Positions 1-64,000 of a DNA stretch of 64,000 nt are shown piece by piece. The stretch is from positions 1,984,001-2,048,000 of the forward strand of contig NZ_JAUSZR010000001.1 in assembly GCF_030817835.1 (NCBI RefSeq), in the 5' to 3' direction. The notes under the pieces were generated by a model. It did not search any database and was not told the DNA's origin. It worked only from the letters and a program-made list of their open reading frames with translations. A program made the translations under genes and the position numbers. The DNA comes from Pseudarthrobacter sp. W1I19. GTDB lineage: Bacteria; Actinomycetota; Actinomycetes; Actinomycetales; Micrococcaceae. Each line of letters opens with the position of its first letter. The stretch's first letter is position 1.

Positions 1-413
1 AGCTTGTAGCCTTTCGGGCGCAGAGCTGACTTCATGACGTCACGGATCAGGGCATCGTTGGCTGCGCGGTGCGAATATCCGCCCTCCACCTCAAGGACGC
101 CGTCAGCGGCAGTGAGCTTCTGTATAAATTTGCCCGCTTCAGATTCGTGGGTGTGGTTGTTGCTATCGGAGTCATCGATACCCTCGAGGAGTTCCACACC
201 CAGCTGGGTAATTTTGGCGGTCCAGGTCGGCCCCTTGCCGGTAATGGTGATGTATCGATCGTCCGCCAAGGCTCGGGCCGATATCCGATGTGAGTAGCCT
301 TCGAAGATGCCACCCGGAGAGCCGTCATTGACCCATTTCAAGACTTGGGACTGTAAAACGCTGAGCGGCTTAGGGTGCTGTGGCAAGGGAATGTCCAATC
401 GGAGTCGGTCCAT
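1..413 (-). CDS. Hypothetical protein, 3' end outside window
   Basis: This reading frame is open on the minus strand from an ATG at 413 through the left edge, so only the N-terminal part (about 137 residues) is present. It begins MDRLRLDIPLPQHPKPL and continues with a mixed alpha/beta-looking sequence including two GYSHR motifs about 70 residues apart. I do not recognise the family. The frame stays open upstream of 413 and a TTG at 458 is an alternative start; neither start has a clear ribosome binding site. It lies just downstream of the membrane-protein gene ending at 467 on the same strand, so the two may be co-transcribed. Confidence 0.5.
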   Translation of the reverse strand, partial: MDRLRLDIPLPQHPKPLSVLQSQVLKWVNDGSPGGIFEGYSHRISARALADDRYITITGKGPTWTAKITQLGVELLEGIDDSDSNNHTHESEAGKFIQKLTAADGVLEVEGGYSHRAANDALIRDVMKSALRPKGYK

Positions 414-466
414 GGCTTCATAACAACGTCCAGAACCAATGATCGACTCAGTCGTCAATGAATGCG

Positions 467-1201
467 TTATTTGGTAGAGCGTGAGAATTGCCTGCTCAGC
501 CGTTGGATCCTTTTGAGCTGTCGCAATGATGCGTAGAACCCTAACCAGTCACGGATCCGGGGTTTGGTCACACCAAGTTCGGAGACGGGATGGTAGTAAT
601 CGCGGTCATTCGGACCGAACGGCTCGGGCTTCCCTTCGCGGTAGGTGATGTAGTCGCAGGGCCGTCGGCCAGGTGCTAAGTGGCGCACGAAGAAGATCGC
701 CGAGCCGTCGTACTCGTCCCCCTCTGGCGCGATGTCTTCTATCCATTTCCATGGGATATGACCAATTTGGGCCACGTTCGGGGCGGGACGATCTGTTCTC
801 GTGAGAGTGCGGTGCCCTCGGTCGTCGTAGTAGCTCTCTATTCCGGACAGGATGACTTCCACTCCGTTGTGAACGATCTCGATTAGTTCCGAGCTTGAAA
901 ACATCCCGCCGCGCCAGGTCACCTTGTTGCTGCCGTCATACCCGCGTTCGTACAGCGCCGCGTTCATTACGATGATTTTGCTGTTCAAACCTTCAGTGCG
1001 GATCGGCTTCAGGACGTCCCACGCCTTGCTCTCCAGTTCACGGACTCGTTCACGTTGCTGGCGGAAGGACAACTGACGGCCTATGTGAAATATGGCTAGT
1101 GTGACGCCGAGCGAAGCCACAGAGATGGAGAGAGAGACGAAATCTACCCAGGAATAGTCACCAGTCACTGTGTAAGTGTACGGAGCGTAGTTCGCAGGCA
1201 T
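467..1201 (-). CDS. Hypothetical single-pass membrane protein
   Basis: A 244-residue protein with one hydrophobic segment near residues 19-40 (VDFVSLSISVASLGVTLAIF), followed by a basic, coiled-coil-like stretch (RQQRERVRELESKAW) and a soluble C-terminal domain of about 170 residues rich in Tyr, Asp and Arg. The layout suggests a small membrane anchor with a cytoplasmic domain. No known family is recognised. The frame is open upstream to 1270, but the ATG at 1201 places the membrane segment at the usual distance from the N terminus. It is divergent from the nuclease-like gene at 1333. Confidence 0.55.
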   Translation of the reverse strand: MPANYAPYTYTVTGDYSWVDFVSLSISVASLGVTLAIFHIGRQLSFRQQRERVRELESKAWDVLKPIRTEGLNSKIIVMNAALYERGYDGSNKVTWRGGMFSSSELIEIVHNGVEVILSGIESYYDDRGHRTLTRTDRPAPNVAQIGHIPWKWIEDIAPEGDEYDGSAIFFVRHLAPGRRPCDYITYREGKPEPFGPNDRDYYHPVSELGVTKPRIRDWLGFYASLRQLKRIQRLSRQFSRSTK

Positions 1202-1332
1202 CAGGCCTAGGACGACCAAATGGAAGGCTAAACGCTTGCGTGTGGTCGTTTCGCAAACGCGTGGCCCCAAGCCGAACCGGGAATCCAGCGCGCCGATCGG
1301 CGGATCTCCGATCTGGTTCGTAGGCTTAGATC

Positions 1333-3081
1333 GTGCCTACTTACGACTGGCCGCTGATTCAGCAGCGAAGTGGTGACTCCATCGAGTCGCTTATTGCAAC
1401 GCTCCTTCGTCGTGAATACAACGACGTGCGGCAGACTAAGCCTTCACAAGGTGATGGCGGGATTGACATTCTCCGCCTAACAGCTGATGGGCTCGAGGTT
1501 TGGCAGGTCAAAGGCTTCACCACAGCGATGACAGACAAGCGGTTCCGCCATGTCAAAGAGTCTTGGAAACGTTTCGTGGACGTTCATGTCACACCGGGTG
1601 AACAGCGAATTGTCCGCTACCATCTGGTCACGCCGTGGACACCTACCGAGGAGCGCGTCGCTCAGCTCGAAGAGCTCACTATGGAAGCGGGGTTCCTTTG
1701 CCAGTGGGACAGTGATGCCTTCATCGCGGGTCTGGCAGACCGCTATCCCGAGACCATGAATCGGTTCACTTACGGCGAAGCGGTGTTGGAACAGTTCGTT
1801 AGCCAGAAGGCCATGCTCGCGTCCTCGCCGGTCGAAAGAGGCGAGTCGGTGAAGATGCTCGATGCCATAGAGGCCCGGCAGGATGCCGTTGATGCCCTCC
1901 GCGACACAATCCACGACAACTACCGGATCGAGCACGGTACCCGAACAGTAGCCAACAGCCAGGAAATCCCCTTGCCGTTCGATGATGACCCCGCGGTTTT
2001 TCACCATATGACCTACCTCGGAGATTCCCGCTGGAAATACGAATCCGTTGTGCCGCGCACGCCAAACGCTGCTGAGATTGACCCCATCAGCATGGATGTC
2101 GAGTTTCTGACGACTCCCGGGACACCCGAGTACGATGCAGTACGGGCATGGGAAGAGTGGGGTACTCCGTTCCAGGACGTGCGGGTGAGGACAACAACAA
2201 CTGGTGGACCATTTGCTCACGCCGAGCCGGTGGAGTCGGTCGTGTCCATCATCGAGAAACGGCGTGTCGATGCGCCCCAGCTCTATCTGCGATGCGTTGC
2301 GAGCAACGGCCAGCGTCGATTCCGGATGGCATTGGTCGTCGCCTCGCAAACAGTTGGTACACAAACAGGCTGGCTGCGGCTAGTCCTCGACACACCGGAA
2401 CGTACGCTCAACTTCGAGCTTCGTTTCAAACAAGGGGAAGGCACAGAAGCGAAGGCTGGGATGGGAAACGTTGACGGACGTGATCCAGAGACCGTCTGCG
2501 ACGAGCTCGAGATGCTGGTTGGTATCCACGAAAGCGACGTCATCTCAGTGGAGACTGCCACCGGGGATCCGCTTCTTCGAGCGCATGGCACCGTTTTACC
2601 CACGGCACTGGATGCCCTGTACCTTCCTGTCGCTCGCCACCTCACTTCGCTGCAAGTTCGCACAGCTCCCGCATTTGTCATGCCATCGATCGACGAGATC
2701 ACCGATGGTCAGTTCCGGCACCTCGCGCTCCTTGCAACCATCTATGACGGCATTCCTCATAGCTGGAGCTGGACGGAACTCAGGTTCCAGGTTCCAGAGG
2801 ACGATACCGAGGCAGAATCCATTAGGACCGTAGTCATCGACGCTATCGCCGGTCGCGGGACCATAGTGCAGGTGGAGACACCGGTCTTCACCTTGGGGAA
2901 CCGGACCTACACGATCGATCATCCCCTCGCCAGTACTACACATTCGGTTCAGCTTGAACCAGGCGTCGATCCCGCAACGCTAAAATCCGGGGACACATTC
3001 CGGCTCTTGCCCGGGACGGACGACTCGGTCGCAACGGCAAAGGTTGTCGATTGGACGCCCGGGAGCATCCAGTTCAACTAG
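1333..3081 (+). CDS. PD-(D/E)XK nuclease-like protein, paralogue 1
   Basis: A 582-residue protein starting with GTG. Residues 13-25 (SGDSIESLIATLL), GDGGID at 40-45 and EVWQVK at 55-60 match the helix-Glu, D and QxK signature of Mrr-like or restriction-endonuclease-fold (PD-(D/E)XK) domains. A linker of about 100 residues follows, then a long beta-rich C-terminal region. The next gene has the same architecture and matching blocks throughout: here TPEYDAVRAWEEWGTPFQDV, there SAEQQAFEEWRKYGKPLTAD. So these are full-length tandem paralogues. The nuclease assignment rests on the motif. The C-terminal region matches no family I know. A role in defence against foreign DNA is inferred from the fold and neighbours only. 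Confidence 0.7.
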   Translation: MPTYDWPLIQQRSGDSIESLIATLLRREYNDVRQTKPSQGDGGIDILRLTADGLEVWQVKGFTTAMTDKRFRHVKESWKRFVDVHVTPGEQRIVRYHLVTPWTPTEERVAQLEELTMEAGFLCQWDSDAFIAGLADRYPETMNRFTYGEAVLEQFVSQKAMLASSPVERGESVKMLDAIEARQDAVDALRDTIHDNYRIEHGTRTVANSQEIPLPFDDDPAVFHHMTYLGDSRWKYESVVPRTPNAAEIDPISMDVEFLTTPGTPEYDAVRAWEEWGTPFQDVRVRTTTTGGPFAHAEPVESVVSIIEKRRVDAPQLYLRCVASNGQRRFRMALVVASQTVGTQTGWLRLVLDTPERTLNFELRFKQGEGTEAKAGMGNVDGRDPETVCDELEMLVGIHESDVISVETATGDPLLRAHGTVLPTALDALYLPVARHLTSLQVRTAPAFVMPSIDEITDGQFRHLALLATIYDGIPHSWSWTELRFQVPEDDTEAESIRTVVIDAIAGRGTIVQVETPVFTLGNRTYTIDHPLASTTHSVQLEPGVDPATLKSGDTFRLLPGTDDSVATAKVVDWTPGSIQFN

Positions 3082-3202
3082 TTCCCAGCGAATCGTTGCG
3101 TGAACAGGTGGACGGGCGACGCCCGGTAGGGTCGGAGGCAGAGAATCACCCACTCGGCGAATTCGTCGAGTGTGAAGCCTTGTTGGCGCAAGGAGGCCAT
3201 GG

Positions 3203-5014
3203 ATGGCGCGTATCGAGTGGACAGCACTGAGCGGTGATGAAGTCGAGACCGTCGTCTCGATGCTCATATTCAACGAGCATCCGAGGGCATCACGCATTCG
3301 CCCGTCGCGGGGCGACTTCGGTATTGACGTACTCGTCCCGCACGCTGAAAGTAGTTCGTCCTCGGATGTGTATCAGATCAAGAAGTTCGCCACGAACTTG
3401 AGTTCTAATCAAAAGAGTCAAATCGAGGACTCACTTCAGCGTGTATTGGTGGGACTGCTGCGCCGTGATATTGCTCTTGCTGACTGGTACTTAGTTATGC
3501 CTCTTGACCCGACCATTGAGAACGCACTCGACTGGTTCGCGGAGATGCCCGACGCTGTTATCGCTCGGATGTCCGTCGATGAGAAGCTTGCGCTATCAGC
3601 GGAGGAGATTGCGAAGATTCAGGCTTGGCGTCGGGCACCTGGGCGGATCATCGAGTGGAAGGGCTTAACCTACTGCGAAAACCTTGCAAGCAAGTTCTGG
3701 TTCGTAGCGGACTACTACCTCCACGGTGGAAGCGAGCGAATCAAGAGCGCTGTGGCTGAGGTCGCGAAGATACTCCAGCGCGACGTAACCCTGCCCGATG
3801 CGGGCACCGATGCGGCCAGCTCATCGATAATCGAACCCGGAGAACTACGTGAACATCTTGGCCGATTGAGCCGCGTGCTGGACGGTGACCCCCACTTCCG
3901 GTACGGGGTCAGCGTCGACCCGGCAGCGCCGCAGCTGCATCATGAACCGGGGCTCCTAGCAGCAGCTCAGGATATTGCGCCTGACGGCACGTGCATCACG
4001 TTCCGCATCTATGAACGGTTCGCGGAGGCCGTGAACGAGCGGCCGATCCCGATCAAGGTGAGGTTTCAATTTGAACCGGGTAGTGCCGAGCAACAGGCAT
4101 TCGAGGAATGGCGCAAGTACGGCAAGCCGTTGACAGCCGACGTCGCCGTCGACTCAGACCTTCCGGGAGGGCTCGGGGGTTCTTTCGAAAACGCGACCGC
4201 GAGCATTTCAGCTGCTGGTGGTGGGGCAAAGGGCGAGACTCGATATCGGATTGTCTCTCCGGAGGGGACGGCGGTTGCCGAACTCCGGTTCGCGGTGACA
4301 TCCACCAGGGGACTGGACGGCGCAGGCGTATATGTCAAAGGACATGACACCTCCGGCACAGTGTCGATCGAAGGGCATTTCGATGCAAACGATCGGTCCG
4401 GCAAGATCGAGTTCTCGTTCAGTGACACAGCGGGCCGGGAAGTAACAGAGGTCGCCGACGCAGTCGAGTTTGTCGCAAATCTCTCGCAGCCGAACAGGCT
4501 CCAAATCGCGGGCAAATACGGACCGTTCCAGGACCTCCATGACACCCCGGAAGTTGAAGCACCGCTCCCACCGTTCGTTGCGAGGTACATCACTGCCCTC
4601 GCTGCGCTCCAACCCCATACGGCAACGCCGATTGTGGTGCCCGACCTGGCAACGGTTACCGGGAAGTTCGCTCAACGCGTGCTAACGGCAGCGAAGCTTC
4701 TCGACGGGCAGACGATCGTCGGCACGTGGAAGCCGTTCGAGTTCGAGATCAACGGCGATGCCTCGATCGATACCAACGGTCATTACCAGTTAGCGACGAT
4801 CGATGCATTGACTGTGGAAGTTGGCAACCAAACGCTGACACTCGGAGCTACCCAGAACACGCTCCTTTCCGCAAAACTGACGGATCTCGGAGACGGACGG
4901 CTTCGCGCGGAGCCGCACCTGAACGATACAGGTCAGCAGACTTTCGCTCCCGGCGAGCCGATTCCGCCCGCTGGCCGTGCACCGGTTCGCTCTCGTCCAA
5001 CACCCGAGGAATAA
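3203..5014 (+). CDS. PD-(D/E)XK nuclease-like protein, paralogue 2
   Basis: A 603-residue protein with a strong ribosome binding site (AGGAGG at 3191-3196) before ATG 3203. It repeats the design of the preceding gene: SGDEVETVVSMLI at 10-22, GDFGID at 37-42 and DVYQIK at 55-60 form the PD-(D/E)XK-like core. A helical middle is followed by a beta-rich C-terminal half whose blocks align with those of paralogue 1. The spacing from paralogue 1 is 121 bp, so one transcript is possible. The sequences have diverged strongly while keeping the catalytic motif, which suggests that both are functional and perhaps form a heteromer. The C terminus ends in a Pro/Arg-rich tail. Confidence 0.7.
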   Translation: MARIEWTALSGDEVETVVSMLIFNEHPRASRIRPSRGDFGIDVLVPHAESSSSSDVYQIKKFATNLSSNQKSQIEDSLQRVLVGLLRRDIALADWYLVMPLDPTIENALDWFAEMPDAVIARMSVDEKLALSAEEIAKIQAWRRAPGRIIEWKGLTYCENLASKFWFVADYYLHGGSERIKSAVAEVAKILQRDVTLPDAGTDAASSSIIEPGELREHLGRLSRVLDGDPHFRYGVSVDPAAPQLHHEPGLLAAAQDIAPDGTCITFRIYERFAEAVNERPIPIKVRFQFEPGSAEQQAFEEWRKYGKPLTADVAVDSDLPGGLGGSFENATASISAAGGGAKGETRYRIVSPEGTAVAELRFAVTSTRGLDGAGVYVKGHDTSGTVSIEGHFDANDRSGKIEFSFSDTAGREVTEVADAVEFVANLSQPNRLQIAGKYGPFQDLHDTPEVEAPLPPFVARYITALAALQPHTATPIVVPDLATVTGKFAQRVLTAAKLLDGQTIVGTWKPFEFEINGDASIDTNGHYQLATIDALTVEVGNQTLTLGATQNTLLSAKLTDLGDGRLRAEPHLNDTGQQTFAPGEPIPPAGRAPVRSRPTPEE

Positions 5015-5137
5015 GACTGATCATCCTTGAATAGACCCGGTCGCCGGGTTCGCACCTGACGGTTGGGTCCCATGAGGCTGTCTCAGGAGGCCGGATCTCG
5101 GCTCTTCGCACTTCCGTTGCACTCCACGTGAAGACTG

Positions 5138-5422
5138 CTATGTGGTCTGCCGCCTGTCTGTGTCCGGGAATTCACGGAGCGTGGCTGCTATGGCCCTGAC
5201 GGCGGCCGGGTCTTCCGCCCAGGATTGGCCTGTCCGGGTACAGGCGTGGAAGCTGGTCACTTTCGAATGTTTGGCTGCCTCAGCGAGTTCGTCCCATGCG
5301 CATCGCAGATCCTCCGGGAGTTCCGGCGGCAAGGGCTCATTCGGGGCCGCCGGGGCTTCGGGAGCGCTCACTTTAGGAGCCGTGGTTGCAGCTTTTCGCT
5401 GAAAGAGGTTTCTGAGGCCCAT
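5138..5422 (-). CDS. Small hypothetical protein
   Basis: A 94-residue protein beginning MGLRNLFQRKAAT, with an Ala/Pro-rich linker at about 15-35 and a helical C-terminal domain (ELPEDLRCAWDELAEAAKHS onward). The ATG at 5422 was chosen over an upstream start at 5467 because it is preceded by GGGAGAC at proper spacing. The basic N terminus and low-complexity linker resemble small actinobacterial proteins of unknown role. It stands alone between the nuclease-like pair and the DUF6308 gene. Confidence 0.6.
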   Translation of the reverse strand: MGLRNLFQRKAATTAPKVSAPEAPAAPNEPLPPELPEDLRCAWDELAEAAKHSKVTSFHACTRTGQSWAEDPAAVRAIAATLREFPDTDRRQTT

Positions 5423-5711
5423 TTCTGTCTCCCTTCTGACGACGGGGAGCACATGGCCAGGCTTCATGAAGGCTTCCGGCAGACAGCGGCGCAGTCATTG
5501 ATCCCCCCAATAGTCGAGCTTCCATTCTGATCGGCCCAACAGCTTAGTGTTTATCACTCTTGGGCAACTGGATGCTCGCAGGGCTCGCACCGCTCCGGGC
5601 GTCCGCTTCGCGGCCGGCTGTTGGGTCCAGGGCACCCGTCGCAGAGCTCCGGACCCGTGGCCCTGTTGTGTCTGGGCTGTTTTTGGCTGCTGTCGTTATT
5701 GAATGCAGGCC

Positions 5712-6350
5712 TCAGCGGGACCAACTGAGAATGTCCAGGATGCGCAAGTCGCTCAGGTCCGACAGCCTATTGATGTCAGCATCCTGATTGGCCAGGTCTT
5801 GCCGAAGCTTCGCGAGGGCGTCTTTGTTAGCGACGACGTCGTTGCGGATGGCACCCCAATACATGCGCTTGAAACCGCGTTGTTCGTAGTGTTTCGCCGC
5901 AGCCAGCGCCGGGGCTCGGTAGAGCTCCATCAGACGTGAATCCAGGATGGGGAATAGGTGCGGGCGCTTGAAGTGTAGAACCTTGGAGGCTTTGGCCCAA
6001 CTCACTCCGTGAATGTCTGTGATGAGGGAGTAGAGCTTTTGCATCGCATCGTACTGTCCCTCCTCAATGGCTGGGTCGGCGTCTTCGATTCGGGCGGTAG
6101 ACGCGACTGCTGCCCAGTTCTCCCTCCAACTCGTGGATCGCTTTTCCAATTCGGACTGCTCCGCACGAGTGAACCGTGAGTGAATAACTCGTGTTGTCCA
6201 AATCTCGTCCGCGGTGAGAATGTTCGGATCGCCTTTGTCGCCAAAGTCGTATTTGAGCAGCGTGCCTGCGTACCGCCTGCTGTATTCCGTTAGCGTTTTG
6301 AGTGGCCCAGCAATAGTGTGGCCGGCGATGTTGATATTGGTGGTCGTCAT
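5712..6350 (-). CDS. DUF6308 family protein
   Basis: A 212-residue protein (start MTTTNINIAG at 6350). The central segment GVSWAKASKVLHFKRPHLFP followed by ILDSR, and the closing SDLSDLRILDILSW, are the features I associate with DUF6308: a compact helical protein resembling helix-hairpin-helix or DNA-glycosylase-like folds, function unknown. A more distal start at 6416 is possible but adds a basic stretch unlike the family. DUF6308 genes are often found among accessory genes, which fits the neighbourhood. Confidence 0.65.
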   Translation of the reverse strand: MTTTNINIAGHTIAGPLKTLTEYSRRYAGTLLKYDFGDKGDPNILTADEIWTTRVIHSRFTRAEQSELEKRSTSWRENWAAVASTARIEDADPAIEEGQYDAMQKLYSLITDIHGVSWAKASKVLHFKRPHLFPILDSRLMELYRAPALAAAKHYEQRGFKRMYWGAIRNDVVANKDALAKLRQDLANQDADINRLSDLSDLRILDILSWSR

Positions 6351-6490
6351 TGTCACTCGTTTCTGGTGCCTGAAGCGGCCTAGCCATGTGTTGGACCCAT
6401 TGTGGCTCAGACCCATGCGTTATGACGGCGGACACTTCTCCGCCAGTGAAAGTACGTGCGTTTGGATGTCTAGGCCTCATTCCTTCCAGC

Positions 6491-7009
6491 TCAGCGCTTG
6501 GGCGGGAGGTCCTTGATGTCCTCGTGCGCAGTCCAGATCCGGCTGAGCACCATGAGAACGTTCATAATGAGGTGGACGACAAGCCCCACGAGTATGCCTA
6601 CCCAAAGCGGCTCGAGGGCTGTATCTGGTTTCTGCGTGGCGGCGGCTGAGGCTAAGAGAACAACGAGAACCAGCCCCGTGATCACAGTCCAGGCCGCGTT
6701 GGTCATCAGTTCGTCAACGGTCCGGGCAAGCTGCTGCTCGGGACGAATCTTCTCGTCGCGTCGGATCTTGACGCTGAAATTGAACACATTGACCAAGAGC
6801 GCAACGAGCAAGCCGGAGAACACCGACGCCCCGGTCAGTAGACTGCCCACCGAATACACCGCCGGACCCCAGACTGCTGACAGCACTCCGATGCCGATCG
6901 GAAGTCCTACGAACGCAAGAATGTCGCGGGCGACAACTTTCCGGCTATAGCCAGTAAACGTGCCGAACTGGGCTCTTGCGATTTCGATGAGGTTGATCTT
7001 GTTGCTCAT
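6491..7009 (-). CDS. Four-helix membrane protein, second gene of a coupled pair
   Basis: A 172-residue protein with four predicted membrane segments: about residues 31-48 (LAFVGLPIGIGVLSAVWG), 53-76, 107-124 (AWTVITGLVLVVLLASAA) and 137-158. It ends in a short charged tail, EDIKDLPPKR. It starts five bases after the stop of the 300-residue gene upstream (7015-7917), so translation is probably coupled. No transporter motif is visible. Small multi-helix proteins paired with a soluble partner occur in abortive-infection systems (RexB and KwaA are examples of the arrangement), but no homology to those is claimed. Confidence 0.65.
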   Translation of the reverse strand: MSNKINLIEIARAQFGTFTGYSRKVVARDILAFVGLPIGIGVLSAVWGPAVYSVGSLLTGASVFSGLLVALLVNVFNFSVKIRRDEKIRPEQQLARTVDELMTNAAWTVITGLVLVVLLASAAATQKPDTALEPLWVGILVGLVVHLIMNVLMVLSRIWTAHEDIKDLPPKR

Positions 7010-7014
7010 GCTGG

Positions 7015-7917
7015 TCAGCCATCGATGCGAAGCCGGGTCAGTTGAGCGCCGATGATATCGCGAGCCACACTCCGGAACGACTCATCACCTGGCCGTACGT
7101 TGCTGTTGGCTTCGATTTCCCAGGCGAACCGCGGCCAGTCGTCGCCGATGTGAATCGTCCGGCGACGCTTGTCCTTTTCGACAACGACTCTGGTTTCTTC
7201 AATATCCCCTTCGTCCACGGCGACGCTTAGGACCTGATTGGCGGGAAGGCGCCCGTCTGATCGGAGCTGATCCAGCCAGCGCCGAGGAAGTACGTCGCCG
7301 CGGCGGTCTGGGCGGATGTCATAAAGTTCCTTCGTCGGGCGGCCAGCTCGATTACCTTCGGCGGGCTTGCGCGCGACGAACGTCAATTCGCGGAGGTTGG
7401 CCCCATCGAGGAACTCATTCCATGCATCGGCATCCTCGACATAGTCAATTTCGAGGCGATAGCCGTCATGACGCGAACCGAACCATTTCTTGAAGTCGGA
7501 GGTCAGCACACCGGACGAGCTCAGACGCCCAATCTGCTCATGGGCGATATAGCTGAAGGATCCGTTCAACGGCACACGATGGAGCAGACGCAGGGCATCG
7601 CTGGCCACTTCATTGCCGGCGATACTTCCTGTCTGGGAGCCTGTGTTGGAGTCACGGACGCGGCGTGAGTTTCCGAAGTGACCGTAGTCGAGCTCGCATT
7701 CCACCTCGCGCTTGGTTGCGCGCAATTTCTTGGACTCAACAGTGAGGAACCGCTCTCGGTGTCGCACGCCTCCGGAGCTCCGGATTCCATCTACGTACAC
7801 ATCCCATTCAGTCAGTAGGTCGTTGGACTCCGGCCCGAAATTTGACGGGTGGACTTCCTGATCTGTCTGGTTGTGAACTATGCGGACCTGGAGAAGTCCG
7901 ATGGTGTGCTGCGGCAT
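7015..7917 (-). CDS. Hypothetical soluble protein, first gene of a coupled pair
   Basis: A 300-residue soluble protein preceded by AAGGGGAC before its ATG. The N-terminal half is beta-rich (GLLQVRIVHNQ, WDVYVDG). A central segment near FSYIAHEQIGRLSSSGVLTS may be a mixed helical sensor domain. The C-terminal half is strongly charged (EETRVVVEKDKRRRTIHIGD). No family is recognised. The five-base gap to the downstream four-helix membrane protein suggests they act together, possibly as a cytosolic sensor and a membrane effector; that pairing is inference. It sits near the nuclease-like and HNH genes. Confidence 0.6.
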   Translation of the reverse strand: MPQHTIGLLQVRIVHNQTDQEVHPSNFGPESNDLLTEWDVYVDGIRSSGGVRHRERFLTVESKKLRATKREVECELDYGHFGNSRRVRDSNTGSQTGSIAGNEVASDALRLLHRVPLNGSFSYIAHEQIGRLSSSGVLTSDFKKWFGSRHDGYRLEIDYVEDADAWNEFLDGANLRELTFVARKPAEGNRAGRPTKELYDIRPDRRGDVLPRRWLDQLRSDGRLPANQVLSVAVDEGDIEETRVVVEKDKRRRTIHIGDDWPRFAWEIEANSNVRPGDESFRSVARDIIGAQLTRLRIDG

Positions 7918-8144
7918 GCGTCCCCTTGTTTGAGACCGTCCTCGGTGCTTAAGGAACGGTCTGATGTGCTGCCACCCCCACGTGCGGAAGGAATGACACT
8001 ACTCACATTAGTGGGCGCCACCGACAGGAAGTCCCCGATGGCGACCAGACCATAACCAAGGAGATCATCCACATACTGCATTTCTGCCTCCGGAACCGGG
8101 ACGCATCCACACAGACGATGGTTCCATGCCCCGAAGAGAACAAG

Positions 8145-8363
8145 ATGTCGCCGCGCTTCCTGACCATCGATCAGGTAGCGAGGGCGCTCCACATCGGCCA
8201 ACCCTTGGTAGCGGCCTGGTGGCGAGCGGCGAACTGCGTGGCTTTCAGTTGGGCGGAAAGTATGGCGGATTGGCGCGCTAGCGCCGTCGAGGACTACATC
8301 TCCATGGTGCACCGTCACCGTCTCACTGCTGAACGGTTGGCAGCCGGTGAGCTCCTGGACTGA
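8145..8363 (+). CDS. Excisionase-like HTH protein with two compensating indels
   Basis: A 72-residue product. The start MSPRFLTIDQVARALHIG and the end AVEDYISMVHRHRLTAERLA match small helix-turn-helix (excisionase/MerR-like) DNA-binding proteins. The middle as read (WWRAANCVAFSWAES) does not fit the family. Reading the same bases one frame over gives VASGELRGFQLGGKYG, which is the usual recognition segment. A missing C near 8215-8217 (GGCCTGG) and an extra G near 8265-8268 (GGCGGAT) would explain this, with the frame restored afterwards. Either the gene is slightly damaged or the sequence carries two homopolymer errors. The ATG at 8145 has a purine-rich GAAGAGAA upstream. Confidence 0.6.
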   Translation: MSPRFLTIDQVARALHIGQPLVAAWWRAANCVAFSWAESMADWRASAVEDYISMVHRHRLTAERLAAGELLD

Positions 8364-8415
8364 AGTCCTGAGAGCCGATTCCGTCCTCCAGCCCTGGCAC
8401 CTGGATAATCATCCC

Positions 8416-9538
8416 ATGCCAAGTTCCTGTGCCTTCTGCGGCTCCACGCAGCCGCTGACCCGTGAGCATGTTTTTGGCCAGTGGGTGAGCAAGATTGGTC
8501 TTGACCTCAGCCCCGCCATGCACCACGCGGGTGCGTTGAATGGCTTGCCTCGGGACATGGGGGACCAGCCTCCCTATCGGCTGCAGGTGAAGAAGTTCTG
8601 TGCACCCTGCAACAACGGGTGGATGAGCCAGCTGGAAAATGCCGCCCAGCGTGTCCTCACTCCGTTTATCCTCGGTAAGCCTGGAACGATTGCGGTCGAA
8701 GATCAAGCTGTGATAGCCATGTGGGCGCAGAAGACCGCCCTCACGGCGATGCTCGTATCCAGTGAGAAGCAGCGCGATGAGGGATACGGCCTTGCGCCAT
8801 CCGAGTACATCGCTTTGTACGAACAGCGGGAACGGATGCAACCCCTTGATGCCAGCCAGATTTGGGTCGGCAAGTACGTAGGGGACAGATGGTTTTTCCG
8901 GCGTGCGGGTGACACCGATGGTCGTACATGTGCCGGGGAGCCCGGAACCAGATGTACCGCAAGGGCATGCTCTCACCATCGTGCTCGGTCAGCTCGTCAT
9001 CCAGGGGCTACGGTTCACGTCGCCGGCTTTGGAAGTGAATGTGACGACCGAGCTGCAGATGCCGCAACTATGGCCAAGCGGCGCGGCGCTGCAATGGCCG
9101 GGCGGACAACCCTGCACTGAGGAATCGTTCCTCCGTTTCGCCGACGGGAAGATGATCAGATCTACGGTCGAACATTTGGAGTTGCATCCATGGCGTCCAG
9201 CGGTTGATGTGGCGCAGAGCATGCTCGTGGAGGACCAGGTTAAGGTCCCCGCGATGTGTAGGAAACACGTCGTCTCCTATCCGGCAGCCTTGCTCAGGGA
9301 AGCGATGAGGGGAAGATTCTACGCATTCCTAAGGGAATGCGAATGTGGGGTCACGTATCTGATTCAGACTGACTCCGATCGCTCCCGGTTCAGGGCCCAC
9401 GACACCGCCGCGCTCGAGATATACGCGAATCTGCCGGGGGAAGAGCGATTGATTCAGAACCATGCAGGGAATTTCGTCTGTAAAAGGCTGCCTGCCGATG
9501 CCGATGCAGCCATAGCACTTGCAGCATCGCGGCGGTAA
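8416..9538 (+). pseudogene. HNH endonuclease-like gene, frameshifted
   Basis: The first frame begins MPSSCAFCGSTQPLTREHVF and contains two CxxC zinc knuckles (C5/C8 and KKFCAPCNNGW) with a His between them, the pattern of HNH-type proteins. After WVGKYVGDRW the reading frame leaves the family. The next frame continues with GVRVTPMVVHVPG and HALTIVLGQLVIQG and runs to a stop at 9538. An extra T in the TTTTT run at 8893-8897 restores one protein of about 370 residues. The gene is thus either inactivated or misread. It follows the HTH gene on the same strand. Confidence 0.65.
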
Positions 9539-9815
9539 GCGTCGTGGTCTTGGGCGCCGGTTCATCGCCGAGAAGTAGGTGCAGGGAAAATTCAGCTGAA
9601 TCGATGGCTGACGGAGCCGGGGTTCGATGGCAGACCACATTTTCGCACAGATCATCAGGAGCCATCTTCAAGGTCGGCCTTCGGATCCTGTATATGATCA
9701 CTACGGGTGAGCCCTTGGCCCATGCAACGCCAAGGCACAGTAGCACCGACCGCGGGGAGCGGAGGTGTAGTCCCGATAGTCGCATGACTGAGGGTTATTT
9801 TTGGGGGCAGTTGAA

Positions 9816-10663
9816 ATGATGTTCGGGGAAGGGTTGTTCGCCAACGGCCGGCCTGAGTACGAAAAGGAACTCGGAGCGGGCATCACTGAGGCGAAAGTGC
9901 TGATCACGGTCAAGGCCGCTCCACAGCCCTCGGCTAACCACGGTGACACTGTTTGCGTGGCAGGTCTCAGACTTGCGGAAGGTGGCCCGGAATGGATTCG
10001 TCTTTACCCGATCCCCTTCCGCTATCTCGAGGCCGACGCGAAATTCAAGAAGTACGACATCGTGAAACTAAGGGTCACACCAGCGTCCAAAGATCGACGA
10101 CCCGAGAGCTACACCCCGATCCTTGACTCTTTGACCATCGACTCCCACCTTGAGCCCTGGAAGCCACGGCACCCACACGTTGATCCGCTCATCGGTGCGT
10201 TCAACACCTGCGAACTCAACGCCCGCGCCTTGAATGGATCGGCCGGCCCATCCCTGGCTGCAGTAGTTCCCGCGGACATCGACAAGCTGGAATTACGACT
10301 TTTCGACGGGTGGACCTCGGAACAACAAGCCAAGATGGAAGCGCATCTGCACCAAGACACACTCTTTGGACCCAAGACGGACAAATCGATCCTGTCCCCG
10401 CCGCGATTTGAAGGTCATTATCGCTACCGCTGCACTGGCAGGATTTGCAAAGGACACCGGCAAGGTCTGCTGGATTGGGAGTTCACTGAACTTCAGCGGA
10501 GGCACGCGGGGGACACTGATGAAGCAGCCAAAGCGGCAATCCAAAAGAGATTCCTCGATCAACTGTGCGCTCCGGCCCGCGGTCCGGCGTTCTTCTTGGG
10601 CAACCAGCTGAAAGACCCCAGGCGTTCGGTGTCTTGGGCGTTTACGCAGCAGGGGCCCGTTAG
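9816..10663 (+). CDS. Conserved hypothetical, one-base frameshift near the 3' end
   Basis: The N-terminal half contains EAKVLITVKAAPQPSANHGD and WIRLYPIPFRYLE, and the C-terminal part contains PAFFLGNQLKDP. I associate these blocks with a conserved bacterial family of unknown function often found beside DUF488 genes, as here. The literal frame runs on to 10784 with junk sequence. Inserting one C in the CCCC run at 10616-10619 gives QAFGVLGVYAAGAR and a stop at 10661-10663, which overlaps the stop of the convergent DUF488 gene. That precise fit supports a sequencing or natural one-base loss. ATG 9816 follows GGGGGCAG. Confidence 0.65.
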
Positions 10664-11112
10664 CTCCCGACTAGAGCCGCCAGGCGTTCTTTTACGCGAG
10701 CGAGAACGTATTTGCGGTGGCAGCACAGCTCACTGGCCTCAAAGCACAGCACGGCCACACGCTGCCCCGCGGCAAGGTCGGTGAGCTCAATAATCTTTTC
10801 TGCAGCAACTTCGCCGTCAAGCAGAGACTCGAAACGCTCGCCCGCAACCTTTGCAGCCGCAGTGCCCGGAGCCCAGAAACCTTCACGGTTGTCTTTGGGA
10901 TTCCCTAACGCCGGCATGTGCCTGTAGCCGACGCCGGCCTCGGCTAGTGCTCCGCTCAGCGCCCTCTTTGAGAAGCCTTTTTTCCTTGAGATCGGGTTCA
11001 GCCGAACGTCCACGACCGTCCCGATTTTCCAAGCCGTCAGTTCCTCAAGGAACAACGCAATGTCCTTCCCTTCGTAACCAACACCGATGACGCCGCTCGT
11101 TTCAGTCCACAT
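10660..11112 (-). CDS. DUF488 family protein
   Basis: A 150-residue protein of the DUF488 family: TVVDVRLNPISRKKGFSK near the N terminus, YRHMPALGNPKDNR in the middle, and a late Cys-rich segment AVLCFEASELCCHR. The family is widespread and its biochemical role is not established; the conserved Arg and Cys/His residues suggest a nucleic-acid or nucleotide-related activity. ATG 11112 (MWTETSG) is preferred to a TTG at 11136. The gene is convergent with its usual neighbour and their stop codons overlap. Confidence 0.75.
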   Translation of the reverse strand: MWTETSGVIGVGYEGKDIALFLEELTAWKIGTVVDVRLNPISRKKGFSKRALSGALAEAGVGYRHMPALGNPKDNREGFWAPGTAAAKVAGERFESLLDGEVAAEKIIELTDLAAGQRVAVLCFEASELCCHRKYVLARVKERLAALVGS

Positions 11113-12280
11113 GGTTTCATTCTTGCACGTGGGCAAACTCGGCCGACGTCGAACCCTGCCCCGGTGCTACTCGATGCAGGCGCCCTGTGTCAGCGGACCC
11201 GGCACGAACTTGCGTTCCCTTGGGCTTCAGGTGGTTTCCAGCCTTGCCGCAGCCTCTACCGGGCGGTTAATGCCAGGCCCGGCCGCACCAGCAACGGCCC
11301 TCCTTGTGCTCCCGGATGACAAGGTCGCGTTCCCATATGTGGAAAACGGAAGCAATTGCAGCCTGCGGGCGCGCGCTAACGATGGAAACGTGCCATCGAC
11401 CGCGCGGGAGACAATTGGCGGCGCACCTGTTGACGGCGGCCTCCGCCGGAGACGGGTAATCGTGACCGAATTCGAGCCCGCGTCTCACGGGAGGATAATC
11501 CATGCGCCCGATTGCTCGTCCGTCTGACGGACGCTGGTTGGTTGAGCGAGCACCGTACGACCTGGCCCATGCCGACCCACCTCGTTCTTGAACGTTCGTC
11601 AATCAAGCTCCTCTCCCATGGTCTCTCGCAAGGTCGCTATCGTCCTCCGGTCAAGCTCGGCCCCGCGACTTGGTCGCCGTGCCAGGGGGCCTATTGAATG
11701 CAGAGAACCTTGCCTGAACAAGGAAAACACGGGCCTAAACCGACCCACCCCCTGCCTTAACATTCACTGGCCAGACCGCATGAGCTCCGTGGCACCCAAG
11801 TCGATATCGGAGGTGGGTACCAAAAACCCCGGAATGACGCGGGTTCTGGCCCATGTCCGGACGTCTTTGCGGCACGGGAACGACCCATCTCATTAGTAAC
11901 GTTGGTGCCTTCATGTCACGCCGTGCCGGGCGTGAGGGAATGAGTCCGGCGACGTCCTTGCTGCATGGGATTTAAGACCTCGCCAGGGTGTTTCTCGTTT
12001 AAGTCAGCCCGTCGACCGTGTAGGGGTTGGCTGCTGCTCAGCGAGTTGTGACGGGCAATCGAACTGGTCGCACGAGACGCAGTCCAGGTCCTCGAGCATG
12101 GCGAGACTCTCGCGCTGCCCGTCGACGACAAATGACCGAGCCTGAGGCGGGTGGAATACGAGCGGGGTTGTTGTCGAACTGAAGGCGTGTGACGTCGCTT
12201 GGGCCACCCGGTTTTCACTGTGGCAAAGGGACGAATACTGGCGCGAACAAGCCAACGGGGACTACGAACAAGCCCATAGG
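11113..12280. other. Intergenic stretch with only weak reading frames
   Basis: No gene is convincing in this 1.2-kb stretch. Two minus-strand frames have coding-like third-position GC but no recognisable family. One is 11267-11503 (78 residues, MDYPPVRRGLEFGHDYPSPA...). The other is 12004-12255 (Cys-containing, EDLDCVSCDQFDCPS). They may be small genes or remains of larger ones. No repeat boundary was identified. Confidence 0.3.
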
Positions 12281-12757
12281 TTATGCGGAGGAGTATCCCT
12301 CTGCGTCGGCACTCCACAACTCTGTGGCTTCGTCTAAGGCGAGGCTGGACTGTTCGGACGAGACCGCAAAATTGCATTCCAACCGTTGCTCTGCCCAGTT
12401 GAAATTCAGTGACCAGGCTGAAGGGGCGACTGTTTGCTCAAACCAGTAGGTGATGGTCCATAAGGCGTTGTGACCCTCGTGAGTGACAATCTCCCCTGGG
12501 ATTCCCTCTTTGCCTTCCTGCTTCAATGTCAGCTGCGGTCCGGAAGCTGGCCTATTCCGCAGATAGGACTCTGACTGCGTGCCGATTTCACGTTGCTTTT
12601 CGAGGGACAAGGGTCCTCGGAACCGAGCGCTGACCTGTGCAAGCAACCCGAATGGATAGATCTCGCCGTAGTCCAAGGTGCAAGCCACGCCACTGGAATC
12701 GATGAGACCCTGTCCGGCAACTAAGCCTGGCAGCCAATGTTGTGGTCTTACCGGCAC
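12281..12757 (-). CDS. Hypothetical protein
   Basis: A 158-residue protein starting at GTG 12757 with a good AGGAGATC ribosome binding site six to seven bases upstream. The sequence is soluble and beta-rich, with several aromatic residues (NALWTITYWFEQTV, AWSLNFNWAEQR). No family is recognised. The well-placed start supports a real gene. It lies immediately left of the IS256-family insertion and points away from it; its promoter region (12758-12847) adjoins the insertion site. Confidence 0.6.
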   Translation of the reverse strand: MPVRPQHWLPGLVAGQGLIDSSGVACTLDYGEIYPFGLLAQVSARFRGPLSLEKQREIGTQSESYLRNRPASGPQLTLKQEGKEGIPGEIVTHEGHNALWTITYWFEQTVAPSAWSLNFNWAEQRLECNFAVSSEQSSLALDEATELWSADAEGYSSA

Positions 12758-12847
12758 GTTGATCTCCTGCTACTCGCGCTCATCATACCTGCTCTGATGC
12801 CCCTGCACATGACTAAACAGTGTCCTGATGGGCTCACTTTAGTCGCT

Positions 12848-14227
12848 GGGACTGTCTGAATAACGGTGTGTGGGCTCCGGCCTGATCCGAAAGGAGACGG
12901 CCGTGTCAGAGTCCACGACCGCAATGACAGAGGTGATGATCGATCCTGTGACGGGAGAGATCATCGATCAGAAGGAGCTTGCGGAGCAGTTGCTCGCGCA
13001 GGCCGAGGAACAGGGCATGAGCCTGGTAGGCCCCGGCGGACTGCTGACCCAGCTCACGAGGAACGTGCTCGAGACTGCGCTGGAAGCGGAACTGACCGAG
13101 CACCTCGGCCACGAGCATGGCCAGACACCTATCGCAGGCAACATGCGCAACGGCACCGAACAAAGACCGTGCTGACCGAGATCGGCCCGGTCGAGATCGA
13201 GGTGCCCCGGGACCGGGACGGCTCGTTCGAGCCGGTGATCGTGCCCAAGCGGAAACGGCGTCTGGACGGGATCGATCAAATCGTGCTCTCGCTCTCTGCC
13301 CGCGGGCTGACCACTGGGGAAATCGCCGCGCACTTCGATGAGGTCTACGGAGCCAAGGTCTCTAAAGACACCATCAGCCGCATCACGGAGAAGGTCGCCG
13401 GGGAACTGGCCGAATGGTCAGCCCGGCCTTTGGATCCGGTCTATCCGGTGCTCTTCGTTGACGCGGTCGTGGTCAAGGTCCGTGACGGGCAGGTGCGCAA
13501 CACCCCGTTCTACGTGGTCATGGGAGTCACTACCAACGGGGAAACGGGGATTCTGGGGATCTGGGCCGGCGACGGTGGCGAGGGTGCACGGTTCTGGCTG
13601 CAGGTATTCTCCGAGCTGAAGAACCGGGGCGTGGAAGATGTGTTGATCGCCGTCTGCGACGGACTCAAGGGCCTGCCGGAGGCGATCACGACCACGTGGG
13701 AGCGAACGGTCGTGCAGCAGTGCATCGTGCATCTGATCCGCAACAGTTTCCGCTACGCCGGACGCCAACACCGCGACGGCATCGTCAGGGCACTCAAACC
13801 GGTCTACACGGCCCCATCGGAGCAAGCGGCGAAGGACCGGTTCGCCGAGTTCACCGCCGAATGGGGCAAGCGATATCCCGCAATCGTCCGGCTCTGGGAG
13901 TCCTCCTGGGCTGAATTCGTGCCCTTCCTGGAGTACGACGTGGAGATCCGGCGGGTGATCTGCACAACGAACGCGATCGAGTCGATCAACGCACGCTACC
14001 GGAGGGCTGTGAGGGCCCGCGGGCACTTTCCGAACGAAACCGCTGCCCTGAAATGCCTTTATCTCGTCACCAGATCTCTTGATCCCACCGGCGGGGGCCG
14101 GGCACGCTGGGTGATGAGGTGGAAGCCCGCGCTAAACGCGTTCGCTATTACCTTCGCCGGCCGGTTCGAGAGAATCGCTCAATAATGAAACCGGCCGGAG
14201 CTTACACACCGTTTATCGGACAGTCCC
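12848..14227 (+). mobile_element. IS256-family insertion sequence with 8-bp target duplication
   Basis: The element spans 1,380 bp. The left end GGGACTGTCTGAATAACGG and the inverted right end GGGACTGTCCGATAAACGG continue in close agreement for about 35 bases (through GTGTG and GCTCCGGCC). Both ends are flanked by the direct repeat TAGTCGCT (12840-12847 and 14228-14235), an 8-bp target duplication as expected for IS256-type transposition. The element carries one transposase gene, frameshifted in this sequence. The clean ends and intact duplication indicate a recent insertion. Confidence 0.9.
12903..14185 (+). pseudogene. IS256-family transposase, one-base frameshift
   Basis: The start is GTG 12903 after AAAGGAGA. 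The first 85 residues (TEVMIDPVTGEIIDQKELAE to NMRNGT) and the remainder (KTVLTEIGPVEIEVPRDRDG onward) are in different frames. One C missing near 13156-13157 would rejoin them as NGTRTKTVLTE. The DDE residues are visible in LFVDAVVVKVRDG, LIAVCDGLKGLPE and CTTNAIESINARYRR. The family does not use programmed frameshifting, so the copy is either inactive or carries a sequence error. Confidence 0.85.
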
Positions 14228-14665
14228 TAGTCGCTGGACGGCGAGGCAAGCATGATTTAGCCAGTCCCGATTGGGGAACCTTGGGACGAACGCCTTGGGA
14301 GGCCTCGGCACCCCACACGGGGGTGTCTGCACCTGATATGTAGGCGTTCCTTGTCAAGAGGGCAAGGTTGAGCGGTCCAGGCCTGGGTTGTCTTGGACCG
14401 CTCTTTTGGTGTCCGTTTCCCCTGTGTGGTCCGTTTGGCTGGCGCGTCATGATCGACGGGAGGCGCTGTCATGCTTATATGCGCGGGTTGCGGTCAATGG
14501 CGCTGTCGGCGGCGCTCGGCTTGCAGTACGGGTTGGTCGCGGGTGCCGCGAAGTGGATTTTCTGGGTGTAAGGCTCGAAAGAAGACTTGGTTGCTGTCGT
14601 CGATCTCGACGATGATGCTGTGATGGCGCGGATGCTTACCCAGCGGAAGGGCATGTAAGCAGTAA
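14228..14665. other. Gene-free stretch right of the IS256 element
   Basis: Apart from the 8-bp target duplication at 14228-14235 and the hairpin at 14371-14407, no gene is supported here. A minus-strand frame reads ALPLGKHPRHHSIIVEIDDS at about 14,600-14,650 and may be a fragment of an unidentified gene. Confidence 0.3.
14371..14407 (+). terminator. Rho-independent terminator candidate
   Basis: A perfect 9-bp stem, AGCGGTCCA paired with TGGACCGCT, around a 14-base loop and followed by CTTTT. It lies downstream of the IS256 transposase and could also protect neighbouring genes from readthrough. Confidence 0.6.
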
Positions 14666-14829
14666 GCGAGGGGGCTCCTGGATCGCGGCGTACAATTCAT
14701 TGCCTTCCTGTGCATGAACGACCGACTGTCTTTCGGCAGCTACTAGGCGCTGTCCGAGGCGGGCCTGCGAATACCGGAAGACGTGGCTGTGGTCTCGTTC
14801 GACAAGCAGCGCCGTCTCGCCTGTGATGA
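14666..14829 (+). pseudogene. Relic of a LacI-family regulator
   Basis: One frame reads LLDRGVQFIAFLCMNDRLSF, then GSY, a TAG stop at 14744-14746, and ALSEAGLRIPEDVAVVSFD. This is the characteristic effector-domain segment of LacI/GalR repressors (usual form: NDRxAxGxxxALxExGLRIPEDVxVVGFD). No DNA-binding domain is nearby. Only about 160 bp remain, and the relic abuts the end of the convergent serine hydrolase gene, suggesting that a sugar-type operon once stood here. Confidence 0.7.
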
Positions 14830-14830
14830 C

Positions 14831-16270
14831 TCACACGGCCCGTGCAGTCTCGGGCACCTTCATCGCACGCAGCGGCATGAAACCGAGCGGGTGAGTGGCC
14901 CACTTCGCAGTAAACGTAGAGGTCGATGCATCGAGTACAAGGTGAAGGCGATGTGGAGTCTCAAGGAAGATCACGTCGGCGGCAAGCCTGCCTGCCGAAC
15001 TGGTTGCATCGCCTGAGGCAATCCAGCCGGCACTGGCCGCTGTAACTCCGGCGACGCCCCACGTTCCAATGCCGGGAAAGATGCCGAGACGGTCATCGCC
15101 GTCTACGAGTGTCAGCGACCAGGGGGACCCATTCACTGCCGTGTCCATATCGATGCGATTAAGACTCGGATGATCGTTGCCGGCGGCAGCAGCGTACGAC
15201 CGTGAATCTAGGGGTGGGATCGCCTGGGCGTTGGTCAGGGGAGGAAGGCTCGCAGTCGCCAGTCGTTGCCGGAGGGCTGCGTCTGCAGATGCGTCTGTGG
15301 CAGATGTCTCGTCGCCACTGAAGGCCGGAAGGAGGTGTTCCCAAGCAAGGTCGAGGACCTTCTGCATGTCCATGCTCTGCCCGGTGAGGGCGAGCACGAC
15401 ATCGTATTCGGGCAGTACAACGCAGAACTGGCCGTAGGCGCCGTCGCCGCGGTAGCCGTGCCTGGCCATCCAGAACTGGAATCCATAGCCCTTGCTCCAG
15501 TCTGGGTCGTCCTGAGCCGACGTCGCCACCTTGACGGTGGTGGCCTGGTCGATCCAACTGGTGGAGAGAATCTGCTTTCCATTCCATATACCGCGCTGCA
15601 AATAGAGTTGTCCGAGGCGGGCAATGGCGTCGGTGTCTGCGAACATCCCGCTGTAGCCCTGCTCGCGCCCGGAGTCATCCTGCAGCCACCCAACGTCGCC
15701 GACACCCAGCGGATCGAACAATCGTGAGCGCAAGTACTCGCTCGGTCGCTTCCCAGTCACTCTCTGCACGATGGCCGCCACGGTATAGGTGGATGGCTGG
15801 TTGTAGGCGAAGACCGTTCCGGGATCGCTTTCGAGCGGGGTCATCAAGAAACCACGGACGAGGTTGGTTGGGTCGATCGCCAGCGCCCGCTCCATCGTGT
15901 CCTCGTGGTGGCCTCCGGCCATTGCCAAGGCGTGCCGCACCAGAATCGAGCGAGCACGGGCGTCCGTGACCTCGCCATCCAACTCTGGAAAGTAGCTGAT
16001 CACTGTGTCGTCGAGATCGATAAGTCCCTCATCGACGGCGAAGCCCGCCGCGGTGGACGTGAAGCTCTTGCTAAGCGAGTACAAGAGGCGCGCCCGCTCA
16101 GCTGTGTATGGGTCCCACCATCCCTCAGCGATAACGGCTCCTCCTCGCAGCAGCATGATGCTGTGCGGTTCAACACCGTCAGCCTTTTCCATTCCATCGA
16201 GGAAGGCGAGCACACCTGTCGCATCGACATTGAGTTCTGACGGCGTACGCCGTGGGAGTGATGGGTTCAT
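14831..16270 (-). CDS. Serine hydrolase, beta-lactamase (class C/PBP) fold
   Basis: A 479-residue protein starting at ATG 16270 after GGAGAACAG. The catalytic SxxK motif is S65-L-S-K68 (YSLSKSFTS). A YNQ motif near residue 156 and the GYRGDGAYGQF segment near residue 295 supply the other active-site strands of the beta-lactamase/D-alanyl-D-alanine carboxypeptidase superfamily. There is no signal peptide, so it is probably a cytoplasmic esterase or amidase rather than a resistance enzyme. The last 130 residues form an extra beta-rich domain. It stands alone next to the LacI relic. Confidence 0.8.
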   Translation of the reverse strand: MNPSLPRRTPSELNVDATGVLAFLDGMEKADGVEPHSIMLLRGGAVIAEGWWDPYTAERARLLYSLSKSFTSTAAGFAVDEGLIDLDDTVISYFPELDGEVTDARARSILVRHALAMAGGHHEDTMERALAIDPTNLVRGFLMTPLESDPGTVFAYNQPSTYTVAAIVQRVTGKRPSEYLRSRLFDPLGVGDVGWLQDDSGREQGYSGMFADTDAIARLGQLYLQRGIWNGKQILSTSWIDQATTVKVATSAQDDPDWSKGYGFQFWMARHGYRGDGAYGQFCVVLPEYDVVLALTGQSMDMQKVLDLAWEHLLPAFSGDETSATDASADAALRQRLATASLPPLTNAQAIPPLDSRSYAAAAGNDHPSLNRIDMDTAVNGSPWSLTLVDGDDRLGIFPGIGTWGVAGVTAASAGWIASGDATSSAGRLAADVIFLETPHRLHLVLDASTSTFTAKWATHPLGFMPLRAMKVPETARAV

Positions 16271-16734
16271 GCTTCTGTTCTCCTTGCATAGTGCTCAGGT
16301 CTGCCGGTCATGGCGTGGACGTGTGACGGCACTGCGGTCCCACGGTGGCGAGAATTTGGATGGTTCGTTCTGCTTCGGGAAGTTCCGACCCATGCCCAGC
16401 TCAGTGGCTCTTTGAATCCGCCCAAGCCGGCGGGGCCATCCCCACCGGTACGAGACATGAATCCTGGCAAGGGTCGGAGCCGTTAGCGCGCGCCGTATCC
16501 CAGGGATGTGGATGAACTCCGAGAAGCACTCTTCCAGGGTTTTGGCGGGGAGGCCGGTTTCCCCGCGGGAAGTTCCGGAAGCTTCCTTCGAACAAACAAC
16601 CCCCGCAACCCTTTGCCTTGGCTTGTTCTTCCCGAAGACACTCAATTTAGGAGCACCTCACTGGTTGGCATAAACGCAGCGAGTCCGACGGTTACTGCCA
16701 ACTAGGAGGCTTCGCCGTTGATGTGCGCTGTCGG
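16271..16734. other. Intergenic stretch, no gene seen
   Basis: All frames are short and lack family features or credible start sites. The stretch contains the upstream region of the serine hydrolase gene. Confidence 0.5.
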
Positions 16735-17148
16735 TCAGCTGTCTTCCTCAGGCCTTAAATCCATGGCGAGCCAGGCAAATGCCTCAGAAAGGGACGTAAA
16801 CAGTCTCGCCGTACCGCTGGGCCGCACTTTGCTCACGTAAAAATACGCTGTTGCCCAGTCGACGGGTGAACAAGCGACTATAGCCAGCCGAGTAACGGGC
16901 AACGCTCCTGCAGCCACCGCTTCATGCACCCGGTAGTTCACCGTTCGTACACCGCATAGCTCAATAAGCAGAAAATGGACAGCGTCTGCCCTTACTTGCG
17001 CGACGCTTGCCATCGCGGCTGTGACATTTTCTTCAGTAACCTCTGGAGCACGCCACTGCAGGTGAATGACACCGCCAGAGACCATGACATGGTTCTGATT
17101 CTCAACCTGCTGAATAGGAATGCTTCTCCAAAGGGCAATTTCACTCAC
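16735..17148 (-). CDS. STAS/SEC14-like (DUF7793) protein
   Basis: A 137-residue protein. VIHLQWRAPEVTEENVTAAM, FLLIELCGVRTVNYRVHEAV and RLAIVACSPVDWATAYFYVS, ending in ARLFTSLSEAFAWL, match the small STAS/SEC14-like proteins common in Arthrobacter and relatives. They are thought to have an anti-sigma-antagonist-like fold and their ligand is unknown. The hydrophobic strand RLAIVACSPVDW is typical. It is a single gene with no visible partner. Confidence 0.65.
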   Translation of the reverse strand: MSEIALWRSIPIQQVENQNHVMVSGGVIHLQWRAPEVTEENVTAAMASVAQVRADAVHFLLIELCGVRTVNYRVHEAVAAGALPVTRLAIVACSPVDWATAYFYVSKVRPSGTARLFTSLSEAFAWLAMDLRPEEDS

Positions 17149-17481
17149 ATGAACTAAACGGAAAGACGGGGGAGGTCCTTGCCGCCGTCAATGACAGCCA
17201 GCAAGGTGCCGGCGGGATGGCCGGGAGGCTGCTGGCGAAAGACATCGGCGAGCCCGCAGGATGCCGCCCTTAGACGTGCATTAGCACCGGGAGGCACTAG
17301 ACAGACAGCGAGCGAGGTACACACCCACGCATCGCGTCACCGTCTCGACCGGGCCAGCAATTGGAGGTCGTGAGTGTTACACCGTCGCTGACACGTCGAT
17401 CGAGCATTCGCCCATCGGTCTGGGTTTCCCGCTGTCCAATCCAGGGAACCCTGTACTGCAAGATGCCGCCCGCCATCTAGG
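17149..17481. other. Intergenic stretch, no gene seen
   Basis: No frame shows a recognisable product and no clear hairpin was seen. Confidence 0.5.
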
Positions 17482-18072
17482 TCAGACCGGCGGCTCAGGG
17501 TCGTATTGGATTCCCCGACGGACTTCGCGGGCACGGTCAGGACCGGCGAGTCGCCGTACTAAGTGCAGGGTCATATCAATGCCTGCACTTACGCCTGCAC
17601 TCGTGATCAAGTCGCCGTCGTCAACGTACCTGTCCTGCGTCCTCAAGCTGATTGTCGGATCCAGTTCCGCGAGTAGAGCGACATCATTCCAGTAGGTCGT
17701 GGCAGGACGGTTCTCTAGCAATCCAGCGGCAGCGTAAACGAGCGCACCAGAGCAAACGCTCGTCATCAGCGGGGTCTTGACTCGCTGCCGTTGCACCCAA
17801 TCAAGATGTCCGGTGTCCCTCATCAATATACGGGTGCCGGGACCGCCGGGATGCAGGAATACGTCATAGTGAGGAGCATCGGCAAAAGAGTGATGTGCGC
17901 CCAACGTGAGTCCCTTGGAGGCAAGCACGTGCTTCCCGTCCTTCGACACCGTGGATACTCCAAACCCATCTTCGGGAAATCTTTTAGTCCAGTGCGATAG
18001 GACTTCCCAGGGGCCGACAGCATCGAGCTCTTCGACGCCGTCGAAGAGGAAAATTCCTATGTGCCGTGTCAT
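17482..18072 (-). CDS. DJ-1/PfpI family protein (isonitrile hydratase-like)
   Basis: A 196-residue protein. It opens with IGIFLFDGVEELDAVGPWEV, has the flavodoxin-like DJ-1 core, and carries a nucleophile Cys in PLMTSVCSGALVYAAAGLLE. The FDGVEELDAVGPWEV opening with the SVCSGA elbow is typical of the isonitrile hydratase/ThiJ subgroup. The ATG start matches the usual N terminus. It belongs to a local set of DJ-1-type genes: the regulator at 19102-20052 carries a homologous domain, and a cyclase-family gene lies between them. They may act on a shared substrate. Confidence 0.8.
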   Translation of the reverse strand: MTRHIGIFLFDGVEELDAVGPWEVLSHWTKRFPEDGFGVSTVSKDGKHVLASKGLTLGAHHSFADAPHYDVFLHPGGPGTRILMRDTGHLDWVQRQRVKTPLMTSVCSGALVYAAAGLLENRPATTYWNDVALLAELDPTISLRTQDRYVDDGDLITSAGVSAGIDMTLHLVRRLAGPDRAREVRRGIQYDPEPPV

Positions 18073-18091
18073 TGTGGGTCCGCCTTAGTCA

Positions 18092-18319
18092 TCATGCAGC
18101 CAACGATGTCATAGCTTTTCCGGCCCTGTAATGGGCAGAAACGCCTAATGACGAAAGTATTCTGCTGATTGCCTTGACGACGCTTGCGGGCAAACCGAGC
18201 GACGCACCATGCCCAATATGCCCGGCCCTGACGCCTTTTTCAGTGGCCGCGAACATCCCACGCTGAACCGCAGCCTGTAGCGGCATGCCGTCGCACGTGG
18301 GGACATCAGAGTTCTGCAT
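18092..18319 (-). CDS. Small hypothetical protein overlapping the cyclase gene
   Basis: A possible 75-residue product starting inside the last codons of the cyclase gene (14-base overlap). The C-terminal half, ASLGLPASVVKAISRILSSL, looks like an amphipathic helix. No family is recognised. Translational coupling is plausible, but the frame could equally be a remnant. Confidence 0.35.
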   Translation of the reverse strand: MQNSDVPTCDGMPLQAAVQRGMFAATEKGVRAGHIGHGASLGLPASVVKAISRILSSLGVSAHYRAGKAMTSLAA

Positions 18320-18998
18320 AGGCTCGGACAGGGAAGGTTCCGAAATTCTTGATTTTCGGTGGTGCGGCCGTGAAGCGTGCCCCTTGCTCGGGTACGTTTC
18401 CGAGGTTCGTGAGGTGCTCGACTATGTGAATACCTGCAGCGAGCAAAAGCGTGTGGGCCGGCCTTTCACCGCTGGAATCCTTGTCGTCGATGTTTAGTGA
18501 GTCGATCCCAACGAGTGCAGCCCCCTCCTGGACCAGATGCCGTGCACCGTCTTCCGTGAGAAAAGGTGCGCCAACCCCATACTTCGGTGTGCCGAAAAGA
18601 CGATCCCAGCCGGTATAGAAGAGGACTGCTGCGCCCTTCAGGTCCCTATTCTGAAGCAAGGCAGAGGTTATGCCCCTTCCGGACTCGAATGGAACATGGA
18701 TCACCTCCGCTCGAAGGCCTACCAGGGTCTCCAAGTCTAAGGAGGCCAAGTCTCCTCCAGTTGCGAAGCAATGGAACGGACTATCCAAATACGTGCCCGT
18801 ATTGCCGATCATGGAGATCGTATCCAAGGTGAATTCCGTTCCAGGGGCGAATCGGGAGGGCGAATCCGCTCTGGAAAGGTAGGACTGAAATGTTGGGGCA
18901 GGAAGGCCCGGATAGGTGATGACGCCTTCTGCAATGGTGTGGCTCAAATCCACGATACGTCGGGTGTTCTTCGAAGCTGTCTGACGGGAGATTTCCAT
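18306..18998 (-). CDS. Cyclase family protein (kynurenine formamidase-like)
   Basis: A 230-residue protein. RRIVDLSHTIAEGVITYPGL at the N terminus and GNTGTYLDSPFHCFATGGDL match the cyclase family (metal-dependent hydrolases including kynurenine formamidase). The usual HTGTHxDxPxH is here NTGTYLDSPFH, a known variant that keeps the Asp and last His. ATG 18998 was chosen because homologues begin close to this point; the open frame continues upstream across the divergent promoter. The gene faces away from the GlxA-type regulator, which probably controls it. Confidence 0.75.
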   Translation of the reverse strand: MEISRQTASKNTRRIVDLSHTIAEGVITYPGLPAPTFQSYLSRADSPSRFAPGTEFTLDTISMIGNTGTYLDSPFHCFATGGDLASLDLETLVGLRAEVIHVPFESGRGITSALLQNRDLKGAAVLFYTGWDRLFGTPKYGVGAPFLTEDGARHLVQEGAALVGIDSLNIDDKDSSGERPAHTLLLAAGIHIVEHLTNLGNVPEQGARFTAAPPKIKNFGTFPVRAYAEL

Positions 18999-19101
18999 AC
19001 GTACGACCCTGTCAGGCGGGTTGAAGAAAAAGAATGGGCAGAATTGCTGCGTATCGAAACTATTCTGCCAAATTGTCTCCTTCACCTGTACAGTGATGGC
19101 C
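18999..19101. promoter_or_regulatory. Divergent promoter region, cyclase and GlxA-type regulator
   Basis: About 100 bp separate the divergent starts at 18998 (minus) and 19102 (plus). The region is A/T-richer than its surroundings (GAAGAAAAAGAATGG, CTATTCTGCCAAATTG) and must hold both promoters. No exact operator could be assigned. Confidence 0.45.
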
Positions 19102-20052
19102 ATGCACAACGTCGTGGCTCTGGCATTGCCGGGAGTAGTGGCCTTCGATCTCGCCATACCCGCCCAGGTATTCGGCCACCCAGACGAGCGGGAGCGGTAT
19201 TCATTCAGGGTGTGCGCCGCAGAGCCTGGTCTCGTTTCCACGACGACAGGCTACGCCATCCAAATAACCCATGGTCTTAACCTCCTTCGCGCTGCCGACA
19301 CGGTGGTTGTTCCGGGTTTCAGTCCGTTGGACGACCCTCCGGAGAAGGTGAGTAATGCGCTGCGTCAGGCCAGTCGTCGTGGAGCGCGAATCGTTTCCGT
19401 TTGCACGGGTGCGTTCGCTCTGGCAGCCGCAGGACTCCTGGATGGAAAACGCGCCACAACTCACTGGCGGAATGCTGAACGGCTGGCCGCGATGTATCCG
19501 TCGACGACCGTCGATGCCGGCGTGCTCTACGTAGATGGGGGCGGAGTTAGTACCAGCGCTGGTGTTGCCGCTGGCATAGATCTTTGCCTCCACCTGGTCA
19601 GAAACGATTTCGGAACCGAGGCTGCCAACAGAATTGCCCGCCGCATGGTAGTTGCGCCCCACAGGGAAGGCGGACAGGCTCAGTTCATCGACAATCCTGT
19701 CGCTGCCCCGATCGGACTCTTCGGAGCGACCTGCGTGTGGGCTCAGAAGAACCTCTCCAAGCCCATATCGGTCGCAGATTTGGCTGATCATGCCGGATGG
19801 GCACCCAGCACGTTTGCCCGCCGGTTCCTGGCGGAAGCGGGCGTGACACCGCTGAAGTGGCTAACCGGGCAACGAATGGCGGAGGCCCGAAGACTCCTTG
19901 AAACTAGTGACCTGACCGTCGAAGCCATTGCCCACCGTTGTGGCCTCGGGACTTCGACGAACATGCGGCTGCATTTCATGCGCGAACTTTCAATGACTCC
20001 CACCAACTACCGACGACTGTACCGTCCGAATCCGGCCCGCGTCCGACCTTAG
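19102..20052 (+). CDS. GlxA-type transcription regulator (DJ-1 domain plus AraC HTH)
   Basis: A 316-residue regulator. Residues 1-185 form a DJ-1/PfpI-like domain (MHNVVALALPGVVAFDLAIP, and IVSVCTGAFALAAAGLLDGK with the elbow Cys). The C-terminal 110 residues are a two-helix-turn-helix AraC domain (ISVADLADHAGWAPSTFARR, LTVEAIAHRCGLGTSTNMR). ATG 19102 gives the family-standard start; ATG 19096 is two codons upstream. It probably regulates the divergent cyclase and DJ-1 genes. A 211-bp internal piece (19567-19777) recurs inverted at 60627-60837. Confidence 0.8.
   Translation: MHNVVALALPGVVAFDLAIPAQVFGHPDERERYSFRVCAAEPGLVSTTTGYAIQITHGLNLLRAADTVVVPGFSPLDDPPEKVSNALRQASRRGARIVSVCTGAFALAAAGLLDGKRATTHWRNAERLAAMYPSTTVDAGVLYVDGGGVSTSAGVAAGIDLCLHLVRNDFGTEAANRIARRMVVAPHREGGQAQFIDNPVAAPIGLFGATCVWAQKNLSKPISVADLADHAGWAPSTFARRFLAEAGVTPLKWLTGQRMAEARRLLETSDLTVEAIAHRCGLGTSTNMRLHFMRELSMTPTNYRRLYRPNPARVRP
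19567..19777 (+). repeat. 211-bp duplicated segment, copy 1
   Basis: This internal part of the GlxA-type gene recurs on the opposite strand at 60627-60837 with one difference by eye (T at 19653, a synonymous Val codon change). Homology stops abruptly at both ends. Confidence 0.85.
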
Positions 20053-20394
20053 TCCCGCCGGTGCTGTCCGCGCGGAAGTTGCCCGTACTTGATTCATGGC
20101 CATTACCGCCACCTCCTCAGCCTCGAGAAGGCCCAACTGTCCTCGGCCTTGAGAAAAGATGGCCTTGGTGTCCCAGACTATGGTCCATAATGCGCATGGA
20201 TGACCTCTTGTCAATTCGTGCGATATTGACAAACGTCGAGTCTGCTCGCTTGTCGTAAACGGGATGCCGGTGGTGACATCGTGTCCACGCCGTGTCCAAC
20301 AAACCTGGGGCACCGCCATCCGTATGTAGTCGGCCCCTTTACGGTGGAATGTATTCGGTGGGTGCACGACTAAATCAAACAGGTCCCCTGCAGT
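20053..20394. other. Intergenic stretch between convergent regulators
   Basis: No gene was seen. It contains a 25-bp dyad at 20208-20232: TTGTCAAT, nine bases, ATTGACAA. This could be a repressor operator left without a gene. Confidence 0.4.
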
Positions 20395-21345
20395 TCAGAG
20401 TTCCCCCGCTCCAAGCTCAATTTTCGCTGGTTCTGCCCCGGTTGTATAAGCCGCGGCAGCCCGGTGAAGGGCAGCGGATACGGCCAATATAGCAGGGCGT
20501 CGACGGGAGGCTTCCCGGGCTGCGAGAAGAATCTTCCGGTTCTGCATTCCGGAGGTGGGGAACCGGCGAATCGTGGTCGACGCACCGACGAGTGAGAGTC
20601 CGGGAAGGACAGCGACGGCCAGTCCGGCCTCGACAAACCGCAAGTGAACTGAAACATCTTCGGAGGAGCAGATAACCTTGGGCTCGAAGCCCGCCTTCCG
20701 GCAGTGGTTAGTTAGCCATGCCCGGGAAGCCGAGTCTACGGTCTCCACCGCCCAGCGGGCATCCGCCAGCTGAGCGATCAAATCCTGGCCCGGGTCCAGG
20801 CCTCCGGCGATGGCCGCGTCCATGACGAGCCATAGTGAATCGTCCATGATCGTAGTGACCGCGATCCCCGGCAGGGTCGGCAGGGGCAGGCCGGGGAAAG
20901 ATTCGGCGATAACAAGATCGTATTCGGAGGAGGCCAGAGAAGGCAGGGTGGCCTCCGGTTCACCTTGCTCAAACTCGACGGTCAGCTGCGGGTGCAGGCG
21001 GCGCAGTTCCGTCAGGGCGTCGGGAATTATCGTCAGCGCCGCGGACTGGAAGGCTGCGACCTTGACCACGCCCAGCGGCTGGGTCATGGAGGTGGACACG
21101 TCCGCCTCTGCCCTTTCGAGTAGGTCCAGGATCTGCTCGGCGTGGGCGACGAGGATCAGCCCCTGCGGGGTCAGCTGCAGACGGCGCCCGGAAGGCTCGA
21201 CAAGGGGGACGCCAATTTCCTTTTCCAGTAGACGGACCTGCTGCGACACAGCTGACGTACTGTAAGACAACGCGGCGGCCACAGCAGAGAGCGTCTTACG
21301 GTGATGCAACTCCAGCAAGACCTTGAGCCGGACTACGTTCAGCAC
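20395..21345 (-). CDS. LysR family transcription regulator
   Basis: A 316-residue LysR-type regulator. The N-terminal winged HTH (LKVLLELHHRKTLSAVAAAL, SYSTSAVSQQVRLLEKEIGV) is followed by a type 2 periplasmic-binding-like effector domain. It is the last gene of the minus-strand run with RidA, M20 peptidase and diaminopropionate ammonia-lyase. It probably controls this operon and the divergent M24/aminotransferase/ThDP operon through the 24225-24511 intergenic region. Confidence 0.85.
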   Translation of the reverse strand: MLNVVRLKVLLELHHRKTLSAVAAALSYSTSAVSQQVRLLEKEIGVPLVEPSGRRLQLTPQGLILVAHAEQILDLLERAEADVSTSMTQPLGVVKVAAFQSAALTIIPDALTELRRLHPQLTVEFEQGEPEATLPSLASSEYDLVIAESFPGLPLPTLPGIAVTTIMDDSLWLVMDAAIAGGLDPGQDLIAQLADARWAVETVDSASRAWLTNHCRKAGFEPKVICSSEDVSVHLRFVEAGLAVAVLPGLSLVGASTTIRRFPTSGMQNRKILLAAREASRRRPAILAVSAALHRAAAAYTTGAEPAKIELGAGEL

Positions 21346-21387
21346 TTCTGTCCTCTCCGCCGCCTTAATTTAGAGACTATGCCCTGG

Positions 21388-21870
21388 TCACGGAAACTCT
21401 ACGATAATCTCCACCTCGACTGGTGCATCCAAAGGCAGTTCCGCTACGCCAACGGCCGAGCGGGCGTGCTCGCCGCGGGTCCCGAACAGCGCCAGCAGCA
21501 GCTCGCTGGCGCCGTTGACCACGGCGGGCTGGCCGTTGAAGCCTGGGGCAGAGGCGACGAACCCGGTGACTTTGAGAATCCGGGCATGGTCCAGGTCGCC
21601 CAGGCCTCCTGCCGCGGCCAGCGCGTTCAGAACGCACGTCCTCGCAAGGTCGGCCGCCGTCTCAACGGAGACTTGCGATCCAACCTTGCCCCCGGTCGCC
21701 ATCTTCCCCTCGAGGAGGGGGAGCTGTCCCGAAGTGTAGACGATGTTTCCGGCCCGGGCGGCCGGTATGTACGGAGCGGCGGAGGCGGGTACTTCAGGGA
21801 GTTCCAACCCGAGTTCGGCGAGTCGTCCCCGGAGTGCTCTATGGGACAGGGAGGTGGTCTGGGCAGTCAT
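21388..21870 (-). CDS. RidA family protein
   Basis: A 160-residue member of the RidA/YjgF/UK114 family. GNIVYTSGQLPLLEGKMATG, ARTCVLNALAAAGGLGDLDH and HARSAVGVAELPLDAPVEVE are the diagnostic blocks. The usual imine-binding Arg is replaced in part: the segment around ELLLALFGTRGEHARSAVGV resembles the subgroup with a longer N terminus. RidA proteins hydrolyse reactive enamines and imines such as 2-aminoacrylate, which fits the ammonia-lyase in the same operon. Confidence 0.85.
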   Translation of the reverse strand: MTAQTTSLSHRALRGRLAELGLELPEVPASAAPYIPAARAGNIVYTSGQLPLLEGKMATGGKVGSQVSVETAADLARTCVLNALAAAGGLGDLDHARILKVTGFVASAPGFNGQPAVVNGASELLLALFGTRGEHARSAVGVAELPLDAPVEVEIIVEFP

Positions 21871-21891
21871 TAATATCCTTCGAAGGTGTGG

Positions 21892-23073
21892 TTAGAGGCA
21901 GAAATCGGCGGCAGTGTCGGCAAGGATTTGGCTGACCCTCTTCAATGAAGCAAGGTCGACCCATTCCGTGGCGGCGTGGGCCCCGCCGCCGTCTACGCCG
22001 AAGAGGAGCCCGGGAATCCCGGCTTCGAGCATGAGGGCAGCATCGGTCCAGAACGCCTCGCCCCGGAGGGGGGCGGGATGCCCAGTGACGGCCCCCGCAG
22101 CGGCGGCTACCGCACGGACAATGGGGGAGTCGGAAGGGACCTCGAATGCTTGGCGTTCCAAGCCCGCGGCCAGTGTGTAACTGAAGTCGGGGTCGGATGC
22201 CGCGATGGCATCGAGGATGTGCCGCAACTCAGCCTCTACGGCTGCGGCATTTTCCCCCGGCACCGTGCGTCGTTCGAGCGAGACGGTACAAGCTGCAGGG
22301 TAGCTGGAGAGCTCTTCCCCGCCGCGGATGAGCGAGGCATGGATGCTCCCCGTCCCTAGAACCGGGTGAGCGGGTCCCCTAAGCAACGCGTGGCTGAGTT
22401 CCTCAAGACCGGTAAGGAATCTTCCGGCCTTTGCAATGGCATCGATTCCCAGATCAGGGCGGGAACCGTGGGCGGCAGTACCTTGGATGGTGACATCGAA
22501 CCATACGAATCCACGGTGGGCGATGACGATGTCCTCATGCGTGGGTTCGGAGACGATCGCGGCATCGGCCCTGAAATGCCGGAGGACCTCCTCAGTGCCG
22601 GCGCTGCCGAATTCCTCATCGGCCACGAGGGCAAGGATGATGTCGCCCGAATGCTGGCGGGTCGCCGCATCTGCGGCGGCGACCATCATCGCTGCAATCC
22701 CAGCCTTCATATCGAAAGTCCCGCGGCCATACATGCGTCCGGCCTCCAGCCGGGGCTCAAGTGGATCCCCGTCATAGCCTGCAAGAGTGACGGTGTCGAG
22801 GTGGCCGTTGAACATCAGGCTCTTGCCTCCGCCCGTGCCCGCCGCGACGGCAACGATGGAGGGGCGCCCGAACACGGCTTCGAGACGGGTCACGATGAAA
22901 CCCCGTTTCTCCAGCCAGGTGGCAGTGAAGGCGGCAAGGGCTGTTTCTCCAGCCGCACCGGGAACAAGGTCCGGGTTTACGGAATTGATCCTAACGAGTT
23001 GCTGCAGGAGCGCTACCGGGTCCTCCAGCGCGCAGGGCAAGGTTTCGGTCTTCACTTTTTTCGATGCTTCCAT
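21892..23073 (-). CDS. M20 family metallopeptidase (ArgE/DapE-like)
   Basis: A 393-residue zinc amidohydrolase of the M20 family. The metal site is seen in MFNGHLDTVTLAGYDGDP (His, Asp), GRGTFDMKAG and LVADEEFGSAGTEE (catalytic Glu-Glu), with the dimerisation domain between about 180 and 290. ATG 23073 (MEASKKVKTE) follows AAAGG at nine bases. An ATG at 23091 would overlap the upstream gene by four bases. In E. coli a comparable peptidase (ygeY) lies next to diaminopropionate ammonia-lyase (ygeX). Deacylation of an N-acylated diamino acid is the inferred role. Confidence 0.8.
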   Translation of the reverse strand: MEASKKVKTETLPCALEDPVALLQQLVRINSVNPDLVPGAAGETALAAFTATWLEKRGFIVTRLEAVFGRPSIVAVAAGTGGGKSLMFNGHLDTVTLAGYDGDPLEPRLEAGRMYGRGTFDMKAGIAAMMVAAADAATRQHSGDIILALVADEEFGSAGTEEVLRHFRADAAIVSEPTHEDIVIAHRGFVWFDVTIQGTAAHGSRPDLGIDAIAKAGRFLTGLEELSHALLRGPAHPVLGTGSIHASLIRGGEELSSYPAACTVSLERRTVPGENAAAVEAELRHILDAIAASDPDFSYTLAAGLERQAFEVPSDSPIVRAVAAAAGAVTGHPAPLRGEAFWTDAALMLEAGIPGLLFGVDGGGAHAATEWVDLASLKRVSQILADTAADFCL

Positions 23074-23087
23074 GGGGAGTAAACCTT

Positions 23088-24224
23088 TCATCGGAGCGGA
23101 TTCGCGGCCAAGCCTTCGGTACTGACCAGGACAATCACAGAAGTTTCGTGGAGGCTCATCTGCTGTCGCCGTTCCGGACTCGCCAAGGCGGATCGCACGC
23201 CGGCCAAGGTCGCAGCACCGCATGGGCCGACGTCCTGCCCCAAGCGCCGCAGATCCAGGACTGCTTGGCGACAGTCGGCCTCGGAGACGCTGACAGCGGC
23301 ATCTATCCCTGCCATGAGCGCCGGCCAACCCAGCTCCGAAGGCGTGCCGCAATTGAGCCCTGACATGATGGACGGGTAAGAGGTATCCACCACTACCGGT
23401 TTTCCCGCTTGCAGGGACTGCGCTATGCAAGCGGCCGTATTGGGCTCGGTACTCAGCAGTGCCGGGGCCGCATTTCCGGCGCTTCGGTAGTGCTCCACCA
23501 GTGCCTGAGCGAGGGAACCGACACCCACAGGGCAGACGACCAGATCCGGACCGGTCGCGTGTTGCTCTTGGAGTGCGTCGTCGATCTCGCCGAACAATGT
23601 GCCGTATCCGTCAACAATCCATTGCGGGACCTCCATATAGCCTTGCCAAGCGGTGTCCTGAATCAGTACATCGAACGCTTCGCCCTCCGTGGATTCGGCC
23701 GCTAGGGTGACGACGTTGTCGTAGGTAATGTCGGTTTCAATCAGGGCTGCGCCTTCACTCCGGATGCCATCTATAGCGGACGAGCTGAGTCCAGCCGGAA
23801 TGTAGATCCGCGCTGACAAACCCAACAAACCTGCCATTCGGGCCACTGCACGGCCGTGGTTGCCATCCGTGGCCGACACGAGCACCGGCAATTCTGCAAC
23901 CCCCACGCTGGTACGGATGAATTCCTTGAGCCGGGGGACAGTCATGCCATCGGGGTCCAAGTTGTAGCGCTGGCACAATGCCCTGCAAACCGCCCACGAC
24001 GCCCCAAGAATCTTGAAGGCGGGCAGACCCAACCTGTTGGATTCATCCTTAAGCAGGACGCGGGCCACCCCAAGCTCATTGGCGAGCGAAGGCAGATCAA
24101 CAAGGGGTGTAGGCGTGTACCCGTGAAGACTGCGGTGAAATGACAAGGCAGATTCAGGCGTTGCCGTTTGCCAGGAGCGGGCGGAGGGATTCGAGTACCA
24201 ATAGCTGGTCTGCGGAAGAAGCAT
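23088..24224 (-). CDS. Diaminopropionate ammonia-lyase-like PLP enzyme
   Basis: A 378-residue fold type II PLP enzyme. The PLP lysine is K71 in LGLPAFKILGASWAV, the same AFKxLGA context as diaminopropionate ammonia-lyase. SATDGNHGRAVARMAGLLGL and CPVGVGSLAQALVEHYR are the substrate and phosphate-binding loops. The enzyme releases ammonia and pyruvate from 2,3-diaminopropionate, or acts on related beta-substituted amino acids. ATG 24224 (MLLPQTSYWY) gives the family length. It is first in the operon with the M20 peptidase (15 bp apart), RidA and LysR genes. Confidence 0.75.
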   Translation of the reverse strand: MLLPQTSYWYSNPSARSWQTATPESALSFHRSLHGYTPTPLVDLPSLANELGVARVLLKDESNRLGLPAFKILGASWAVCRALCQRYNLDPDGMTVPRLKEFIRTSVGVAELPVLVSATDGNHGRAVARMAGLLGLSARIYIPAGLSSSAIDGIRSEGAALIETDITYDNVVTLAAESTEGEAFDVLIQDTAWQGYMEVPQWIVDGYGTLFGEIDDALQEQHATGPDLVVCPVGVGSLAQALVEHYRSAGNAAPALLSTEPNTAACIAQSLQAGKPVVVDTSYPSIMSGLNCGTPSELGWPALMAGIDAAVSVSEADCRQAVLDLRRLGQDVGPCGAATLAGVRSALASPERRQQMSLHETSVIVLVSTEGLAANPLR

Positions 24225-24511
24225 GCACCCATCCTCCGACAAAGAAATGCAAACTAAAAGTGATGATTTGTGGCCTATTCCCTCCATTTTTTCTTCAAGG
24301 TGATTGTCTACCTTTGCTTAAAGTTGATGGCCACATTTGACCGCTTTTTGTTTATTTCTTCCTGAGGGAGACTTGATGCGGTGACGGGCCCCAGGGCGCG
24401 GTCAGCTTTCAGATGCTGGGCCGGGCCACGCTAGGTCCGGGCCAGTCCAAAGCCGGGCCTCCAATGACGACACTTGGCCCATACGCCATAACATCTAGGA
24501 GCAACCAACGG
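24225..24511. promoter_or_regulatory. Divergent promoter region of the amino-compound cluster
   Basis: This 287-bp gap separates divergent operons and is clearly A/T-rich in its left half (TTTTTGTTTATTTCTTCC at about 24343-24361). It should carry both promoters and the LysR site. An AGGAGC ribosome binding site at 24497-24502 serves the plus-strand gene. Confidence 0.45.
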
Positions 24512-25759
24512 ATGCGAAAAAACCATATCCCCGACCACATAGCGTGGACCGGCGCCCTGCACAACGGGACGCGTCCTGTACCTTCCGAACTTTTCACTCC
24601 GCCGAGGCGCGGCTTTCCAGTTTCGGAATTCCAAGAGCGATTGGCGCGCGCGCAGCTGTTGATGACACAGGCCGGCTTGGACGCACTGCTAATCACGACA
24701 GAAGCTGAATTCCGCTATTTCACGGGCTTCCTGTCGCAGTTCTGGCAAAGCCCGACTCGCCCGTGGTTCCTTCTGGTACCAGCCAACGGGCGGCCAACAG
24801 CAGTGGTTCCGGGAATCGGATACCCCCCGGTGGCGGAGACTTGGATCGATGACGTCCGGTCCTGGACTTCACCGCAGCCCGAGGACGAAGGCGTCTCGTT
24901 GCTTGCCGCGACCATGCACGAAATTCTGGGAGATCGCTCCCGGGTGGGCGTGCCGATGGGCCCCGAAACGACGTTGCGCATGCCGCTGGCGGACTACAAC
25001 CGGCTCTGCGGCATGCTGCAGGGCTTCAGTTTCCACGATGCCACCGACATCGTGAAGTCCCTGCGGATGGTCAAATCAGAGGCGGAAATCGAAAAGATTG
25101 CCCACGTCTGCCGCATCGCTTCCGATGTCTTCGACTTGATTCCCGGCATCGCGGCTGCCGGGCAGCCACTCATCGAAACCTTTCGTGCAGTCAAGATTGA
25201 GCTGTTGAAGCGGGGCGCGGACGATGTTCCATATCTTGTTGGTGCGGCTGCCCCCGGGGGATACGACAATGTCATCTCCCCTCCGGGAGACCGTCCGTTG
25301 ACCGAAGGTGACGTGCTGATGATCGACACGGGCACGGTCTACGACGGCTACTTCTGCGATTTTGATCGCAACTATGCAATTGGCTCGGCTGACCGCGCGT
25401 CGGCCCATGCATACTCCACACTCTTCGAGGCCACCAATGCTGCCCTGGACATTGCCCGTCCCGGCGTGACGTCTGGCGATCTCTTCCGCGCGATGCAAAA
25501 CGTCATTGTCGGGAACGGTTACGCCTGTGGAAATGTTGGGCGTCTAGGTCATGGGCTCGGCATGCACCTGACCGAATGGCCTTCGCACACCAATACGGAT
25601 GAGACGGTCCTCCTTCCTGGCATGGTACTGACTCTTGAACCCTCATTGGACATAAATCCCGGCCAGGGCATGGTACACGAGGAAAACTTCGTGCTTCGCG
25701 AAAATGGGCCCCAGCTCTTGAGTCGCCGCGCCCCTGAGCAACTTCCTGAGGTGCATTGA
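24512..25759 (+). CDS. M24 family metallopeptidase (Xaa-Pro peptidase/ectoine hydrolase-like)
   Basis: A 415-residue pita-bread enzyme. Metal ligands are visible: Asp in MIDTGTVYDGYFCDFD (two Asp), His in GRLGHGLGMHLTEWP, and Glu in VLTLEPSLDINPG and MVHEENFVLRE. The N-terminal creatinase-like domain occupies about the first 170 residues. The family includes Xaa-Pro aminopeptidases, creatinase and the ectoine hydrolase DoeA, all of which cut C-N bonds. Its pairing with an M20 deacylase recalls the doeA-doeB pair, but ectoine itself is not indicated. ATG 24512 was chosen for its AGGAGC site; the frame is open to 24413. Confidence 0.75.
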   Translation: MRKNHIPDHIAWTGALHNGTRPVPSELFTPPRRGFPVSEFQERLARAQLLMTQAGLDALLITTEAEFRYFTGFLSQFWQSPTRPWFLLVPANGRPTAVVPGIGYPPVAETWIDDVRSWTSPQPEDEGVSLLAATMHEILGDRSRVGVPMGPETTLRMPLADYNRLCGMLQGFSFHDATDIVKSLRMVKSEAEIEKIAHVCRIASDVFDLIPGIAAAGQPLIETFRAVKIELLKRGADDVPYLVGAAAPGGYDNVISPPGDRPLTEGDVLMIDTGTVYDGYFCDFDRNYAIGSADRASAHAYSTLFEATNAALDIARPGVTSGDLFRAMQNVIVGNGYACGNVGRLGHGLGMHLTEWPSHTNTDETVLLPGMVLTLEPSLDINPGQGMVHEENFVLRENGPQLLSRRAPEQLPEVH

Positions 25760-25897
25760 GATAGCCGGATCCTTTTTCGCACCTCTCTTGCCAGCGCAGC
25801 GGGACGCCGCGCATCCCTATGGGCAAAGAGGCCCCTTTCAGGATCGCGCCCATAACAGCCACAGTATCCCTTAGCTCCGGCCTACTAGGAGAACTCC

Positions 25898-26983
25898 ATG
25901 ACCATCCCGCACCGCGCCGGGCTTGAAAACTTTCCACCCTACCGCCAGGGAAAGGCACCCACCGGCATCGACGGCCTGAAGGCTTTCAAACTCTCCTCCA
26001 ACGAGAATCCATACCCGCCACTGCCGTCCGTAACTGCGGCAGTGATTGATGCCGTGGCAAACATAAATCTCTACCCGGAAATCGCCGCCGAGGATCTCAC
26101 CCACGCCATCGCCCACCGATGGGCGGTCTCACCGGAGAACATTGCACTCGGCGCCGGATCCGTTGAAGTCGCCAGTCAAATCATCCACGCCATAACAAAC
26201 CCGGGCGACAAGGTGATGTTCCCCTGGCGATCCTTTGAGGCGTACCCGCTTCTGGCGACCGTGGCCGGCGCGACACCGCAGCCCATTCCGCTGGCAGCCG
26301 ATGGCAGTCACGATCTGGCCGCAATGGCGGCAGCTGTCACCCGAAAAACCAAAGTCATCTTCATTTGCAACCCGAACAACCCCACCGGCTCAGTACTCAG
26401 CGCAACTGCAGTTGAAACCTTCGTCCAGTCCATACCTTCGGATGTCGTTGTCGTGCTTGACGAGGCCTATGTCCACTTCAATTGCGACCCTGCTACGGCC
26501 GTGGGCGTCGACATGTTCCGCAAATACCCCAACGTCGCAGTTCTGCACACCTTCTCCAAGGCATACGGGCTCGCCGGGCTGCGCCTTGGCTATGCCATCG
26601 CGGCACCGGACCTGATCACCACCCTTCGAAAAGTCGCTGTCCCGTTTGCCGTCACGGCACTGGCCCAACAGGCCGGGGTGGCATCCCTGCAAGCCGAAAA
26701 CGAGCTTCAGGAGCGGATCGACATCCTCGTCACCGAACGCCGACGCGTGCACGCTGCCTTGCTGGACGCCGGACTACCCGTCCTGCAATCCGAGGCCAAC
26801 TTCCTGTGGCTCGACAGCCGGGACCGGACCGGCGCCCTGACCGCCCTATTTGAAGAGAACGCCCTGTCTGTGCGCGCCTTTCCAGAAGAAGGCATCCGTA
26901 TCACTATCGGTACTCCCGAAGCCAATAACAGGATTCTGGACGTAGCCCGACAGGCAGCCGCCGTGCTGGCCCGACAGCCCTGA
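25898..26983 (+). CDS. Histidinol-phosphate-type aminotransferase (class I/II)
   Basis: A 361-residue PLP aminotransferase of the HisC-like group. FKLSSNENPYPPLPSVTAAV, IFICNPNNPTGSVL and LDEAYVHF are typical. The PLP lysine is K221 in LHTFSKAYGLAGLRLGY, and the phosphate-anchoring Arg falls in that block. The context is catabolic rather than histidine biosynthesis: the M24 gene lies 138 bp upstream and a ThDP enzyme starts 15 bp downstream. Transamination of a side-chain or alpha-amino group to give a 2-oxo acid for the ThDP enzyme is the simplest reading. Confidence 0.8.
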   Translation: MTIPHRAGLENFPPYRQGKAPTGIDGLKAFKLSSNENPYPPLPSVTAAVIDAVANINLYPEIAAEDLTHAIAHRWAVSPENIALGAGSVEVASQIIHAITNPGDKVMFPWRSFEAYPLLATVAGATPQPIPLAADGSHDLAAMAAAVTRKTKVIFICNPNNPTGSVLSATAVETFVQSIPSDVVVVLDEAYVHFNCDPATAVGVDMFRKYPNVAVLHTFSKAYGLAGLRLGYAIAAPDLITTLRKVAVPFAVTALAQQAGVASLQAENELQERIDILVTERRRVHAALLDAGLPVLQSEANFLWLDSRDRTGALTALFEENALSVRAFPEEGIRITIGTPEANNRILDVARQAAAVLARQP

Positions 26984-26998
26984 CCTTAAGGAACCCAC

Positions 26999-28657
26999 AT
27001 GACCGACCACCTGAATGTCTCCGATATCGTCGCCAATGTCTGCGCACAGCATACTGAGGCCGTATTCGGCCTGATGGGCAACGGCAACGCTTTTTTTACC
27101 GCCAACCTCACCGCCCGCGGCCTGCCGTATATCAGCGCGAGGCACGAAGCCGGGACGGTAGCGATGGCGGACGCCTACTACCGGGCATCTGGCAAGGTTG
27201 CTGTCGCCACAGTTACTTACGGTGCCGGTTTCACCAACTCACTGACTGCCCTTACGGAGGCCGCAAAGGCACGAATCCCGATGGTGGTTGTCGTGGGGGA
27301 GGCCCCGACTTCCGGTCCCCGGCCGTGGGACATAGACCAGCTGATGGTCGCCCAAGGCCTCGGAATTTTGACCCTGACGGTCGCAGCAGACAACGCTTTA
27401 CGTGTTTCTGAAGAGGCATGGTTACTGGCTCGGCGTGAACGGTGCCCCGTGATCCTGTCCATTCCTTATGACATCTCCAGTGAGATCGCCGGGCCACAGG
27501 AACCGGCGAGACAGCAGCAACATGCCGCCCGCGCAACAGCCAATCTCGAATTGGTTGAGGACGTCGCGGCACTGCTTAACCGGTCCAAGCGGCCCTTGAT
27601 CATGGCCGGCAACGGTGCCGTTATATCCGGGGCGGGGGAGGACCTGGTGAAATTGGGTGACAAAATCGGTGCCCTGTTTGCCACCTCCGTTATGGCACGC
27701 AACTACCTCAACACCCCGTGGGACCTTGGCATTGCAGGAGGCTTTGCAAGGACAGCTCCGCTGCACATCATGCGCTCAGCTGACCTTGTGCTCGTGGCCG
27801 GCGCAAGCCTCAACGCCTTTCAAACGCGCTATGGCTCCCTTTTTGCAGAGGATGCCGAGGTTATTCAGATTGACGAACTCGATGCTCCTACCAATCCTCG
27901 GGTTACCTGCTTCATCCAGGCCGACGCTACCTTAGTGGCGAAGTCCCTCACAGCGGCAGTCACCCCCGTCAACGATGGTTGGCGGATTCTGCACCCTGAA
28001 GTAGTCACACCCTCCTTCTCACACGAACAGCCTGCGGACGAATTCGCGGGCGACGGACGCCTTAATCCCCGCGCAGTCGCACAACAGCTGGACTCACTTC
28101 TGCCCACGGACCGCACCATAGTCCAGGACGGCGGCCACTTCTGCGGCTGGATCCCCATGTACTGCCAAGCACCTGACCCACGGGGCCTAATGATGATCGG
28201 CACGGCCTTTCAATCCATCGGTTTGGGTATCCCGGCAGCAGTCGGGGCAGCAGTGGCTCGTCCAGACCGGACTACGGTACTGGTTGCAGGGGACGGCGGG
28301 GCCCTGATGGCTCTTGCTGACCTTGAATCAGCTATTCGCGCTATCCCAAGCGGAGTGATGGTCGTTTTCAATGACGCCGCTTACGGAGCCGAAGTCCATC
28401 AGTACGCGGCACGCGGGCTCGACGATACTGCCATGCAAATACCAGAAGTGGACTTCAGCGCCATCGGTCTGGCGATGGGCGCTAAAGGTGTGAAAATGCG
28501 CTCATTTGCCGACCTCCAAGTGCTGAAACAATGGCTCGCTGCCGGCGCTGAGGGCCTATTCGTGCTTGACGTGGCCATTACACAGAGCGAAGTCGCCGAC
28601 TACATGCGCGAAAGTATGGCGCCCATCTTGGCCGCACAAGCGTTTGCCGGTCAATGA
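26999..28657 (+). CDS. Thiamine-diphosphate-dependent enzyme (acetolactate synthase/decarboxylase-like)
   Basis: A 552-residue three-domain ThDP enzyme. The N-terminal PYR domain carries the activating Glu (E50 in YISARHEAGTVAMADAYYR). The central domain spans about 185-320. The PP domain carries the ThDP/metal motif (VAGDGGALMALADLESAIR and VVFNDAAYGAE). The family decarboxylates or ligates 2-oxo acids. It follows the aminotransferase by 15 bp, so it probably acts on the 2-oxo acid made by that enzyme. The exact substrate cannot be told from sequence. Confidence 0.8.
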   Translation: MTDHLNVSDIVANVCAQHTEAVFGLMGNGNAFFTANLTARGLPYISARHEAGTVAMADAYYRASGKVAVATVTYGAGFTNSLTALTEAAKARIPMVVVVGEAPTSGPRPWDIDQLMVAQGLGILTLTVAADNALRVSEEAWLLARRERCPVILSIPYDISSEIAGPQEPARQQQHAARATANLELVEDVAALLNRSKRPLIMAGNGAVISGAGEDLVKLGDKIGALFATSVMARNYLNTPWDLGIAGGFARTAPLHIMRSADLVLVAGASLNAFQTRYGSLFAEDAEVIQIDELDAPTNPRVTCFIQADATLVAKSLTAAVTPVNDGWRILHPEVVTPSFSHEQPADEFAGDGRLNPRAVAQQLDSLLPTDRTIVQDGGHFCGWIPMYCQAPDPRGLMMIGTAFQSIGLGIPAAVGAAVARPDRTTVLVAGDGGALMALADLESAIRAIPSGVMVVFNDAAYGAEVHQYAARGLDDTAMQIPEVDFSAIGLAMGAKGVKMRSFADLQVLKQWLAAGAEGLFVLDVAITQSEVADYMRESMAPILAAQAFAGQ

Positions 28658-29008
28658 TGACTTTGCCTGTGATGCGACGCAGACGCCTCCAAACGACCCA
28701 ATCCTTTGCCCTCCGGACGAACCGACCTCAGGCGTCGCGTCCATGAAAACGCCCGAAAGCGAGCACCATGTGAGCGGGATAGACGTTATGCCCCAACAAC
28801 GAGTAAAGGGCACGACGGGCACTGCAGTGTTTAGCAGTGACAAGAGCCTGCATGAGGTCGGACCCGCCTTGCAGGGTTTTCCGTCTGCCCAGGATGGCTG
28901 CGATGACGACTGCCACTACTGCCAGGGGCCGGAAACGGACTGAGAATCGGTCCGCCCCGTCGTCCTGACCGGCGCGACTTTGCGTGTCTCAACGAGGAAC
29001 AAACCACT
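28658..29008. other. Intergenic stretch, no gene seen
   Basis: The frames here lack start sites and family features. The last bases carry CGAGGAAC, the ribosome binding site of the gene at 29009. Confidence 0.45.
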
Positions 29009-29296
29009 ATGAAGTCTTACCGATGTGACGTCTGGAGCCGCGTAGTAGGCGCTGATGTCGAAATTCACAAAAACGGCCAAGTTGTCCGTGCGGGAATCGT
29101 CGAAACTGTGATGCCGGACGACACCATTCTCTGGATGGCTACCGACCACAACGGAAACCGGGCACTCTTCGAAGCAGCAGAAGGATACGAAGTCTGGGCG
29201 GATCCCCACGACCTGCTAGACCAGCTCTACACGTTGATTAGCTCTCAGCAGCTTCCGACCACGCTGGTGTCCGACACCGACCTCTTCAACCCGTGA
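29009..29296 (+). CDS. Small hypothetical protein, paralogue of 30149-30457
   Basis: A 95-residue protein with ribosome binding site CGAGGAAC. VWSRVVGADVEIHKNGQVVR, AGIVETVMPDDTILWMATDH and GNRALFEAAEGYEVWAD suggest a small SH3-like barrel. The minus-strand protein at 30149-30457 has the same pattern (VEIRQRGSIICSGIVDDVTD, RRLFEKADFYQAWAD), so these are diverged paralogues. No function is known. The pair flanks a resolvase relic. Confidence 0.6.
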   Translation: MKSYRCDVWSRVVGADVEIHKNGQVVRAGIVETVMPDDTILWMATDHNGNRALFEAAEGYEVWADPHDLLDQLYTLISSQQLPTTLVSDTDLFNP

Positions 29297-29357
29297 GACA
29301 GAGCGGACTAACAAGAATCTAACCAAAGCACCATACCCACAGAGATGAGAAAGAACA

Positions 29358-29603
29358 GTGATAGCGAAGTCCTCTTCAGGCCAGACACCCCAACACATCC
29401 CGGGAGTCATCTTCTACGACCCGCTATGCGACAGAATTGACGACATCGGAGACGAAGGCTTTGAACCAAAACTCGACTATGTCCCACAGCCCAAGGGTTA
29501 TGAAAAGTCCGACCGCAGGCAACTGCAGCGCCGCAAAGCGTTAGAAGCCGTTTCGCGCGACTTAGCAATCCTTGCTTCGAGGGAAGGTGTCCGCCTCCGC
29601 TGA
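29358..29603 (+). CDS. Small hypothetical protein
   Basis: An 81-residue product starting at GTG 29358 after GAGAAAG. It contains IPGVIFYDPLCDRIDDIGDE and a basic C-terminal helix (RRQLQRRKALEAVSRDLAIL). No family is recognised. It follows the small gene at 29009 by 61 bp and may share its transcript. Confidence 0.45.
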   Translation: MIAKSSSGQTPQHIPGVIFYDPLCDRIDDIGDEGFEPKLDYVPQPKGYEKSDRRQLQRRKALEAVSRDLAILASREGVRLR

Positions 29604-29683
29604 ATTGGCGTCGCACCGTCCCACTTTATGCGCTTGCGGCCTACGCCAGCTTCTGACCTTAGGAAACTCCAGATTCGCCATGG

Positions 29684-29717
29684 AACGGGAGTTCTCGCAG
29701 CTACTTCTACTCCCGTT
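29684..29717 (+). terminator. Hairpin terminator candidate
   Basis: A perfect 9-bp inverted repeat, AACGGGAGT and ACTCCCGTT, with a 16-base loop and followed by GTTTAA. It sits after the small plus-strand genes. Confidence 0.45.
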
Positions 29718-29762
29718 GTTTAATCGCCGATAATGGAGATTTCGTTTAGCTGATGCGCGACA

Positions 29763-29990
29763 CTACCGAAGACGGCCACGGGATAGTATCCGCGTATGAC
29801 GACGGATGCCACCGACGACGGCGTTGCACGCATCCTGGCCCGCTCGCAGGTCCTCAAGCTGCGGCCTGGCAGTGTCCCTGCCCGAGGCCTTGTCCGTGAA
29901 GACTCGGGCCAGAACCTGGCCTTCGAGCTGGCGTTTTTCGTTCTGATCCAGCGTGCTGACGCGCACGTACCCGATCCGCTGCCCACCCAC
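29763..29990 (-). pseudogene. Truncated serine recombinase (resolvase) relic
   Basis: From GTG 29990 the product reads MGGQRIGYVRVSTLDQNEKR and continues VLARVFTDKASGRDTARPQL. This is the N-terminal catalytic domain of Tn3-type resolvases/invertases, with the nucleophile Ser in YVRVSTLDQ. After about 47 residues the similarity is lost and the frame soon ends, so the active-site Arg cluster and the DNA-binding domain are missing. The element it served is gone. Confidence 0.75.
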
Positions 29991-30148
29991 CTGCGCCTCC
30001 CCCTCGTCCTGTCAGGTTGAGTTTTAGGTCTGTTCCAAAAGAAGGTCAAGACTTCCGGACGTCACTCGTCAGGTGGGGATGTACCTCAATTGGTGCAGAT
30101 TACGGACAGTTGCAGCAAGGTTGAGCGAACTGTTGTAGCTGGCAAGAT

Positions 30149-30457
30149 TCAGGCTGCAGTGGAAGCTGCGTGAGTATATTCCTCAGGCTGAGCTCCGTAG
30201 CCAGGTTGTCCAAGGGTGTTTGTTTCAGCGCGGGTTACCTTGTAGTGGAATCCAACGCGTTCTTCGTCGGCCCAGGCCTGGTAGAAGTCGGCTTTCTCGA
30301 AGAGTCGTCGGCCCTCGACTGTTGAGTGGATCCACAAGACCCGTCCATCGTCGGTGACGTCATCCACGATTCCGCTGCAGATTATGCTGCCCCGTTGCCG
30401 GATTTCAACGCTGGCACCGCTGAGGGTGCACCAGTCATCAATGCGCCGATGTGTCAT
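30149..30457 (-). CDS. Small hypothetical protein, paralogue of 29009-29296
   Basis: A 102-residue protein (MTHRRIDDWCTLSGASVEIR) with the same barrel-like pattern as the 29009 gene: VEI...G..I.SGIVDDV, LWIHSTVEGRRLFEKADFYQ and AWAD. It has a longer C-terminal tail. Function unknown. It lies on the opposite strand from its paralogue, with the resolvase relic between them. Confidence 0.6.
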   Translation of the reverse strand: MTHRRIDDWCTLSGASVEIRQRGSIICSGIVDDVTDDGRVLWIHSTVEGRRLFEKADFYQAWADEERVGFHYKVTRAETNTLGQPGYGAQPEEYTHAASTAA

Positions 30458-30627
30458 GTCAGTACTCCGATTCCCAAGGTTTGCCCACCGTGAAGCCTTC
30501 TTGGAAGTGGTCGGATGGGTCGAGGACTAGTTGGTTTGGTGAGGTGATCCAGGCGCGGCCGGAATGGCTGGGATGACCGCGTCGTACGGGCCGAGCCCTG
30601 TTGTGCATTCAACGTGGGCATCAAACT

Positions 30628-30981
30628 GGCTCTTCACAGTTCATGGTGAACGTTCTGCCGTGAGGGATGTTCATGCCGCGGTGCTGGCGGCACTGCGCAA
30701 CAGGATACGCGTTTTGTATTTACGTGCGTTGGTGAATCCCCGGCCTGTCCTTTTTGTGTGCTTGATCGCGGTGTTGTTGGCTTCCACTTTCGCGGTTGTT
30801 GCACCGGTGACGATGAGGACTTCGATCTCTTCCACCATCGACTGACCGCGGCCGTAAGCACTTTAGCCAGTTCGGGCCGGACCGGGTACCACCACCCACT
30901 GTCGGGGCGGTGCTCGCCGGTGCGGACGGCGGTTTTCTCCGCGGAATAGGGGGCGAGATCCTCGGGGCGTCGGCGTTTCAT
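30628..30981 (-). pseudogene. ISL3-family transposase 3' relic with one element end
   Basis: The minus strand from ATG 30981 reads PELAKVLTAAVSRWWK and, one frame over, EIEVLIVTGATTAKVEANNT then AIKHTKRTGRGFTNARKYKT, ending at a TGA at 30671-30673. This is the C terminus of ISL3-type transposases, with one G missing at the AAGAGATC junction. The terminal sequence GGCTCTTCACAGTTCATGG at about 30628 looks like the ISL3 end. The first 30 residues (MKRRRPEDLAPYSAEKTAVR...) come from something else. Confidence 0.65.
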
Positions 30982-31180
30982 CGGAACTCCTGAAGGCGCG
31001 TCTATTGGCTGCAGTGTTCCCACCGTATTCGCGCAGCCCCCGTCGGCACAGCTGTACATCTGTCGAAAGGACGCTTGCTTCTGCGCCAAATGTAGTGGCT
31101 CTACTCGTCCCGGAACTACTACCTTTGGTGGCAAGCCGCTCGCGGCATCCCATCGTCATTTACTGAAAGCGAGAAGAAGC

Positions 31181-32686
31181 GTGTCCGTAAACCAGGAACT
31201 GCCCGTGCTGTCCCACTGGATCGGCGGAGCCAAATCCCTCTCATCGGGAGATCGCACCGCTCCCGTCTTCGACCCGGCCCGCGGCCTTGAGACTAAGCGC
31301 GTCGCGCTGGCCAACGCCTCGGACATCGAAGCTGCGATTTCCTCGGCGCAGAAGGCTTTCCCGGCCTGGCGTGATCTGTCCATCACCAAACGCCAGCAGA
31401 TCCTTTTCCGCTTCCGCGAGCTCTTGAATGAACGCAAGGGCGAACTTGCGCAGATCATCACCGCCGAGCACGGCAAGGTCGTTTCTGACGCTCTGGGTGA
31501 AATTACCCGTGGCCAGGAAGTCGTCGAACTCGCAACCGGTTTCCCGCACCTGATCAAGGGTGAGCACTCAGAAAACGTCTCCAGCGGTGTGGACGTCTAC
31601 TCCACCAAGTCACCGCTTGGCGTCGTGGGCATCATCAGCCCGTTCAACTTCCCGGCCATGGTGCCGCTGTGGTTCCTCCCGATCGCCATCGCCGCCGGCA
31701 ACACGGTGGTCCTGAAGCCGAGCGAGAAGGACCCGACGGCGGCCAACTGGCTCGCTGAGCTGTTCACCGAGGCGGGCCTGCCTGACGGTGTGTTCAACGT
31801 GCTCCACGGCGACAAGGAAGCCGTGGACGGGCTCCTGGAGCACCCGGACGTCAAAGCCATCTCCTTCGTTGGTTCCACCCCGATCGCCCAGTACATCTAC
31901 GAGACAGCAGCCAGGAACGGAAAGCGCGTCCAGGCACTGGGAGGGGCCAAGAACCACATGCTGGTCCTGCCCGACGCGGATCTTGAGCTCACTGCCGACG
32001 CCGCCATCAACGCCGGCTTCGGTTCCGCCGGCGAACGCTGCATGGCCATCAGCGTGGTGGTCGCCGTGGAGCCCGTCGCCGACGAACTGATCGAGAAGAT
32101 CACCTCCCGGATGGCAACGCTGCGGGTCGGCGACGGTCGCCGCAACTGTGACATGGGACCGCTGGTCACCCGCGAGCACCGCGACAAAGTGGCGGCCTAC
32201 ATCGATGTCGCACTGGAAGACGGTGCCCAGGTCGTGGTGGACGGCCGCGGCATCAACGTCGACGGTGACGAGAACGGCTTCTGGCTGGGCCCGACGCTGA
32301 TCGATGACGTCCCCGTCACCTCACGCGTCTACAAGGAGGAAATCTTCGGCCCGATGCTGTCCGTGGTCCGCGTCCGCAGCTACGAGGAGGGCCTGAACCT
32401 GATCAACTCCGGCGCCTATGGCAACGGCACCGCAATCTTCACCAACGACGGCGGCGCCGCCCGCCGCTTCCAGAACGAGGTGGAGGTGGGCATGGTGGGC
32501 ATCAACGTCCCCATCCCCGTACCCGTGGCCTATTATTCCTTCGGCGGGTTCAAGGACTCGATCTTCGGCAGCTCCAAGGCGTATGGCCTGCAGGGCTTCC
32601 AGTTCTTCACCCGCGAGAAGGCCATCACCTCACGCTGGCTGGACCCCAGCCACGGCGGCATCAACCTCGGCTTCCCCCAGAACTGA
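31181..32686 (+). CDS. mmsA: CoA-acylating methylmalonate-semialdehyde dehydrogenase
   Basis: A 501-residue aldehyde dehydrogenase starting at GTG after GAGAAGAAG. The catalytic Cys is C287 (GSAGERCMAISVVVAV). GIISPFNFPAMVPLWFLPIA is the family-specific NAD-binding region of MmsA/IolA enzymes, which convert (methyl)malonate semialdehyde to propionyl- or acetyl-CoA. The neighbouring class III aminotransferase and PucR-type regulator suggest beta-alanine or a similar omega-amino acid as the source of the semialdehyde. A palindromic repeat follows the stop codon. Confidence 0.85.
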   Translation: MSVNQELPVLSHWIGGAKSLSSGDRTAPVFDPARGLETKRVALANASDIEAAISSAQKAFPAWRDLSITKRQQILFRFRELLNERKGELAQIITAEHGKVVSDALGEITRGQEVVELATGFPHLIKGEHSENVSSGVDVYSTKSPLGVVGIISPFNFPAMVPLWFLPIAIAAGNTVVLKPSEKDPTAANWLAELFTEAGLPDGVFNVLHGDKEAVDGLLEHPDVKAISFVGSTPIAQYIYETAARNGKRVQALGGAKNHMLVLPDADLELTADAAINAGFGSAGERCMAISVVVAVEPVADELIEKITSRMATLRVGDGRRNCDMGPLVTREHRDKVAAYIDVALEDGAQVVVDGRGINVDGDENGFWLGPTLIDDVPVTSRVYKEEIFGPMLSVVRVRSYEEGLNLINSGAYGNGTAIFTNDGGAARRFQNEVEVGMVGINVPIPVPVAYYSFGGFKDSIFGSSKAYGLQGFQFFTREKAITSRWLDPSHGGINLGFPQN

Positions 32687-32689
32687 TAG

Positions 32690-32800
32690 AGCGTGGGGGA
32701 AAACCCTGCAGGATGTGAGAGTGCGTTGGGATAGGGCTGCCCCTTCCCAACGTTCTCTCACTTAACGTCGCTTTTCCCCAACCCTCTCGCAGATCCTGCG
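32690..32800. repeat. REP-like palindromic repeat between convergent genes
   Basis: A nested imperfect palindrome. The inner hairpin is GTGAGAG..CGTTGGGA paired with TCCCAACG..CTCTCAC (32715-32761). The outer parts repeat the same words (GCGTGGGGGAAAACCCTGCAGGA against GCAGATCCTGCG and TTTTCCCCAACCCTCTC). It separates convergent genes and probably ends both transcripts. The words look like a dispersed Arthrobacter intergenic repeat. Confidence 0.6.
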
Positions 32801-32809
32801 TGCTTTTTG

Positions 32810-34405
32810 CTAACGCTCCTCCAGGAACTGCACCGCGGCGAAGAGTTCCAGGCGGTCGCTCATGCCGTCCAGGTTCAGGCCAAGGATCCTGCCGGCGGCG
32901 TCTATCCTGTTGCGCAGGGTATGCCGGTGGACGCCCAGGCGCCGTGCGGTCTTGTCCCAAACGCAGTTGTTGGCGAACCATTCGCGGACAGTCTCCAGCA
33001 GTTCAGTCTGCTCGGCGGCGTCGTGCGCAATCAGTGGCTGCAGGAGCCTCCGGGCCACCGGCCCTGCCTTCTCTTCGCGCAGCAAACCCAGCATCCCGCC
33101 GTCGGACAGTTCAGGGAATGCGACGACGGCGCGGCCCAACTCCGCGGCACGGAGCACCGCCCGCGTCGCCTCCTCGAGGGCATCCGCCAGGCCACTCATG
33201 GCGGTTTCCGCCGAGACACCGCACACTGCACCGTGGCGCTTGAGCAGTTCCAGGACCTTGTCCTGGTGGGCCTGTGCCGTGAGGACTACCAGCAGTTCAC
33301 CGCGCACAGCGTAGAAGACCGCACCGCGGTAATCATCGGACAGGAGCTCCAGGGCTTCGAGCAGGTTCGGCGCAGGACTCTCCTGACGTGTTGCCGTCAC
33401 CAGCAGAGGCTCCCGCGGCAGCTGGCCCCATACTTGCCTCGCCGTCCGAATGGCGACGTCGGTGCTGCCTGCCAGCAGCTGCTCAAAAACGCCGGCGCGG
33501 AGGTGCCTGCGGGCAGTATCGAGGGTGCGTGCCTGCTCCAAGGCAAGGCTGGCCAGGCCAATCACGCTGTTGACGATGTCCGCCCTCGCGGGATCCAGGG
33601 GTTCGATGGCGCCCAAAACCAGGGCTCCCCGAAGACTGCCCTTACGTCCGAGGGTTTGGAGGGTCACCGACTGGCCCTCGATCTCCAGGTGTGAGGCCGA
33701 ACGCGTGCCAAGGTCCAGTGCATCCCGTACGCGCTGGCTAACGTGGGCGGCGATGTTTGCTGGAACGGGGCGGTTCCGCGGCATCCGGACATAGTTCCCT
33801 GCCGCGTCATACAGGGCCACCCAGCTGTGCAGTTGCCGTTCAAGTTCGCCCAGGATGGACGTCAGGCCGTCGGGCCGGAGCGCTGCACGGGAAATGGCGC
33901 GTTGCGCCTGCAGCGACCACTCCGCCCGGGCGTGCTCTTCCCGCGCGAGGTAGTCCGCCACCCTGCGGATAATGGCGATGAACGGCGTGCGGTCCGGAAC
34001 CTCCAACAAGGGCAGGCCCTGATTCCGGCACGCCTCCTCGAGTCCCGGCGGCAACGTCCCGTGGATGACCTGAGTCGCGAAGCCAAGGCCCACGATGCCG
34101 TGATCCACCAACCGGCGCACATACTCCTCGTACCCTTGGCCGTTCGGCACCTCCTGCGGCCCGCCCTCGGGCGCCCGTTCCGCCGTCGTCGTTCCGGCCC
34201 CATCACCACCCACAACGGCCACGGGGAACTGCGTGCCATCCGTGAGCAGCAGCTGGCCCGGGTCCAGGAACGGGGTAGGGTCCTCAAGGTCAGAGCTGTG
34301 CACCCAGCTGACCGGTTCTTCGAGCCGTTGGGCGCCAAGGTCGGGCACAACGAGCCGAAGCTTCAGCGACCGGCTGCGGAGGAGGATGTTCAGGCTGGGT
34401 GGCAT
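32810..34405 (-). CDS. PucR family transcription regulator
   Basis: A 531-residue regulator with the usual PucR layout: an N-terminal PucR sensor domain (about 1-150; PFLDPGQLLLTDGTQFPVAV), a central GGDEF-like region, and a C-terminal helix-turn-helix (NNCVWDKTARRLGVHRHTLR). ATG 34405 (MPPSLNILLRSRSLKLRLVV) gives the family start; the frame is open to 34513. It is divergent from the aminotransferase and convergent with mmsA, and probably activates both in response to an amine or amino acid. Confidence 0.85.
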   Translation of the reverse strand: MPPSLNILLRSRSLKLRLVVPDLGAQRLEEPVSWVHSSDLEDPTPFLDPGQLLLTDGTQFPVAVVGGDGAGTTTAERAPEGGPQEVPNGQGYEEYVRRLVDHGIVGLGFATQVIHGTLPPGLEEACRNQGLPLLEVPDRTPFIAIIRRVADYLAREEHARAEWSLQAQRAISRAALRPDGLTSILGELERQLHSWVALYDAAGNYVRMPRNRPVPANIAAHVSQRVRDALDLGTRSASHLEIEGQSVTLQTLGRKGSLRGALVLGAIEPLDPARADIVNSVIGLASLALEQARTLDTARRHLRAGVFEQLLAGSTDVAIRTARQVWGQLPREPLLVTATRQESPAPNLLEALELLSDDYRGAVFYAVRGELLVVLTAQAHQDKVLELLKRHGAVCGVSAETAMSGLADALEEATRAVLRAAELGRAVVAFPELSDGGMLGLLREEKAGPVARRLLQPLIAHDAAEQTELLETVREWFANNCVWDKTARRLGVHRHTLRNRIDAAGRILGLNLDGMSDRLELFAAVQFLEER

Positions 34406-34531
34406 CGGGAACCCCAAGATGTGAAAACGTCGAACAGGACTGGACTGATTGTACAAACGTATACGGCGATTCGACCCCCTTGGACCGGATGATGAAGGAA
34501 CTTCCCAATCCATCCACCGAGAGGAACCGTC
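34406..34531. promoter_or_regulatory. Divergent promoter region, PucR and aminotransferase
   Basis: A 126-bp gap between divergent starts, holding both promoters; ATTGTACAAACG at about 34449-34460 contains a TTGTACAA dyad that could be the PucR site. The plus-strand gene has GAGAGGAACC as ribosome binding site. Confidence 0.4.
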
Positions 34532-35878
34532 ATGGTCGCCAGCCCGGCAATCCTGGACTCAGCAATCGATAACGCAGGCCTCAGCAACGCCGACGTCGTT
34601 GCCCTCGACCGGGCGAACGTCTTCCATTCCTGGTCTGCGCAGAAGTCCCTCAACCCCCTGGCGATCGCCGGCGGCTCCGGCAGCACCGTCTGGGACCACG
34701 ACGGCAACACCTTCCTGGACTTCTCCAGCCAGTTGGTCAACACCAACATCGGCCACCAGCACCCGAAAGTCATCGCCGCCATCGCCCAGCAGGCAACAAG
34801 CCTGGCAACCGTGGCTCCGGCACACGCCAACCACGTGCGGGCGACGGCAGCAGCCAAGATCCTGTCCCACGCGCCCGCCAACATGGACAAGGTGTTCTTC
34901 ACCAACGGCGGCGCAGACGCCAATGAGAATGCCATTCGGATGGCACGCCTGCACACCGGCCGCGACAAAGTCATCTCCCGCTATCGCTCCTATCACGGCA
35001 ATACCGGCGCCGCGATTGCAGCGACGGGGGACTGGCGCCGCATCCCCAACGAATACTCCCGCGGCCACATCCACGTCTTCGGCCCGTACCTCTACCGCTC
35101 AGAGTTCTGGGCGGAGACGCCTAAGCAGGAAACCGAACGGGCACTGCACCACCTGCGCCGCGTGATCCAGGCCGAAGGACCCCAGTCGGTCGCAGCTGTC
35201 CTCCTCGAAACCGTCCCTGGCACCGCTGGCATCCTGGTCCCCACGCCCGGCTACCTCGAAGGCGTGCGGGCGCTGTGTGACGAGTACGGGATCATGATGA
35301 TCCTCGACGAGGTCATGGCCGGCTTTGGCCGCACCGGAGACTGGTTCGCCTTCGACGCCTTTGACGTGACCCCGGACCTGATCACCTTCGCCAAAGGCGT
35401 CAACTCGGGCTACGTCCCGGTGGGTGGCGTCATCATCTCCGGCGACATTGCAGCCACCTTCGACGAACGCGTCTTCCCGGGCGGCTTGACCTATTCAGGA
35501 CACCCAATCGCGGCAGCTTCCATCGTCGCCTCCATCGAGGCGTTCGAGGAAGAGGACATAGTGGGCAACGCCGCACGAATTGGCCGGGGCCACCTGGAGC
35601 CGGGCCTGAACGCACTTGCTGAAAAGCACAGCGTCATTGGCGAGGTCCGGGGACGGGGTGTCTTCTGGGCGCTGGAGCTCGTACAGGACCGGACCACCCG
35701 CACCCCTGTCGCCGCCGAATACATGGGACGGCTGAAAGCGGAACTGTTTGGCCGTGGACTGCTGCCGTTCATCGCTGAAAACCGCGTCCACGTCGTACCG
35801 CCGGCCGTCGTCACCGCCGAAGAAGTGGCCCAGGCACTGACGATCTACGATCAGGCACTTACCGCCGCCAGCGCTTGA
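34532..35878 (+). CDS. Class III omega-aminotransferase
   Basis: A 448-residue fold type I aminotransferase of class III. VWDHDGNTFLDFSSQLVNTN, FFTNGGADANENAIRMARLH and MMILDEVMAGFGRTGDWFA are typical. The PLP lysine is K288 in LITFAKGVNSGYVPVGG. Class III enzymes transaminate omega-amino acids such as beta-alanine, GABA or taurine. With mmsA nearby and a PucR regulator, the probable product is malonate semialdehyde or a relative. A GAGAGG ribosome binding site precedes the ATG. Confidence 0.85.
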   Translation: MVASPAILDSAIDNAGLSNADVVALDRANVFHSWSAQKSLNPLAIAGGSGSTVWDHDGNTFLDFSSQLVNTNIGHQHPKVIAAIAQQATSLATVAPAHANHVRATAAAKILSHAPANMDKVFFTNGGADANENAIRMARLHTGRDKVISRYRSYHGNTGAAIAATGDWRRIPNEYSRGHIHVFGPYLYRSEFWAETPKQETERALHHLRRVIQAEGPQSVAAVLLETVPGTAGILVPTPGYLEGVRALCDEYGIMMILDEVMAGFGRTGDWFAFDAFDVTPDLITFAKGVNSGYVPVGGVIISGDIAATFDERVFPGGLTYSGHPIAAASIVASIEAFEEEDIVGNAARIGRGHLEPGLNALAEKHSVIGEVRGRGVFWALELVQDRTTRTPVAAEYMGRLKAELFGRGLLPFIAENRVHVVPPAVVTAEEVAQALTIYDQALTAASA

Positions 35879-36001
35879 GCGCCCCGCACAAGTTGAACTC
35901 GTAAATCCGCCGCCGGGCGGGTGTCGCGGCAATTCACTTGCCCACCAGGTGCCGGACGGGCGATGCACAAATTGCGCCGAAAGTGCAGCATGATGCACTT
36001 C

Positions 36002-36598
36002 ATGGATGCGAGTACGACTGCTCTTGCGGCGATCGGTGGCCGGTGCGGCAGGAACGACAGTCGCGACGCTTGACGCTCGACCAGCTTGCAGATGCCGCAG
36101 GGGTGAGCCGCCGCATGCTGATCAATGTCGAACAGGGTGCGGCGAACCCCAGTGCGGGTAGTTGCTGCGGCTGAGCGATGAGGGGTATCGGGCTGCCTGC
36201 GTTGGTCGAAATGCCCCGCCCCAGTCCTGTGACGTCACCCGACGCGGTGAAGGTGCTGCCCTTTGGAGTTCCGATACCGGTGGCCGCGGCCTGCTTGTCG
36301 CCGGGACTAAACCACCCAACGTGGTCGAGCTGTGGGACTGGACGATGGGCGCCGGGGATAGTCGCGAGAGCGAGGCACATCCAGCGGGGACCAAGGAGCT
36401 GCTGCAGGTCCAGGACGGATCTGTCTCCATTGTGGTTGGCGGTGAGACGTTCGTCCTCGATACCGGAGACGCTGTCTCATTACCCGGCGACGTGAACACG
36501 CGTACGGCTCCGTGGGCAAGAAACCGGCTCGGTTCTCCTTGGCAGTTTTTGAACCGGGCGTCGGTTCAGGACACAGGGCAGAGGCGACCGATGCGTGA
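36002..36598 (+). pseudogene. Relic of an XRE-cupin regulator
   Basis: Pieces in three frames rebuild one protein. MDASTTALAAIGG is followed by VRQERQSRRLTLDQLADAAG and VSRRMLINVEQGAANPS (XRE helix-turn-helix), GIGLPALVEMPRPSPVT, then ALWSSDTGGRGLLVAGTKPP, VVELWDWTMGAGDSRESEAH and VSIVVGGETFVLDTGDAVSL (cupin). At least three indels break it, including a lost G near 36040 and losses around 36150-36180. The original stop overlaps an ATG at 36591 in the pattern ATGCGTGA, so a coupled gene once followed. Confidence 0.75.
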
Positions 36599-36961
36599 CT
36601 TTGACGCGCTTCAGGAGTTCTTGGGCGACGCGTGGGTTGACACCGCTGTCTTCGCACTTCGGCCGGACTACCAGCGCTGTTCATCCTCGACGCACTCCAA
36701 GCCCATTCCAAGAAGGAAACTGACATGCGCGCACCAAGAAGAATCTATAGGGCCTTTAGGCGCTTCATCCCTTCCGCCCTCACGGGTTCTCGTGCACCGA
36801 TGGCGGATCCTGGAACAGGGTTCATCTTTTTCAGCTTCCTGCAAATCAGGACGACGTTCACTTGTCCCGATGCTCACGGGTGAGCCCGAAGGGCACGGCA
36901 TCACTAAGGGCACCGTGAAGGAATCCCATGGTGGGTTTCCTTTCGGGGGTGGGTTGTTGGT
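36591..36961. other. Remains of a gene coupled to the XRE-cupin relic
   Basis: From ATG 36591 one frame reads MRDFDALQEFLGDAWVDTAV then FALRPDY, after which the frame is lost; it resembles the start of B3/B4-domain-type proteins, tentatively. A further frame from ATG 36725 (52 residues, good AAGAAGG site, stop at 36881-36883) may be the damaged remainder. No intact gene is supported before copA ends at 36962. Confidence 0.35.
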
Positions 36962-39277
36962 TCAGGCGTCGATCGGCTGTCGTGCGCGGGAGCGCGCGCC
37001 GGCTGGTGGCGGGTTTCCTGCCTGGCTTTTGAAGGAGCGCAGGCGGAGGCTGTTGGTCACGACGAAGACGCTGGAGAAGGCCATCGCGGCTCCGGCGAGC
37101 ATCGGGTTGAGCAAGCCGAGAGCGGCCAACGGGATCGCGGCCACGTTGTAGGCGAAAGCCCAGAACAGGTTGGTCTTGATCGTGCCGAGGGTTTTGCGGG
37201 AGAGCCGGATCGCATCGGCGGCCGCGCGCAGGTCACCACGGACCAGGGTGAGGTCCGCGGCCTCGATGGCCACGTCGGTGCCGGTACCCATGGCCAGGCC
37301 CAGGTCGGCCTGGGCCAGGGCCGCAGCGTCGTTGACGCCGTCCCCGACCATGGCCACGACTTTGCCTTGCTTCTGCAGGTCCTTGACAACACGGAGCTTG
37401 TCCTGCGGCATGACTTCGGCGATGACCTGGTCGATCCCTACCTGGGCGGCGACCTGTTCGGCGACGATCTGGTGATCACCGGTCAGCAGTATCGGAGTCA
37501 GGCCCAGGGCGCGGAACTGTGCGACGGCTTCGGCGCTGGTTTCCTTGATCGCGTCAGCGACGGTGAGCACTCCGCGGACCTGTCCGTCCCAGGCTACGAC
37601 CACGGCGGTCTCCCGGGCGGATTCGGCCTGCACTTTGGCACGGGCGAGGTCTGGGGGCATGGTCAGGGACCAGTCCTTGAGCATGGATTCTCGTCCAACG
37701 ATGACCAAGTGCCCATCGACCACGCCCTGCACGCCGCGTCCTTCGATGTTCTTGAAGGACTCCGGGACGGGCAGGTCGCCCACGCGTTGGGTGGCGCCGC
37801 GGGCGATGGCCTGGGCGATGGGGTGCTCGGAAGCGTCCTCGAGTGCTCCGGCGACGCGGAGGAGTTCGTTCGTGTCGACGCCCGGTGCGGTGTGCACGCC
37901 CTGGAGGGTCATCTTGCCGGTGGTTATGGTTCCGGTCTTGTCCAGCAGGATGGTGTCGACCTTGCGGGTGGATTCGAGCACTTCCGGGCCCTTGATCAGG
38001 ATGCCCAGCTGGGCCCCTCGGCCGGTGCCCACCAGCAGGGCGGTGGGGGTGGCCAGGCCCAGGGCGCAGGGGCAGGCGATGATCAGGACGGCCACGGCGG
38101 CGGTGAATGCCGCTGTGATGGGGAATCCCGCGCCGAGCCATGCGGCAAGTGTGGCAGTTGCGATGGCGATCACGATGGGTACGAACACTCCGGAGATCCG
38201 GTCGGCCAGCCGCTGGACTTCGGCCTTGCCGGACTGGGCGTTCTCCACGAGCTGGGCCATCTGCGCCAGCTGGGTATCTGAACCGACCCGGGTGGCTCGG
38301 ATGAGCAGGCGGCCGCCGGAGTTGACGGCGGCCCCCGTCACCGTGTCCCCTGCACCGACTTCCACCGGCACGGGCTCGCCCGTGAGCATGGATTCATCAA
38401 CGGCGCTGCGGCCGCTGACAACGACGCCGTCGGTGGCGATTTTCTCGCCGGGACGGACGATGAACTCATCACCGACCGACAGCTGGTCGGTGGGGATGCG
38501 GATCTCGGCGCCGTCGCGCAGCACGGCCACGTCCTTGGCGCCCAGTTCCAGCAGGGCGCGCAGGGCAGCCCCTGCATGACGCTTGGAGCGCTTTTCAAAG
38601 TAGCGTCCAGCCAGGATGAACAGGATCACCCCCGCGGCGACCTCCAGGTAGATGTTGCCCGCGCCGTCGGTGGGAGCCACGGTCAGTTCGAAGGGGTGTG
38701 TCATGCCCGGTGTCCCGGCGGTGCCGAGAAACAGTGCGTAGAGCGACCAGAAGAATGCCGCGGTGGTGCCCATGGAGATCAGGGTGTCCATGGTCGCGGT
38801 GCCGTGGCGAAGGTTGGTGTAAGCGGCTTTGTGGAACGGCCATCCGGCCCAGAGGATCACCGGCGCGGCCATCGCCAGGGATAGCCACTGCCAGTAGTTG
38901 AACTGCAGGGCCGGGATCATCGCCATCGCGATGACCGGTATCGTGAGCACGGCGCTGCCGATCAGACGGTGCTTCAGGGACAGCAGTTCCGTGTCAGGAA
39001 GGTCCTCCGTGTCCCCCTGTCGCTGGTCCTTCTGCGCAATGGGCAGGGCTGCGGTGTAACCGGTCTTCTCCACCTCAGCGACCAGGGCCTGAGGATCATA
39101 TCCGGCAGGGGCGGTGATACGTGCCTTCTCGGTAGCGTAGTTCACCGAAGCGATGACGCCATCGAGCTTATTGAGCTTGCGTTCGATCCGGTTGGCGCAC
39201 GAAGCGCAGGTCATCCCGCCGATCTCAAGTTCGATGTCGATGCCCGGCGCCTGCTGAAAGGCCGCGGTTTCAGACAT
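36962..39277 (-). CDS. copA: Copper-translocating P1B-type ATPase
   Basis: A 771-residue heavy-metal P-type ATPase. One N-terminal metal-binding domain has MTCASC at 22-27. Eight membrane helices are expected. The actuator TGE is at 299-301, the membrane metal site CPC at 402-404, the phosphorylation motif DKTGT at 446-450, SEHP at 483-486, and [10 protein letters not shown] near residue 660. CPC with MTCASC indicates Cu(I) export. It is the last gene of the copper operon copZ/secreted protein/copA, behind a strong intercistronic hairpin at 39301-39328. Confidence 0.9.
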
Positions 39278-39300
39278 TGGATACTTCTTTCTCCCGGTGC

Positions 39301-39328
39301 GGGGCCCGGCGTGTCACGCCGGGTCCCC
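39301..39328 (-). promoter_or_regulatory. Intercistronic hairpin upstream of copA
   Basis: GGGGcCCGGCGTG and CACGCCGGGtCCCC form a near-perfect stem between the metal-binding protein gene and copA. There is no T-run, so it may stabilise or partition the transcript rather than end it. Confidence 0.5.
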
Positions 39329-39349
39329 TCGGGGATGGTAGGGGGTGGG

Positions 39350-40426
39350 TCAGTGACCGCCATGCCCGTCGTCAGCTGCGCTGTCGGCGGTGGGGTGGGT
39401 CTCGGGGGTGACTGTTGCGGAAGGTTCCGATGCTGCCGCCGGGGCTGGGGCTGAACCGGTGGTGTCCAGGACGAACCCTGCGGAATGGACTTGCCCGTCA
39501 ACCTGAAAATCGAAGTAGAGGTAGTAGCGGCCAGGGGTCGGAGCGGTGGTTGCGAATTTTACTTCGGGCCCTGAGACTTCGCCGTGGACCGGTTCAGCAC
39601 CTTCAGGGTGGGTGTGCAGGTAGGCCAGATCTCCCGAACGCAGCGCCACCAAGTGCCCGTAGGCACCCAGGTAGGGCTCCAGGCTGGTCACCGGCTGACC
39701 GTCGCGGCTGACACTGACCGTCAGAGCAGCGGCTGACCCAGCCGCCAGGTCACCGTTCAGGGAGACCTTGAACCCGTCTACTTCATCAGCGGTCGACACT
39801 TCCAAGGAGGCGGGCTCGAAGGGCCCGGCCACATCTACTGTGCGGGTCAGCGTCAGGCCCTCACCGGCTCCGGCCGGCACAACGTCGGCGTAAACCCGGT
39901 ACGTTCCGGCCGCATCCCACTCCCACGGCAACGACCAGCGCCCGGCCTCGTCCATCACCGGGTGCACGTGACGGTAATGGCTCCCGTCAGAACGCACCAC
40001 AATCAGGTGGATCTGCTTTTCATGTGAAATCTCGAACTCGGTGACCGGCGACCCGTCCGGGCCGGTAATCGTAAATGCCAGCTCCCCGGCCGTCCCAATA
40101 GCCGCCGGTGCCGCAATCTCCCGCAGCAGGTACCCGGCCCGTTCCGCGGTTACGCCCTGCGCTGACGGGCCGGTAGTGGCCTTACTGGCGGAGGTACCCG
40201 GGGTGGATTGTCCCGCGTGCCCGCCGCTAGCGTGTCCGCCCGTGGAACCTTCCGCGGACTGCGTCCTTTCGGTGACCGTCTGCTCCGGCCCTTCGGCTCC
40301 TGCCGCGGACTGCTCCCAAGCGGTTACCGTCTGCTCCGGCACTACGGCTCCGGCCGCTGCGAAGGCACCAGTGAACACCACGGCAAGTCCCAGCGCGTAA
40401 GCGCCCAATCGTCCGGCTGCATTCAC
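39350..40426 (-). CDS. Exported copper-associated protein with His-rich tail
   Basis: A 358-residue protein with a signal sequence or anchor (LGAYALGLAVVFTGAFAAAG). A low-complexity region repeats PEQTVTxxxQSAxG twice and is followed by His/Gly/Ser-rich sequence. Beta-sandwich domains follow (FTITGPDGSPVTEFEISHEK, LIVVRSDGSHYRHVHPVMDE, LHTHPEG), and the protein ends DDGHGGH. The HxH-type motifs suggest periplasmic metal binding. GTG 40426 overlaps the copZ stop in a GTGA junction, so translation is coupled. Position between copZ and copA supports a role in copper handling at the cell surface. Confidence 0.7.
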   Translation of the reverse strand: MNAAGRLGAYALGLAVVFTGAFAAAGAVVPEQTVTAWEQSAAGAEGPEQTVTERTQSAEGSTGGHASGGHAGQSTPGTSASKATTGPSAQGVTAERAGYLLREIAAPAAIGTAGELAFTITGPDGSPVTEFEISHEKQIHLIVVRSDGSHYRHVHPVMDEAGRWSLPWEWDAAGTYRVYADVVPAGAGEGLTLTRTVDVAGPFEPASLEVSTADEVDGFKVSLNGDLAAGSAAALTVSVSRDGQPVTSLEPYLGAYGHLVALRSGDLAYLHTHPEGAEPVHGEVSGPEVKFATTAPTPGRYYLYFDFQVDGQVHSAGFVLDTTGSAPAPAAASEPSATVTPETHPTADSAADDGHGGH

Positions 40427-40635
40427 GCCGCCCGCACCCACTGGTAGCCGGCTGCCTGAACAGCGGCGATGACAGCCGCGTCGTGAATTGTTTCGCTGCC
40501 GGTGACTACGAGCTTGCCGGTCCGGTAGCTAACATCCACGGACTCGACGCCGTGGACCTCCCGGACTTCTTCGCGGATGGACAGCTCGCAGTGTCCGCAG
40601 ATCATTCCGGTAACTTGAAATTCAGTGGTCTTCAT
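40423..40635 (-). CDS. copZ: Copper chaperone
   Basis: A 70-residue ferredoxin-like heavy-metal-associated domain: the metal site is MICGHC (C13, C16) in FQVTGMICGHCELSIREEVR. It delivers Cu(I) to copA two genes downstream. It is first in the operon. The upstream DNA contains the short dyad ATACCTCTCTAGGTTT near 40655-40670. No regulator gene of the CsoR or CueR type is in the window. Confidence 0.85.
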   Translation of the reverse strand: MKTTEFQVTGMICGHCELSIREEVREVHGVESVDVSYRTGKLVVTGSETIHDAAVIAAVQAAGYQWVRAA

Positions 40636-40820
40636 CGTGTGTGTTGCCTTTCAATAAACCTAGAGAGGTATCTGCCTACCTGCTGGGGTACTGGTGCCGT
40701 ATGGACTCCAGCAGGCTAAGAAATAGGAATCGGAGATGGGTAGCTCCGAAGCATTGACTGGAGCGGCGAGGCCCTGCAGTTGCCCCAGTGACGGATGCCT
40801 TTCAGATGAACGACGCCCTC

Positions 40821-41042
40821 CTATGACACGGGGATGGATTCGTTTGACGCAGGCGTATAGGCCCGCCGTCTCGATATCGCAAACGCAGCGACTATTGCTC
40901 CGGCCAGGGCGAGGATTTTTTGCGAGGGCCATCGTGACGACGCATCGAGCTCGGGCTTTGAACTGTCCCCTGAGGGCTTACTCACCTCTATCCCTCGGTC
41001 AATCGTCTTGGCGGGGTGAGCCGAGCAGGGATCCTGACTCAT
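40821..41042 (-). CDS. Small hypothetical protein with C-terminal membrane segment
   Basis: A possible 73-residue product overlapping the HD gene by 44 bases. It is hydrophilic at first (SGDSSKPELDASSRWP) and then hydrophobic and basic (KILALAGAIVAAFAISRRRA). An internal GTG after GAGGGATAGAG gives a 54-residue version. The membrane-like segment supports a real product, but evidence is thin. Confidence 0.35.
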   Translation of the reverse strand: MSQDPCSAHPAKTIDRGIEVSKPSGDSSKPELDASSRWPSQKILALAGAIVAAFAISRRRAYTPASNESIPVS

Positions 41043-41817
41043 TTACAGTATCCCCAATTCGATCCAGCGGGTTGTCGGTCACGAAGCGTTTGATACCTAG
41101 TGAGAGCAGGAATGACGGGCGGCAACCGTCGCCATGGACGATCTCGGGAAACAAGTCCTTGGCGCTCTCTGGACGTGGGTGTTTCTCCAGGACTTCACGC
41201 GCGGTCGCCGACGGGATGCGATGCGCGCCGAAGCCAAAGAAATCCAGTGCAGGGCCAAGCGAGAGCAACCTGGCCTCGTCACCGTGGATCCTTGCATCGA
41301 CTCTGGGGTTGAGGTGGAGGCTGATTGCGTCAGCGACAATATCCCGTCGTTGTGGAGCCCATCCCCGTTCCGTCAGAAACGTCCGGGCCGCCAGGGCGCC
41401 GACCACAGAGAAATCCCCGTCCGCCGCCGCCGGGCTGTATCGATCGGCGAGCCCGAGGTCATGCAGTATGCACGAAACGAACACGAGTTCCGGATCTGCA
41501 CGCCGGCCCTCATACTGCCCCAGCATCCAAGACCAATACCAGCTCCGTTGGCAATGAAGGAGAAGCCTCAAGTCGTAGACTTCGGTGGCAAATTCAAGAG
41601 CAGCCCGTGCCTCGATCGAGTCGACGACCGGCACCGACTTAAGGTCCACACGGCCTAGAGCGGCGCCGCGCAAGCCACTCCGTACTGCGAACCGCTCGAG
41701 TCCTGCGGTGACTTGAGAGGCGGCGACGTCTGCAATCAAGCGGATGCGCTCGGTGTTCGACAACCGGGCTGATTGCTCGGCCCAAGCGAGCGTGCCCATT
41801 CGTGGGGTTCGTGACAT
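40999..41817 (-). CDS. HD domain protein (cyanamide hydratase-like)
   Basis: A 272-residue metal-dependent HD-domain protein. The HD motif is in LVFVSCILHDLGLADRYS, preceded by a His in LRLLLHCQRSWYWSWML, with later ligands in ADAISLHLNPR. The spacing and aromatic-rich segment resemble the cyanamide hydratase-type subgroup of HD hydrolases. The substrate is unknown. Its ATG is at 41817. It lies downstream of the hydrolase/IS relic at 41890-42138 on the same strand. Confidence 0.75.
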   Translation of the reverse strand: MSRTPRMGTLAWAEQSARLSNTERIRLIADVAASQVTAGLERFAVRSGLRGAALGRVDLKSVPVVDSIEARAALEFATEVYDLRLLLHCQRSWYWSWMLGQYEGRRADPELVFVSCILHDLGLADRYSPAAADGDFSVVGALAARTFLTERGWAPQRRDIVADAISLHLNPRVDARIHGDEARLLSLGPALDFFGFGAHRIPSATAREVLEKHPRPESAKDLFPEIVHGDGCRPSFLLSLGIKRFVTDNPLDRIGDTVNESGSLLGSPRQDD

Positions 41818-41889
41818 TCGTTGTCCTGTCCAATCGGTGAGTTTGGAACTTGAAGGTTCCAGGTGAATCCCTGTGAGCCGTTCCGGGAA

Positions 41890-42138
41890 TCATGCCGCCT
41901 GTTTGTTGGCGGCGTCGTCGGGGTTCAGGTTCTGTGTCGAGAGCATTCCGGCGTCGGCGTCGGCGACCATGGCTGACGCCGTGACGTTTTTGGAAGGCTT
42001 CCAGGACGGGGATGAGGGTGGTCGTTTCTGCCTTGTTGCCCTCGAACACCCCAGGGCAGTGATAGCGACAACGCCAGCTATTTTGCGCGTGCGTCGGAAT
42101 GGCCAGTGGCGCTTTGGATGGTCTGTAAGCGAACTCAT
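41890..42138 (-). pseudogene. Hydrolase N terminus fused to an IS1634-like transposase relic
   Basis: The frame starts MSSLTDHPKRHWPFRRTRKI and reaches AGVVAITALG. This matches the membrane anchor of the alpha/beta hydrolase at 44089-45198 (GKRLWPFHRTRKVIGVIALT). The next DNA, one frame over, encodes VFEGNKAETTTLIPVLEAFQ and KRHGV, and then, in the first frame again, VADADAGMLSTQNLN. These are the conserved blocks of IS1634/IS4-type transposases. So a second hydrolase gene was cut off by transposon DNA. It is preceded by the 54-residue leader gene. Confidence 0.7.
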
Positions 42139-42192
42139 TGCTACTCCTAGTACAAGAGCGGGCCAATACCCGGCATTGGTAAATTGCAGTGG

Positions 42193-42357
42193 TTATTTCG
42201 ATCCCAAGTTGCCCTTAAGGACCCGTGCACCCTCTGGTAAGCAAACGAAGAAGTCTGGTTGCTGGACAGGTGCGAATGACACGATGAGCCATTGGCCGCT
42301 GTAGAACTCAACGTATGAGTCTGAGGAGCACCTTGCGTAAGCCTCTTCACGAGTCAT
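42193..42357 (-). CDS. 54-residue leader protein, copy A
   Basis: A short gene, MTREEAYARCSSDSYVEFYS through ARVLKGNLGSK, 54 residues, that is repeated at 58072-58236 in front of an ABC exporter operon. The two DNA copies, with flanks, agree at about nine bases in ten over 260 bp, including the upstream CAGCGGTTCACATTATTAG and the downstream ATGCCGGGTATTGGCCCG. Differences fall mostly at third codon positions or near the C terminus, so the peptide seems to be selected. It begins about 109 bp after the operator at 42466-42481. Function unknown; a leader or sensor peptide is possible. Confidence 0.65.
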   Translation of the reverse strand: MTREEAYARCSSDSYVEFYSGQWLIVSFAPVQQPDFFVCLPEGARVLKGNLGSK

Positions 42358-42465
42358 GATCTTCACCTCGGAATCTAATAATGTGAACCGCTGAATGATT
42401 TGTTTGTCCTGGGCATGGGTGCTGGGGACACTTCCAAAGCTACGGATGCGCGTGGTGACACAACA

Positions 42466-42481
42466 TCACCACAATTGGTGA
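42466..42481 (-). promoter_or_regulatory. LuxR-type operator, site A
   Basis: Palindrome TCACCA-ATTG-TGGTGA (minus reading), flanked on each side by a further TCACCAC half-site. The downstream words GTCACCAC and CCGTAGCTTTGGAAGTGTC are shared with site B. It lies about 109 bp upstream of leader copy A. Confidence 0.7.
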
Positions 42482-42535
42482 ATGAGGTGGTGATTCGAAT
42501 GGGATTCACATTTCTGGTGACGAATTCGTAGGTTC

Positions 42536-42996
42536 TTATCTACGCGGCCAAGCCCCGATCAGTCCGACAACGCTGATCGTTCCGCAATCTTCACGGCTCT
42601 GAGGGAATGAGCAAGGTTTTCCCACGGGTCGTTTCAACCGTGTGATCGACCACGTACCGCGGCATTCTGGACAAGAGCCCACTCGGTCCGAACTTCCGGA
42701 CCTCGGCGATGGTGCTCTATCGGCGTCACAGCGCTCCAGTTCGAGAATGAGGATGAGGACGCGCTGCACACTAACTCCGCCACCACCACTCTCGTGCGAC
42801 CATCGGCCACAGCAAAACCGATGTAGACAGCGCGCAGACGACGGCGAGACCGAGAGCGTAAACAGTGGCGGGTCGGAGCCATGAGAACGCGGGACGACGC
42901 GGCTTGCCCCACGGCGATGACCACGCCCCAGATGACGGCCCACGTCGGCACACTCGCCGGCATGCGGCCACTTCCCGGGCGTTCAAGAGAGGACAT
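42536..42996 (-). pseudogene. Broken small membrane-protein gene
   Basis: From ATG 42996 (AAGAAGG upstream) the product starts MSSLERPGSGRMPASVPTWA with a hydrophobic WAVIWGVVIAVGQAA. A second hydrophobic stretch, ATVYALGLAVVCALSTSVLL, is in another frame, and the tail in a third. This suggests a membrane-protein gene with two indels. Family unknown. It is the last unit of the MFS/hydrolase/flavoprotein run. Confidence 0.4.
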
Positions 42997-43048
42997 GTGT
43001 ATCTGCCTTCTTGTCATCGACGTTTTGATAGCCGGGATCGGCTGTCAG

Positions 43049-44092
43049 CTACAAATTCTGGGTGATCAGTTCGCTGAGCTGACGGGCGTCCTCGCCCACG
43101 AAACCCAGAAGGGCCGATCCACGATTCCGCTGCCAAGGTCGGCCGATCGTGAACAAGCCACGCATCGGCGTCACGCCTCCGTCGGTGACGAGGGTGTGTG
43201 AGCTGTCCAATGCTCCCGACACGTCGATCCAACGATCGTCGGTGACATAACCAGTAGCCCAAATCACCGAGTCGGGACGAACGACCGCGCCGTCGGCGAA
43301 GCTCACCGTGGCGGCGTCAGCACCCAATGCACCCGGATGAAGCACGACGCCCGCGTTCCGAAGCTGTCGACGGGTCGTACCAATGATCGGCTCCGATCTC
43401 CTGAGGTAGCGACCGATGGGAGAGGTTGGGCGTGCCTTCACGATGCCGGTCTTGTCGAACCACCAGTATAGATTTCGGCCGAGTACCTTCTGCGGTAACG
43501 TTCGTGCTCGCGTGCGCTCGCCCAGATGCACGCGCTTACCCGCGCTCGCCAACTCCAACGCGATCTGGAGGCCGGCGTTTCCGCCTCCCACCACGACGAC
43601 TTCTTCACCGTGGATCTGGGCTGCGTTCCGGTAGGACTCCGAGTGGAGTTGCTGGATGTGCTCCTCGAGAGCGACCGCGAATGGCGGTACGCACGGTGTT
43701 GCGAATGGGCCGGTGGCGATCACCACTCGGTCGGCGGGCTCGATCGTCCCGCCGACGTCGACGAGAAAGGTGTCGCCGTCGTGCTGAACGCGCTCGACGA
43801 GCGAGCTGAACCGGACATTCAGATTGTGGGCTTGCGCGTAGCCGGCGAGGTAGTGACTGACCTCGTCCTTCGTCGGATGGCTCCACGGGTCCGTGGACGG
43901 GAACTGTGAGCCGGGCAGGCCAGAGTATCGAGCCGGAGTAAACAACCTCAGGGAGTCCCAGCGCTGTGACCACTGCGATCCCGGCCGATCATGGGCGTCA
44001 AGGATGACGTAGTCCACGCCCGCGGCCTGCAGGTAGTGCCCGATCGCGAGACCCGCCTGACCGCCACCGACAACGATGACCCGGCCGTTCAC
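43049..44092 (-). CDS. Flavin-dependent monooxygenase/oxidoreductase (CzcO-like)
   Basis: A 347-residue NAD(P)/FAD protein. The FAD dinucleotide fold is VIVVGGGQAGLAIGHYLQAA (GxGxxG at 9-14). WSQRWDSLRLFTPARYSGLP is typical of the class B flavoprotein group. A second GxGxxG (VVVVGGGNAGLQ, near 170) binds NADPH, and the ATG-type motif appears as VIWATGYVTD. It is shorter than Baeyer-Villiger enzymes. Its ATG overlaps the stop of the alpha/beta hydrolase gene (44089-44092), so both are co-translated. Oxidation of a small organic compound, then hydrolysis, is a plausible joint role. Confidence 0.8.
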   Translation of the reverse strand: MNGRVIVVGGGQAGLAIGHYLQAAGVDYVILDAHDRPGSQWSQRWDSLRLFTPARYSGLPGSQFPSTDPWSHPTKDEVSHYLAGYAQAHNLNVRFSSLVERVQHDGDTFLVDVGGTIEPADRVVIATGPFATPCVPPFAVALEEHIQQLHSESYRNAAQIHGEEVVVVGGGNAGLQIALELASAGKRVHLGERTRARTLPQKVLGRNLYWWFDKTGIVKARPTSPIGRYLRRSEPIIGTTRRQLRNAGVVLHPGALGADAATVSFADGAVVRPDSVIWATGYVTDDRWIDVSGALDSSHTLVTDGGVTPMRGLFTIGRPWQRNRGSALLGFVGEDARQLSELITQNL

Positions 44093-45198
44093 GACCGACC
44101 CTTGCCGCCGGCCAGGGGCTTCGGATCGTACTGAATCTCCCAGCCCGACGCAACGAGCGGCGTGGACGGCCCCTGGGATGGGGCACCTTCCTGTAGGAAT
44201 TGCGTGATCTTCTCGGCCATGGCCTTTGATTGTGTCCAGTGCAGGTAATGATTGCCCTCGAGCTCGACGATTTCGTGGCGGCTGACGTTCTTGAGCTGGT
44301 CCTTGTGCGAGTCCAGCCAGCCGGACGCCGAAGCCACGTTGTCACTGGCGATGAAGTGAAGAACGGGCAGATCCTCCGGGTAGCGCACGTCGCGGAGTGC
44401 CGCGGCGTTGCTGGCGACGTGAGCGGCTTCGTCGTGAACGGTAGCGTTGCCGAAGTTCCAGCTTGTCATCTGCCGCATGCGCTCTATTTCGGATGGGGTG
44501 TAGTCGTCGCTTTTCGGGGCCACCACGCTGGGCGCGGCCCAGACCACGGTTCGGACGAAGCCGATTGTGGACAGTATCCCGGTGATATTGGGGCCGCCGT
44601 TGTTAGCCGTGGCTTCCTTCTCGAGCTGGGCGTTGGGCACACTGGAGTCGATGCCGATCACGGCGGCTACTTCGCTGGGGTACCGGTTGGCGTAGTCGAG
44701 TGTGTACAAGCCCCCGAGCGAGTGTGCAGCCAGGACGTATGGTTCCTTGAGATCGAGTGACGAGAGGGCCTCGTGCAGCTCAGTGCTGATGTTCTTCGCG
44801 GTTCGCTCACGTGCGGTCAAGTCGCTGTAGCCGTATCCGAAGCCCTCGACGACGATCACGTCGTAAGCATCGAGTTCCCTGATCAAAGGGGCGAAGTCCA
44901 GGCCCGGAGCTACCGTGGAAAAGCCGCTGAGCAGGACCAGGGGTTGTCCGCCTTTGGTGCCGGCCCGAACGACGTTCAGTGCGCCTCCCGCGACCTCCAC
45001 CAGTTCACCGTACTGGGCAGTGCTCGACCTCTCCTGCTGTTCCAGGACCGCGTTGGCCGTTGTGGATGCAAGCGTGATTCCCAGCGCGGTGAGTGCGATG
45101 ACACCAATCACCTTGCGGGTGCGATGGAATGGCCAGAGACGCTTTCCAGGTGTTCCTTCTGTTGCGGGCTGTGATGGCTTACGAGTGACTTGCGGCAT
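44089..45198 (-). CDS. Membrane-anchored alpha/beta hydrolase
   Basis: A 369-residue hydrolase. An N-terminal anchor or signal segment (VIGVIALTALGITLASTTAN) follows the basic KRLWPFHRTRK. The catalytic domain has the nucleophile Ser in AAHSLGGLYTLDYANRYPSE, an acid in the late strand, and the His in ELEGNHYLHWTQSK. ATG 45198 (MPQVTRKPSQP) is preferred. A second member of this family survives as a stump at 41890-42138. It is the middle gene of the MFS/hydrolase/flavoprotein operon. Confidence 0.8.
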   Translation of the reverse strand: MPQVTRKPSQPATEGTPGKRLWPFHRTRKVIGVIALTALGITLASTTANAVLEQQERSSTAQYGELVEVAGGALNVVRAGTKGGQPLVLLSGFSTVAPGLDFAPLIRELDAYDVIVVEGFGYGYSDLTARERTAKNISTELHEALSSLDLKEPYVLAAHSLGGLYTLDYANRYPSEVAAVIGIDSSVPNAQLEKEATANNGGPNITGILSTIGFVRTVVWAAPSVVAPKSDDYTPSEIERMRQMTSWNFGNATVHDEAAHVASNAAALRDVRYPEDLPVLHFIASDNVASASGWLDSHKDQLKNVSRHEIVELEGNHYLHWTQSKAMAEKITQFLQEGAPSQGPSTPLVASGWEIQYDPKPLAGGKGRS

Positions 45199-45258
45199 GG
45201 GATTGTGTCCAGAGGGTTGGGGATGTTCGGATGAAGGAAGGGTCCGTGGGGACCCGGT

Positions 45259-45293
45259 CAGTGGGGCACGGCGGGATACGCCGTGCCCCACTG
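45259..45293 (-). promoter_or_regulatory. Intercistronic hairpin after the MFS gene
   Basis: A perfect 15-bp stem, CAGTGGGGCACGGCG and its complement, around a 5-base loop, just after the MFS stop and before the hydrolase gene. No T-run follows, so partial termination or transcript stabilisation is more likely than a full stop. Confidence 0.6.
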
Positions 45294-45298
45294 GGTGA

Positions 45299-46732
45299 CT
45301 ATGCCGCGGCTTCCGCCGTGACCGGTTCGTGCGCTACGACTGCAGTGGGTCGCAAGGCAATAGCGGCGACGGCTGCCCCGATGAGGGCCAGAATTGCCGC
45401 TCCGATGAAGGCGGCGGAGTAGCCGTCTGTGAGCGCCACTGCATCACCGGTTGGACCAGTGAAGCCGGCCGCTACCGCAGTCAGGGCGGCGAGGCCTATG
45501 GCTGAACCGATCTGGTAGCTGGTGTTCACGAGTCCGGCGGCGACGCCGGTCTCTTCTGGCCGTGCGCTTGAGATGGCGGTTGTCAACGAGGGGATGAAGG
45601 CGAGCGCCATTCCCAGCGCGGCGAGGAGGGACGCCGGGAGAACATCAATCCAGTAGCTGCCGTTTGGCCGCACGAGTGCCAACCAGACGAGGCCGGCGCT
45701 CAGAACGAGAAGGCCGCTGACGATCATGGGTTTCGACCCGAATCGGGCCTGGAGTCGAGGGGCGAGGGCGATCATACCGACCACGATCAAGGCGGTCATC
45801 GGCAGCAGTGCGGCACCGGATGCGAATGCTCCGGCGCCCAGAACCTGCTGGAGGTAGAGGTTCAGGAAGAACCACATTGGAATCCATGCTGCCCCGAGGA
45901 ACACCTGTGCCAGGTTCGCTGCGCCGAGCTGAGGCGCTCGGAAGATGCTGAGGCGGAGGAGGGGTTGCCGGCTGCGCGACTGCATCACGAAGAACAGCAG
46001 TAGCAGCCCGGTGCCCCCGATCACAGCGATCAAGGTCTCGGCGGCTACCCACCCGGCTTCTGGTGCGCGAACGATTCCGTAGACGAGCGCGGTGAGGCCA
46101 ACGGTGGCTGTTATCGCTCCGGCAACGTCGATGGAGCCGCTTCGTGCCGCCGGTATGGCCGGCAGCGCGAAGAATGCCCCGATGGTCACCAGGACGGCGA
46201 TGGGGATCGTGATGTAGAACACCCAGGGCCAACTGGCGTATTCGGTGAGCACTCCGCCGAGGAACACGCCCGTTACTCCGCCGATCGGCGCGGCTGCTCC
46301 GTAGATCGCGAAGGCTTTCGGGAGGTCACGAGTTCCTCCGAAGAGAGTCATGAGTAGTGTCAGCGCGGCGGGGGCGATCAGCGCGGCACCCACGCCTTGC
46401 ACAGCCCGGCCCGCGATTTCAACGCCGACCGTGCCTGCGACTCCTGCGAGGACGGAGCCGACAAGAAGTGCCGCCCAGCCTGCGATGAAGACCTTGCGCG
46501 CGCCGAAGAGGTCGGAAAGTCGGCCTCCGAGCAGGAGCAGCCCGCCGAAGGCCACCACATAAGCGTTGAAGACCCAGGACAACGACTCGGGGGTGAACCC
46601 GAGTTCGCGCTGGATGTCCGGTAAGGCGACGCCGATGATCGACGTGTCCATGATCACCACGAACTGCGCGGCGGCGATGAGGGCCAGGCCCAACCACCGT
46701 CGCCGGGTAGGGCGGTCTGTAAGCGAACTCAT
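45299..46732 (-). CDS. MFS efflux transporter (DHA2/EmrB-QacA type)
   Basis: A 477-residue transporter with about 14 membrane helices. The family signatures are FVVIMDTSIIGVALPDIQRE in helix 1 and LGGRLSDLFGARKVFIAG between helices 2 and 3. ATG 46732 (MSSLTDRPTRRRWLGLALIA) follows GGAGTAACA. The MSSLTD start is identical at the DNA level to the starts at 42138 and 58293, so this gene acquired the same start cassette. The promoter contains a CsoR-like palindrome at 46785-46801, and operator D lies further upstream. Likely role: export of a toxic organic compound. Confidence 0.85.
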   Translation of the reverse strand: MSSLTDRPTRRRWLGLALIAAAQFVVIMDTSIIGVALPDIQRELGFTPESLSWVFNAYVVAFGGLLLLGGRLSDLFGARKVFIAGWAALLVGSVLAGVAGTVGVEIAGRAVQGVGAALIAPAALTLLMTLFGGTRDLPKAFAIYGAAAPIGGVTGVFLGGVLTEYASWPWVFYITIPIAVLVTIGAFFALPAIPAARSGSIDVAGAITATVGLTALVYGIVRAPEAGWVAAETLIAVIGGTGLLLLFFVMQSRSRQPLLRLSIFRAPQLGAANLAQVFLGAAWIPMWFFLNLYLQQVLGAGAFASGAALLPMTALIVVGMIALAPRLQARFGSKPMIVSGLLVLSAGLVWLALVRPNGSYWIDVLPASLLAALGMALAFIPSLTTAISSARPEETGVAAGLVNTSYQIGSAIGLAALTAVAAGFTGPTGDAVALTDGYSAAFIGAAILALIGAAVAAIALRPTAVVAHEPVTAEAAA

Positions 46733-46784
46733 TGTTACTCCTTGCATAAGGGCCGAATGAAAATACATGGTCGGGGTACACCGC

Positions 46785-46801
46785 ATACCCCCTAGGGGTA
46801 T
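46785..46801 (-). promoter_or_regulatory. CsoR/FrmR-like operator in the MFS promoter
   Basis: The arms ATACCCC and GGGGTAT around a 3-bp centre resemble CsoR-family boxes. On the minus strand it lies between TTGACG and TATGCG, which are 17 bp apart and suit -35 and -10 elements, so a bound repressor would block the MFS promoter. No CsoR-type gene is in the window. Confidence 0.6.
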
Positions 46802-47004
46802 TGTCGTCAAACAAAGATGTGGTGTACCGGCGTGCCGTGTCCCTGGTCGGAACAGTCGATCGCCCGAGGGAAGTGAGTCCATCCGGCCTCGGCTGCGTGG
46901 TGCGGGTCGGATGGTGGTCGTCACGTCGTTTTCGCCAGTGTGTTGGCGGACGCAACTTTCTATTGGGTTGACAGCAAGGTACAAGGACATGTGATGAGCA
47001 CGCA

Positions 47005-47020
47005 TCCCCACATGTGGTGA
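47005..47020 (-). promoter_or_regulatory. LuxR-type operator, site D
   Basis: Minus reading TCACCA-CATG-TGGGGA, one mismatch from the palindrome of sites A-C, followed by a CATCACATG half-site and GTACCTTG. It lies between the MFS gene and the divergent LuxR gene, about 270 bp from either start. Confidence 0.55.
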
Positions 47021-47275
47021 TAAGCGTGGCAATGCTCCATCAGTCTGGCGTGGCCTGAGTAAGCCGCTCTCGTAGGCGATGATCACGAGCTGGGCCCGAT
47101 CGGGGGCACCGTCTCATCTGGGGTTTTGCAGGTGCGTTCGCAATGCGGCCTCAGCGCGCTCCTCGATCAGACGCTTCGACGACGGGCACTAGAGGCCTCC
47201 AGCCTGAATATGCAGACAAGGGCAGGAGCGTTCACAACGGCCTTTCGGGGGAACCTGCCCCTCTATACTGGGGGT

Positions 47276-50017
47276 ATGCTGACGCCTGTGCTGGCTACGA
47301 AGCTCTTTGTTCCGGCACCGCGCCCACAGATTACTTCCCGGCCCCGCCTGTTTAAGCGCCTCACCGATGACTTGAGCGCGAGCCGGAAGTTGTCACTCGT
47401 GTGCGCCCCTGCGGGCTTCGGCAAAAGCACTCTGCTCAGCGAATGGATCACCCAGCGCAGACGGCAGCACCCCGACGTATGTATTGCCTGGCTGTCCCTC
47501 GACGCGCACGATAACGACCCCTCACGCTTTCTTGCCTACGTTGTTGCTGCGCTGCAGGGCGTGGACCCGGAAATAGGCGCTGAGATCACGGGCCTGAGGC
47601 ACAGCGGCCAGGTCCTGGCGGTGGAACCGGCGCTGACGTCCCTGATCAATGACATAGCGCGGTCCGGGAAAGAGTTCATCCTCGTGCTGGATGACTACCA
47701 CGTGATTGAAGAACGACAGGTTCATGAAGCCCTCGCGTTTCTTCTTGACCATCTGCCGCCACAGTTGCACCTGGTCATCGCCACAAGATCGGATCCGCCG
47801 CTGTCGCTGGCCCGTTTACGGAGCCGGGGTGAGCTAACCGAGTTTCGGGCCGCCGACCTGCGCTTCACATTTGACGAAGCGGCTGATTTCCTCAACCAGG
47901 TTATGAATCTGGGTCTTTCAGTGGACGACATCGCTGCTCTCGAGACCCGGACCGAGGGGTGGATCGCGGGGCTTCAGCTGGCCGGGGTGTCGCTACGGGA
48001 GCATGGGGACGTCTCCGGGTTCATCAAGGCTTTCACGGGAAGCCATCGCTTCGTCATCGACTATCTGGTGGAGGAGGTGTTGCAGCGCCAGTCAGCCGAA
48101 GTCCGCAATTTCCTGCTGACCACAGCTCTCCTGGACCACATGACAGGAGGTCTGTGTGAGGCACTCACAGGTGTGGGTGGAGGCCAGGGCATGCTTGAGG
48201 CGCTGGAGCGGGACAATCTGTTCGTTATGCCGCTGGATGATCGGCGGCAGTGGTATCGCTATCATCATTTGTTCGCTGAAGTCCTGCGTGGACGGGCATT
48301 ACAGGAACTGCCCGGCCGTATGCCTGAGCTGCATCGACTGGCAAGCGAATGGTATGAACAGAATGACCTGACAGAGGACGCGGTTCACCATGCATTGGCG
48401 GCCGAGGACTTTGAACGGGCCGCCGACCTGATCGAAGCGGTTCTGCCGACACTGCGCCGGACCCGACAGGATGGAATGATGCTGGCCTGGCTGACGGCCC
48501 TTCCTGACGAGGTGGTCCGTACCCGCCCCCTGCTCAGCGTCTTCTACGCATGGCGCATGCTCGTCTCCGGCGACCTCGACACCGTCGAGCCCTGGCTTCG
48601 GGCCGCTGAACAGGGACTGGAAGCCGCAACAGCAGACAGTGAGGTACCGGCAAACTCCGCCTCGGCATCAGGCCGAGGGCAAGAGCTCCGAATGCTGCCC
48701 TCCACCATCGCCATGTACCGAGCCTCACTGGCTCAGGCCAGGGGCGACGTTTCCGCCACCGCCCGACACGCACGACAGGCATTTGAACTCGCCCGGCCGG
48801 AAGACCATTTCGCCCGTGGGGCCGCAGCAGCGTTTCTGGGGTTGGCTTCCTGGGCACAAGGCGACGTTGAAACGGCTGTCGGCACCTTCTCGGATGCGGT
48901 CGCGAGCCTCCATGAAGCGGGAAACCTCACCGATGAGCTCAGCAGCACCATCCTGCTGGCGGACATGCAGGTCGCACTGGGGCAGCTCCAGGAAGCGCGA
49001 AAGCTTTACGAAAGGGCCCTTGGCTATGCCGCCGCCCAAGGGGAACCGGCGCCCCGTGCCACTGCTGAGCTGCACGTGGGCTACAGCGAGCTCTGCCGTG
49101 AATTTGGCGACCTGGAGAGCGCAGTCCGGCATCTTCAAACAAGTAAAGAGCTGGGCCGGCAAGTCACTCCCCTGACGGAGCACTCTTACCGGTGGTTCGT
49201 TGCGATGGCAGGCGTGAGGGAATCCGAGGGGGACATGGCCGGGGCCATTGAGTCCCTTGACCAGGCCCAACTCCTGTATCTGCGTGGCTTTTTCCCGGAG
49301 GTGCGCCCAATCCCGGCATTGAAGGCGCGTATGGCGGTCAGGCAGGGGCGACTGTCAGAGGGCTGGGAGTGGGCACGTAGCCGCGACCTGTTGCCGGTGG
49401 GGGAGCTGAGCTACCTGCGGGAATTTGAGCATCTCACCCTGGCGCGTCTTCTCATTTCCCAATTCAGGGTCCTACCGGCAGAGAAAACGATTCAGGAGGC
49501 GGCGGACCTGCTCATGCGCCTGCTCGAAGCGGCGGAGGCAGCCGGACGCAAAGGAAGCATATACGAGGTCCTCGTGCTGCAGGCCCTCGCGCTGGAGGCC
49601 CAGGGCCAACGCGCACTGGCGCTGGTGCCCCTGGAACGTGCCCTGGTGGAAGCCGGACCGGAGGGTTACGTCCGCCTCTTTCTTGATGAAGGCCCGCCCC
49701 TGGCGCCGCTGCTGGCTGAGGCAGCAGGCAAGGGCCCAGCCCTTCCCCACACCGCCCTGCTTCTCCAATCCTTGGAACCCGGGAAATCTCAAACGGTCAT
49801 CAGGAGGACTCCTACACCTCAGCTGGAGGACCTCAGCAAGCGCGAGCTGGAGGTACTGAGGTTACTTGGCACGTCATTGAGCGGACCGGAGATCGCCCGC
49901 CAGCTCTTTGTCTCGGTCAACACCCTGCGCACCCACACCAAACGCATCTTCACCAAGCTCGAGGTCAACAACCGGCGGGAAGCGGTGCGCCATGGCAAGG
50001 AACAGGGCCTACTTTGA
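47276..50017 (+). CDS. Large ATP-binding LuxR (LAL/MalT-type) regulator
   Basis: A 913-residue regulator. The N-terminal STAND-type ATPase has Walker A LVCAPAGFGKST (residues 41-52) and Walker B FILVLDDYH (near 135-142). A central tetratricopeptide-like helical region follows, and a C-terminal LuxR helix-turn-helix (LSKRELEVLRLLGTSLSGPE, IARQLFVSVNTLRTHTKRIF). MalT and LAL proteins are ligand-activated and bind several spaced sites. ATG 47276 (MLTPVLATKLFVPAPRPQI) matches the family start; upstream frame sequence is not family-like. Four candidate operators nearby suggest it controls the surrounding export and hydrolase operons. Confidence 0.85.
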   Translation: MLTPVLATKLFVPAPRPQITSRPRLFKRLTDDLSASRKLSLVCAPAGFGKSTLLSEWITQRRRQHPDVCIAWLSLDAHDNDPSRFLAYVVAALQGVDPEIGAEITGLRHSGQVLAVEPALTSLINDIARSGKEFILVLDDYHVIEERQVHEALAFLLDHLPPQLHLVIATRSDPPLSLARLRSRGELTEFRAADLRFTFDEAADFLNQVMNLGLSVDDIAALETRTEGWIAGLQLAGVSLREHGDVSGFIKAFTGSHRFVIDYLVEEVLQRQSAEVRNFLLTTALLDHMTGGLCEALTGVGGGQGMLEALERDNLFVMPLDDRRQWYRYHHLFAEVLRGRALQELPGRMPELHRLASEWYEQNDLTEDAVHHALAAEDFERAADLIEAVLPTLRRTRQDGMMLAWLTALPDEVVRTRPLLSVFYAWRMLVSGDLDTVEPWLRAAEQGLEAATADSEVPANSASASGRGQELRMLPSTIAMYRASLAQARGDVSATARHARQAFELARPEDHFARGAAAAFLGLASWAQGDVETAVGTFSDAVASLHEAGNLTDELSSTILLADMQVALGQLQEARKLYERALGYAAAQGEPAPRATAELHVGYSELCREFGDLESAVRHLQTSKELGRQVTPLTEHSYRWFVAMAGVRESEGDMAGAIESLDQAQLLYLRGFFPEVRPIPALKARMAVRQGRLSEGWEWARSRDLLPVGELSYLREFEHLTLARLLISQFRVLPAEKTIQEAADLLMRLLEAAEAAGRKGSIYEVLVLQALALEAQGQRALALVPLERALVEAGPEGYVRLFLDEGPPLAPLLAEAAGKGPALPHTALLLQSLEPGKSQTVIRRTPTPQLEDLSKRELEVLRLLGTSLSGPEIARQLFVSVNTLRTHTKRIFTKLEVNNRREAVRHGKEQGLL

Positions 50018-50052
50018 GGGCCCCGGCAGCCCTCGGAGAGTCACCACACCTA

Positions 50053-50068
50053 TCACCACGGATGGTGA
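50053..50068 (+). promoter_or_regulatory. LuxR-type operator, site C
   Basis: TCACCA-CGGA-TGGTGA, with TCACCAC half-sites on both sides and a GGTAGCTTCAGGTTGTCGG segment downstream. It lies 81 bp before the ATG of the membrane protein at 50149, the same distance as site B from its leader gene. Confidence 0.7.
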
Positions 50069-50148
50069 CGCGGAGTCACCACACGCCCCGGTAGCTTCAG
50101 GTTGTCGGGGCATCCGCTCCGGGCCAACCAAACCAGAGAGCGCGGACC

Positions 50149-50835
50149 ATGAGCATCACACCGAGCAAACTTATCCAGGCCGCCGGTATATCCGCCCTGC
50201 TGGCCGGGCTCCTATACATTCTCAGGCAACCACTGCATCCAACAGATGAGGTGTCCGAAGTTTATGGCCTCGCCTGGCTGATCGTAGGGTACATGACCCT
50301 GTGCATGTCAGTCCTGGGACTGGCCGGCGTGACAGGCATCTACCTCCGACAGGTCAAGGAAACCGGGCTGCTTGGACTGATCGGGTACCTCATGTTCGGT
50401 GCATGGTTCGTGCTGTTGACCGCCTTCACCTTCGCCCAAACGCTCATCCTGCCGCCACTGGCTCCTGAAGCACCCCAGTTCGTGGACAGCTTCCTGGGAA
50501 TCTTCAGCGGCTCCGGCGGCGAGGTAAGCCTGGGCGCTTTGGAATCACTGCCCCTGGTCTCAGCCGTGCTCTATATTCCAGGCGGCCTCATATTCGGCGT
50601 CGCCATCTACCGTGCCCGGATCCTTTCCCGTTGGGGCGCTGGCGTCCTGATCGCCGGAATGGCCCTCACGCCTCTTGCCTCAATCTTCCCGCACACCGCC
50701 GGCAGTGCCTTCGCCGTACCGGTGGGCCTGGCGATGATGTGGCTCGGCTATTCCCTCTGGTCTGAAGGACGTGCAAACGCAGGCCGCCAACTGGGCCAGG
50801 AAAGCCACCGGCCCTCCCACGCTCCTGCCAACTGA
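50149..50835 (+). CDS. Multi-pass membrane protein
   Basis: A 228-residue protein with about six membrane segments (ISALLAGLLYIL, LAWLIVGYMTLCMSVLGLAG, LLGLIGYLMFGAWFVLLTAF, AVLYIPGGLIFGVAIY and others). The pattern is like DUF4386-type proteins. It follows the LuxR regulator by 131 bp and has operator C in front, so it is a likely direct target. Function unknown. Confidence 0.7.
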   Translation: MSITPSKLIQAAGISALLAGLLYILRQPLHPTDEVSEVYGLAWLIVGYMTLCMSVLGLAGVTGIYLRQVKETGLLGLIGYLMFGAWFVLLTAFTFAQTLILPPLAPEAPQFVDSFLGIFSGSGGEVSLGALESLPLVSAVLYIPGGLIFGVAIYRARILSRWGAGVLIAGMALTPLASIFPHTAGSAFAVPVGLAMMWLGYSLWSEGRANAGRQLGQESHRPSHAPAN

Positions 50836-50999
50836 AACCAATACAGACCCCGTGACGAAGTACCAGGACAACGTCCTCGGGCATTTGATGCGCATCAAGC
50901 CACCTCGCTCAGAGCGTCTCTCTCGGCAGGAGCTCAATCATGTTAACGTCCCGCCCGCATCGGTGGGACGGTAGCCGCCTTCGAAAGGGGATGAACGAC

Positions 51000-51254
51000 A
51001 TGCCAGCAGAACACCATCGACCCGGGCAGTACCAACTACGCATCGGAGGACACCTCGACAGTTCTTGGACCGATTGGTTCGAAGGCATGGTCCTCACACA
51101 AGAAAACGATGGAACAACCAGCCTGTGCGGACCCGTCGCCGATCAGGCAGCGCTGCACGGCCTGCTCGCAAAAGTTCGGGACATCGGCGCGACGTTGATA
51201 GCCGTGAATTTCCTGGAGGACCCAAGCCCGCAGAACAAAACCACCAAAATCTAG
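51000..51254 (+). CDS. Small conserved actinobacterial protein
   Basis: An 84-residue protein (start MPAEHHRPGQYQLRIGGHLD; GAAAGGGG upstream). SSWTDWFEGMVLTQENDGTT, then SLCGPVADQAALHGLLAKVR, matches a common small actinobacterial family of unknown function often found near DUF4386 and LuxR genes. It lies downstream of the membrane protein and probably belongs to the same unit. Confidence 0.7.
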   Translation: MPAEHHRPGQYQLRIGGHLDSSWTDWFEGMVLTQENDGTTSLCGPVADQAALHGLLAKVRDIGATLIAVNFLEDPSPQNKTTKI

Positions 51255-51548
51255 CACTGGGCCTGCAGCGGCCACAGCACCGTTTCCAACCAACGGCCTT
51301 GCAGCAGGAGGCAACACACTCCTTGTCCTCACCCGAGCCCAACCCCACCACCCAGTGTCCAATCAGGAGGCAATCCCGACGCTACAAGTGCGGCAAGTCC
51401 TGACCGGCTTCGCGGCCTAGCCCGACTGAAACCCGTTCATCACCCAGGTCAGTAGAGACCTCAATATCCGCCCACAACTGAGTATCAGAATCCTCTCCCC
51501 TCCTTCTACACGCATTATTTGCGCACAACCCTTTAGATAAGGCTTCAA

Positions 51549-52175
51549 ATGTCATCAAAAATCGAAGTACTCCTACCGGCAGCACTCATCAGGATCTTTG
51601 CCTTCGCAGGATTTATCTCAGCAGCAATACTGTTGGTCAACGCGGCAAAGAGGGCAGGAATCATTCCCACATCACCTTTCACCCAGCTCGCTGCACCGAT
51701 CGCTCAAATTGCCGCCATCGGACTGGTGATCGGGATGTATCTGTTGATTTCCCGCAAGGCCGGGACCTTGGCAACCTTAGGTGCAGTTATCTCCGTAACA
51801 TCGCTAGCCGGCCTCGTCGGGGTCGAGTTTGTCCTCAACCTCGTCTTTCCCTACATTGGCCAAGATGTAATTGCCGTCCTGCGTTCAGGTCCCTTGGGTA
51901 TCGCCCTGACAGTGGTATCGATGCTTTTCCTGCTCGGTACCGTGATCTTCATGCTCACGCTGTGGCGCACTTCAAGCGCTCCGAAAGGCGCCATAATCCT
52001 ATACGCGGCGAGTTCACTTCCCATCGCCCTGCGAACGGTATTTCCGGAAACCGTGCTGCAGCTAGGGCTCGTTGGTTTGGCCGTAGCCGCCGCTTTCCTT
52101 GCAACCTGGATGCTACGCAGCATTCCTCGTGCAACAGCCGACGAGGTCGCAGCCAGGGCACAGGCAACACGGTGA
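51549..52175 (+). CDS. DUF4386-like multi-pass membrane protein
   Basis: A 208-residue protein with six hydrophobic segments (LIRIFAFAGFISAAILLVNA, IAQIAAIGLVIGMYLLISRK, TLGAVISVTSLAGLVGVEFV, LTVVSMLFLLGTVIFMLTLW and others) and a short basic tail. No motif indicates transport. It resembles the two other small membrane proteins at 50149 and 52594 and may belong to the same functional group. Confidence 0.65.
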   Translation: MSSKIEVLLPAALIRIFAFAGFISAAILLVNAAKRAGIIPTSPFTQLAAPIAQIAAIGLVIGMYLLISRKAGTLATLGAVISVTSLAGLVGVEFVLNLVFPYIGQDVIAVLRSGPLGIALTVVSMLFLLGTVIFMLTLWRTSSAPKGAIILYAASSLPIALRTVFPETVLQLGLVGLAVAAAFLATWMLRSIPRATADEVAARAQATR

Positions 52176-52593
52176 CTGCACCCTAGCTAGCCGTAACTGC
52201 CCGAAGTGCCCCGCCGACTCTTTGCGGTCGGCGGGGCGCGTCTCTCTGGACCAGAACGCGCTGAGAAAGCCGCTACCCGCCGTTTTCCAAGAGGTAAGGT
52301 CCCGCGAATTGCCCTGTTGCGTGCGGGCTTTCTCTTTGTGGCGCTCGGCTCACAGCTACGTGATGGCCCCTGCTGATTTTGGCTCGGCACCTTGGCGCTG
52401 CCGCTGTGGCTCGCCGGTGAGCTCAACGACGCCACCGCCACCGCTGCGATCAACTGCTCTCTTGTTGTTATCGTCCTCCTCATCCTTCCCTGGCAATCCC
52501 TGGTCCGGCAGTACGTGACCAGGCCGCGTGACCGCTGCCTGCCCCAGACCCGCTGACACTCGCACCCGCCCCCTCATCAGGAGACCAATCATC
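52176..52593 (+). pseudogene. Fragment of a membrane-protein gene
   Basis: One frame reads GFLFVALGSQLRDGPC, a TGA stop, then FWLGTLALPLWLAGELNDAT and INCSLVVIVLLILPWQSLVR, ending at a TGA near 52555. The hydrophobic pattern and in-frame stop suggest a decayed membrane-protein gene. Nothing else was seen in the gap, apart from GGAGACCAATC before the next gene. Confidence 0.4.
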
Positions 52594-53331
52594 ATGATTA
52601 CCACTGACCACGGAACGAGGAAGGCACCTCTGGTGTCCCACCGGAAGACCTCGCTGGCCGCCGGCGTGCTTTACCTCCTCACATTCGTGTCCATCCCTAC
52701 CTTCTTCCTTTATGACCGTGTAAAGACCGACGCTGGATACATCGGCGGTCCGGGCCCGGACGCCCTTGTCATCGTCGGCGGGCTGTTGGAGGTCATCGTC
52801 GCCCTGGCCTGCATCGGCACCGGCGTCGCGCTGTATCCGGTGGTGAAGCGGCAGAACGAAGGGGTCGCACTCGGGTTCGTCGGGGCGCGGATCCTGGAGG
52901 CAGGTGCAATTTTCGCTGGGGTCGTGGCACTCATGTCGATCGTCACCCTCCGCCAGGCCGGCGCCGGAGAGGATGCGCTCATCACCGGTCAGGCGCTGCT
53001 GGCCCAGCATGCCTGGACCACGCTGCTTGGACAAGGCCTGATACCTGCGTTCAACGCACTGCTTCTCGGCTCGCTCATGTACAGGTCCCGTCTGCTGCCC
53101 CGGATACTGCCTGTCTTCGGATTCATCGGGGCGCCGCTGCTTATCGCCGGGGCGGTCGGCACGCTCTTTGGCCTGTGGGGTCCGGTGTCGCCCTTGGCCG
53201 GATTCGGCGCCCTGTTCCTGGCCATTTGGGAGTTCGGGATGGGCATCTGGCTGGTCGCCAGGGGATTCAACCCCGCCGCCGCCAAACTCACCGCGACAGG
53301 TACCGGCACGAGCGGCGGGATTCGGCTATGA
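52594..53331 (+). CDS. DUF4386 domain membrane protein
   Basis: A 245-residue DUF4386 protein. RKTSLAAGVLYLLTFVSIPT, then a family-typical loop (IGGPGPDALVIVGGLLEVIV), YPVVKRQNEGVALGFVGARI and FGFIGAPLLIAGAVGTLFGL give about seven membrane segments. ATG 52594 follows GGAGACC. Its stop overlaps the ATG of a truncated dehydrogenase gene (ATGA), so translation continues into that gene. Confidence 0.8.
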   Translation: MITTDHGTRKAPLVSHRKTSLAAGVLYLLTFVSIPTFFLYDRVKTDAGYIGGPGPDALVIVGGLLEVIVALACIGTGVALYPVVKRQNEGVALGFVGARILEAGAIFAGVVALMSIVTLRQAGAGEDALITGQALLAQHAWTTLLGQGLIPAFNALLLGSLMYRSRLLPRILPVFGFIGAPLLIAGAVGTLFGLWGPVSPLAGFGALFLAIWEFGMGIWLVARGFNPAAAKLTATGTGTSGGIRL

Positions 53332-53639
53332 AAGCCGCCGTGTACCGCCGCTTCGGCAGCCCGGACGTGGTCCTGCTCGATGATCAGCCCAAACCCACCC
53401 CGCGGCGCGGCGAACTGCTGGTTAGGGTCCAGGCAACGACTGTCAGCGCCGCTGACTACCGGGCCCGGACCAAACACGTTCCACAAGGGCTGAAGCTTCT
53501 CAGCTCGGTCACCCTCGGGATTATCACCCCGCGCACCCCGGTCCTAGGCATGGACGCACCGTTCTACGCCACAGTCGGCTTCGTCGCCGCAACAATTCTT
53601 GCAGTACTCCTCGTTGCAGGAGCAGACCTCCATGCCTGA
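53328..53639 (+). pseudogene. Truncated zinc-type alcohol dehydrogenase with a foreign tail
   Basis: Residues 1-70 (MKAAVYRRFGSPDVVLLDDQ, LVRVQATTVSAADYRARTKH and PRTPVLGMD) are the N terminus of a medium-chain dehydrogenase/quinone reductase. The product then switches to APFYATVGFVAATILAVLLV and AGADLHA, a membrane-like tail from another gene. The catalytic and NAD(P)-binding domains are missing. A deletion probably joined two genes. The fragment still overlaps both neighbours (ATGA with the DUF4386 stop; eight bases with the MFS start), so coupled translation is retained. Confidence 0.65.
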
Positions 53640-55110
53640 CCGCGACTCCAGTACGTACGCTGCACCCGGCATGGGCTCACGCGCGAAACAGCGCATCACT
53701 TTGCTCGTACTTATCGCGGCACAGTTCGTGGTGATGCTCGACACAGCAGTGGTGAATGTCGCGCTCCCCTCTATCCAGGGGGATCTGGGACTCACGCAAA
53801 CCGGTGTCGCCTGGGTGGTGAATGCCTACTTCCTGAGCTTCGGCGGCTTCCTGCTGTTGTCCGGCCGGGCGGCTGACCTTTTCGGCAGCCGCCGGATGTT
53901 TATGCTGGGGTCAGCGCTATTCACAGCCACGACCCTGATGGCCGGGTTAGCGCCCAACGAAGCTATCCTGGTGATCGCGCGAGCACTCCAAGGGATCAGC
54001 GCAGCGATCCTGAGTCCGGCCGGGCTCTCTATCGTTCTGGTGGGTTTTCAGGGGGCCGAGCGAGCGAAAGCCATGGGCGCTTGGGGTGCAGCATCAGCCG
54101 CGGGAGGCGCGATCGGTGTCTCTGCCGGCGGTCTGGTGACAGCCGCACTGGGCTGGCAATGGGTGTTCTTTCTCACCGTTCCGATCACCCTGCTGACCTT
54201 CGTGGTCGCTCCGCTACTCTTCGATGCCCCCTCGGCAATGAGGACTGACCGCCGCTTTGACGCGTGGGGAGCGGCATCCATCACAGGGGGCGCGCTCTCC
54301 CTCATCTACGCGACACTATCGGTCGCCGAGCGCGGATGGCTCTCGACCGAAACCATCGGCGGCGGAATGGTCGGTGTTGCCCTACTCGGCGCGTTCATAG
54401 CCATCGAGCGCCGGGCCGCTGACCCAATCGTTCCGCTGCAGTTGTTCCGAGAGCGGACTGTATCGGCAGGTGTAATCGTCGGGCTCCTGGGAGGAGCCGC
54501 GCGGGTGTCGACGTTCTATCTCAGCGCCCTTTACCTGCAGCAAGCGCTTGCCTTCAGTCCCGGCGTTGCCGGGTTCGCGATGGTTCCGACGTCAGTAGCC
54601 GGATTCTTGGTTTCGCTCCTACTGCTTCCTCGTATCGTCAAACGGTTAGGCGCAGGACAAACGCTCGTGCTGGGGCTGGTGCTATTGGCGTGCGGGCATT
54701 TCTGGCTCGCACACACTCATCCCGGCGCCGGATACTGGTTCGACGTCCTGCCCGGGCTCCTCCTGGCCGCGGCAGGAGTGGCCCTCAGCTTCACACCATC
54801 GACGATGGTGATTGCCGCAGGCATCCCGGCCACGCTCACCGGGCTGGCGTCGGGATTGGCGAACGCCAGTTCGCAAATCGGCGGCGCGTTCGGCATCGCA
54901 GCCTTCAGCGCCATTGCTGCGATCACCACGCAGGCGGGCGGACTTGCCACCGGGTTCCATTACGCCTTCATCGCCGCAGGAGTCATTGCATCGGTCGCCG
55001 CAATCGTCGCGTTCGAATACCTGCGGCCGGGATCAGGCGCGACCCATCCTCGGGTTAGAGGGATTAGAACGGCACGATCTATAACAAAAGGAAAAGAACC
55101 AAATGAGTGA
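53632..55110 (+). CDS. MFS efflux transporter (DHA2/EmrB-QacA type)
   Basis: A 492-residue transporter with about 14 helices. FVVMLDTAVVNVALPSIQGD is in helix 1, LSGRAADLFGSRRMFMLGSA in the loop 2-3 region, and the later helices are typical of DHA2 drug exporters. ATG 53632 (MPDRDSSTYAAPG) lies within the truncated dehydrogenase reading frame. It is similar in type to the transporter at 45299-46732 but clearly diverged. A 56-residue gene overlaps its end. Substrate unknown. Confidence 0.85.
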   Translation: MPDRDSSTYAAPGMGSRAKQRITLLVLIAAQFVVMLDTAVVNVALPSIQGDLGLTQTGVAWVVNAYFLSFGGFLLLSGRAADLFGSRRMFMLGSALFTATTLMAGLAPNEAILVIARALQGISAAILSPAGLSIVLVGFQGAERAKAMGAWGAASAAGGAIGVSAGGLVTAALGWQWVFFLTVPITLLTFVVAPLLFDAPSAMRTDRRFDAWGAASITGGALSLIYATLSVAERGWLSTETIGGGMVGVALLGAFIAIERRAADPIVPLQLFRERTVSAGVIVGLLGGAARVSTFYLSALYLQQALAFSPGVAGFAMVPTSVAGFLVSLLLLPRIVKRLGAGQTLVLGLVLLACGHFWLAHTHPGAGYWFDVLPGLLLAAAGVALSFTPSTMVIAAGIPATLTGLASGLANASSQIGGAFGIAAFSAIAAITTQAGGLATGFHYAFIAAGVIASVAAIVAFEYLRPGSGATHPRVRGIRTARSITKGKEPNE

Positions 55111-55273
55111 TACCTGGTTTACCGTTGAAACAAATGACAAAAAGATATTCTCGATGGACGAGGTAAAGGTTTCCTTTAGGAAGGATCCGCAAGTTGGAAG
55201 AGTGTGGTCTATGTCCCAGGCTCAGCTGGCCGATCTTCAGAGCGCCATCGATGCCTACTCCGGGATGAACTGA
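55103..55273 (+). CDS. 56-residue small protein overlapping the MFS stop
   Basis: ATG 55103 lies in the last codons of the MFS gene (8-base overlap), with AAAGGAAAAG as ribosome binding site. The product, MSDTWFTVETNDKKIFSMDE onward to QLADLQSAIDAYSGMN, is a soluble acidic 56-residue protein. The DNA is A/T-richer than its surroundings. Translational coupling suggests it works with the transporter, or is made in fixed ratio to it. No family is recognised. Confidence 0.65.
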   Translation: MSDTWFTVETNDKKIFSMDEVKVSFRKDPQVGRVWSMSQAQLADLQSAIDAYSGMN

Positions 55274-55421
55274 GTAGCCAACGCTCCATTTCCACTTCTG
55301 CCAGGCACCACGCCAACACGTTTCCTAACGCTGGTAACGGTTAGTTCAAGGCGTGAGGATCCAACCAGGGTTAACCTACAGCACGCCTAACCTAATGTAA
55401 GAAGGTGTGGTTGAGTGGAGC

Positions 55422-57272
55422 ATGGCTTCACTCATCGAGGATTATGCGTTGCTATCGGACCTTCAGACGGGGCCACTCATATCCCGGGATGGCAGTGTGG
55501 ACTGGCTCTGTTTCCCGCGCTTCGACTCACCGTCGGTGTTTAGCCGAATCCTGGGCACCGAAGAGCATGGCCGCTGGCTGTTGGCGCCCAGCGAAGCCGG
55601 CGCTGCCGTTGTCGATCGGCACTATATTGACTCGACATTTGTGCTACAAACCATCTGGAAGACCGGCAGCGGATCCGTCCAGGTCACCGATTTTATGCCG
55701 CTGGGCGACAGCGGATCATCCCTTGTCCGCCGGGTTACCGGATTGGAAGGAAGCGTTGAAATGCGCCAGGACCTTCGGATCCGCCCAGGATATTCAACGG
55801 TCTTGCCCTGGATGAGTCGTGTACGCGACAACGCGCAGACGGCGGCGCCAGTCCTGTTGGCCCTGGCCGGTCCTGATGCTCTCGCACTGAGGGGACCTCA
55901 TCTTCCGCATGCCCAGGCGCACGGGCACGAAGGAGAATTCCTCATTTCGAAAGGCGAGCAGCTTGACTTCGAACTAACGTGGTTCCACTCGCACCGCCCC
56001 CTGCCGGCAGCGACTGACGTTGATGTCGCCCTCGAAGAAGCCACTGACTATTGGAGCCGCTGGGGAAGTCACTGCAGGCAGGACGGGGCCTATGGGGGCG
56101 CGGTAAAACGTTCGTTGTTGGTACTGCGGGCCCTGACGCATTTTGAAACGGGCGGCATCGTCGCAGCGCCCACCACGTCCCTTCCTGAGGATTTCGGCGG
56201 GCCGCGGAACTGGGACTACCGGTACTGCTGGCTGCGTGATGCGGCTCTGACACTGGAGTCGATGCTGACCCATGGCTATGAAACGGAGGCGCTTCAGTGG
56301 CGCAACTGGCTCCTTCGGGCACTGGCCGGCGATCCTGAGCAAATGCAGATCATGTACGGGGTCGGGGGAGAGCGGGAACTCCCTGAACGCGAGCTCAACC
56401 ACCTGCCTGGCTACGCGGACTCTAAGCCTGTGCGCATTGGAAACGCTGCTGTAACGCAGTTCCAGGCTGATGTTGTCGGTGAAGTGATGGTGGCATTGGA
56501 AAGACTGCGGATGGCCGGAGGCAAAGAAGACCATTTCTCCTGGGCCCTTCAGAAGGCACTCTTGGGATTCGTCGAAAAACACATCGATGACAAGGACTTC
56601 GGCCTGTGGGAAATGCGCGGTGCCGCACAATACTTCACCCACTCCCGGGTAATGATGTGGGCCGCCTTCAACAGCGGGATCCGCGCCATACAGATCCACG
56701 GACTATCTGGCGATGCCACAAAGTGGGAGAAGCTCCGGGACCGGTTACGTGAAGAGATCATGCGCGAGGGCTTCAACCCGAGCATCAATTCCTTTACGCA
56801 GACCTATGGCGGAACGCAGACTGATGCGGCTCTGCTCGTTATGCCCCAGGTCGGTTTTCTCCCCTACAACGACAAGCATATGCTTGGCACAGTCACACGG
56901 CTGGAACAGGAACTCCTGACCGACGACGGCCTGCTGCTGCGCTATCGGACAGAGAGCGGCGTTGACGGCCTGGAACCGGGTGAACATCCTTTCCTGGCCT
57001 GCTCCTTCTGGCTTGTGGAGCAGTACGCGCGTACAGGCCGGCAGGCCGAGGCGATGGTCTTGATGGACAGGCTCGTGGGGTTTGCCAACGAGCTTGGTCT
57101 GCTGAGCGAGGAGTACGCAACGGCAGAGGACCGGATGGCGGGGAACTTTCCGCAGGCCTTCTCGCACTTGACCCTTGTCAGGGCGGCCGATGCCATGCAT
57201 GGGGTTGACCGCCTCAGTCTGGCCACCACCGCTGAAATTCTAGGCGGACAAGAGGAATCAAGTTCAGGATGA
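55422..57272 (+). CDS. Glycoside hydrolase family 15 protein (glucoamylase/trehalase-like)
   Basis: A 616-residue GH15 enzyme. The N-terminal beta-sandwich starts IEDYALLSDLQTGPLISRDG and SVDWLCFPRFDSPSVFSRIL. The (alpha/alpha)6 catalytic domain has FGGPRNWDYRYCWLRDAALT and FGLWEMRGAAQYFTHSRVMM, which hold the general acid region. Actinobacterial members include trehalases and glucoamylases. No signal peptide is present, so it acts in the cytoplasm, probably on trehalose or short glucans. ATG 55422 (MASLIEDYALLSD) matches the family start. Confidence 0.85.
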   Translation: MASLIEDYALLSDLQTGPLISRDGSVDWLCFPRFDSPSVFSRILGTEEHGRWLLAPSEAGAAVVDRHYIDSTFVLQTIWKTGSGSVQVTDFMPLGDSGSSLVRRVTGLEGSVEMRQDLRIRPGYSTVLPWMSRVRDNAQTAAPVLLALAGPDALALRGPHLPHAQAHGHEGEFLISKGEQLDFELTWFHSHRPLPAATDVDVALEEATDYWSRWGSHCRQDGAYGGAVKRSLLVLRALTHFETGGIVAAPTTSLPEDFGGPRNWDYRYCWLRDAALTLESMLTHGYETEALQWRNWLLRALAGDPEQMQIMYGVGGERELPERELNHLPGYADSKPVRIGNAAVTQFQADVVGEVMVALERLRMAGGKEDHFSWALQKALLGFVEKHIDDKDFGLWEMRGAAQYFTHSRVMMWAAFNSGIRAIQIHGLSGDATKWEKLRDRLREEIMREGFNPSINSFTQTYGGTQTDAALLVMPQVGFLPYNDKHMLGTVTRLEQELLTDDGLLLRYRTESGVDGLEPGEHPFLACSFWLVEQYARTGRQAEAMVLMDRLVGFANELGLLSEEYATAEDRMAGNFPQAFSHLTLVRAADAMHGVDRLSLATTAEILGGQEESSSG

Positions 57273-57659
57273 AACCGGCTACGGTAATGTTGGGTCGGCG
57301 CCACACCGTCAACACTCCTAAACCTTCGCCCTCAGCGCACGACTTCCGCGGCCGCCTTCAAGGCTCACACGCAAAATCCTCCTCCCACGCGAGAACGATC
57401 CACGCGACGAAGTGGACGACAGTTGGGAAGAAAGGTTGGTTAGACTCTCGCAGCCGTTTCTCGCGACAGCTTTACACGCCGGGATTGACCGTGACCACGG
57501 TTCGCGCGTTTTGAGTGAGATGCCCGAGACACGACACTGTTCTGGAGTTCAAGGGCCTGCCAATATCCTGCTGCTTGTCAGCTTGCGATCACTTGACCAC
57601 TTGAGCAAGCTGCTGGACAGCATTAATGGACGATTCCCGGATGCCGCGATGATCTGAGC
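57273..57659. other. Intergenic stretch, no gene seen
   Basis: Short frames without family features follow the GH15 gene. The right end borders the IS110-like fragment. Confidence 0.45.
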
Positions 57660-57757
57660 AAGTTCGGTGTCGGCTGCTTCGATCTCCTCGGGCGCGCTGG
57701 CGAGCAAGCTCTTGAGCTGAATCTGGACCATGGTGCGGGCTTTGATCGCACGTTCAG
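57660..57757 (-). pseudogene. Fragment of an IS110-like transposase
   Basis: The minus strand reads AERAIKARTMVQIQLKSLLA then SAPEEI, like the central segment of IS110-type transposases. It ends where the LuxR relic begins (57758), marking a recombination junction. A C-terminal IS110 relic lies at 63265-63665. Confidence 0.45.
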
Positions 57758-57941
57758 CTGAGCGAGCGGGAACTCGAGGCGCTCCGGCTTCTCGTCTCTT
57801 CCCTGAGCGGACCTGAGGTTCCCCGGCAGTTGTATGTCTCAATCAACACACCCGGGAGCCATATTCGGCACATCTTCGAAAAGCTCCAGGTGAACAGCCC
57901 GGCGGAGCCAGTTCGCCGTACGCGAGTACGGGTTCCTCTGA
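57758..57941 (+). pseudogene. Relic of a LuxR helix-turn-helix domain
   Basis: LSERELEALRLLVSSLSGPE, VPRQLYVSINTPGSHIRHIF and EKLQVNSPAEPVRR match the C terminus of the regulator at 47276-50017 position by position (LSKRELEVLRLLGTSLSGPE...). A frameshift precedes the last codons; the original end reads EYGFL and a TGA at 57939-57941. It is followed by operator B, as the intact regulator is followed by operator C. Confidence 0.8.
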
Positions 57942-57975
57942 ACCAATCAATTTCATCCGAGAATCACCACCCCGG

Positions 57976-57991
57976 TCACCATAGGTGGTGA
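57976..57991 (+). promoter_or_regulatory. LuxR-type operator, site B
   Basis: TCACCA-TAGG-TGGTGA with an AATCACCAC half-site upstream and GTCACTAC downstream, then CCGTAGCTTTGGAAGTGTC as at site A. It lies 81 bp before leader copy B. Confidence 0.7.
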
Positions 57992-58071
57992 TGCCCTGTC
58001 ACTACGGGTATCCGTAGCTTTGGAAGTGTCCCCGTCAGCGGTTCACATTATTAGATTCCGAGGTGAAGATC

Positions 58072-58236
58072 ATGACTCGTGAAGAGGCTTACGCAAGGTG
58101 CTCCTCGGACTCATACGTTGAGTTCTACAGCGGCCAATGGCTCGTCGTGCCGTTCGCACCTGTCCAGCAACCAAACTTCTTCGTTTGCTTACCGGAGGGT
58201 GCACGAGTCCATAAGGGGTACTGGGGATCAAGATAG
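58072..58236 (+). CDS. 54-residue leader protein, copy B
   Basis: The product begins MTREEAYARCSSDSYVEFYS and ends ARVHKGYWGSR, 54 residues. It is the counterpart of the gene at 42193-42357, with about ten amino-acid changes, mostly near the C terminus. The upstream region (operator B, shared CAGCGGTTCACATTATTAG) and the downstream region (GGGTATTGGCCCG, TACTAGGAGTAGCAA and ATGAGTTCGC) are also conserved. It precedes the ABC exporter operon. Function unknown; the conserved pairing with the operator suggests a regulatory or sensing peptide. Confidence 0.65.
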   Translation: MTREEAYARCSSDSYVEFYSGQWLVVPFAPVQQPNFFVCLPEGARVHKGYWGSR

Positions 58237-58292
58237 CCACTGCAATCAACCAATGCCGGGTATTGGCCCGGCTCTTGTACTAGGAGTAGCAA

Positions 58293-59033
58293 ATGAGTTC
58301 GCTTACAGACCACGGAAAGCGTCGAAAGGAGCACAGCATGGCTGCGTCGACGATTGCAGTGAAGAACCTGGCCAAGTCATACGGGCGGGGACCGACTCGT
58401 TTTGCCGCGCTTCGCGGCGTTTCAGTGAAGGCCCGCACCGGCGGTTCCCTCGCCATCGTGGGGAAGAGTGGATCAGGGAAGTCCACACTGATGCATCTGA
58501 TGGCACTCCTCGACAAACCGTCGGAAGGCACGGTGCACGTGCTCGGCCGGGACACCACAACGCTCAGTACGTCCGACCTCAACGTCATGCGCAATGAGAC
58601 GTTCGGTTTTGTCTTTCAGCAGTTTTTCCTTGTCCCCGGCGCCACGGTGCTGGAAAACGTGACGCTGCCGCTCTCCATCGCTGGAATCGGTGCCGGCGAA
58701 CGGCGACGTCGCGGTATGGCGGTGCTTGAGCAGCTCGAGATGAGTGACAAGGCCAGCAACAGGGCAACGGACCTGTCCGGCGGACAGAAGCAGCGCGTCG
58801 CAATTGCACGCGCCTTGATCAACAATCCCTCGGTCATCTTCGCGGATGAGCCCACTGGAAACTTGGACTCCGCAACTGGGGCGATCGTCGAGGACATCCT
58901 CTTCTCGCTCAACCGTGAACGCGGCATCACCCTGGTGATAGTCACCCACGACGAGGACCTAGCCGCGCGCTGCGACCGCCAAGTCCACCTCCGCGACGGC
59001 CTCATCGTCAACGCTACGGAGATGGCAGCATGA
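58293..59033 (+). CDS. ABC transporter ATP-binding protein (MacB/LolD-type)
   Basis: A 246-residue ATPase. Walker A is GKSGSGKST (57-65), the signature is DLSGGQKQRVAIARAL, and Walker B is VIFADEPTGNLDS. Two starts are possible. ATG 58293 gives the MSSLTDHGKRRKEHS extension from the shared leader cassette, after TAGGAGTAGC. ATG 58338 (MAASTIAVKNLAKSYG) is the family start and has a strong AAAGGAG. The second may be the original start, the first an addition by the inserted cassette. It works with the permease encoded next, overlapping by four bases. Confidence 0.85.
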   Translation: MSSLTDHGKRRKEHSMAASTIAVKNLAKSYGRGPTRFAALRGVSVKARTGGSLAIVGKSGSGKSTLMHLMALLDKPSEGTVHVLGRDTTTLSTSDLNVMRNETFGFVFQQFFLVPGATVLENVTLPLSIAGIGAGERRRRGMAVLEQLEMSDKASNRATDLSGGQKQRVAIARALINNPSVIFADEPTGNLDSATGAIVEDILFSLNRERGITLVIVTHDEDLAARCDRQVHLRDGLIVNATEMAA

Positions 59034-60310
59034 GGGCCATCGATATCGTGCGTTCAGCAATTCGGGCGACGTTCCGTTCACGACTGCGCACCTTGCTCAC
59101 CGTCATCGCTATCTTCATCGGAGCATTCACCCTGACCATCACAAATGGGTTGGGCACCGGAATCAACGCATATATCGACGACACCGTCGCAAGCATCGGG
59201 GCGGACGACGTCCTGACGGTCAGCAAGACACCCGACAACGTAACTGACGGCGGCATCCGTGAGTACAATCCCGACCTGGTGGCCAGCGGCCCCCACGACG
59301 AAGTTGAGGCGCTGACGCCGACCGATATCGAAAAACTACGTGGAGTGGATGGCGTCGAAAGCGCTGATCCCCAATTGCCGGTCGCGGTGGATTCGATCAC
59401 CTACGACGGTGGGAAGGCCTACGAGTTCAACATGGGAAGCTCCGTTCCCGGGAAGGCCTTGCAGCTCGCTGCCGGCAGGCAGTTGGATGCCGACAGCAAC
59501 GCGTTCGAACTGGCCCTCCCAGTTGCCTATGTCGATCCCCTGGGATTCTCGGACGCGAAAGACGCGATCGACAAAGAGGTGGCCCTGGCTATCACCGATG
59601 CCGACGGCACCCAGTCGATCGTGACTGCGGTCATTGTCGGAGTCGCAGAGAGAAGCCTCGGTGGAGGCGACGGTTCCGGAGCGGCAAACGACGCGCTGAC
59701 CACCGAGCTGGATAAGGTGCAGAGCATCGGCGTGAGCCAATCCGATCGGGAAAGGCACGCCCAGGCGACGGTGGTCTTCGACATCCAGAGCACTCCCGCG
59801 GAGGTCGAGAAGCTGCGTGACGCGCTGACGGAGCTCGGTTACGACTCTAAGACAGTCGACGACGAGCTCGGCGCGTTCAAGAGCGTTATCGAAGGCATCA
59901 TCCTCACTCTCAACGCCTTCAGCGTCATCGCTCTCCTCGCCGCGGGCTTCGGGGTCGTCAACACCCTCCTCACCAGCGTGCAGGAACGCACCAGGGAGAT
60001 CGGCTTGATGAAGGCAACGGGGCTCAGCAGCCGCAAGGTCTTCGGACTGTTCAGCACCGAGGCATTGTTCCTCGGCTTCCTAGGTAGCGCGCTCGGCTCG
60101 CTCGGCGGGATCATCATCGGCAATGCGGTAAGCGGCACGCTGGCGACCAGCTTGCTGGGTGACCTTCCGGGGCTGACGCTCATCGCGTTCACTCCCGTGT
60201 CGGTGCTGAGCGTCATCGTGCTGGTGATGGGTATCGCGTTCCTCGCGGGCACCCTGCCGGCCGTTAGAGCCGCTCGCCAGAACCCGATCGACGCCCTCCG
60301 GTACGAATAG
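59030..60310 (+). CDS. ABC transporter permease (FtsX/MacB-type)
   Basis: A 426-residue permease with the MacB/FtsX layout: helix 1 near the N terminus (LLTVIAIFIGAFTLTITNGL), a large extracytoplasmic domain, and three C-terminal helices (FSVIALLAAGFGVVNTLLTS, ALFLGFLGSALGSLGGIIIG and VLSVIVLVMGIAFLAGTLPA). The closing AARQNPIDALRYE is diagnostic. With the ATPase it forms an exporter or mechanotransmission ABC complex, probably exporting a peptide or toxic compound. The ATGA overlap shows coupled translation. Confidence 0.85.
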   Translation: MRAIDIVRSAIRATFRSRLRTLLTVIAIFIGAFTLTITNGLGTGINAYIDDTVASIGADDVLTVSKTPDNVTDGGIREYNPDLVASGPHDEVEALTPTDIEKLRGVDGVESADPQLPVAVDSITYDGGKAYEFNMGSSVPGKALQLAAGRQLDADSNAFELALPVAYVDPLGFSDAKDAIDKEVALAITDADGTQSIVTAVIVGVAERSLGGGDGSGAANDALTTELDKVQSIGVSQSDRERHAQATVVFDIQSTPAEVEKLRDALTELGYDSKTVDDELGAFKSVIEGIILTLNAFSVIALLAAGFGVVNTLLTSVQERTREIGLMKATGLSSRKVFGLFSTEALFLGFLGSALGSLGGIIIGNAVSGTLATSLLGDLPGLTLIAFTPVSVLSVIVLVMGIAFLAGTLPAVRAARQNPIDALRYE

Positions 60311-60345
60311 TGGGATCTGGCCTGTTTGCATAGGCAGCCAATGAA

Positions 60346-60379
60346 GGAGCGGTGGTGACCATTCGGTCGCCACCGCTCC
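60346..60379 (+). terminator. Hairpin after the ABC operon
   Basis: GGAGCGGTGGTGACC and GGTCGCCACCGCTCC form a 15-bp stem with one mismatch and a 4-base loop, 36 bp after the permease stop. There is no T-run, so termination is likely but not certain. Confidence 0.5.
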
Positions 60380-60626
60380 TCACTCCTGGCTAGCCGACTG
60401 ACACGGGGTTTCGGTCCTCGTGCACGGCCTTCCGCAACGAGGCGCTCACCTCGGGCCGGAGGTCGAGCAAACTCACGACAGTCAAAGGCTCTGGGGTTGG
60501 AACGTCGATAGTCGCGGACAGAAGGTATGCGGTTAGTCGCCAGCTCATGGCGGTGTGCGCCTTCCCTGGTTTTTCGCAGTAATTCATCGCAGAGGTAGTC
60601 CGCACACGCAAGGAGCTTGATTCCGC

Positions 60627-60837
60627 CTGCGACCGATATGGGCTTGGAGAGGTTCTTCTGAGCCCACACGCAGGTCGCTCCGAAGAGTCCGATCGGGGCA
60701 GCGACAGGATTGTCGATGAACTGAGCCTGTCCGCCTTCCCTGTGGGGCGCCACTACCATGCGGCGGGCAATTCTGTTGGCAGCCTCGGTTCCGAAATCGT
60801 TTCTGACCAGGTGGAGGCAAAGATCTATGCCAGCGGC
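60627..60837 (-). repeat. 211-bp duplicated segment, copy 2
   Basis: This is an inverted copy of 19567-19777, an internal part of the GlxA-type regulator gene, with a single difference (60751). It encodes AGIDLCLHLVRNDFGTEAAN onward but lacks the rest of the gene, so it is a non-functional fragment. The flanks are unrelated to those of copy 1. The adjoining 60380-60626 holds no convincing gene. Confidence 0.85.
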
Positions 60838-60876
60838 TGGGGCGGCAAGCACCTCGTAACGCGGGAATTCCCTCTG

Positions 60877-61107
60877 TCATAAGATTCGTCCCGTGCTGAT
60901 GCGCGCGGCTGGTCGTCGAGTCCGCCGAAACTGTCCAGTCGCTCGGACTGGTGCGTCCGCTTCAGGCCAAAGCTTCGCGTGCAGCCGGTCCCACATCCTG
61001 TCGGAGGCGAAACGGCGACGCTTCCGGACCGGTTGCCGCGGACCGAACTCAGCAGGCAAGTCACCGCCGGGCAATGCCGCAGCGGTGCCGGTAAAAGATG
61101 CCTTCAA
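60877..61107 (-). pseudogene. Relic of an IS5-family transposase
   Basis: The minus strand reads GDLPAEFGPRQPVRKRRRFA and SDRMWDRLHAKLWPEADAP, close to the DLPxEFGPWQTVxKRxRRFS and DGTWDRLHxKLxxEAD blocks of IS5-type transposases. Only the N-terminal part survives, with key residues changed (Trp to Arg in GPRQP). Confidence 0.6.
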
Positions 61108-61177
61108 CGACTTGGCGGTGCCCGCGGAAGGAGCCGCCCCTTCGTCCGTCGCGCATCCCGAGCAAAGAAGGTTTCGA

Positions 61178-62659
61178 TCATCGGGGGTCTCCCTTGAGTG
61201 CGCGACCAGGGAACGCGTCCGTCAGCATGAGACCGCCCCGCACAACGGCTGTACCGCCGACGAAGAGATGGCGCACACCGACGGAGGGACGGGTGGAATC
61301 GAAGTAACTTGCTGTGTCGGAGAACCGCTCCGGCTCGATCACGACGATGTCGGCGTCCGCACCGATACCGATGTGGCCCTTGGCCCGTGCGCCGGATGCT
61401 GCATCATCAAGAACGCGCGCCGGCAAGTAGGAACAGCGCCGGAACGCCTCGAGCCAGCTCCAAGCGCCGGTCTCACGCACCATCATGCGAATCGAACGGG
61501 CAAACGTTCCTGACGTGCGAGGGTGGGTGGCGCCGCCGGCCGGTAGCGGCCATTGAAGCGATTCGCGAACCTCGCCGGCCCACTTGACGGGCATGGCATC
61601 GCTCGCGACGATGGCATCAGGAAAGGCCAGGGCGCTCTGAAGCAGGGCCAGGTCGCTCGGATCCTCTTCGTTGAGGAACGCGACTATGCACTCGGCGGCC
61701 GGGTCGGTGCGGCGAATTTCGCTCAGGCGCGCGGCATCCACGACCCGTTCACCAGTGGTGACGATCGTGATGTCGCTCGGCTTGATGCCCCAGGTGCCGA
61801 GGCGTTCCGGAGCGAGGAAGAATGCGCCGACCGCGGTGCTGCCCGCGCCATAGGGGTAGGTCTCCACGGTGACGCGGTTTCCCTCGGCCTTAGAGCGTTC
61901 GAGCATGCCGAGCACACGGTCAATGTGGCGGCGGGAGGTGCTGTTGACGTGGCAGTGGTGCATGGCCGCGCCGGTCTCGGCCGCGGCAATCATGATCTCT
62001 GCAGAGCCGTCGATCGGTGTCGTCGGGTCGGCCTCGATCAGTTCACGCACGTGGGTGAATGTGGGAGCGTTCGCTGCGGCAGCGAGACGCGCGACCGCAA
62101 GGAACTCCGCCGGATCGGTGCGCGGCGCATAGCCGAGCAGGATGCCGATTCCGATAGCGCCGTCTGCGATCTCTGTCTCGAGCTGCGCGAGCCAGGTGTT
62201 CAACTCACGAGGGCTCGAACCGCGCTGCCACTCTGGTTTGGCGAGTAAGCCGAGGGCGTTGTGCACATCGGCGACCGGTGCCTCGCCTAGGTGAGCAAAG
62301 GCGCGCGCCTGCGCCCAGGAGGCCGAAAAGCCGTAGTTGAGGGGGCGGCCCTCGCGGGCGGCATTGGCAAACGCCGCAGTGACGGGTGCCAGCCCAGCTT
62401 CGAGGTCAAGTGCCGTCGTGACTCCGTCCATCGCCTGCAGGCGCTGCCCGGCGATAGAATGAACGTGGCTGTGGAGGTCCACGAAGCCCGGGCCGACTAT
62501 GCATCCGCTGACGTCGATGACCACGGCCCCCTCGGTCTCGGCAGGGGAGAGCTGGGCCCCTGCTGCAACTACACGGCCGTTCTCCATGAGGAGATCGCCG
62601 ATGTCGTCGTGTCCGGTGCCGGGGTCGATGACCCGCCCGCCCTTCAGAAGTGTGCGCAT
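61178..62659 (-). CDS. D-aminoacylase-type amidohydrolase
   Basis: A 493-residue amidohydrolase of the N-acyl-D-amino-acid deacylase/D-glutamate deacylase group. LLKGGRVIDPGTGHDDIGDL starts the small beta domain, and the metal site HxH is in GPGFVDLHSHVHS. GAIGIGILLGYAPRTDP, FTHVREL and MHHCHVNSTSRRHIDRVLGM are typical of the family, as is ADIVVIEPERFSDTA at the C terminus. It would release an acid from an N-acyl-D-amino acid in the cytoplasm. No operon partner is visible; an IS5 relic lies downstream. Confidence 0.8.
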   Translation of the reverse strand: MRTLLKGGRVIDPGTGHDDIGDLLMENGRVVAAGAQLSPAETEGAVVIDVSGCIVGPGFVDLHSHVHSIAGQRLQAMDGVTTALDLEAGLAPVTAAFANAAREGRPLNYGFSASWAQARAFAHLGEAPVADVHNALGLLAKPEWQRGSSPRELNTWLAQLETEIADGAIGIGILLGYAPRTDPAEFLAVARLAAAANAPTFTHVRELIEADPTTPIDGSAEIMIAAAETGAAMHHCHVNSTSRRHIDRVLGMLERSKAEGNRVTVETYPYGAGSTAVGAFFLAPERLGTWGIKPSDITIVTTGERVVDAARLSEIRRTDPAAECIVAFLNEEDPSDLALLQSALAFPDAIVASDAMPVKWAGEVRESLQWPLPAGGATHPRTSGTFARSIRMMVRETGAWSWLEAFRRCSYLPARVLDDAASGARAKGHIGIGADADIVVIEPERFSDTASYFDSTRPSVGVRHLFVGGTAVVRGGLMLTDAFPGRALKGDPR

Positions 62660-62830
62660 TTAGCCAGCATGGCAGATCTCGGATGCGTGCCAATTGGCCA
62701 TGCCGACGATCTTCACCCGGTGACATCGTCGGATTGACCCACACCGAGCCGTGCTGCGCCGGGCATACTCTCCAACAACCGAGAAACGAGAAAGGCTAGA
62801 CCCATACGACATACAGATGACTTTGCCATT

Positions 62831-63034
62831 TTGGTCACTGCGACAGACCGCGCCAGCCTGGAACGCCGGCTTGACGAAGCCGTGGCCGTAGCCAGGATCA
62901 CGGCAATGCGTGAACAACGTCGGGGAATTCTCGTGACGCGCCACGGTCCAGACTCCTTCACCGTAGCCCTCAGCGCCGAGGTCCCGTTTGGCCTGACCCG
63001 GGATCATCAGGACTGGCGGTGGCCATGCGCTTGA
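62831..63034 (+). CDS. Small conserved actinobacterial protein
   Basis: A product of about 67 residues. VTATDRASLERRLDEAVAVA, then RRGILVTRHGPDSFTVALSA and EVPFGLTRDHQDW, matches a short family frequent in Arthrobacter, function unknown. The start is uncertain: TTG 62831 has no good ribosome binding site and the frame remains open upstream through RHTDDFAIL, so the true N terminus may be further left or damaged. Confidence 0.6.
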   Translation: MVTATDRASLERRLDEAVAVARITAMREQRRGILVTRHGPDSFTVALSAEVPFGLTRDHQDWRWPCA

Positions 63035-63049
63035 TCGAGTACCAGTAGG

Positions 63050-63175
63050 TCAGGTAGTAGATGATCCCGGGGGCTCGCTCTCAGCGACGGCTACCTCTTC
63101 ATGCTGCAGCCCCAGTGCCTCGCCGATACGGATTCCGGACTCCCAGAGCAGCACTAACAGAAACCAGCCCCGGAA
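63050..63175 (-). pseudogene. Relic of a tyrosine integrase
   Basis: RFRGWFLLVLLWESGIRIGE and ALGLQHEEVAVAE match the first conserved box of tyrosine recombinases, including the catalytic Arg in SGIRIGEALGL. The His-x-x-Arg and Tyr boxes are absent. The fragment points to a lost phage or integrative element. Confidence 0.65.
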
Positions 63176-63264
63176 CCTTGTGCACGCATGCACGGGGCAG
63201 GCGTGTGTGCGCAATCGTCTGCAGAACATACGCCTCGGAGGTGAATATGATGCTCCTATGGCTA

Positions 63265-63665
63265 TCAAACCTTCGTGATGGCCTGCGTTTCTAGCCACTC
63301 GAGGTAGCGGTTACGGAGGTCGGTGTCCCGGGACGTGCCGGCTTCAATACGTCGGACGGCTACTGGCCAGACCCCCAAGTACTGTGCTGCGGCGACCAGT
63401 GTCCGGTCTGCGTCGAGTCGTCGTTGGCGAAGGTCGTGACTGGTGTCCACCGCTTCCTTAGGGCGTCTGAGTGTGCGAAATACTTCGCGTGCGATGTATC
63501 GGTTGAGGCAGCGGATGATCTCCTTTGGTCTTCCCTTCGCTCACGCGTTTAGCGACGTAAGAGCGGGTGCGTGGATCGTTGGCCATTCATGCCAGAGCGA
63601 TGTAGTGAAGGGCAGCGTTCGCTGCTCTGTCGCCGGCTCGGGAGAGCCTAAGACTGCTCCTTGGG
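63265..63665 (-). pseudogene. IS110-family transposase C-terminal relic
   Basis: The minus strand reads RLSRAGDRAANAALHYIALA, a TGA, MANDPRTRSYVAKRVSEGKT and, after a frameshift, EIIRCLNRYIAREVFRTLRR with a helix-turn-helix-like extension (LRQRRLDADRTLVAAAQYLG, VWPVAVRRIEAGTSRDTDLR). The first part is the classic IS110 C terminus. The last 61 residues (63265-63450, from GTG 63450) remain an open frame and could be made as a small DNA-binding protein. Confidence 0.65.
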
Positions 63666-64000
63666 AGTGCCCAAAAAGCCATGCGTGAAGCCAAACCTGA
63701 CGCTATCCGGGCCCCCGGCTGACGTCGGGTTTCCAACTGGACGAACGCCTTTGGCCGCAAGCAAGGTCCTTCGCACTTTTCGAGTCTGGTCCCGCTATTA
63801 TTCGAGGCCGCGTAAGGTCTCCTAACTTTAAGCGGGCCGCTTAAACAGCGCTGTTCAGAAGGCGCGGATAGTTAGAAATTGAATATGCGCGCTTACCAGT
63901 AGTTGCTCGCCCTATCGGGTCGGGTCGAGGCTGCCTTGTGGAGTGAGGCGCGCCCATGATTGCCGTGCTTTACAGGGCCGCCACCGAGCGATTCTGTCCC
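63666..64000. other. Right-end stretch without genes
   Basis: No gene was seen. The main feature is a perfect 19-bp palindrome at 63827-63845 (TTTAAGCGG-G-CCGCTTAAA) in a locally A/T-rich setting. Confidence 0.45.
63827..63845. repeat. Perfect 19-bp palindrome
   Basis: TTTAAGCGG, one central base, CCGCTTAAA. It lies outside any gene, beside integrase and transposase relics. It could be a recombinase or repressor site. Confidence 0.5.

Follow-up and report, generated by a model that had tools for sequence, protein, structure and literature searches.

Regulators of the LAL/MalT-like kind are common. Few of them have known sites, the available portions of three accounts naming the MalT proteins, TpdR and SCO6993 (PMC7567727, PMC6099782, PMC9628970). 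The MalT box of Escherichia coli and Klebsiella is GGGGA(T/G)GAGG (quoted in excerpts of PMC7567727; also PMC6099782, PMC9628970), and the sites are direct repeats near the -35 element. According to the accessible part of its description, MalT of Actinoplanes sp. SE50/110 (ACSP50_3915) has a palindrome, TCATCC-5nt-GGATGA, which overlaps the -35 at 17 start sites and whose 3′ end lies 34.4 nt before the transcription start site (TSS); the motif also occurs in relatives, and the protein controls a large, maltose-regulated genomic region whose targets are not maltose genes (PMC7567727). For TpdR of Rhodococcus jostii, a LAL activator of 788 aa, 15-nt direct repeats TnnAAnnGCGGAnTC are proposed as the site (PMC6099782, in part). 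SCO6993 of Streptomyces coelicolor is described, in the portion available, as a palindrome-binding LAL repressor of 606 aa with sites lacking a consensus (PMC9628970).

The locus of the soil bacterium Pseudarthrobacter sp. W1I19 analysed here resembles the excerpted Actinoplanes case in that a MalT-like LuxR regulator lies within a cluster of its own (here predicted) targets. However, half-sites read TCACCA/TCACC here and TCATCC there, the spacing is N4 instead of N5, and the available part of the Actinoplanes account mentions no third or fourth half-site, 3′ placement or helix covariation, features seen here (PMC7567727). With MalT of E. coli and Klebsiella the regulator shares domain layout and sequence homology, directly repeated sites close to the -35 are common to both systems, and the E. 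coli core TCATCC (other strand) is close to TCACC/TCCCC here. On the other hand, it reaches 405 bits with the MalT equivalog model (NCBIfam NF003420, cut-off 537), its half-sites TCACCA(C), i.e. (G)TGGTGA, are related to the box GGA(T/G)GA in different letters, no maltose genes are among the identified targets, and an inverted pair plus two direct copies stand at fixed centre steps of 12, 10 and 13 bp. TpdR is likewise an actinomycete LAL protein, with an inducible promoter and repeats overlapping the -35, but has one target operon in the excerpted account, unlike the predicted regulon here (PMC6099782). SCO6993 shares the LAL class and palindrome binding (here predicted), with the difference that its described sites lack a consensus (PMC9628970). 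A search of titles and abstract openings, with subscription journals largely outside its scope, found no description of the present operator.

The composite element at the W1I19 locus

The window, i.e. the whole analysed stretch of 64,000 bp, contains the regulator gene and four of the sites considered here; the fifth lies just beyond its end:

42437..42493, minus strand: site A, full composite, predicted promoter facing left (palindrome 42466-42481; -10-like TAGCTT 42437-42442)
46976..47032, minus strand: 47005 site, degenerate composite facing the MFS operon (palindrome 47005-47020; -10-like TACCTT 46976-46981)
47276..50017, plus strand: MalT-like LAL/LuxR regulator, 913 aa (P-loop ATPase, MalT TPR, C-terminal GerE HTH)
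49913..49942, plus strand: recognition-helix codons S-V-N-T-L-R-T-H-T-K, of which +10, +11, +12 and +19 covary with operator letters
50041..50097, plus strand: site B, full composite, predicted promoter immediately after the stop codon of the regulator (palindrome 50053-50068; TAGCTT 50092-50097)
57964..58020, plus strand: site C, composite, predicted promoter (palindrome 57976-57991; TAGCTT 58015-58020)
genome position 2048306, 306 bp past the window end: site D, fifth composite, facing a hydrolase operon

An earlier note, made from the letters of this DNA, had listed the palindrome as exact at A, B and C and as carrying one mismatch at 47005-47020, which the sequence search confirms; the distance from palindrome to ATG is indeed 81 bp for both B (50068 to 50149) and C (57991 to 58072), and the coordinates place the LuxR gene between the sites, as proposed. 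The extra half-sites and the GTAGCTT word at fixed offsets were borne out by a composite search (palindrome, downstream half-site and GTAGCTT, at most 3 mismatches), which found five places in the whole genome (4,812,144 bp), namely A, 47005, B, C and D, all inside one 22-kb stretch around the regulator gene. The reversed pattern gave 0 matches in the W1I19 genome, the genus sample, the phylum sample and 34 further genomes. The full architecture spans 57 bp and reads TCACCAC-N5-TCACCA-N4-TGGTGA-N7-TCACCAC-N9-TANNTT. On a 30-position template the five sites score 26-30, the runner-up in the window plus the next 10 kb scoring 18; A, C and D score 29-30, and 47005, with its poor outer half-site TTGCCAC, is the weakest (26 of 30).

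Equal frequency of the palindrome elsewhere in the genome would have spoken against the note, but this is not what was found: composites occur only here, and 4 of the 5 exact palindromes fall within 21.9 kb (reversed control 0). The exact copy at 3582187 lacks the extra half-sites and was set aside. If as many as 2 mismatches are tolerated, 8 palindromes are counted in the window (100 shuffles: mean 2.39, maximum 6), but the bare palindrome at this setting is unspecific as a marker (275 genome matches versus 119 in the control), and composites were counted instead because it is too loose.

The longest reading frame of the regulator starts with TTG at 47126 (963 aa); the likely start is ATG 47276, since near-complete relatives align only from codon 31-55. 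The protein matches TPR_MalT (2.4e-66) and GerE (2.6e-14) in Pfam, MalT in PDB entry 8bob (1.6e-94 with the family profile, aligned over profile 6-418) and also 1hz4; together these matches cover the TPR region and NBD of MalT-like regulators. AAA_16 and AAA_22 match residues 76-218 and 87-207 of the 963-aa frame at E 4e-5 and 1e-4, below the Pfam cut-offs, and the P-loop G-F-G-K is invariant across 14 aligned rows. The predicted N-terminal P-loop ATPase and C-terminal LuxR/GerE HTH, for which NarL and VraR HTH relatives were found, place the protein in the LAL class. A first look yielded 28 candidates related to the regulator in the W1I19 genome.

Gene calls agree with the earlier description that each site faces a different unit:

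42196..42357, minus strand: 54-aa leader ORF of site A (stop codon 42193-42195), then the truncated 5′ end of a hydrolase gene
45299..46732, minus strand: MFS exporter of DHA2/EmrB type, starting MSSLTD, first gene facing the 47005 site
44089..45291, minus strand: alpha/beta hydrolase of the same MFS operon
43049..44092, minus strand: FAD-dependent oxidoreductase related to ArsO-type flavin monooxygenases, below the cut-off of the ArsO-type model
50149..50835, plus strand: membrane protein of 228 aa without a Pfam family, first gene after site B
50940..51254, plus strand: GHL protein, small and conserved, with the motif R.xGHLD
51549..52175, plus strand: membrane protein MSSKIEV..., 208 aa
58072..58236, plus strand: 54-aa leader ORF of site C
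58293..59033, plus strand: ABC exporter ATPase of MacB/LolD type, likely own start 58338
59030..60310, plus strand: FtsX/MacB-type permease

In other taxa, too, the regulator gene has relatives of the 228-aa membrane protein on its 3′ side; tblastn found them within 5 kb at 27 of 54 loci with the element and 10 of 24 without it. For the GHL protein, 69 of 78 regulators have a relative no more than 5 kb 3′ of them; the AlphaFold2 model of the GHL protein is of middling confidence (pLDDT 71), and Foldseek gave no match at E <=0.001, the best being ACT/acylphosphatase-like. Genes similar to that of the MSSKIEV protein have, as judged by eye, their own operator copy in six relatives (G025, G102, G106, G116, G130, G135); none was found for the gene in W1I19.

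Element, promoter and recognition helix across genomes

In a genus sample of 150 genomes the composite, in two versions, was found in 26 of 32 regulator-positive genomes (defined at E 1e-100) and in 0 of 118 others, despite 14-30 first-look candidates in each of the 20 regulator-less genomes listed; the TCACCC version has TCACAT as its left palindrome arm. The phylum sample gave 5 of 31 versus 0 of 265. Not all sites in regulator-positive genomes are close to the regulator: one in G025 lies 13 kb away, one in G116 9 kb away, and one in G057 is on another contig. The 34 further genomes hold 0-4 copies each, and 22 of their 26 sites are at most about 300 bp from a regulator match.

Among 80 further relatives, mostly from other genera, 78 loci could be scored; in 54 of these the element lies 3′ of the regulator gene, no more than 330 bp past its stop. 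The loci with the element come from Actinomycetota, Chloroflexota, Bacillota and Cyanobacteriota. Agreement among four half-sites 3′ of the stop was also tested independently of the letters, in 76 of the 80 loci (at L128 and L173 the sequence stops with the gene, and L157 offers <300 nt; L143, also left out, scores 21 in the later operator scoring). The score was at least 16 in 44 of them, against 3 of 380 Markov-resampled sequences and 1 of 76 stretches inside the gene. Near the 80 relatives, 37 exact matches to TCACC-N6-GGTGA were found, 28 of them 10-273 bp past the end of the regulator match. Autoregulation from the regulator's own 5′ promoter was rejected as rare, near-start matches being seen only at L138 and L158; the remaining matches lie 1.5-4.3 kb off, upstream (L103, L104, L130, L180) or downstream (L132, L171, L175).

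Operator scoring used the 171 of 177 loci with at least 80 nt 3′ of the gene. Grouping by the HTH signature G-P-x-I-A (GP-type) is post hoc, being noticed with the data already in view. Because nine of the 171 were the same locus met twice, 162 distinct loci were recounted: 86 of 115 GP-type loci carry the element and 0 of 47 with another HTH, leaving 29 GP-type regulators without an element scoring at least 19 in the 3′ stretch read. At a threshold of 18 the counts are 91 of 115 and 1 of 47 (L232). By helix pattern they are 85 of 113 versus 1 of 49, after 92 of 121 versus 1 of 50 in the first count on 171 loci; a narrower GP pattern gave 95 of 117 versus 4 of 54.

A -10-like TANNNT, which played no part in finding sites outside the genus, stands at +39 in 61 of 64 loci there and in 24 of 24 within the genus; any other offset from +30 to +55 has it in at most 7 of the 64. 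The promoter profile covered 88 of 89 distinct loci (L179 was too short). Matches to a -35 are poor (mean 0.65-3.07 of 6 over spacers of 14-21; 7 of 88 loci reach at least 5), the outer half-site on the upstream side of the palindrome is likewise conserved, and the promoter-proximal half-site sits in the spacer between palindrome and -10. The palindrome would end about 36 nt before the expected TSS, compared with 34.4 nt for the similarly built Actinoplanes motif (PMC7567727); as in MalT-type regulons, whose sites overlap the -35 and keep a constant distance to the start, the TANNNT offset is fixed, the starts here being predicted. A conservation profile of 39 distinct cores was not counted as proof because half-sites and -10 were its selection criteria.

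Half-sites within one locus change together, and the change tracks residues of the recognition helix. In 89 distinct loci of 98 scoring at least 18 with a GP-type HTH, mutual information between operator and HTH ranks position 3 with +10 and +12 first and second, and position 4 with +19 and position 6 with +11 fourth and fifth, all in the recognition helix; the pair in third place, position 3 with -6, belongs to the framework. After correction for the tree, 5 of 7 independent pairs at position 4 change the same way and 0 the opposite way (p 0.0625), while 2 supported pairs underlie position 3 and one underlies position 6, which amounts to consistent, if modest, support. Exceptions are L142 and L259 at position 3, L259 and L114 at position 4, and L125, L131, L245 and L260 at position 6.

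Duplicated cassettes and the reading of the sites

Two further features lie beside and around site C:

57749..57925, plus strand: decayed 3′ stump of a second, lost regulator
57748..58324, plus strand: cassette of stump, operator, leader and MSSLTD start

The translated stump matches the intact protein of G057 (L016) at 74% and the window's own regulator at 58%, and stump plus operator DNA reaches 84.6% over 292 bp. The cassette is 94% identical over 579 bp to a copy at genome 2048077-2048654; therefore, part of the copy number is recent duplication. Sites C and D both follow decayed stumps, and the A cassette is related to theirs. In G025 and G057, cassettes of this kind that are located away from the regulator lead into a hydrolase ORF of at least 336 aa. 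The 54-aa leader of site C was rejected as a conserved part of the system because it has only 35 relatives (4 of 4 with a named organism are Arthrobacter) and the operator of G057:C6 runs straight to the hydrolase ORF. As a separate observation, 31 bp of site C match site D in reverse.

From the architecture, co-occurrence, conservation, covariation and duplication seen in the sequences we infer binding, activation and cross-recognition of C and D. Very probably, the sites are promoters of one regulon bound by the MalT-like LAL regulator, most likely an activator, with C and D as duplicated cassettes; this agrees with the local regulon suggested by the earlier note, for which composite location, co-occurrence, adjacency in other phyla and helix covariation all speak. 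The fifth site, the decayed second regulator beside site C, the GHL protein and the conservation in other phyla go beyond what the note described. The regulator would bind four copies of TCACCA(C), two direct, one inverted forming the palindrome, and one direct between palindrome and -10, and would most likely act as a ligand-activated, ATP-dependent activator replacing the poor -35, with transcription starting about 7 nt after TANNNT. Predicted targets are the membrane/GHL genes (B), the MFS-hydrolase-flavoprotein operon (47005), the ABC exporter (C), the broken hydrolase cassette (A) and, past the window end, the hydrolase operon (D). On this reading, C and D are copies of a cassette that formerly belonged to the second, now decayed regulator, whose promoter and leader were carried ahead of other genes, and are probably served now by the surviving regulator.

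The degenerate 47005 site speaks against this account, as do the thin tree-corrected covariation with its exceptions, the GP-type regulators without an element and the TCACAT arm of the TCACCC version; C and D are perhaps hitch-hiking relics. That only B, perhaps with 47005, is functional, and A, C and D are unread remains of the lost regulator, appears unlikely: the gene behind A is truncated, stumps precede C and D, and the C operator region is closer to G057/G116 than to B, but the three sites keep nearly all template positions, the G025 and G057 cassettes lead into long hydrolase frames, and full-length ABC genes follow C. The half-site in the spacer could equally mean repression, the same regulator blocking RNA polymerase until ligand releases it, as the excerpted report of SCO6993 as a palindrome-binding repressor would allow (PMC9628970). 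We consider this rather improbable, given the poor -35, as with activator-dependent promoters, and the conserved outer half-site; among characterised relatives, those closest in motif and sequence (MalT of E. coli and of Actinoplanes) are moreover activators in the account as available (PMC7567727).

With the element placed 3′ of the gene, adjacency and co-occurrence could in large part be due to simple linkage, and the 28 candidates in the genome offer other transcription factors that might read the sites, the LuxR gene being a mere neighbour or co-target. It is nevertheless very improbable that they do so: the genus genomes without the regulator lack the element despite their own candidates, operator letters covary with the recognition helix of this protein, and loci with a different HTH type have no element. 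Non-regulatory copies of a dispersed mobile repeat (REP- or MITE-like) would fit the near-identity of C and D and their relation to A, but are hardly credible, as B and 47005 have only half-sites and -10 in common with the other sites, half-sites outside the genus agree within each locus, the -10 offset, unused in selection, is fixed there, and the few composites per genome mostly adjoin the regulator.

Implications for LAL/MalT-like regulators

On balance, we favour the view that the MalT-like clade with HTH G-P-x-I-A and the four-half-site promoter just 3′ of its gene form a module at least as old as the split of several bacterial phyla, or spread between them since, in which, with the register kept, half-site letters and helix residues change together; here the promoter, with its leader ORF, may have served as a plug-in cassette, recruiting unrelated export and hydrolysis genes to the surviving regulator after its own was lost. 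With one motif, a fixed layout and a tentative helix-to-base code, drawn from sequence alone across phyla, tests of binding, target lists and inducers become feasible in many genomes at once. As the switch changes together with the DNA-reading residues of its regulator, targets of a large uncharacterised regulator class may be readable from sequence. If this is true, the operators of many orphan regulators would be predictable from three or four helix residues, and a shared regulator would be given to partner genes such as the GHL protein, DUF4386 and DUF2306 membrane proteins, zinc-type oxidoreductases and exporters, while the duplicated cassettes of C and D would illustrate how promoter re-use enlarges a regulon.

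Composite elements around a MalT-like regulator

The regulator (47276-50017, + strand) carries MalT TPR and GerE domains; the profile of its family matched MalT in the PDB at 1.6e-94, and its own score lies under the NCBI cut-off for MalT proper. The earlier note had described, around this gene, three exact copies of the palindrome TCACCA-N4-TGGTGA and one copy with a single mismatch, accompanied by extra half-sites at fixed offsets. The palindromes were located exactly where they had been placed, and alignment of the sites puts each inside a longer common element. With the palindrome's first base taken as 0, the element consists of TCACCAC at -12, TCACCA at 0, TGGTGA at +10, TCACCAC at +23 and a hexamer, TAGCTT or TACCTT, at +39. 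The centre-to-centre steps of the half-sites are 12, 10 and 13 bp, about one helical turn apiece, which suggests that all four could lie on one side of the DNA.

Composite elements, with palindrome coordinates, and the genes they face
Site A, 42466-42481, - strand: the same kind of ORF as at C and D, and a hydrolase gene diverging after about 30 codons
47005 site, 47005-47020, - strand, one mismatch: MFS exporter, alpha/beta hydrolase, flavoprotein
Site B, 50053-50068, + strand, the whole element starting 23 bp past the regulator stop: membrane protein (50149), R-x-GHLD protein (50940), second membrane protein (51549)
Site C, 57976-57991, + strand: 54-aa ORF, MacB/LolD-type ABC exporter
Site D, genome position 2048306, 306 bp past the window end: related ORF and hydrolase, then beta-lactamase-fold protein and peptide-importer genes

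In the 54-aa leader ORF (58072-58236, + strand; 42196-42357, - strand) some 40 residues at the core are conserved and the ends vary; it has 35 relatives, and the four with a named organism are Arthrobacter. Neighbouring genes not tied to the sites are a GH15/trehalase-like enzyme (55407-57272, + strand), a heavy-metal P-type ATPase (36962-39277, - strand) and an amidohydrolase (61178-62659, - strand). Two tandem 51-nt repeats, 82% identical, lie within an ORF region at 40248-40349.

The composite, allowing up to 3 mismatches, has five matches in the 4.8-Mb genome, which are exactly these five sites. The bare palindrome also has five exact matches; the one at 3582187 lacks the other parts of the composite. 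Scored against a 30-position template, the five sites reach 26-30, and elsewhere in the window and the next 10 kb the highest score is 18.

Co-occurrence with the regulator and conservation beyond the genus

Among 150 genus genomes, 32 are regulator-positive (E 1e-100 or better). The TCACCA-type composite occurs in 13 genus genomes and a TCACCC-type composite, defined from the 3' regions of regulator relatives, in 16; either type is found in 26, all regulator-positive, and in none of the 118 others, and the reversed-pattern control gave no matches in the genus genomes. The hypergeometric p of 1e-23 ignores kinship and is partly expected, since the majority of sites sit beside the regulator gene. 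Distant sites (13 kb off in G025, 9 kb off in G116, on another contig in G057) likewise all belong to regulator-positive genomes. Six of the 32 have no composite match (G002, G058, G111, G128, G131, G137); a variant element was seen by eye in five of these, and the sixth, G131, has a partial regulator match. A phylum-wide sample of 296 genomes has the composite in 5, each of them one of the 31 that carry the regulator at E 1e-150.

A scan of relatives covered 80 loci, of which seven named Arthrobacter or Pseudarthrobacter were counted with the genus. Exact TCACC-N6-GGTGA occurs 37 times outside regulator genes and never inside them (spacing controls: N5, 3; N7, 1), and for 28 of these occurrences the regulator match ends 10-273 bp before the site. 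A letter-independent test, scoring the agreement of four 7-mers in the element layout, gave scores of at least 16 in 44 of 76 loci, vs 3 of 380 sequences resampled by a Markov model and 1 of 76 in-gene stretches; with altered layouts, in which part of the half-sites stay where they were, the figure was 77 of 456. At a threshold of 18, with a score that includes a bonus for TC starts, the element was called in 54 of 78 loci.

Loci with the element, by phylum (many loci come from metagenome bins, and individual placements may be wrong)
Actinomycetota: 25 of 40
Chloroflexota: 19 of 24
Bacillota: 7 of 8
Cyanobacteriota: 1 of 2
Unplaced: 2 of 2
Others: 0 of 2

The hexamer TANNNT, which had no role in choosing the profiled sites, occupies +39 in 61 of the 64 elements from other genera and in 24 of 24 from this genus; at any other offset from +30 to +55 it is present in at most 7 of the 64.

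Covariation of half-sites and recognition helix

The half-sites within one locus vary in concert, and most loci have the TCACCAC form.

Other half-site types and their regulator loci
TCCCCAC: L106, L116, L118, L134, L170; near forms in L131, L143
TCATCAC: L142, L226, L244, L259
TCAACAC: L120, L256

Mutual information was computed on 89 distinct operator-HTH pairs, with HTH positions numbered relative to the G that opens the GP motif (G-P-x-I-A). Operator position 3 ranks first and second, with HTH +10 (z 30) and +12 (z 20); position 4 with +19 and position 6 with +11, each at z 13, rank fourth and fifth. In third place comes position 3 with -6 (z 17), a framework pair; further such pairs rank lower, for example position 6 with -11 (z 11), and kinship probably accounts for these framework pairs. 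Where position 3 is C, the residue at +12 is S in 8/8, and where it is A, N in 76/81. For position 4 the residue at +19 is Q in 4/6 with T, N in 2/2 with A, and K, R or S in 81/81 with C; for position 6 the residue at +11 is H, P or Y in 13/15 with C, and L, V or I in 71/73 with A. Judged by alignment to solved LuxR-type HTH domains, the covarying segment should be the recognition helix. Position +19 presumably corresponds to a base-contacting lysine of NarL; a literature search for a NarL contact matching +19 found nothing.

Pairs were also corrected for kinship on a FastTree tree made without the HTH, using 200 random pairings. Position 4 gave 5 same, 0 opposite and 2 unchanged of 7 independent pairs (p 0.0625), position 3 a mean of 1.6 same and 0 opposite among its 2 supported pairs. 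For position 6, one of 3 pairs changed the same way and 2 did not change; a single opposite pair turned up in a few of the random pairings. The direction is consistent with covariation, the pairs being too few for significance singly.

The element accompanies 86 of 115 distinct loci with a GP-type HTH vs none of 47 with another HTH (threshold 19). Two Ktedonobacter genomes (G152, locus L112; G153, L113) and a Chloroflexales bin (G166, L142) hold at least 24-26 regulator-family matches each among the 26 candidates scored per genome. Five of eight regulators read from G153 and G166 have another HTH type and no element, and there may be other operators still to be discovered.

Promoter class, cassette duplication and possible function

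The regulator is a member of the MalT-like LAL group, and MalT-type promoter logic is already known. A MalT-like regulator of Actinoplanes is reported to activate 40 of 51 clustered genes, and its motif TCATCC-5nt-GGATGA ends 34.4 nt upstream of 17 start sites (PMC7567727), close to the approximately 36 nt between the palindrome end and the expected start here. Our literature search found no description of the letters, the four-half-site layout, the 3' placement, the phylum spread or the helix covariation.

The -35 region is weak, with a mean TTGACA match of 0.65-3.07 of 6 across spacers 14-21; at least five letters are matched in 7 of 88 elements, each at spacer 18. Between regulator stop and operator, 19 of the 38 loci that leave sufficient space have a terminator-like hairpin and T run; in these, at least, the element is thereby separated from the regulator's transcript. 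The palindrome placement, the poor -35 and the fixed -10 match the MalT-type activator promoter class; less probably, the regulator acts as a repressor at these promoters. By analogy with MalT, it would probably oligomerise on the four half-sites once ATP and ligand are bound.

The cassettes at C and D (window 57748-58324; genome 2048077-2048654) are 94% identical across 579 bp; they begin in the decayed 3' end of a regulator gene, include the operator and the leader, and stop within the opening codons of MSSLTD. The stump and operator DNA is 84.6% identical over 292 bp to the end of an intact gene (L016) in G057, another genus member; when translated, the stump shares 74% identity with that protein and 58% with the regulator of the window. 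A second system has thus been left here without its regulator, and its promoter-leader cassette has been copied ahead of other genes. Just past the cassette end at C, the ABC ATPase has a possible start and Shine-Dalgarno of its own, and the promoter-leader thus seems to have been inserted in front of it. Decayed ORFs adjoining cassettes A (41900-42110) and D (regulator locus L007, 9060-9760) look by eye like mobile-element gene remnants, and these regions may be connected to cassette movement. Among 34 genomes reached via relatives, the TCACCA-type composite is present in 20, at 0-4 copies per genome, and for 22 of the 26 copies a regulator match is no more than about 300 bp away. The genome of the window, with five copies around one intact regulator, is therefore at the high end, and this fits regulon growth via cassette duplication.

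The small GHL protein (50940-51254, + strand) is found within 5 kb of 69 of 78 relatives, similarly with the element (48 of 54) and without it (21 of 24), so that its link seems to be with the regulator and not with the element. Its unnamed family is very large (at least 7995 significant relatives); the window copy had no NCBIfam match and a relative no Pfam match, and the predicted fold is beta-beta-beta-alpha-beta. Other recurrent partners are membrane proteins, including DUF4386 and DUF2306, and zinc-type oxidoreductases. Together with the exporters and hydrolases of the window, these partners tentatively suggest that the system may answer a membrane-active or toxic small molecule.
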